Origin: Physcia stellaris
Taxonomy: Eukaryota; Ascomycota; Lecanoromycetes; Caliciales; Physciaceae
DNA: 25,337 nt
Assembly (NCBI GenBank): GCA_018902385.1
Contig: JABSSW010000111.1
Location: 1-25,337 of the forward strand
Reading direction: 5' to 3'
Below, piece after piece: positions 1 through 25,337 of this stretch. Each line of letters begins with the position of its first letter. The first letter of the stretch is position 1. Below the pieces are notes generated by a model. It did no database searches and was not told the origin of the DNA. It saw nothing but the letters and a program-made list of their open reading frames with translations. The position numbers were made by a program, and so were the translations under genes.

Positions 1-2433
1 AAATCATTCGAAATTCGATAATCGAATTGTTTGACGAAATACGAATCGCATTTTCGAAAATTTTAAATTTTTATTTCTTACATACGTTTTTTTTTAATAT
101 CGAAATTTTTTGAAATCAACATGTTAACAAAAATTTTGACGTTTTTTGTTTGTTTTGTTTTTGCATCGATTTGAAAAATCATTATAATCGTGATTTTCGC
201 ATTTCGAAATATTTTTGTTCGAATTCAATAATCAATTTACGTTAAAAATTCGAAAAAACATTTTTTTGAATGTTTCAAAAAAACATAATTTGATAAATCA
301 ATTGTTTGTTGTTTTCATGATCGAATGTTTGATTTCGTACAATTCACAATTTTCGATATAATAATTGACAATTGATTTGTTAACAAAAATTTTTGAATTC
401 GAACATTTTTTAATTTTTTAATTTTTTTGTTTCGAATATCAATATCGATATCATGAAAAAATGTGTAACGCGATAAACGTTCATTAATCGCGATCGCATT
501 TGATATTCAAATTTCGAAATTTTTTTTTATTTTTTTTTACATTTTTTATTTAACGATTTATCGTTTGATTAAATCGAACAACAATTTTTGAAAATATTTT
601 TGACACAATTCAATTTTTCATGCGTCGTAAATTTTAAACAATAAATAACATACAAAATTTTGAAAACGAAAATATGTTAACATGCGATAAATATTTCAAT
701 TTATTTTTTCGTGATTTTTGATGATTTGTTTTTTTTATTAATATCAAATTTTTTTGAATTTTCGTTGTAAAATTGTCGCAAAAATTTTTCGAAAATGTTT
801 GATAAACGATGCAAATTTTCAAATCGCATTTTATAATTTTTTTCATTTTATTAAATAATAAAAATCGAATTCGTTGTAAAATTTGTTTGAAATTTTATTT
901 GTTTTGAAAATTTTTTGTTTTTAATGATTTCGATTTTATAAAAATTTTTTGTAATTTTCATTTTCATGTTTTCGTCGAATTCGATATTTTCAATTTGATA
1001 CGAAAATTCAAAAAATTGTAATGTTTGCGCGTTTTTTTTTAAAAAAATTGAATTTTTTTTTAAAAAAAACATGAAAAACGTTGTAAATGCGTCAACGTTT
1101 GAATAATTTTAAACGATAAATTTGATTTTTTATAATTTTTAAAATTTTGAATGATTCGAAAAATTTTTATTTCAATTTTTTGTTTCGTTTAATTTTGATA
1201 TTTTTATCGTTCAAATTTACGTAATTTTCGACGTTGTATAACATTGATTTCGTGCGTTCGTTTTTGTATTTCGTTTGTTGTTGTTATATCACGAATAAAT
1301 TGTTTTTCAATATTCGAAATAATTCAATTAAATGTTCAACGTGTTTTTTTTGCGAATTTGAATTTAATTTTTTTGTTTCATGTTTTTCGAAAACATGCGA
1401 AACGAATATTCAAACATAATTTCGAACGAAAAAAATGTTTATAAACGCATATTTGTTGTTATTATAAACGAATTCGATCATGAACAATAATTTTATTCAA
1501 TCATTTTGTTCGAAATTGACGAAAACGTGAAAAAATTGTTTTATAACGTTGTTTATTCGTTCGATTTGTTCATCGATTTGAAAATAAAAATGATTAACAA
1601 TTTACGTTTGATTTTCAAAACGCAACACAACGTATGATTGTATTTAAATATGAAAATAAAATTTTTGTCGATAATAATTGACGAAAAAAATCATGAAATC
1701 GAATGATTTCGCGAAATATAATTTCGATCAAATTTTTGCGAAAATCGTTTTAATAATTGATATGTAATGAATCATTTTCGTTAAACGATTTATAATCATT
1801 AAAATCGAATCGTAAATCGTTTCATTTTACGTTTTATTTGAAAAAATTTTGTTACGAAATTCATGAAAAAATCAATTCATTTAAATTCAAAATCGAAAAA
1901 AAAATTCGTTGTATGATTTGTGTCGTGAAATTTTGTTTCGTTTGCAAACGACGCATGTTTTATAATGTTTTTTTGATTTATTATCGTATTTCAAAATTTC
2001 GATAAAATTTTGATTCGATTAATAATATTTTCGACGTATCAATTTCAACGTTCGTTCGATATCGAAATAATTAACGAACGAATTATCGTGATTAATACGA
2101 ATAACGTTTTCACGCAAATTTTTTGAAATGTAAACAACGTTGTCGTAATACAAAAATTCATTTTTGTGTTGTCAATGATTTGTTTTTGTTTTCAACATAA
2201 TTAATTTTCGACATATTTCAAAAACGAATTGATTTTTATTGATCAAATTTCGAACGAAATTCAACAATGAAAATGTTAATTCGTCGTTATATGTTGTTTT
2301 TTTTCGTAAAACAAAATGTATTCGAATTTTATGCATTGCACATTCAAATACAATCGTTAATTTTAACACAAAAATTTTTCATTTTATGAATATCACGTTT
2401 GATTTTTGTTCAATCGAATTTTTTGAATTTTTT

Positions 2434-2518
2434 GAATCGAATGTTTTCGAAACAACGTTAATTGAAATTCGATTTCGTTTTGAATTTTGAATCAAATGTT
2501 TTTGAAACAACGTTAATT
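2434..2518. repeat. 55-bp imperfect tandem duplication in copy A
   Basis: A unit starting at 2434 (GAATCGAATGTTTTCGAAAC) recurs at 2489 as GAATCAAATGTTTTTGAAAC, giving a period of 55 bp with a partial second copy to about 2518. In the first 20 bases the copies differ by two transitions only (G/A and C/T). It lies in the pol linker between RNase H and integrase of copy A. Confidence 0.7.
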
Positions 2519-2600
2519 AATTTGATATTTTTTGAATTATGTAAATGCGATCGACGTTTCATGTTATGTATCGTATTTATAAATCGTTTTATAACATGCA

Positions 2601-2605
2601 TTGCA
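2601..2605. repeat. Left target-site duplication of element 1 (TTGCA)
   Basis: TTGCA lies immediately before the 5' LTR and is repeated exactly at 8505-8509, immediately after the 3' LTR. A 5-bp duplication is usual for LTR retrotransposon integrases and fixes the element boundaries. Confidence 0.93.
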
Positions 2606-2820
2606 TGTGACGAACGTGCATCGATTTCAACATCTGAAATCAACATTTGATTAATCATTAAAATTAACATTTTTATTTTAACATCGAATGTTAAAATCGA
2701 AATTCGTTTTGATCAAATCATTTACATATGTTTTGTCAAATTTTTTCATGTATTTGTTTTTCATTTCGATATTCTCGTGTAATTATGTAATTAATTCATA
2801 TCTTTGCATATCATTTCACA
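2606..2820 (+). repeat. 5' LTR of element 1 (215 bp)
   Basis: It starts TGTGACGAACGTGC and ends CATTTCACA. It aligns along its whole length with the 3' LTR at 8287-8504 and the solo LTR at 15412-15628. Several differences from the 3' LTR are CT/TT or AG/AA transitions (for example ATTCTCG here against ATTTTCG there), matching the mutation signature of the window. A few short indels are also present. Confidence 0.93.
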
Positions 2821-2832
2821 TTATATCGAATT
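2821..2832 (+). promoter_or_regulatory. Possible decayed primer-binding site of element 1
   Basis: The bases just inside the 5' LTR read TTATATCGAA. Element 2, in its own orientation, also begins its internal part with TTATAT (complement of 13503-13508). A primer-binding site normally starts TGG, matching the tRNA CCA end; here GG would have been lost to mutation. The tRNA cannot be identified. The assignment rests on position and the shared six bases only. Confidence 0.3.
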
Positions 2833-4319
2833 TTTTTTTTCATGTTCGTTCATGATACGCGAACATTCAAATAAACAAAATTTTCTGTTAAATTCAAAAA
2901 TTGATAATGAAACATGATAAATTCGTATCGTTTGATCATTCAAAAAAAAAAACGTAATAAACTAATTGTGAATGCGAAAAAACGAAACATAATAGATTCG
3001 TTTGTCAATTCAATTGAATATTTTGACAAACGAATTTCAACGATAATCGATATCACGAAAACAACTTTCTTCGAACGTTGATTTAAATTCGTTTTATTTC
3101 AATTGACAAAAGCGTTTGATTTTTACGATGATTCGATCAAGTCATCAAATCAGATTTAAATCATCAAGAAACATCATACAAGAAATATCTGAACAAAAAT
3201 CGAATCAGAAATTTCGTCGTTGAATTAGAAATCAAATTCTTGATCATCGATATTCATTTTTCTTATTCGAAAATTTCTCGACATTTTATCAATTTTCTTA
3301 ACAAATCGATTGTTTTTTCACATCAACTCGATAACTTCAATATCGAGTCGAAAAATGATTGAATAATTCGCTAAAAAATCATTCAATTTCTTTTCAACAT
3401 TTGATATTGCAATCAACTTTTTTGTTCGAAAAACAATTCGAAAACGTGTTTGTTGACTCTAATAAAACGATTTTTCTTTCTAGTTTTTGCGATGAATTCT
3501 ATATCAGTTTTTTGAAATCTCATATCGAAAATCATTACATTAAAAATTTTCGATCGAAATTTCATTTCTCGATCGAATTCGAATCATCTATTTGCTTCGA
3601 GAATTTTTCAAAATTTTTATCAAATTTTTAACAAATCGATTTGTTTTTTCTTTTTCAATGATAGCATCAATATTCGAATCAAAAAATCAATCAATTTTTC
3701 GACAAAATTTTCAATATTGACAATTTCAAATCAATATCTGAATCATTTTTGATTTTTGAAAATTTTCAAAATTACATCTGTCGACTCTGCAAATCAATTT
3801 CGATTTTTCAACATTTGTGATAAAATCAATAACTTTTCGAATTCAAATTTTCAATATTTCGATAAGAAGTCAATATTGAAACTATTCGTTTTTCGAAATC
3901 ATTGCGAGATCATATCTGTTTCATTAACAAAAGATTTTGTTTTTTTCGTTTCGACGTTGAATTCAATATCGTTCTATCAGAAACGACAAGAATTTTCTAG
4001 CGAAATTTTATTTTCATTCGACATTGAATTTATTCATTGTGTCTGAAAACTTTTCGAAATCACATTCAATTATTCAACAAATCAACGTTTTTTTTCGATC
4101 ATTTAAATGATTTCAATATTCAAAAGTCTTGAAATTTTCAATTCGATTTTTCTTTACAATTGATCTGAAAACGAATTGTTCAATCAAATCGCAAATTTTT
4201 TTCAACATTTGCAACAATGTTTACATCTGTATCGTAAGTCAAATTTGCTAAATTTATTGTCGAAATGTCTGTGCGATTTCGCGTCTGAATGATTCAAAAT
4301 TCAATTCGAATTCATTTCG
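2833..4319 (+). other. Element 1 leader with Ser/Phe-rich ORF remnants
   Basis: This stretch holds two plus-strand open segments, 3359-3631 and 3756-4046, rich in Ser, Phe, Asn and Lys, with no domain I recognise. The second is in the same frame as the large ORF at 4320-6119 and is separated from it by stops, including a TGA at 4290-4292, so both may be upstream parts of one decayed reading frame. CT and AG dinucleotides are visibly more frequent here than in copies A, B and C. From 2833 to about 3350 I see no gene. Confidence 0.5.
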
Positions 4320-6119
4320 TTGAAACGCTTCAATAAAATTCTAGCGAAAACGTTTTTTTTTGCAAAAACATTTTCGCGACGTGTTTCATCAAAACGTTTG
4401 AATTTTCAACTAAATGCATTTGATGTTGTATCAACATCAACTGAAAATGCATCAAATCAACAAATCATTGAAACGATTTGCAAATTTTGCAAACAAAATT
4501 TCAATTTCAACAATGAATTATACGAGCATATTCGCAAACATGAAGTTTTGAAATTTGTTGAAAATTTTCATTTTTCGATCAATGCAATCAATTTAATATA
4601 TGAAATCGAGAAAAGATCATTCGTTTCGTCTGAATTTATTTTTAAATTTGCAACATTTCGAAAGCAAATATTTGAGTCAGCATTAATTTTCGAAATAATC
4701 ATTTCACAAAGAAATATTCGTTTTTCAATTCATACACTAAAGACTGTATCAGAATCGAAAAAGAATAAATCAATTCAATGTTTTTTTACTTCATCGAAAT
4801 CATCATTTCGAACGTTCGAATCAAAATTTCAAGAAATTTCTGTTCAAAAAACTTCAAACATCTGTTCATTTCTATCAAGTAATACAGTCAATTCAACGAG
4901 CGAAATCGCAAAAAAGTCATCAATTACATGTTCGTTTTCGACGCAAAAATCATCAATTTTCTTTGCAACATCAAAAAATTTTGTAACAAATACGAATGTA
5001 TCTTTGCAATTCGTTTCATTCAAAGATTTGCATTTTTCGATTACGACATTCGAAATCACATTAAAAGACGTTGAAATTACATCAAATTCGATTACGAAAA
5101 TCGCAGAAATTGTTGAAATTTTCGCAAAATCGATCGCAAATATTCGAATTCAAACTGTTCGCATTCGCGTTAAACGAAAAGTCGAATGTTCAAATTTCAA
5201 ATTACAAGCATTGAATTTTACATCAAAATCGATGAAAAAATTCTCGATTCAACAAATCGTTTGCGTTCGAATTTGCAAACGTTGCAAACAGAATTTCAAT
5301 TTCAATAACAAATTTCACGAGCATATTCGCGAACATCATGTTCGAAAATTTGTTCAAAATTTGAATTTTCGAATTTTCGCATCAGAATTTACATATAAAA
5401 TCAAAAAAAAATCAATATTTATTTGTTCATCTGTTTCGTTTGTTTCGCAGAAATCATTTATTTTCTTTGCAACATCACGAAATCGAATATCTTATTCTGT
5501 AACAATTTTCAAATCGATGTCATCAATTCGTTTGAATCTCTCGATTGCGTTACACGAAATCTTATCAAAACGCGCGAAAATTGCAGCAATGTTATTCACA
5601 CGAAATTTTACATCAAAACGAATCGAAATTGTTGCATTCAATTGTTCGTTTACATTTTCGATTTCATTTTCTCGAACATTTGTATCGAAATCTTATTTCA
5701 TTATGAATGATTTGAATCGCATGTTTCATGAAAAATCTAAATCATTTGATTTGCAACAACATCACAATCGTCGTTTTTCTCGACAGAGTTTCGACATTCG
5801 TCAATTTCGTTTCGCATTTTCGAAAAAGTTTTATTTTATTGTCGAAAATCTGTTCGAAATGTTCGATGAAAAATTCAAAAAAAAAAATCTATTTCAAAAT
5901 CAAAACAACGTATTTTTTCAAACGTTTTCAACTCAAATGCAAATCATCGTTTATTTCAAATTTACGATCAATCAAAAATCGTCGATTAATCAAAATTTGA
6001 AAAATTCAAAATCGAAAATTTCGAAACAACACATGTTTGCGAAATCAATTCGTTTTGTTCTGTCGAAAAATCGATCAATTTATCATACAAAATGTTTGAT
6101 ATTTTTTGCATCAACTTGA
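4320..6119 (+). CDS. Element 1 ORF with two C2H2 zinc fingers (599 codons, probably a mutated remnant)
   Basis: This is the longest open frame in the window. Two classical C2H2 fingers are visible: C54, C57, H70, H74 (Cys-x2-Cys-x12-His-x3-His, 4479-4541) and C319, C322, H335, H339 (5274-5336), both in the local context CKQNFNFNN. They sit in similar surroundings, so the protein looks like an internal duplication. The rest is Ser/Lys/Phe-rich and low in complexity. The translation has no Gly, Pro or Trp at all, as expected if GG and CC were erased, so the present sequence is not the original protein. There is no ATG until about residue 305; the frame opens at a TTG shortly after a TGA at 4290, so the true start is lost. 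The two fingers suggest nucleic-acid or protein binding, possibly as a gag-like or accessory product of the element. C2H2 ORFs of this kind occur in fungal repeat families, but function is unknown. Confidence 0.6.
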   Translation: MKRFNKILAKTFFFAKTFSRRVSSKRLNFQLNAFDVVSTSTENASNQQIIETICKFCKQNFNFNNELYEHIRKHEVLKFVENFHFSINAINLIYEIEKRSFVSSEFIFKFATFRKQIFESALIFEIIISQRNIRFSIHTLKTVSESKKNKSIQCFFTSSKSSFRTFESKFQEISVQKTSNICSFLSSNTVNSTSEIAKKSSITCSFSTQKSSIFFATSKNFVTNTNVSLQFVSFKDLHFSITTFEITLKDVEITSNSITKIAEIVEIFAKSIANIRIQTVRIRVKRKVECSNFKLQALNFTSKSMKKFSIQQIVCVRICKRCKQNFNFNNKFHEHIREHHVRKFVQNLNFRIFASEFTYKIKKKSIFICSSVSFVSQKSFIFFATSRNRISYSVTIFKSMSSIRLNLSIALHEILSKRAKIAAMLFTRNFTSKRIEIVAFNCSFTFSISFSRTFVSKSYFIMNDLNRMFHEKSKSFDLQQHHNRRFSRQSFDIRQFRFAFSKKFYFIVENLFEMFDEKFKKKNLFQNQNNVFFQTFSTQMQIIVYFKFTINQKSSINQNLKNSKSKISKQHMFAKSIRFVLSKNRSIYHTKCLIFFAST

Positions 6120-6280
6120 AATTTTTTGTCGAAATTTCTTTTTTCATTTTCATACTTTTTCGTCTTTTTTTTTTTTTTTTGTTTTCGCATTCGTTTCGAT
6201 CATTTTCGCTGCAAAAATGAATTGTATTAACGTTTATCAACAAGTCATTTCGATCATTGATCGTGTCAATATTGAATTTG

Positions 6281-6317
6281 TCGTTTCGAAACGAAGTTGA
6301 AAAAAATCGAGAAATAA
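6281..6317 (+). repeat. Internal copy of the element 1 3'-end motif (37 bp)
   Basis: This 37-bp block (TCGTTTCGAAACGAAG at its start, GAGAAATAA at its end) matches 8250-8286, directly in front of the 3' LTR, with about two mismatches. A related block is found in reverse complement at 12007-12044 in element 2. Here it is not followed by an LTR but by a segment (about 6379-6475) resembling part of the large ORF (about 5394-5500). That suggests an internal duplication of element modules. Confidence 0.75.
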
Positions 6318-6318
6318 A

Positions 6319-6756
6319 TTGCTCGAATATTCAGACACGAAACATCAAAAGTTCGAATTTTCAACTCTTTTTCAAAATCATGTACAAAATCAAAAAGAAA
6401 TCAACAATCGTTTGTTCGTCTGTTTCGTTCATTTCGTTTATTTTTCTTTGCAACATCAAAGTCGATATTTTGTTTTGCATCGATATTTGAATCACAATCA
6501 CGAAAATGTTCGCATTTTTCTATTGCGACACTCAATTCATTTCGAAATCGATGAAAAAGTATCAACAACATTTTCTCGATCATTTGTCAATATCAGTTTC
6601 GCATTATCGTTTATTTTGTTGTTTACAATCGATCAGAAAACGTTAACATCGAATTCGTTACAATTCATTTTCAAATTGATTCAAATGATTTTTTTCTCTA
6701 ATCATATGTTTCGTTATCATTTCGCGTTATTTACAGTCAGAATTTACGTCGCATAA
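6319..6756 (+). pseudogene. Partial repeat of the C2H2-ORF C-terminal module
   Basis: In one frame (around 6380-6440) the translation YKIKKKSTIVCSSVSF resembles YKIKKKSIFICSSVSF of the large ORF (residues 359-374). The DNA similarity covers roughly 6379-6475 against 5394-5500. A 145-codon open frame (6319-6756) covers the region but is shifted relative to the similar peptide, so the module has suffered an indel. No catalytic motif is visible. The fragment lies between the internal 37-bp 3'-end motif and a tandem repeat and is best read as a decayed second copy of the ORF module. Confidence 0.5.
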
Positions 6757-6984
6757 AAGACTGAATCGTGTCAAAAACATTTTCAAAGATTGTCGTTCGA
6801 TTTTATTGAACAATGAATGATGTAAAATGTCATGCAATGATATAAATAAATAACAAATTGTCAAAGAAAATTCGAACATTTACAAGTTTGATCAACAAGA
6901 TTTTCAATTGCTTATTAATGATTGACGAAATTATTTGTAAAATTCGTACAAATTATTTGATTTTCAAAAAGTTTATCAAAGACA

Positions 6985-7390
6985 CGTTTTGCTGAATGCA
7001 ATGTACGAATCAACTTTCGTATACGCGCAAATATCAATACGATAAACGTCGAAACGATGATTTTACAAACACGATCAAATTGCTTTTTTCGTGATGTGAT
7101 CGATTTGATATTTCAAAAATTCTTAACGAATCAATTTCGCAAACGAAATGCATTTCGAAAAATATTAACGATCATCAAATCGTCAAAATTGTTTTTGAAA
7201 GATTGTTTAAATCGATTGTTTTTCAGAAAATTCATTACATTCACGTTGCACTGAATGCAATGTACGCATTTATTACGTCATCTGTGTAAATATCAACGCG
7301 TTAAACGTCGTTGCGCGAATTTCATTAACATGACGAAATTGTTCGTTTCATCGTATAATCGATTTAATATTGCAAGAATTCAACGTTTAC
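6985..7390. repeat. Degenerate tandem repeat, period about 259 bp, in element 1
   Basis: CTGAATGCAATGTACG occurs at 6992 and again at 7251. The flanks are also similar: ATATCAA followed by TAAACGTCG and later CGATTTGATATT against CGATTTAATATT. The two units are diverged and their outer limits are uncertain. No coding function is evident. Confidence 0.6.
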
Positions 7391-7845
7391 ATTAATGTTT
7401 TCATTACATTCAAAAGTTCGAGTTTTCGATTTTTACATTTTAAATTACGTATTAAATTCTGAAGACGCAAATTCTCGATCGTTTGTTTATTTCATCAAGT
7501 TTCGCGAATTGATTGCAAATCAATTTCTTTATCAATTGCAATGATTTCGATTTCAAATATTTCGCATAAATTTGTTTTCGTCATCAAAATACAAATATTT
7601 TTATTCACATCGAAAATCTGATAGAAAATCGTTATCTTGATCAAAAATTCAGAGCGCTAAACAATTTTCTCGTCTCGATCAATTTGCTTTAAGATTTTCA
7701 AATTTCAGATATTTTCAAATGATTTATCATATCATTTAATCGCAAATATCATAATTCACGTTTAACGATCAAATTTCGAATTGAAATTCGAAAACGTTTT
7801 CACTTTTTCTATTATGTATTTGTATTAATTTTTAATGAACATTGC
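7391..7845. other. Non-coding stretch of element 1
   Basis: I see no gene, known repeat or motif here. It keeps some CT and AG dinucleotides (around 7590-7700), like the rest of element 1. Confidence 0.5.
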
Positions 7846-8244
7846 ATGCATATTTTGAAATTTACAAAAAAAAACGCGCTTTTATCATACAAAAAGAACG
7901 CGATATCTTTGCATATTTCAATTGTTTTAATAAATTTTTCACATTTCGATTCAAGCGCAAATTATTTGATGAATTTATATGTTTCGAGAAAACGATCGTT
8001 TCATCATATTAAATATCAAATATTTTCGACATTTAAAAATTTTCGCAAACATCAAAATCGCATCGATTTGCAAAAATCGTTTTCGTCTTTTTCGTCGTTT
8101 TCGTTTTTTTCGTCGTTTTCGTCGTTTTCAATTCAAACTTCTGTACATTTTCATGATTGTCGCGTTCGTTATGAACTTAAAACATTTACGAACAAATCAT
8201 CGAAATCACGTACATTGTCGATCGATGAGAAAAAAAAACAATAA
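7846..8244 (+). pseudogene. 3'-terminal ORF remnant of element 1, shared with element 2
   Basis: The 132-codon frame contains SRKRSFHHIKYQIFSTF and ends near LSIDEKKK. Element 2 encodes, on the minus strand at 12007-12330, the similar SRNRSFHHINLQIFFAS and MSIDRKND, also next to its 3' LTR. In element 1 the following out-of-phase sequence reads RFETKLKKTRNN up to the LTR. This is therefore a conserved 3'-terminal coding module of the two elements. A Ser/Phe tract in the middle comes from a TTTTCGTCG-type repeat. No known domain is visible and no Gly, Pro or Trp remains. Function is unknown. Confidence 0.5.
8078..8130. repeat. TTTTCGTCG-type simple repeat
   Basis: The stretch is built of TTTTCGTC and TTTTCGTCG units (for example TCGTCGTTTTCGTCGTTTTC) and encodes an alternating Ser/Phe tract in the plus-strand frame. 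Loss of CC from a Ser/Pro-rich repeat could have produced it, but that is inference. Confidence 0.7.
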
Positions 8245-8264
8245 ATTAATCGTTTCGAAACGAA

Positions 8265-8286
8265 ATTGAAAAAAAACGAGAAATAA
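8265..8286 (+). promoter_or_regulatory. Polypurine tract of element 1
   Basis: A nearly pure purine run (GAAAAAAAACGAGAAATAA at its core) ends exactly at the 3' LTR, where the plus-strand primer of an LTR retrotransposon is expected. The equivalent in element 2, complement of 12007-12027, is also purine-rich. This supports the plus orientation of element 1. Confidence 0.65.
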
Positions 8287-8504
8287 TGTGACGAACGTGC
8301 ATCGATTTCAACATTTGAAATCAACATTTGATCAAACACTTCAAAATTAACATTTTTATTTTATCACATCGAATGTTAAAATCGAAATTCGTTTATGATC
8401 AAATTATTTACATATGTTTTGTCAAATTTTCATGTATTTGTTTTTCATTTCGATATTTTCGTGTAATTATGTAGTTAATTCATATTTTTGCATAACATTT
8501 CACA
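8287..8504 (+). repeat. 3' LTR of element 1 (218 bp)
   Basis: It starts TGTGACGAACGTGC and ends CATTTCACA, and aligns throughout with 2606-2820. It is followed directly by the target duplication TTGCA. Confidence 0.93.
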
Positions 8505-8509
8505 TTGCA
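8505..8509. repeat. Right target-site duplication of element 1 (TTGCA)
   Basis: An exact copy of 2601-2605, directly after the 3' LTR. Confidence 0.93.
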
Positions 8510-10330
8510 TTCATGATTTTGATCGCATTTATTCGCATTTTTTCGAAATGTTTCGAATTTGCGATCAATAATTTTTGCAATTGTTTCAAAATTTGACGAT
8601 TACTTTCGACGTTTTTTTCAATAATCATCATGTGATCAAATCGTTTTGAAAATTTATCAACAAAATTTTTGTTATCGAAACGATAATCGATTAAAAAATT
8701 GTATCGATTCAATTTTTAAATTTATCGAATTTGACATGACGACAATTTAATTGTGATTATAAATTGTTTCAAATTGCGATAATTAATAAAAACAAAAATT
8801 TGTTTTTTTGCGTTTTCGAAATAATGTTTTCATTGTTTAAACGAAATCACAATAATTAACAATTTTTTGTTATAAATTTCGTAATAATATTCGATCGAAA
8901 TCATTTTGCGTGAAAAATACGCGACAAAATGTCAATGATTTTCGTCGTTTTGTTGACATAAAATGATTTCGATAATTTTGTCGAATGCGTCGATTTCGAT
9001 TCGAATAACACGTTCGAAATCGAAATAACGTAAAATTGATATTTCGATAAATATTTTGCGAAATCGTTTGAAAATTTTCAACGTTTCATTGATCAAAAAA
9101 TGTGAATATTCGAAAATTTGTTGCGATTTCGATTTCGATTTCGTTTGCATTTACGAATATTTTTTCGTAATTTTTGCGATTTTTTTAACATAACGATCAA
9201 AAATTCAACAATTTTATTGAAATGTTTAATGAATCGTCGATAAAAATTAACGATGTCGAAAAATTGCATAATATCGAAAACATTACGAAATACAAATTAT
9301 TGTTGAATAATTTCGATTTTTTTGTTTTGTATTCGTATTTTTTTGAATGAAACGACGAATTCAAAAAAATTTATTTCGTCAACGAATTATTTGCATTTTT
9401 TAAAAACAATATATAATTTTTTTTTAAAACGATCAAAAATTCATTTAATATCGTCGACATAAATTTCGACGTTTATCGAATAAATTATTATATCGTTCAA
9501 ATATATTATAACGTTAATATCGAAACGAATTGTCAAAATTCGATTGATAAAATTTTGAAACGTTGTCGAAACGTTAATAAAATCAAAAAAATACGTTATA
9601 TTCGAAATGATTATATCGAATACGAAAAATTATTTTTTATTCGTTTTTATGTTTGATATGCAATCGATAATAAACAACAATCAAATCGATGTTAATATAT
9701 TTGACGAATTTGTTGAATTTATTTAAATTTTTATCGATTAACGATAAAAATATTTATTTTTTATCGTAAAAACATTAAAATTTTTGTAATTCACATATAA
9801 TCGTAAATTATCGTTTTTTTAACGAACAAAATAAACGTTTTTGCAAAAAATTGTGAAAATCGAATGAAATCGTTAATTAAATGTTTTTCGATATAAACAC
9901 GTAATATTCGAAATTCATTTTCAAATAAAAAATAAATTGATTCATGCGACGATTTTTTGTTTTTTTTTAAATCAATAATATGATCGTTTGAATCATGATT
10001 CGATAATTCGTAAATTTTATTTTCGTTATCGAATTTTTCATACGTTTTCAAAATTTCGAAAAACGTGATTTTGATATCGAATTTTTTTTTCATTTTCGTC
10101 AAAACAAATTTTATTTGAATTCGTTTTGAAACGTACATTTCATGCATGTCGAATTGTTTGTTAATATACATTCGTACGAACATGAAATACGTTTCAATTT
10201 TGTTATCGATGACGTTTTTTGTTAATTGTTTTGATTCGATGTTTTCGATACGATTCGTGATAAAAATGAAATGTTTTTTTTTGTAACGTCAAATTTTGAT
10301 ATTGTCGTCGTTTTGATTTATTTTGATTTT
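8510..10330 (-). pseudogene. Ty3/gypsy copy A, reverse transcriptase and RNase H (decayed)
   Basis: Read on the minus strand from 10183 downward, the translation gives a Ty3/gypsy reverse transcriptase N-terminus (YELSNHDSNDHIIDLKK, then FILFVKK). Next come TTFQNFINRIL and the catalytic box as YLND (codons 9492-9503), where the family has YLDD. The RNase H start follows at 8932-9150 (LRYFDFERVIRIEIDAF). The RNase H tail and linker lie at 8500-8712 (DYRFDNKNFVDKFSKRFDH, corresponding to a DYRPGKKN-type motif). The order RT, RNase H, then integrase across element 1 is the Ty3/gypsy order. Stops and frameshifts separate the pieces, and Gly, Pro and Trp positions are all replaced. It cannot encode an active enzyme. 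Confidence 0.88.
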
Positions 10331-11809
10331 CGAAAATTGTATTCAAAACATGTTTAACGTTAAATTTTAATTCAAATTCACGATCAAAAACAATTTTTGA
10401 AAAAACGATTAATTTTTTTAAACGTTTGACATTTCGAATTGTACGAAATAAACGTTATATGTTTTTAAACGATAATTGTCAATTGTTATTGCATCACAAT
10501 TTAAAATTTCGAAACGACAAAAATCGAATTTTTTCGCATAAACATAATTTATCAAATTAATTTTCGTTTTTGTATCGAATATTATTTTCAATTCGTTTTA
10601 AATTTAATTTTTATTTTATATATTAATTTTAATTTTAACGCATTTACGAATTATAAATTTTTAAATTTTTTGTGTTGTTTTTTTTTGTTAATATGATTTT
10701 TGTTCATGTTTGAAAAAAACGACATATTGAAATCAAAATTCGAATTTTTTTTTTAATGATTTAAACGAAAATTATTAAATCGATTAATTTTTTGATTGTT
10801 CAAAAATTTGATCAACAAAAATGATTTTTTTTTGTTTATGTAAATTTTAATTTGATAATTTAATTTGTTACAATCGATATAATTATTTTTGTTTTGAATT
10901 TTTTTGAATTCGTTAACGAATCAACGATACATTCAAATATTTTTCGATTTGATTGATTTATGATTCGAATTGATTTTGTTAATATTTTTTATTTTTTTAT
11001 TTTTGAATTTCGCAATTTTAAATTTTTCGTTTTTATTTTCAAAATTGTCAATATCGAACGAAATTTTATGTTTTTTAAAATTTTTGAATTTTTTTTTTCA
11101 AAATTTGAACATTTTTCATGCGTTTGTGTCGTTCAAACAATTTCGTTTTTATGAAATTTTTTTTTTGAAAAACATGTAACGAAATTTCAAACGTAATTCG
11201 TCACGAAAATCGTTGAATTTCATTATATTCGTGAATTTGAATTCGAATTTCAATTCAACAAACATATTTATTCGTTCGACATTGTAATTTTTAATCAATT
11301 GATTGTAATTTTGTTTGTGTTTGCGATATTTTTCAAAAAATTTGTTGCAACGTGATTGTTTGTTCAATATCGATTTTCAAAAAATTTTTAAATTCGTTTC
11401 AAATGTATTGTTTGTTTGAATGAAAATCGATTTTTGCGTTTCAACATTTGTTCGCATTGTTATTTGATTTAAAATAAATTTCAATATATGCAATTTTGAT
11501 TAAATTCGAAAATTGAATGATGTAATTCACATTATTTTGCGTGAATTGATTTTTCATTTGTTTGCAATATTTTTTTCATTTTTTGTAATTTTTTTTTTGT
11601 ATTAATTCGATGTTGTTTCGATAATTTTCATGACAAAAAATTTTCAAACAAAATTAAAAACAAAAATAAATGAAATAAAAATTGCAAATTTCGAACGTTC
11701 GACAATTCGAATTTGAAATTTGATTTTTTTTGTAATTTTTTTCGATTTGTTGTTTGTAATAAATCAATCAAAAAAATAAATCAACATTTTCGACAAACTG
11801 AAAAAACAA
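10331..11809 (-). pseudogene. Copy A upstream region (possible gag/protease remnant)
   Basis: On the minus strand, just upstream of the reverse transcriptase, a broken frame reads RFLSFRNFKL, then IVFSKIVFDREFELKFNVKH (about 10330-10560), interrupted by stops. It is probably the protease-to-RT linker of the same polyprotein, judging by position. An open segment at 11149-11367 (72 codons, rich in Lys, Asn, Arg and Phe) could be gag, but I recognise no CCHC knuckle. The rest is AT-rich without a clear frame. Element 2 begins at the right end, so the 5' LTR of copy A is not identified. Confidence 0.45.
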
Positions 11810-11814
11810 ATCAT
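11810..11814. repeat. Left target-site duplication of element 2 (ATCAT)
   Basis: ATCAT lies directly before the element and again directly after it at 13843-13847. It sets the element boundaries. Confidence 0.9.
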
Positions 11815-12006
11815 TGTCAAAAGTCGTGTCTGATTAGAAAATAAACAAATAACAAAACGAAAATATTTGATCTAAAAAGCAAATATTTACATGAAAATCG
11901 AATGTCAAAAATAAAAATGTGTGTCAAGTTTTCATTAGTTTCGATATGAATTTTCGCTGATAAAATAAAACTCAATCGAAATTTTTTTCAAAACATGTTC
12001 GTAACA
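11815..12006 (-). repeat. LTR of element 2 with 142-bp deletion (192 bp)
   Basis: It aligns with 13509-13842 without any gap except one 142-bp block absent at 11912/11913. Nine substitutions separate the two copies by eye, all transitions. Six are AG/AA, two are CT/TT and one is CA/TA. The missing block is flanked by AAT in the long copy, suggesting a short-homology deletion. Confidence 0.9.
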
Positions 12007-12365
12007 TTATTTTTTCGTCTTTTTCAAATTTCGTTTCGAAACGAATAAATCATTTTTTCTATCGATCGACATTGCGAAAAAATTCGTTGATTGTGATTCA
12101 AATATCAATTTGATCAAAACAAAAACAAAAAAATTCAAAACAAATGCGATAAACGTGAAAAAATAAATGCGAAAACAGAAAATGCGAAAACGAAAACAGA
12201 AAATATATGCGAAAGTTGCGAAAATGAAAATTTTGTTGAAAATCTTGATTTCGATCGACGCGAAAAATATTTGCAAATTAATATGATGAAACGATCGATT
12301 TCTCGAGCAAAATAAAAACAAAAACAACAAAACGATATCGATTTCGCAAACGTATGTTGTTTCAA
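12007..12365 (-). pseudogene. 3'-terminal ORF remnant of element 2
   Basis: The minus-strand frame at 12007-12330 contains SRNRSFHHINLQIF and ends MSIDRKND then FVSKRNLKKTKK close to the LTR. The SRxRSFHHI and SID motifs match the ORF remnant at 7846-8244 of element 1. The middle is translated from a GCGAAAAC-type simple repeat (12165-12204) and is low in complexity. No known domain is seen. A second open frame covers 12135-12365; its extra N-terminal part is unrecognised. Confidence 0.5.
12165..12204. repeat. AAATGCGAAAACAG-type simple repeat
   Basis: AAATGCGAAAACAGAAAATG is followed by variants of the same unit (CGAAAACGAAAACAG), inside the 3'-terminal ORF remnant of element 2. Related but looser copies extend to about 12235. 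Confidence 0.6.
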
Positions 12366-13508
12366 ACTTTTCGAATTTGAACTTTTCGAATTTTTATTAA
12401 TCGACGCGTTTTGATTGATTGCAAATTCTGAAACAGAAAATCATTGACGACGACGAGCAAACGATTGCGAAAAAAACGAACTGAATTGATTGCGAAACAG
12501 ATTCACATTGATTGTTGTTTTTCATTTTTTCATGTCATTTGCTTTCGTATCGCTGTTGATGTAAAGAATTCATTTTTTGTTAATGTTTTGATTGCGAAAA
12601 ATGTAAAAAATCGAAAAAAACAACGCATGCGTTTTTGATAATCATTGTAACGAATTCATTGAATGTCATTGAAACAAACAAATCGTTGAGACAAAAACGA
12701 AACGAAACGAAACGTAATTCAAATTTTTTGATTTGATGTTTTGAATGTTGATTTGTTGATTAAAAATAATTGATATGTAAAATTTTTATTTTTTTCTTTA
12801 TCAAACGATGTTTCAACGTTTCAAAAAAATGAATATTGTAAAAACTTGTTGACGAATTGATTGATTCAAAAATGCGTGAAAATCGTCTATTGACTGAATA
12901 TCGACTGATTTCGACGAACAAGAAAATCGATTATTGATTGTCATTATCGTTGATTCACGATCATTTTCGCAAATTCACGATCATTTTCGTTGATTCACGA
13001 TGCGCATAATGAAAGTGAAATGCAATCATCGTTTTCAAAAAAGAAAATTTCAAATTGACGATTTTCTTTTGATTCGCGTATTTTTACGAATGATTCGACG
13101 ATTTTCTTTTGAACATTCGCGTACTTTTACGAACGATGAAAATTTTGTTTTTACTCGTTTTCTTTACGAGCAATTGGCAATTTTTTTTAATTTCGCGTAT
13201 TTTTACGAACGTATTTGACGATTTTATTTAATTATTTGCGTATTTCGACGAACAATTCACAACAACAAAATTTGATCGAATAACAATTAATTTCGTTAAT
13301 TTTGTACGAGAAATTTGCTGTGCTAGAAACAATGAATCATCGTTATTGCGAATTGATGAAAATTGCGTTAAAAACGTCATCGTCGCAAATTGAAAAATTT
13401 CGTGCTGAAAATGTAATCGTCACGAATTGAATGATCGCGTTTTTTTTTATTCGTTGATTTTGCGAATGTGAAATTTACATCGTTCGTCACGATGAAAATC
13501 AAATATAA
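12366..13508 (-). other. Internal non-coding part of element 2
   Basis: I see no convincing gene. It contains repeated GATTCACGATCATTTTCG motifs at about 12951-13000 and a degenerate tandem array at 13057-13258 (listed separately). It keeps more CT and AG dinucleotides than the Ty3/gypsy copies. Confidence 0.5.
13057..13258. repeat. Degenerate tandem repeat, units of about 40 bp or more
   Basis: GACGATTTTCTTTTGA starts units at 13057 and 13097, and GACGATTTTATTTAAT starts one at 13217. Each is followed by a CGCGTATTTTTACGAAC-like end. A longer, diverged unit lies in between. One of the very few GG dinucleotides of the window (13176-13177) is inside this array. Confidence 0.65.
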
Positions 13509-13842
13509 TGTCAAGAATCGTGTCTGATTAGAAAATAAACAAATAACAAAACGAGAATATTTGATTTAAAAAGCAAATATCTACATGAAAATCGAATGTC
13601 AAAAATATTCGCGACGTTCAAAAGTCATTGTTAGCGTCAAAAAATTAGAATTCAGAATTAGTCGATCATTGCTCGCTTTTTCACGATTTGATTCGACGAT
13701 ATTAAGAATTAAATTTCAAGTTAACAATCATTTTTGAACGACACGAATAAAAATGTGTGTTAAGTTTTCATTAATTTCGATATGAATTTTCGCTGATAAG
13801 ATAAAACTCAATCGAAGTTTTTTTCAAAACATGTTCGTAACA
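13509..13842 (-). repeat. Full-length LTR of element 2 (334 bp)
   Basis: It starts TGTCAAGAATCGTG and ends TTCGTAACA in window orientation. It keeps the 142 bp (13607-13748) missing from the other LTR. In element orientation it is the 5' LTR and starts TGTTACGAAC. Confidence 0.9.
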
Positions 13843-13847
13843 ATCAT
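13843..13847. repeat. Right target-site duplication of element 2 (ATCAT)
   Basis: An exact copy of 11810-11814, directly after the element. Confidence 0.9.
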
Positions 13848-15308
13848 TATCGAAATTCGACATGATGTATGCAAAACAACAAAATTGTGTTTTGTTAAAT
13901 ATACACGAATGATATCATTTTGAAATATAATAACGATTAAAATGTAAAATTCGTATTAAAAATAATATAATTTAATGAATTATTGACATCAAAAATGTAT
14001 AATTTGAAATGTAATATATTGATTTATTAATCGTTATAAAACAAATTACGTTTTGCAATTGTTTTTTATTCACATTTTATTTATTCAATCGTACGAATTC
14101 GATCGATTTCGATTGACAATATGAATTTGTTAAATTTATCGTTGATCGAATTGTAAAATGATTGAAATTGATTTTTTTCGAAATTATTCGAATTTCGATA
14201 ATCGAATTGTTTAACGAAATGCGAATCGCATTTTCGAAAATTCTGAATTTATATTTTTTACAAATCAACATCGATTTTCAATATGTTTTTTTTGTTTGTT
14301 TATTTATTTTGATAATTTTTTTACGAAAACGTGAATTTACAAATGAATGTTTTTTTATGATTTCGTTATTTGCGATCGATATTGATGTTGTTTGACATTT
14401 GCACAAATAAATTGAAAAAACGCGATTGTTTTTATTAACGTAAAAACAATTTCGACAATATCATATTTTTATTTATTGATTCGAAATTGAAATGATTGAA
14501 AAAAAAATCAAAAATTTATCATAATTTTCGTCGAAAAATTTTCGATAAAAACGAAAACGAAAAAAATGAAAATTTTGAAAAACGAAAATTTGATATTCAA
14601 TTGAAATCAATTATTCAATAATAAACGATAATTATAATTAAATATAATTATAATAACATTATTTGAACGATAAATATCATAAATAACATAAATTTTTTTC
14701 GTTTAATCGCATTATTTTCAATCGAATAAAAATGTCGCAATTAAATATTTATTTCAATTTGTTTTCATTTTGTCGTCAATCGTGACATCACAAAATTGCG
14801 TTCACAAAAAAATGTTGTAATTATTTTTTTATTCAAAACAAATTCGCGATTTAATGATTTACGATTATGTATAATTGATTCAAATATTTAATGTTAAAAA
14901 ACAACAAAAAATCATCACAAAAAAAATTATTCATAAAATTTTTTTTTACATTTTTTATCACATTAATTTTTTCATAACAATTGTATTTATGTAATGATCA
15001 AATTGTTTGACAGAAAACATTTCGACAATCGACGCGATATATTTGTTTAAAATTCAAAATTTAATTTTGATTTTGAATTTTGCCAAAATCAATTATGCGT
15101 TTTTTGCGATTAATTTATTATATAAAGTCAAACGATTTTTTACATTAATTTTATTAGTTTTAAATTTTTATATTGATAACATTATTTTTTTTACATTTAC
15201 AATGTATTTGATTGTGTTCATTATTTTTTGTCAATTCAAATTGTTTTCGTTGCACTTGATATTTATTTGAAAATTCAAATTTTTAAAATTTTTTATTCAT
15301 CAATCATC
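13848..15308. other. Degraded spacer between element 2 and copy C
   Basis: I see no supportable gene. About 14176-14260 closely resembles window positions 1-85 in the same orientation, so part of this stretch is probably another fragment of the copy A/B family. The remainder should include the 5' LTR of copy C, but I could not find a matching partner downstream. One of the two CC dinucleotides found in the window is at 15083-15084. Confidence 0.45.
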
Positions 15309-15406
15309 ATGTTTATTCAAAATAATAATTTAAAACGTTGTCGTGATCGTTCAAATGATTTTTCACAACGTACGATTGTTTTCGATTTTTCAAATTTTGC
15401 GAATAT

Positions 15407-15411
15407 TGCAA
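15407..15411. repeat. Left target site of the solo LTR (TGCAA)
   Basis: TGCAA precedes the LTR and TATAA (15629-15633) follows it. The two differ by G/A and C/T transitions and are probably one duplicated site, since mutated. Confidence 0.6.
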
Positions 15412-15628
15412 TGTGACGAACGTATATCGAATTCAACATTTGACAAAATTAACATCGAATTAACATCGTTATTTTATCACATCGAATGTTAAAATCGAAA
15501 TTCGTCTTGACGCATTTAAGAAATCAAATCTTTTACATATGTTTTTGCAAATTTTATGTATTTGTTTTTCATTTCGATATTCTCGTGTAATTATGTAATA
15601 ATATCATATTTCTGCATAACATTTCACA
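15412..15628 (+). repeat. Solo LTR of the element 1 family (217 bp)
   Basis: It starts TGTGACGAACG and ends ATTTCACA and aligns with both LTRs of element 1, with more substitutions and small indels. No internal element sequence follows, so it is a solo LTR, the usual product of recombination between two LTRs. It sits inside the gag of copy C, and removing it with one target copy restores the local reading frame. Confidence 0.9.
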
Positions 15629-15633
15629 TATAA
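15629..15633. repeat. Right target site of the solo LTR (TATAA)
   Basis: See the partner at 15407-15411. The match is three of five bases, and both mismatches are C-to-T-type transitions. Confidence 0.55.
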
Positions 15634-15707
15634 CAGAATTCGACAATCAATTCGATGAAATCGTTGACGAATTCGTCGAAAATTCGAACGAAAAAAACAT
15701 CGATTTT

Positions 15708-15743
15708 GTCGAAAATGATGTCGTCGTCGAAAATGATGTCGTC
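15708..15743. repeat. Perfect 18-bp tandem duplication in gag of copy C
   Basis: GTCGAAAATGATGTCGTC occurs twice head to tail (15708-15725 and 15726-15743) without a mismatch. It adds six in-frame codons (Val-Glu-Asn-Asp-Val-Val) to the acidic part of gag. Confidence 0.9.
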
Positions 15744-16641
15744 GTTCAATTAAATAATTAATTTCGTCGCGATCGTGAACGTACATCACGAATCAACTTA
15801 TTTATAAATTATAATCAATTTTTTGCGAACATCGTTGATTTTAACAACGATAATTATTTGTTTGATTTTATTTTGTTTGACGCGCAAATTGAAACGCAAA
15901 TCATTTTCGATAATTAAATTATCGATCGTCGTTTTTCAATTTTTCAAAAACGTGAACGTAATCATGTTGAAATCAAGAATTTTTTATTCAAACACGAAAA
16001 ATTTCATGTGTTCAATTCACATTTAATTAACAAAATTAACGTTTTCATCGTTATCGAACAATATTTCGAAAACAAAATTATCGAATGATTTATTTTTTTC
16101 TTGTTTATTTGCAGAAATTTGATGACAAATAATTCGAATTCAAAAAATATTTTTTCATTCGTTGAAACGAACACGATTGACAACAGAAATTTTTCAAAAT
16201 ATACAACGAAATCATTCAGTTTGACGCATATAACAAAATCGTCGATTACAATAACAAATTCACGTCGATGTACGAAAATATTCGCGAACACGTTATTAAA
16301 TTTGCGATCAAAAAAAATATCGTGACGAATTCAAAATCGATATTCGAAATTACATTTTTAATCAAAATCAAATGTATTCGAATATGAATTTGCACAACAT
16401 GATGACAAATGTTTCGAAACACGAAAATGTCATCGCAAAAAAATATGTTTTTCGTGTTTTTCGAACAATTTCAACGACAAATCAATCAACACAAATTTTT
16501 GTCGCTCAAAACAATAAACAACAAAAAAATTTAAACGTTATGAATGTTTTCGCGAAAAAATGTTACAATTGTGATCAAACGAATCATTTGTTTTTAATTT
16601 GTTCGAATTTTATCGTGTTTGAAAATAATTCGTCAGATTGA

Positions 16642-17412
16642 CGATTTCGTCGAAACGATAAAAATCGTGACAAAAACATAAATTTGAAAAACGTTTGAAA
16701 TCGTCGTTGCATGAATTGCACGATAATCGCGATGAATCGTTCAAAATCGATAAAAAAACGATTTGATAATTGAAAATGAACAAATTTCGTTTATCGCAAT
16801 TACGATTTCGAAAATGTCAAATTTAAAAACGTCGAAATTTTGAAATTTTGAAATTCGTAAAAACAATTCGTACATTTCAAAAATACAATCGAAAAACGAA
16901 TTGATGTTTTTAATCAATTTGAATGTTAATAAACGTATGTCGAAAACGTGATTACGTTTCGATATGAATGCAAAAAAAACGTCGCGTCGTTGTATTTGCG
17001 AATTCAAATGTTTTTCATTGTTTCATTGTTCAACGCATTGTCGATTTGTTGAAATTAAAATTACAACATTTTTTTGACAAAATGCAATTGAAAAATGATA
17101 AAATTGTTAACGTCGTTGATTTCATTAAATTTAATTGAAACAAAAATGAATTTCATACAATCATTGATTGTTTGATTTTTAATATGAATAACGATTTGAT
17201 TTTAAACGAAAATTTTTGACAAAAATATCGTTTAATTTTTGAATACAATACGTTCGATATGCGTGTAACAGACGAAAATCAAAAATTTCTGTTTGCGAAC
17301 ATGAAAAATTACAATTTTCGTTTGCAAATTTTCGAAAATCAATCATTTGAAATTCAAATTGTAACGAAACGTGTTTTCGAACGATTGATACAAAAAAAAC
17401 GTTCAAATTTAT
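16642..17412 (+). pseudogene. Copy C protease and protease-RT linker (decayed)
   Basis: Between the gag knuckle and the reverse transcriptase, a plus-strand frame reads FHTIIDCLIFNMNNDLILNE and then NF, a TGA at 17217-17219, QKYRLIF. The order and the DLILNE segment fit the C-terminal part of a retroviral-type aspartic protease, where DLILG or DVILG is usual, and the TGA probably replaces a Trp. Downstream, RVTDENQKFLF to RLIQKKRSNLF (about 17259-17410) is a linker that leads into the RT frame. I cannot place the catalytic DTG or DSG with confidence. From 16642 to about 17040 I see no readable domain. Confidence 0.55.
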
Positions 17413-18760
17413 TTGTACGTTGTTCATATTATTGATCAAAAAATCGTCAAATCGTTTGAAAAATTTGTTTTTATTCAACACATTATCGACAACGCAAAAT
17501 TGAACAAAATTTTGAGTTTCGATGTGTTGAAAAAAATTTTTAAAAACGATTTTTCGAATCAATCATTTTCGAAAAAATTGCAAAATCATCGCATTGATAT
17601 TGAAAACGCTAAATCAATAAACAAGTTTTCGTACGAATTTTTTAAAAAACAATTGAACGAACAAATTATTCAAATCGATTATTTAACAAAAAAAAATTTA
17701 ATACGATCAAGCACGTCGTCATAGAAAACGTCAATTTTTTTTGTCAAAAAAAAATAATTTTTGACGTATGTGTATAAATTATAGAATTTTCAACGCGATG
17801 ACGCAAAAAAACGACTATTCATTGTCGAAAATTCAAAATTGTTTAAACATGATCGAAACAACGAAAAATTTTAACAAAATTGATTTAATTAATGATTATT
17901 GACAAATCAATATGATCGAAAAAAATCGTCACAAAACAACATTCAATATCAAACGAAACAAATATAAATTTTGCATCATGTTTTTCGAATTGATTAATAT
18001 TTTTGCGATTTTTCAAACAATCATGAATGATATGTTGAAATCGTATTTGAACAAATTTGTGATCGTTTATTTGAACGACATATTGATTTATTTCAAAAAT
18101 AACGAAAACATTTCGAACATGTGAAATTTGTGATTGAAATTTTTCATAAACATGATTGTTATGCGAAATCGTCGACATGTTTTTTTTTCAACAACAAATT
18201 GAATTTTGTGAACATATCGTTGATAATGATGAAATACGTATGAACGAAATCAAATTGAAAATTATACAAAATTGATCGTCGTTTCAAACGATATACGATG
18301 TTCGTTTTTTTTTAAATTTTTGTGTTTATTATCGAAAATTCATAAAGAATTTCGTCATTATCATTGAATCACTTTATGAATTTATTCAAAAAATCAAAAA
18401 TCGCAAATACAAATCGATGTTTATAACATTTTCGATCAAAAACGTTTTTACGATCATCAAAAACGTTACGTGTAATAATCGTGTATTGACACAATTTGAT
18501 ACGTTTTTGTCATTTATCATTGAAATCGATATTTCGAATTTCGAATAAGAAACGATGTTTTATCAAATAAATTTCGATAACAAAAAACATTTTTTTGTTT
18601 TCGAAAACAAAACATTTTTTTTCGTTGAACGTAATTATGCGATTCACGAACGTGAATTTTTGATTATCAAAAAAAAATTGCGAATGTAAAAAAATATACG
18701 ACTGAATGATCAAATGATTACAAACAAACGCAATGTTTACGAAACGATGATAAATCATCG
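17413..18760 (+). pseudogene. Ty3/gypsy copy C reverse transcriptase and RNase H (decayed)
   Basis: Motifs appear in Ty3/gypsy order: NLIRSSTSS (up to 17721), IFFVKKK, RMCINYRIFNAMTQKNDYSL (from 17765), NKIDLINDY followed by TGA at 17900-17902 where the family has Trp in YWQI, and the catalytic box YLND (18068-18079) for YLDD. HVKFVIEIF, IEFCEHIVDNDEIRM and the RNase H segment FFVERNYAIHEREFLIIKK (about 18620-18680) follow. At least two frameshifts are visible, one in the A-run near 17746-17754 and one near 18090-18105. Several stops are TGA at expected Trp positions (17762-17764, 17900-17902, 18273-18275). The wording differs clearly from copies A and B, so this is a separate family. I could not recognise an integrase downstream. 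Confidence 0.88.
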
Positions 18761-19353
18761 TGATAACATTGTGAATAATGATAAAGTTGAATCGTGAAAA
18801 CGAAAAAAAATGAAAATTTTCGAAATGTTATATTTTATCGATCAAGACGTTAAATTCGATCAAATTAACGTGTTTAACGATTTTGATATGACATGACAAT
18901 TGTTTTTTTTTTTAATTTTTGATTTTCAGAATCGAATCGTCGATGTTTTTTTTGCGCGTAACTCATTCGATTTTTCAATTTTTTCGTTTAAAAATTTTTT
19001 TTGATAATAGTTTTTTGTGTGACGTTAATTCGTTGTTTGCGCGACGTTCAATCGAAATTTATTTGTAAATGTCAATATTAATGTTCGCGATCATGCGATA
19101 ATTTTTTTGTTAATCGTGATATTGTCATTTGCGATATATCACGACATTTATGATACACGACACGAATATGTTCAAATCAATATTCGTTCGAATCATCAAT
19201 ACATTGTTGTTTTTGTTGAACACGCGAAAACAGACGTTTTTGCGACGTTTGTTTTTCGCGAATTCAAATTTTTTGATTGTAATTTTTGATTTTTGTGTCA
19301 CGCATTGTTTTTCGAACATTGAAATAAACAATTTAAATCAATTTTTTGTATGA

Positions 19354-19720
19354 TTCAAATGATTTAACGATAAAACGTTAAAATCAAAATTTTTGATTTT
19401 AAAAATAATCGTTCAAATCGATTTTTGAACAATGTTTTTTTGTTTTTTGTTTCGTTTTCTTTTTGATTTAATGACGATTTTTTTACGTTTTATCAATGTT
19501 ATTTGATTTTACGCGTGATAATTTATTCGTGTCAAATTAAATTGACATATAATTTCAATTTGATTTTTATTTGTCATCGTTCAAATGATTTAATGATAAA
19601 ACGCAAAAATGAAAATTTTTTCATTTTTGAAATTGTCGTTCGAATCGACGTTTCAATATCGCTTTTTTGTTTTTTTGTTTTTCGATTTGTATTTTGATGA
19701 CGATTTTTTTGTGTCACGTC
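19354..19720. repeat. Tandem repeat, period 226 bp
   Basis: TTCAAATGATTTAACGATAA begins at 19354 and TTCAAATGATTTAATGATAA at 19580. Both are followed by similar blocks: an AAAATT..TGATTT/CATTTTTGAAAT inverted arm, CGTTCAAATCGATTTTTG against CGTTCGAATCGACGTTTC, a T-rich run, then ATGACGATTTTTTT. The second unit is seen to about 19720. Confidence 0.7.
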
Positions 19721-20780
19721 AAATATAAATAAATTTGTTTCGATTTTCATTCATTATTATTTTTACATGATTCATTTTCATTATCAATGACAAATGTTCA
19801 TTGTAATTCAAATGATGAAATGTTCATTGTAATTCATAAATCGATGACGTGACGACGATTTTATTTATTATTACGTTTTCAATGTGAAATGAAAAAAATT
19901 AATTTTCAATTGTTCGAATCGACATTAATTCGTTGTCGTTAAACAAACGTTTTTTCGCGTTCATTGCATGATTTTTTTTCGTTTCATTTGCGATTCATCG
20001 CGTTCGTCGTTTGTTTAATAAATATGTTGAATATTTGATTAACGTTTTGACGCGTACACAAAAATTTATCGCGATCATTTTTTCATTTTTTTTTTCAATA
20101 TTATTTTGAAACAATTTGATAAAAATGTTTTTCGTGTTTAAATTGTGTTTCGTTGACGTTGACAATTTTGTACAATATCAACATTGTCAACAATAAATTT
20201 ATTGTTTTTTTGATTGTTGTTATTGAAACACACAATGATTTCGCGTGATATCAAAATCAAAATTGTAAATTTGATTTGATTTCGTGATTTCGTGCGTTCA
20301 TTTTTGTAATTTTTTAAACGTGTCGTGAACACGTTTCGTGTAAAATGTTGTATAAAATGCGTCAAACGCAAATTTGACGATGTCGAACATGAAATATGTA
20401 TTTTGCGTTTTCAATTGATCGCGTTGATTTACGCAATGTTTTCGATCGTTTTACGACGACAAATGTTATACGTGCGTGTCGATGCGTAAATTTTGCATAT
20501 CAATTTTTTTTAAATATGTTCGTCGAATTCAACAACATTTGATGATTTTGACAATTGCAATAAAAAACAAACGCACGAATTTGATGTTCAATTTGCAATT
20601 GCGTTTGAAAAATGCGATTGTGAAAATTCAATAACATTTCACAAAACAAAAAAAATCAAATCAACATCGTTTTATTGAAAATTTGTTGATGCGTTTGAAA
20701 TTTCGACTCGTCGATATCAATAAAATTTTACGTTTTATGATCGATTCGTTTTTGTAAAATACGAAATGTGACATCAAAAA

Positions 20781-20855
20781 TATATAGTTTCTGATTGATA
20801 ATTAGATTAATTTCTAAGAAATCAGAAATTCTAATCATTATTTTCTCGCTATATA
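20781..20855. repeat. 75-bp CT/AG-retaining patch with short terminal inverted repeats
   Basis: It begins TATATAG and ends CTATATA and contains an imperfect inverted repeat around TTTCTAAGAAATCAGAAA. CT and AG are frequent in it and CG occurs only once, unlike the sequence on either side. It could be a miniature inverted-repeat insertion or a conserved regulatory hairpin. No target duplication is obvious. Confidence 0.35.
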
Positions 20856-21016
20856 CAAATGTACGAATAAAAAAAATAAAAAATTTCAATTGCAAATCAT
20901 TCGATTTGTTGTTTGTTGTTGTATAAAAAAATGCAAACAGCATTTTTTCGAATTCGATGTTTGTTTTGCATGTTGTCATGATGCATATCTCGATTTTATC
21001 GAAACTCGATCATATT

Positions 21017-22179
21017 TTATGTCGATTTGAATTTTGAATGTTTTACATGCGTTTTTTTTTTTACATCGAAATTTTTTGAAATCATCAGAACTTTTTCATT
21101 TGTTTTGTAGCAAAAATTTTTAAATTTGTATATTTTTTGATTTGAAAAATCATTGTCGTCGTGATTTTCGCATCGAAAATCGTTGATTTGAAAAATCATT
21201 GTGATCGTGATTTTCGCATCGAATATTTTTCGCAATTCACAATCAATTTGCGTTAAAAATTTGAAAAAACATTTTTTTAAATGATTCAAAAAAAACATGA
21301 TTTGATGATTTTACTGTTTGTTGTTTTCAATATCGATGATTTGATTTCGTACAATTCACAATTTTCGATATGATGATTAACAATTGATTTGTTGACAGCG
21401 AAATCGAATTCGAATTTTTTTTGCATATTTTATTTTTTTGTTTTCGTATATCAAAGTCGATATGTTATTGCACGTTGTTAAACGAAATAAATTCGAATAA
21501 TCGCGATCGCAATTGACATATCAAATTTCGAAATTTTCATCGTTGCATTCAACAACATATTTCATATTTATATTCAACGTTCAATCAAATCGAACAACAA
21601 TTTTTGAAAATGTTTTTGACACGATTCAACTTTTCATGCGTCGTAAATTTTAAACAATAAATAACATCGAATCAAATGTGAAATGTTGATTTTTTTGTCA
21701 ACGATTTTATCGTGAAAATTACATTTATTTGACGTCGAACGCGTCGACGATTCGTAAATTTATTGACATCGTTTTTTTTCGAATTTTTCATATGAAATTT
21801 TTTGAACATATTTTTAAAATGTTTGATCATTGAAACGAATTTTCAAATGCGTTTTTCGTAATTTTTTCATTGAACGAAATAATAAAGTTCTGATTCATTA
21901 TATGATTTGTTCGAAATTTGTTTTTCTTTGTAAATTTTGTTGTTTAAAATGATTTCGATTCAATATTTTTCATTGATGAATTTTTCGTTTTTTTCGATAT
22001 CGATGTCATTTGATTGATACGTGAATTTTAACGAAATTTTTTTTTTTTTTTTTAAATATGATTTTTTCGAACAACGAAACGTGAAAACATTGTGAATTCG
22101 TCAACGTTTGAATATATTTATGCGATATGTTTGATTTTTTATTGTATTCAATATTTTGAATGATTCGAAAAATTTTATT
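21017..22179 (-). pseudogene. Copy B integrase C-terminus and element 3' part (decayed)
   Basis: This aligns by eye with 61-1160 of copy A (for example TTCATGCGTCGTAAATTTTA near 619-638 and at 21634-21653). It lies directly after the integrase region on the minus strand. An integrase C-terminal domain or chromodomain is expected here in Ty3/gypsy elements, but stops and frameshifts prevent recognition. A 93-codon open frame at 21017-21298 contains a tandem duplication not present in copy A. Confidence 0.55.
21137..21221. repeat. 46-bp tandem duplication specific to copy B
   Basis: TTGATTTGAAAAATCATTGT followed by CGTCGTGATTTTCGCATCG starts at 21137 and recurs at 21183 (period 46) as the same block with GATCGTGATTTTCGCATCG. 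Copy A has a single unit at about 168-210. A 46-bp insertion also shifts the reading frame. Confidence 0.85.
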
Positions 22180-23000
22180 TCAATTTTTTGTTGCGTTTGA
22201 TACGAATATTTTGACGTTAACGTTGACGTAATTATTTACGTCGAAATTTATCAATTTGATTTTAACATTTTTGTATTTGATTTGTTGTTTTTGAACGTAA
22301 ACTAAATTGATTTTCAATATTTTCATCAGTTCGATCAGTTTTTCGACATGATTTTTAACAAATTTAAATTTAACTTTAAAATTTGCAAAATTTTCGAAAA
22401 ACATTTTGAACGTATATTTTTGCATCGTTTCGAACGATGACATTTTTAACGCATGCTTATTATTGTTATAAACAAATTCAATCATCGACAATAATTTTAT
22501 TCAATCGTTTTGCTCGAAATTGACAAAAATTTTGAAATATTGTTTCATGATTGAGTTTTGTCGTTTCGTTTGATCATTTGTTTGCGAATAATAAATCGTG
22601 AATAATTTCAATTTTATTTTCAAAACATAACACAATGCGTTATGATATTTAACGATAAAAATCGAGTTTTTGTTTGTTGTTATTGACGATGAAAAGTCAT
22701 GAAATCTAATGATTTTTCGAATCAAAATTTCGACGAAATTTTTTGCGATCATCGTTTTCGTGATTGAAATATAATGTGTCATTTTGATCAATCGATTTAT
22801 CACGATGAATATTGCATCATACGTCGTTTCATTTCATGTTTTGTTTTTTGAAAAATTTGTTACGAAATTCATTGTAAAATCAATTCATTTGAATTTTTCG
22901 ATATAAAAAAAACGAGAATTTTTCATATGATTTGTGACGAAATGTTTTGTTTTTTTTGCAAATTGCACATGTTTCGCAATATTTTTTTATTTGTGTTCGC
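22180..23000 (-). pseudogene. Copy B integrase (decayed)
   Basis: On the minus strand, the zinc-binding CETC (codons 22967-22978) followed by KKNKTFRHKSYE matches the end of the HHCC domain. The integrase core begins at about 22803 with INRLIKMTHY, continues IRKIIRFHDFSSSITTNKNS and ALCYVLKIKLKL, and reaches QTNDQTKRQNSIMKQYFKIF and FVNFEQND. The next frame starts MSMIEFVYNNNKHALKMSSF (22491 downward). These are the characteristic segments of a Ty3/gypsy integrase. The first catalytic Asp (usual DRLxKM) is Asn, and the second (usual SDRGS or TDRGS, here TNKNS, codon 22672-22674) is Asn as well, so the active site is lost. The frame breaks between 22491 and 22501. Confidence 0.9.
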
Positions 23001-24100
23001 ATGTTCGAATCGTGTTCGACGTTTTTTTCGAAATTGTTTCGCTTTTGATTAAATCAATAATATTTTTTTCGTATCAATTCGAAAATACGTTTTATTTCGA
23101 ATGACGACGAAAAACTGTCATAATTTGTTTTTATGACATTTTTTTTTCAAATTTGACGAAACGTACAAACAATTATCGTGTCACAATATTTTTTTCGTTT
23201 TGTCAATGCGAATGCACATATCAAAAATAATTAATTTTTGTTTCATTTCAATCGCGCATGAATTTTGATTTAACAATGAACGTATTAATTCGACGAAATT
23301 GTCAATGCTTTTATCGTCGTATGCAATATCATGTTCGTGAATATGTTTTTTTGCAAACATTTCGTTGATCGATTGAAAAATCGTCGCATTATTCAATATT
23401 AATATTTTTTATTCATCGACGATCACGTTTGACGACATTTTTTGAAAATCAAAAAATCATTCGCAAATTTGTTTTTTTTATTATTGAATTCGAACATCGT
23501 TGTTTTAATTTCGTTCACGCAAATTTGAAATTCGTTCGAAATCGATTGCAAAAATTGTCACAAACGCGTCAAAATGACGATTGTTTTCAATTTTTTTAAT
23601 TGCGATCATACGATCAAATCGTCGAAACAAATCGTTTTCAAAATTTTTGTTGTCAAAAACGATAATCGATGACGAAATTGTAACGAAACAATTTTTGCGT
23701 TTATCGTATTTGTCGAAACGATAATTTCGTTCAATCATGATGAAACGATTGAAATTTCAAAAAATATTCGTCAAAACGAATATTTGTTTTTTCGTTTTTT
23801 CGAAATAATGACGTCATTGTTTGAATGCGAAAATTATGATCAAAATTTTTTGTCGTGAATTTCATAATTACATTTCGCTGAAATTATTTTTTTGAAAAAT
23901 AAATTATCGAATATCAAAATTTTGATCGTCGAATTGACAAAAATTTCATTTATTGTTTTGTTCGAAACGTCGATTTTCACACGTATGAATTTAATCGAAT
24001 CGAAATGTTGCAAAATAAATGTTTTCAAAAATGCATTTCGTAAACGTTTGAAAATTTCGTAAATTTCGAAAATCAAAAAATCATTCGACAATCGTTTTTT
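23001..24100 (-). pseudogene. Copy B RNase H and linker to integrase (decayed)
   Basis: At 23840-24091 the minus strand reads LKTFILQHFDSIKFIRVKID and later KCNYEIHDKKF, the start and the NYEIHDKE-type segment of a Ty3/gypsy RNase H. At 23505-23738 it reads IVFDNKNFENDLFRRFDRM, the end of the same domain (usual YRPGKKNPADGLSRR). The open segment 23181-23396 falls in the linker before the integrase zinc finger and has no recognised motif. Pro and Gly positions of the family are replaced by Phe, Ser, Asn or Asp throughout. Confidence 0.82.
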
Positions 24101-25337
24101 GTTGTGATTTTTGTTTCGATTTTTGTTCGAATTACGTTTTCGTTTGATTTTTTTTTATGAAATTTTGTTGATTTTTTTAACATTGAAATTAAAAATCGCC
24201 AATTTATTGAAATTTTTGTAATCGTCTATAGAAATTGCACAATTCAAAAATTTCAAAATTTTTGACACGTTTTTGAACGTCGATCATTTTTGTATGACAT
24301 CGATTTTATTTTTTTGCATCTGTATTTTTTTTGAAAATACAACGAAATTTAGAAAATCAATGTTGTTTTGAAAATTTACATTTTTTTCATATTGACGGTA
24401 AAAGTTTGTGTTTTCGCAAACGATTTAACATTCATTTGACGTTTTCGATGTGTTGTTTTTCGTTCATGAAATATATGATTATATCGTTCAAATAAATTAC
24501 GATAATGAAATCGAATCGTTCGATCAAAATTTTATTGACGAAATTTTGAAACGTCGCAAATGCATTAATTAAATCGAAAAACAAAACGATATATTCAAAA
24601 TGTTCATATCGTGTTTTGAACGTCGTTTTTCATTCATCATTTTTTTTTATACGTAATTTATTGTATGTTGTTATCATATCAAAATTTGTATAAATGCGAA
24701 TTTTGTTCAAACGATTTAAATTTTCATCAATTAACGACAAAAAATATTTATTTTTAATCGTCAAGAAATTCAAATTTTTGTAATTCACACACAATTTCAA
24801 AATTTTCTTTTTTTTTTTGACGAACAAAAATTGATGTTTCGATTGAAAAATGAAAGTTTGATGAAATCGTTTTTGAAATGTTTGTTCAAATAAAATTCGT
24901 AATATTTTGAATTCGTTTTTTGACAAATTCTAATAAACGAAATCGTAAAAGATTTTTTGTTTGATTTCAAATCAATAACATGATCGTTTGATTCGTGATC
25001 AAATAATTCGTATGCTTTGTTTTCATTTGTCAAATCAACGAATTTTTTTCAAAATTTCGAATATAATGATTTTGATATTTGATTTATTTTTCATTTTCGC
25101 AAAAATCGAATCAATTTGCAGGTTCGTCGTTCGATGTGTACGTTATTCATGCTTTTTTTTTCGTCATGAAAAAATTCGTACGAACATGACGAAAATTTGT
25201 TTTTTTGTTATCGACGACAATGTTGATTAATTTTTTCGATTCGATTTTCTCGATACGATTTACGATTAAAAAAAACGATTTTACAATCAATAATCACGAT
25301 TCGATTTTGTCGATTTTTCAATTTATTTTTGCGTTTG
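24101..25337 (-). pseudogene. Copy B reverse transcriptase (decayed, right-truncated)
   Basis: The minus strand contains, in order, YELFDHESNDHVIDLKS (within 24797-25033), FLFVKKKKKILKLCVNYKNL, FLTIKNKYFLSLIDENLNRL and IYTNFDMITTYNKLRIKKND (24630-24926). These match the Ty3/gypsy segments LCVDYRxLN, TIKNRYPLPLIDE and KxDLRxAYN. The catalytic box is YLND (codons 24483-24494) for YLDD. Motif wording and order agree with copy A, so A and B are one family. Two of the few GG dinucleotides in the window are here (24397-24398 and 25121-25122). The window edge removes gag and the 5' LTR. Confidence 0.88.

Follow-up and report, generated by a model that had tools for sequence, protein, structure and literature searches.

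Repeat-associated C-to-T mutation with the context order CpC > CpT >> CpA > CpG in the fungus Physcia stellaris

Introduction
Repeat-induced point mutation (RIP) is a genome defence of fungi that acts between fertilisation and meiosis and in which a preference for CpA is usual, though not universal. Its duplication threshold has been given as about 400 bp and 80% identity (PMC2621366; papers are cited here by accession number and from excerpts). The DNA analysed here, designated the window, is a complete contig of 25,337 bases (G000:C111) of a 44-Mb genome and is made of retrotransposon remains in which CC and GG are nearly absent. A sequence-only reading had proposed that a RIP-like process with preference for C before a pyrimidine (CpY) acts on these repeats. 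In this study, we ask whether such a directed mutation exists, where it acts and which enzyme may cause it.

Dinucleotide composition of the window
When all 16 dinucleotides were counted, CC was found twice (15083, 24199) and GG three times (13176, 24397, 25121), each against 397 expected, and CT and AG reached 199 of 1273 and 169 of 1104 expected occurrences (0.15-0.16 of expectation), a deficit that far exceeds chance. CA, TG and CG were retained, with observed/expected ratios of 1.37, 1.21 and 3.68, and the proportion C/(C+T) was 0.504 with A as the next base, 0.489 with G, 0.037 with T and 0.001 with C. Erasure of CpC/GpG and scarcity of CpT/ApG affect both strands along the whole contig (1..25337). 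The sequence-only reading had estimated about five CC or GG dinucleotides, which is the exact total; its "24197-24199 region" contains a single CC, and it had overlooked the GG at 24397. For 360 bases from 22141 it had given about three CT and no CC, both confirmed in 22141-22501 (361 bases; 3 and 0), and about 30 CA or CG, for which 19 and 18 were counted. Near-expected frequencies, which would have spoken against the proposal, were found for none of the four dinucleotides (2, 3, 199 and 169). TA stands at 0.42 of expectation and requires no cause of its own, because a simulation with CpC fully and CpT to 85% converted yields 0.47 or 0.41 when starting from 50 or 55% GC, respectively.

Direction and context of the mutation
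The direction of change was determined in two Gypsy-type families with copies free of the signature as reference. In family 1, eight mutated copies were scored at sites where the unmutated copies L037 and L038 agree, and C-to-T changes were present at 2495/2695 CpC, 1899/2573 CpT, 149/2655 CpA and 65/2696 CpG sites. In family 2, three copies were compared with reference L039, C or T outcomes only being considered, which gave 1085/1118 for CpC, 1013/1204 for CpT, 98/1135 for CpA (with a loss of up to 0.17 in L062) and 41/1025 for CpG. The CpA preference usual in RIP is thus absent from both families. C:G-to-T:A changes lie far above all other substitutions, plus- and minus-strand targets are mutated in each of the eight family-1 copies, and the 3' neighbour decides whether C is changed, the 5' neighbour mattering less. 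In alignments of the window's own elements to their copies, C-to-T changes likewise fall predominantly on CpC and CpT, which together with the two polarised families supports the proposed CpY process on repeats.

The youngest copy, L049, carries conversions at 0.803 of CpC (265/330), 0.434 of CpT (137/316), 0.012 of CpA (4/330) and 0.003 of CpG sites (1/338), that is, 402 CpY changes against T-to-C changes at 4/1217 sites and no transversions at the sites counted. For L049 the cumulative hazards CC:CT:CA stand at 133:47:1, for L051 at 105:53:1, and the CpC hazard exceeds the CpA hazard 26- to 143-fold. The mutation itself is hereby demonstrated with its direction, its context, its hierarchy and its burst in the youngest copy. 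The two signature-free copies of one family, which differ by about 5%, exist beside 42 further matches of 69-82%, so that either the efficiency of the process is incomplete, or these copies are recent, or they escape it.

Repeats, unique DNA and RIP indices
Twenty-nine repeat loci were depleted, and four loci at three methyltransferase genes were normal, as were seven of eight arbitrarily placed 4-kb loci (C/(C+T) before C 0.40-0.54); in the eighth, L046, the last ~1.5 kb is nearly devoid of CC and GG. L040, a LINE-type reverse transcriptase (RT) gene of which a second copy was not found in the genome, is unmutated. An aspartic protease locus of the genome has endothiapepsin as its best match, from which it clearly differs. 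In the loci sampled the mutation is confined to repeats, one arbitrary locus being affected in part. That C-to-T change should be restricted to repeats and fall on CpC and CpT had been set beforehand as the expectation and is borne out by both families and by the sampled single-copy DNA; an equal bias in single-copy genes, the outcome named as contrary to the proposal, was not seen at the sampled loci (seven of eight normal, L046 partly). Compositional drift or an assembly artefact in place of a directed mutator might be suspected from the 25% GC of the window, but sampled unique DNA of the same assembly is normal, L031 and L035 switch from CC-free to normal sequence within about 250 bases, and the copies of the two polarised families differ from their unmutated relatives mainly at CpY; we rejected this explanation, which has practically no probability left.

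The thresholds of the common RIP indices are >1.15 (product), <=0.75 (substrate) and >0 (composite) (PMC7882544), and in the window 0 of 25 one-kb windows were positive for product, substrate or composite. The composite index was -0.63 to -1.17 in 40 repeat loci and -0.42 to -0.73 in 11 of 12 unmutated loci, the twelfth (L047) having -1.11, and gives no clean separation because these ranges overlap. The plain CpY/CpR ratio separates mutated from unmutated DNA among the loci computed: the 12 unmutated loci have values of 0.96-1.10, compared with 0.062 for the window and 0.01-0.37 for five mutated copies. Common RIP indices thus miss mutation of the CpY type, which the plain ratio detects.

Independence of copies and strand tracts
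L051-L053 were mutated nearly independently: of 685, 690 and 683 target sites, 144, 148 and 166 differ in the three pairwise comparisons, where 170, 167 and 178 would be expected. L049 and L050, both included in the pooled family-1 counts, have most mutated sites in common and are therefore not independent. In L049, a stretch whose limits (1080-1351) were picked after inspection of the data has mutations at 19/25 targets of the plus strand and at 0/38 of the minus strand, and mutated sites of the same strand cluster more strongly than in 300/300 shuffles; in the other seven family-1 copies, between 11 and 258 of 300 shuffles attained the observed clustering. When all eight copies had been tested, one-strand tracts were clear in L049 alone, and they were rejected as a property of the process in general.

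Strand-wise C-to-T tracts are left by deaminases working on single-stranded DNA, and the tracts in L049, together with 11 genome matches to PF00383 at E up to 0.1, could point to a separate AID/APOBEC-type DNA cytosine deaminase acting on repeats. However, ordinary nucleotide and tRNA deaminases are to be expected among PF00383 matches, and AID/APOBEC enzymes are guided chiefly by the base 5' of the C, whereas the process studied here is governed by the base 3' of it. Unusual deaminases had been suggested as candidates by the sequence-only reading, and APOBEC_N (PF08210) gave no match in the genome at E up to 10. We regard such an enzyme as very improbable.

Candidate enzymes and mechanism
RID-like (Masc1) and DIM-2 methyltransferases had been proposed as further candidates, and the genome indeed contains two RID-like genes, L005 (on C5) and L003 (on C6), and one DIM-2 relative, L004 (on C3). 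L004 matches 9bap_A, a chain of a fungal enzyme of solved structure that is presumably N. crassa DIM-2, as judged from its length, with 608.6 bits (E 2e-181) over residues 220-905 of the 1009 in the query. In motif VI, L005 has EQT and L003 has EET in place of ENV. Motif VI of EQT or EET, absence of a BAH domain and a short TRD of ~80 residues are described as features of the RID/Masc1 family (PMC6709928); the given open frames of L005 and L003 showed no BAH domain at E up to 1, upstream exons lying outside these frames, and about 78 residues separate motifs VIII and IX in L005, the one protein inspected by eye for this.

We assign a probability of about three in four to a RIP-type genome defence acting on repeats with the inverted preference CpC > CpT >> CpA > CpG. 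Duplication would be the trigger, the mutations would be introduced before meiosis, and the mutator may be one of the two RID-type methyltransferases, EQT (C5) or EET (C6), as the presence of these genes suggests, its readout of the +1 base presumably being shifted from CpA to CpY. The mutations would come as a burst, further rounds in older copies consuming nearly all CpC, then CpT and, slowly, CpA.

Alternatively, repeats might be methylated at CpC and CpT by a DIM-2 type enzyme and then mutated by vegetative deamination of 5-methylcytosine, instead of by RID-driven RIP. The genome has the relative L004, Neurospora DIM-2 is stated in a review to prefer CpT (PMC13297926), and dim2 of Zymoseptoria tritici promotes mitotic C-to-T changes, at CpA (PMC8016269). 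Against this stand the 80% conversion of CpC in the youngest copy at T-to-C changes of 4/1217 and no transversions, for which slow decay would probably demand a rate hundreds of times the background, and the ~270-base one-strand stretch in L049, which fits a burst better. This explanation appears unlikely, albeit less so than a separate deaminase.

For RID, target choice and the question of methylation versus deamination are open in the field; catalysis by RID in vitro is described as undetected in a review (PMC13297926). A natural inversion of context preference offers a sequence-function comparison between the two RID paralogues here and CpA-type RIDs elsewhere.

Comparison with known systems
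A survey of RIP across ascomycetes was reportedly published by Clutterbuck in 2011 and is cited in PMC8959702. As in the RID-dependent RIP of Neurospora crassa, C:G-to-T:A changes on both strands, AT-rich transposon remains and RID- and DIM-2-type genes are found here; the order there is CpA>CpT>CpG>CpC (as cited in PMC5496416), so that CpC, the last choice in N. crassa, comes first here, and TpA is unenriched. Trichoderma reesei shares C-to-T change in duplicated DNA and a RID-like gene (PMC6709928), but its preference is printed as "CpA~CpG CpT>CpC", a sign apparently having been lost between CpG and CpT (PMC5496416). The signatures of Botrytis, Sclerotinia, Magnaporthe and Anisogramma resemble the present one in having CpT as a target and one or two RID/Masc1-like genes, CpT being given as the main target in M. 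oryzae and B. cinerea T4 and an EET triad being named for B. cinerea RID (PMC4352252; PMC6709928; PMC10998396); in these excerpts, however, CpA is also targeted and CpC does not figure as a signature, whereas the present process leaves CpA almost untouched and favours CpC over all other contexts. Microbotryum (TCG) and Tuber melanosporum, with CpG-type signatures, share the transition bias in transposons (PMC4352252), but in the present repeats CpG is the context least affected. The Dim2-dependent mitotic C-to-T change of Z. tritici is likewise repeat-associated and methyltransferase-linked, but occurs in CpA context (PMC8016269), and in Monilinia CpC-to-TpT double mutations occur alongside classical CpA changes (PMC8959702). 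CpC as main RIP target was not found in the excerpts of PMC2621366, PMC3017866, PMC5496416, PMC5555474 and PMC8959702, which does not establish its absence from print, and a literature search that combined RIP with a change of CpC to TpC found no paper. The order CpC > CpT >> CpA > CpG is unmatched in the literature examined. In PMC5602860 and PMC9073689, "CpC" is the name of a strain.

Consequences for stop codons
Gained stop codons are mostly TGA arising from TGG: TGG was changed to TGA in 91/104 cases, and CAA or CAG to TAA in 2/263. Of 527 candidate RT matches, 150 were scored, and in these a tally by hand gave 250 TGA, 33 TAA and 3 TAG, ten matches being without any stop. The chances are about even that we are dealing with a distinct RIP class whose enzyme, of RID type and perhaps the EET paralogue, would read a +1 pyrimidine, CpC first and then CpT, strand by strand and with few stops besides TGG to TGA, and which would have gone unnoticed because RIP indices stay negative.

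Anatomy of the window
The left part of the window is formed by an older Gypsy-type element on the minus strand, represented by its integrase side at 1..2605 (tblastn matches 2117-1257 and 1589-1053) and by a continuation at 8510..10324 with remnants of RT (9848-9180) and RNase H (9087-8665). Its parts 30-2648 and 8517-10324 are each 68% alike to 20995-23693 and 23503-25329, respectively. Bases 1-29 may not belong to this element. A younger LTR retroelement (2606..8504), on the plus strand as judged from its open frame 4320-6119 only, is inserted into it, with a left LTR (TG...CA) at 2606..2820 and a right LTR at 8287..8504 (2605-2822 and 8286-8506 are 92.8% alike), flanked by 5-bp target-site duplications recognised by eye at 2601..2605 and 8505..8509. 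Its 599-aa open frame (4320..6119, plus strand) contains repeated C-x2-C ... H-x3-H motifs, seen by eye, and had no match in Pfam; it is probably still open because stops under CpY mutation come mainly from TGG.

A further element with short direct repeats (11778-11913 and 13471-13607; 11900-12006 and 13736-13842) occupies 11781..13850 and keeps CpT in part (68/806). Repeat segment A (15632..18692), with an RT remnant on the plus strand at 17738-18106, is 92-95% identical to nine aligned copies elsewhere in the genome, and repeat segment B (18685..20751) is 91-95% identical to ten. A Gypsy-type relative of the older element follows on the minus strand (20753..25337; RT 24926-24363, integrase 22881-22462), with 90-97% identity to six aligned copies over 20753-24000.

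The oldest strata of the window have C/(C+T) before A down to 0.41-0.45. Of the former claim that CpG and CpA are spared, the part on CpG holds, while CpA loss is slow but real; complete sparing of CpA was rejected in view of its slow decay in the copies and in these strata. The nesting order reproduces the hierarchy: the younger insert has lost CpC and keeps some CpT (C before T 205/2264 over 2651-8520), whereas the older element keeps almost none (2/1102 over 1-2650, where C before A is 0.445), and over 8521-11780 C before T is 1/1367.

Composition and content of the window

RIP-type mutation (repeat-induced point mutation) of the repeats is real and strong, and its target order is inverted. 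The mutation itself is settled; the enzyme, trigger and timing of the process are candidate assignments. The near-absence of CC and GG noticed by eye in the sequence-only reading is borne out by the counts (2 CC and 3 GG, 397 expected for each), as is the scarcity of CT (199 vs 1273 expected) and AG (169 vs 1104), and CG reaches 3.68 times expectation. With both strands considered, C occupies 5 of 3357 C-or-T sites before C (0.001), 368/9955 before T (0.037), 3050/6056 before A (0.504) and 2918/5968 before G (0.489). When all CpC of a random sequence of 50-55% GC were changed to TpC and 85% of CpT to TpT in a simulation, the resulting dinucleotide ratios resembled those of the window, including TA depletion and CG excess, which therefore need no separate cause. 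By the RIP index thresholds in the excerpted text of PMC7882544, 0 of 25 one-kb pieces of the window would count as RIP.

The window is an entire contig of the assembly (43.97 Mb, 147 contigs) and contains retrotransposon remains. In tblastn searches whose queries were open frames (250 residues or longer) of four reference loci (L037-L040; domains named by Pfam), stretches of reverse transcriptase (RT), RNase H and integrase were matched at 9848-8665, 24926-23846, 17738-18106, 22881-22267 and 2117-1053; the open-frame query from L040 had no tblastn match in the window. With 15501-24000 as query, at least 65 matches including itself were obtained, of which some 40 are 90-97% identical to it (40 of 1005 candidates scored). 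An LTR element at 2606-8504, bounded by LTRs (2606-2820 and 8287-8504) that are 92.8% alike and flanked at both ends by the same five bases, is nested in an older Gypsy-type copy.

Direction of mutation

In an RT search (150 of 527 candidates scored), 10 of the 150 scored matches were stop-free, among them L037 (C5) and L038 (C12), copies assigned to the Gypsy type by their Pfam domains, which have 52.5-53.0% GC and intact CpC, lack the signature and are about 5% apart over the stretch used. Their C/T differences are mildly commoner at CpY, C before C or T (65 vs 734 shared C), than at CpR, C before A or G (40 vs 740; Fisher p 0.02). With L037 as DNA query at least 44 matches were obtained, 69-100% identical to it, and 33 of these span nearly all of its 3.1 kb (40 of 250 candidates scored); 42 of the 44 listed lie at 69-82%, some being pieces of one copy. 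From these, eight copies covering the identity range were taken as family 1, and only sites at which L037 and L038 agree were counted. The proposed concentration of C-to-T changes at CpC and CpT in repeats was confirmed: 2495/2695 CpC and 1899/2573 CpT were converted, vs 149/2655 CpA and 65/2696 CpG. It recurred in family 2, in which L039, a single copy on C52 with the domain order RT-RNase H-integrase, was compared with three of its eight near full-length relatives (CpC 1085/1118, CpT 1013/1204, CpA 98/1135, CpG 41/1025; T to C 1.2-1.8%); with one reference these sites are unfiltered, and bases besides C and T were left out.

In L049, the youngest family-1 copy, 265/330 CpC, 137/316 CpT, 4/330 CpA and 1/338 CpG were converted, and because this heavy change stands beside 4/1217 T-to-C changes and 0 transversions, the mutation came as a burst and not by slow decay. 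Between L049 and its sister L050 76/671 target sites differ, vs 252 expected under independence, and the pair represents one event; the pairwise differences among L051, L052 and L053 (144/685, 148/690 and 166/683) are close to expectation (170, 167 and 178), so that these copies mutated nearly independently.

Signature-free Gypsy-type copies (C5:1164501-1169500, C12:58301-63300 and C52:253801-257800) occur beside many wrecked relatives; recent arrival, lack of a recent cross or something else may account for their escape.

Sequence context and order in time

The base at +1 decides conversion. The preceding base has little influence on CpC conversion in the two youngest copies (0.82 to 0.90) and more on CpT conversion, which is 0.29 after G and 0.56 after C. 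Conversion is lower at CCC than at CCA or CCG (0.73 vs 0.89-0.90), as would follow if mutation of the middle C came first and turned the remaining site into CpT. Relative to CpA, the cumulative hazards (CC:CT:CA) are 133:47:1 in L049, 105:53:1 in L051 and 26:17:1 in the most diverged copy, L056, whose CpC sites are saturated and which has gathered other mutations. The nesting in the window offers an independent check: C remains at 2/1102 and 1/1367 sites before T in the older host and at 205/2264 in the inserted element, its share before A is 0.445 and 0.413 in the host and 0.564 in the insertion, and that before G is 0.511 and 0.522 vs 0.463. CpC is therefore lost first, CpT next, CpA slowly and CpG hardly. 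When near-identical copies of three window segments are compared, varying CpT columns are mostly T with few C, and varying CpA columns mostly C with few T.

Confinement to repeats

As far as sampled, the mutation is restricted to repeats. At 29 repeat loci CC amounts to 0-0.34 of expectation, the highest values belonging to two loci (L031, L035) that pass from depleted to normal DNA within about 250 bases. The methyltransferase genes (L003-L006) have normal dinucleotides, as the comparison with non-repeat loci in the sequence-only reading anticipated (CC 0.93-1.00, GG 0.89-1.00 of expectation), and so do 7 of 8 arbitrarily placed 4-kb loci; the final ~1.5 kb of the eighth (L046) is nearly without CC or GG. 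L040 (G000:C39:287801-292300), a LINE-type gene with endonuclease and RT domains and an 833-aa open frame, is unmutated and lacks the signature, and a genome search found no second copy of it.

Strand tracts and possible exchange between copies

One-strand action is supported by a single copy, L049. At 1080-1351 of its alignment 0/38 minus-strand and 19/25 plus-strand targets are mutated, and at 2790-3100 1/26 and 40/50 (limits set after viewing the data for both); its same-strand clustering exceeds that of 300/300 shuffles. The other seven family-1 copies show little same-strand clustering (r between -0.03 and 0.04; as high or higher in 11 to 258 of 300 shuffles), perhaps through blurring by later rounds. 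L050 has 28/38 minus-strand targets mutated at 1080-1351. Outside 1080-1351 and 2543-3072, L049 (C95) and L050 (C51) differ at 8/482 target sites. Inside these stretches the plus strand differs too (6/25 and 13/72), so that both may have separate histories, one possibility being exchange with a further mutated copy. L049 and L050 have nearly all mutated sites beyond these stretches in common; the mutated element was therefore duplicated or moved after mutation, or sequence was exchanged between copies.

Candidate enzymes

RID is the likeliest candidate cause. The search for RID-like and DIM-2 methyltransferases suggested earlier was productive, with four PF00145 matches in three genes genome-wide. 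A relative of DIM-2, L004 (C3; 9bap_A, E 2e-181), matches Pfam DUF7893 and, below the cut-off, BAH. L005/L006 (C5) has PCQ and EQT motifs and a roughly 78-residue target recognition region, with no BAH match in the Pfam domain search, and L003 (C6) has PCQ and EET motifs. According to excerpts of the respective sources, the RID/Masc1 group is marked by EQT or EET and a short target recognition domain (PMC6709928) and is without BAH (PMC7862722). The unusual deaminases also considered earlier were searched for with 11 PF00383 matches and no APOBEC_N match in the genome. The genome thus carries two diverged RID-like genes, L003 and L005, 40% identical over 174 catalytic positions and sharing an N-terminal region (34% over 149 positions).

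Comparison with known RIP systems

The excerpted accounts give the order CpA>CpT>CpG>CpC for N. crassa and place CpC last in T. reesei (PMC5496416), whereas here CpC comes first. A survey of ten genomes describes signatures at CpA, CpT and CpG, the CpT type prevailing in M. oryzae and B. cinerea T4, and the word CpC is absent from its excerpted text (PMC4352252); Anisogramma, with two rid genes, shows CpA and CpT (PMC10998396), and Monilinia CpC to TpT double mutations alongside CpA (PMC8959702). Since none of these accounts, as excerpted, reports CpC first with CpA spared, the inverted target order is likely new to science.

Effect on stop codons

TGG is nearly the sole source of stops under CpY mutation. 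Across the eight family-1 copies 91/104 TGG sites turned into TGA and 2/263 CAA or CAG sites into TAA, and TGA makes up 92 of the 99 stops gained; the 150 scored RT matches contain 250 TGA, 33 TAA and 3 TAG (hand-transcribed). Within the nested LTR element an open frame of 599 aa (4320-6119) carries repeated zinc-finger-like C-x2-C...H-x3-H motifs and has no Pfam match; the near-restriction of stop formation to TGG may account for its having stayed open in a wrecked element.
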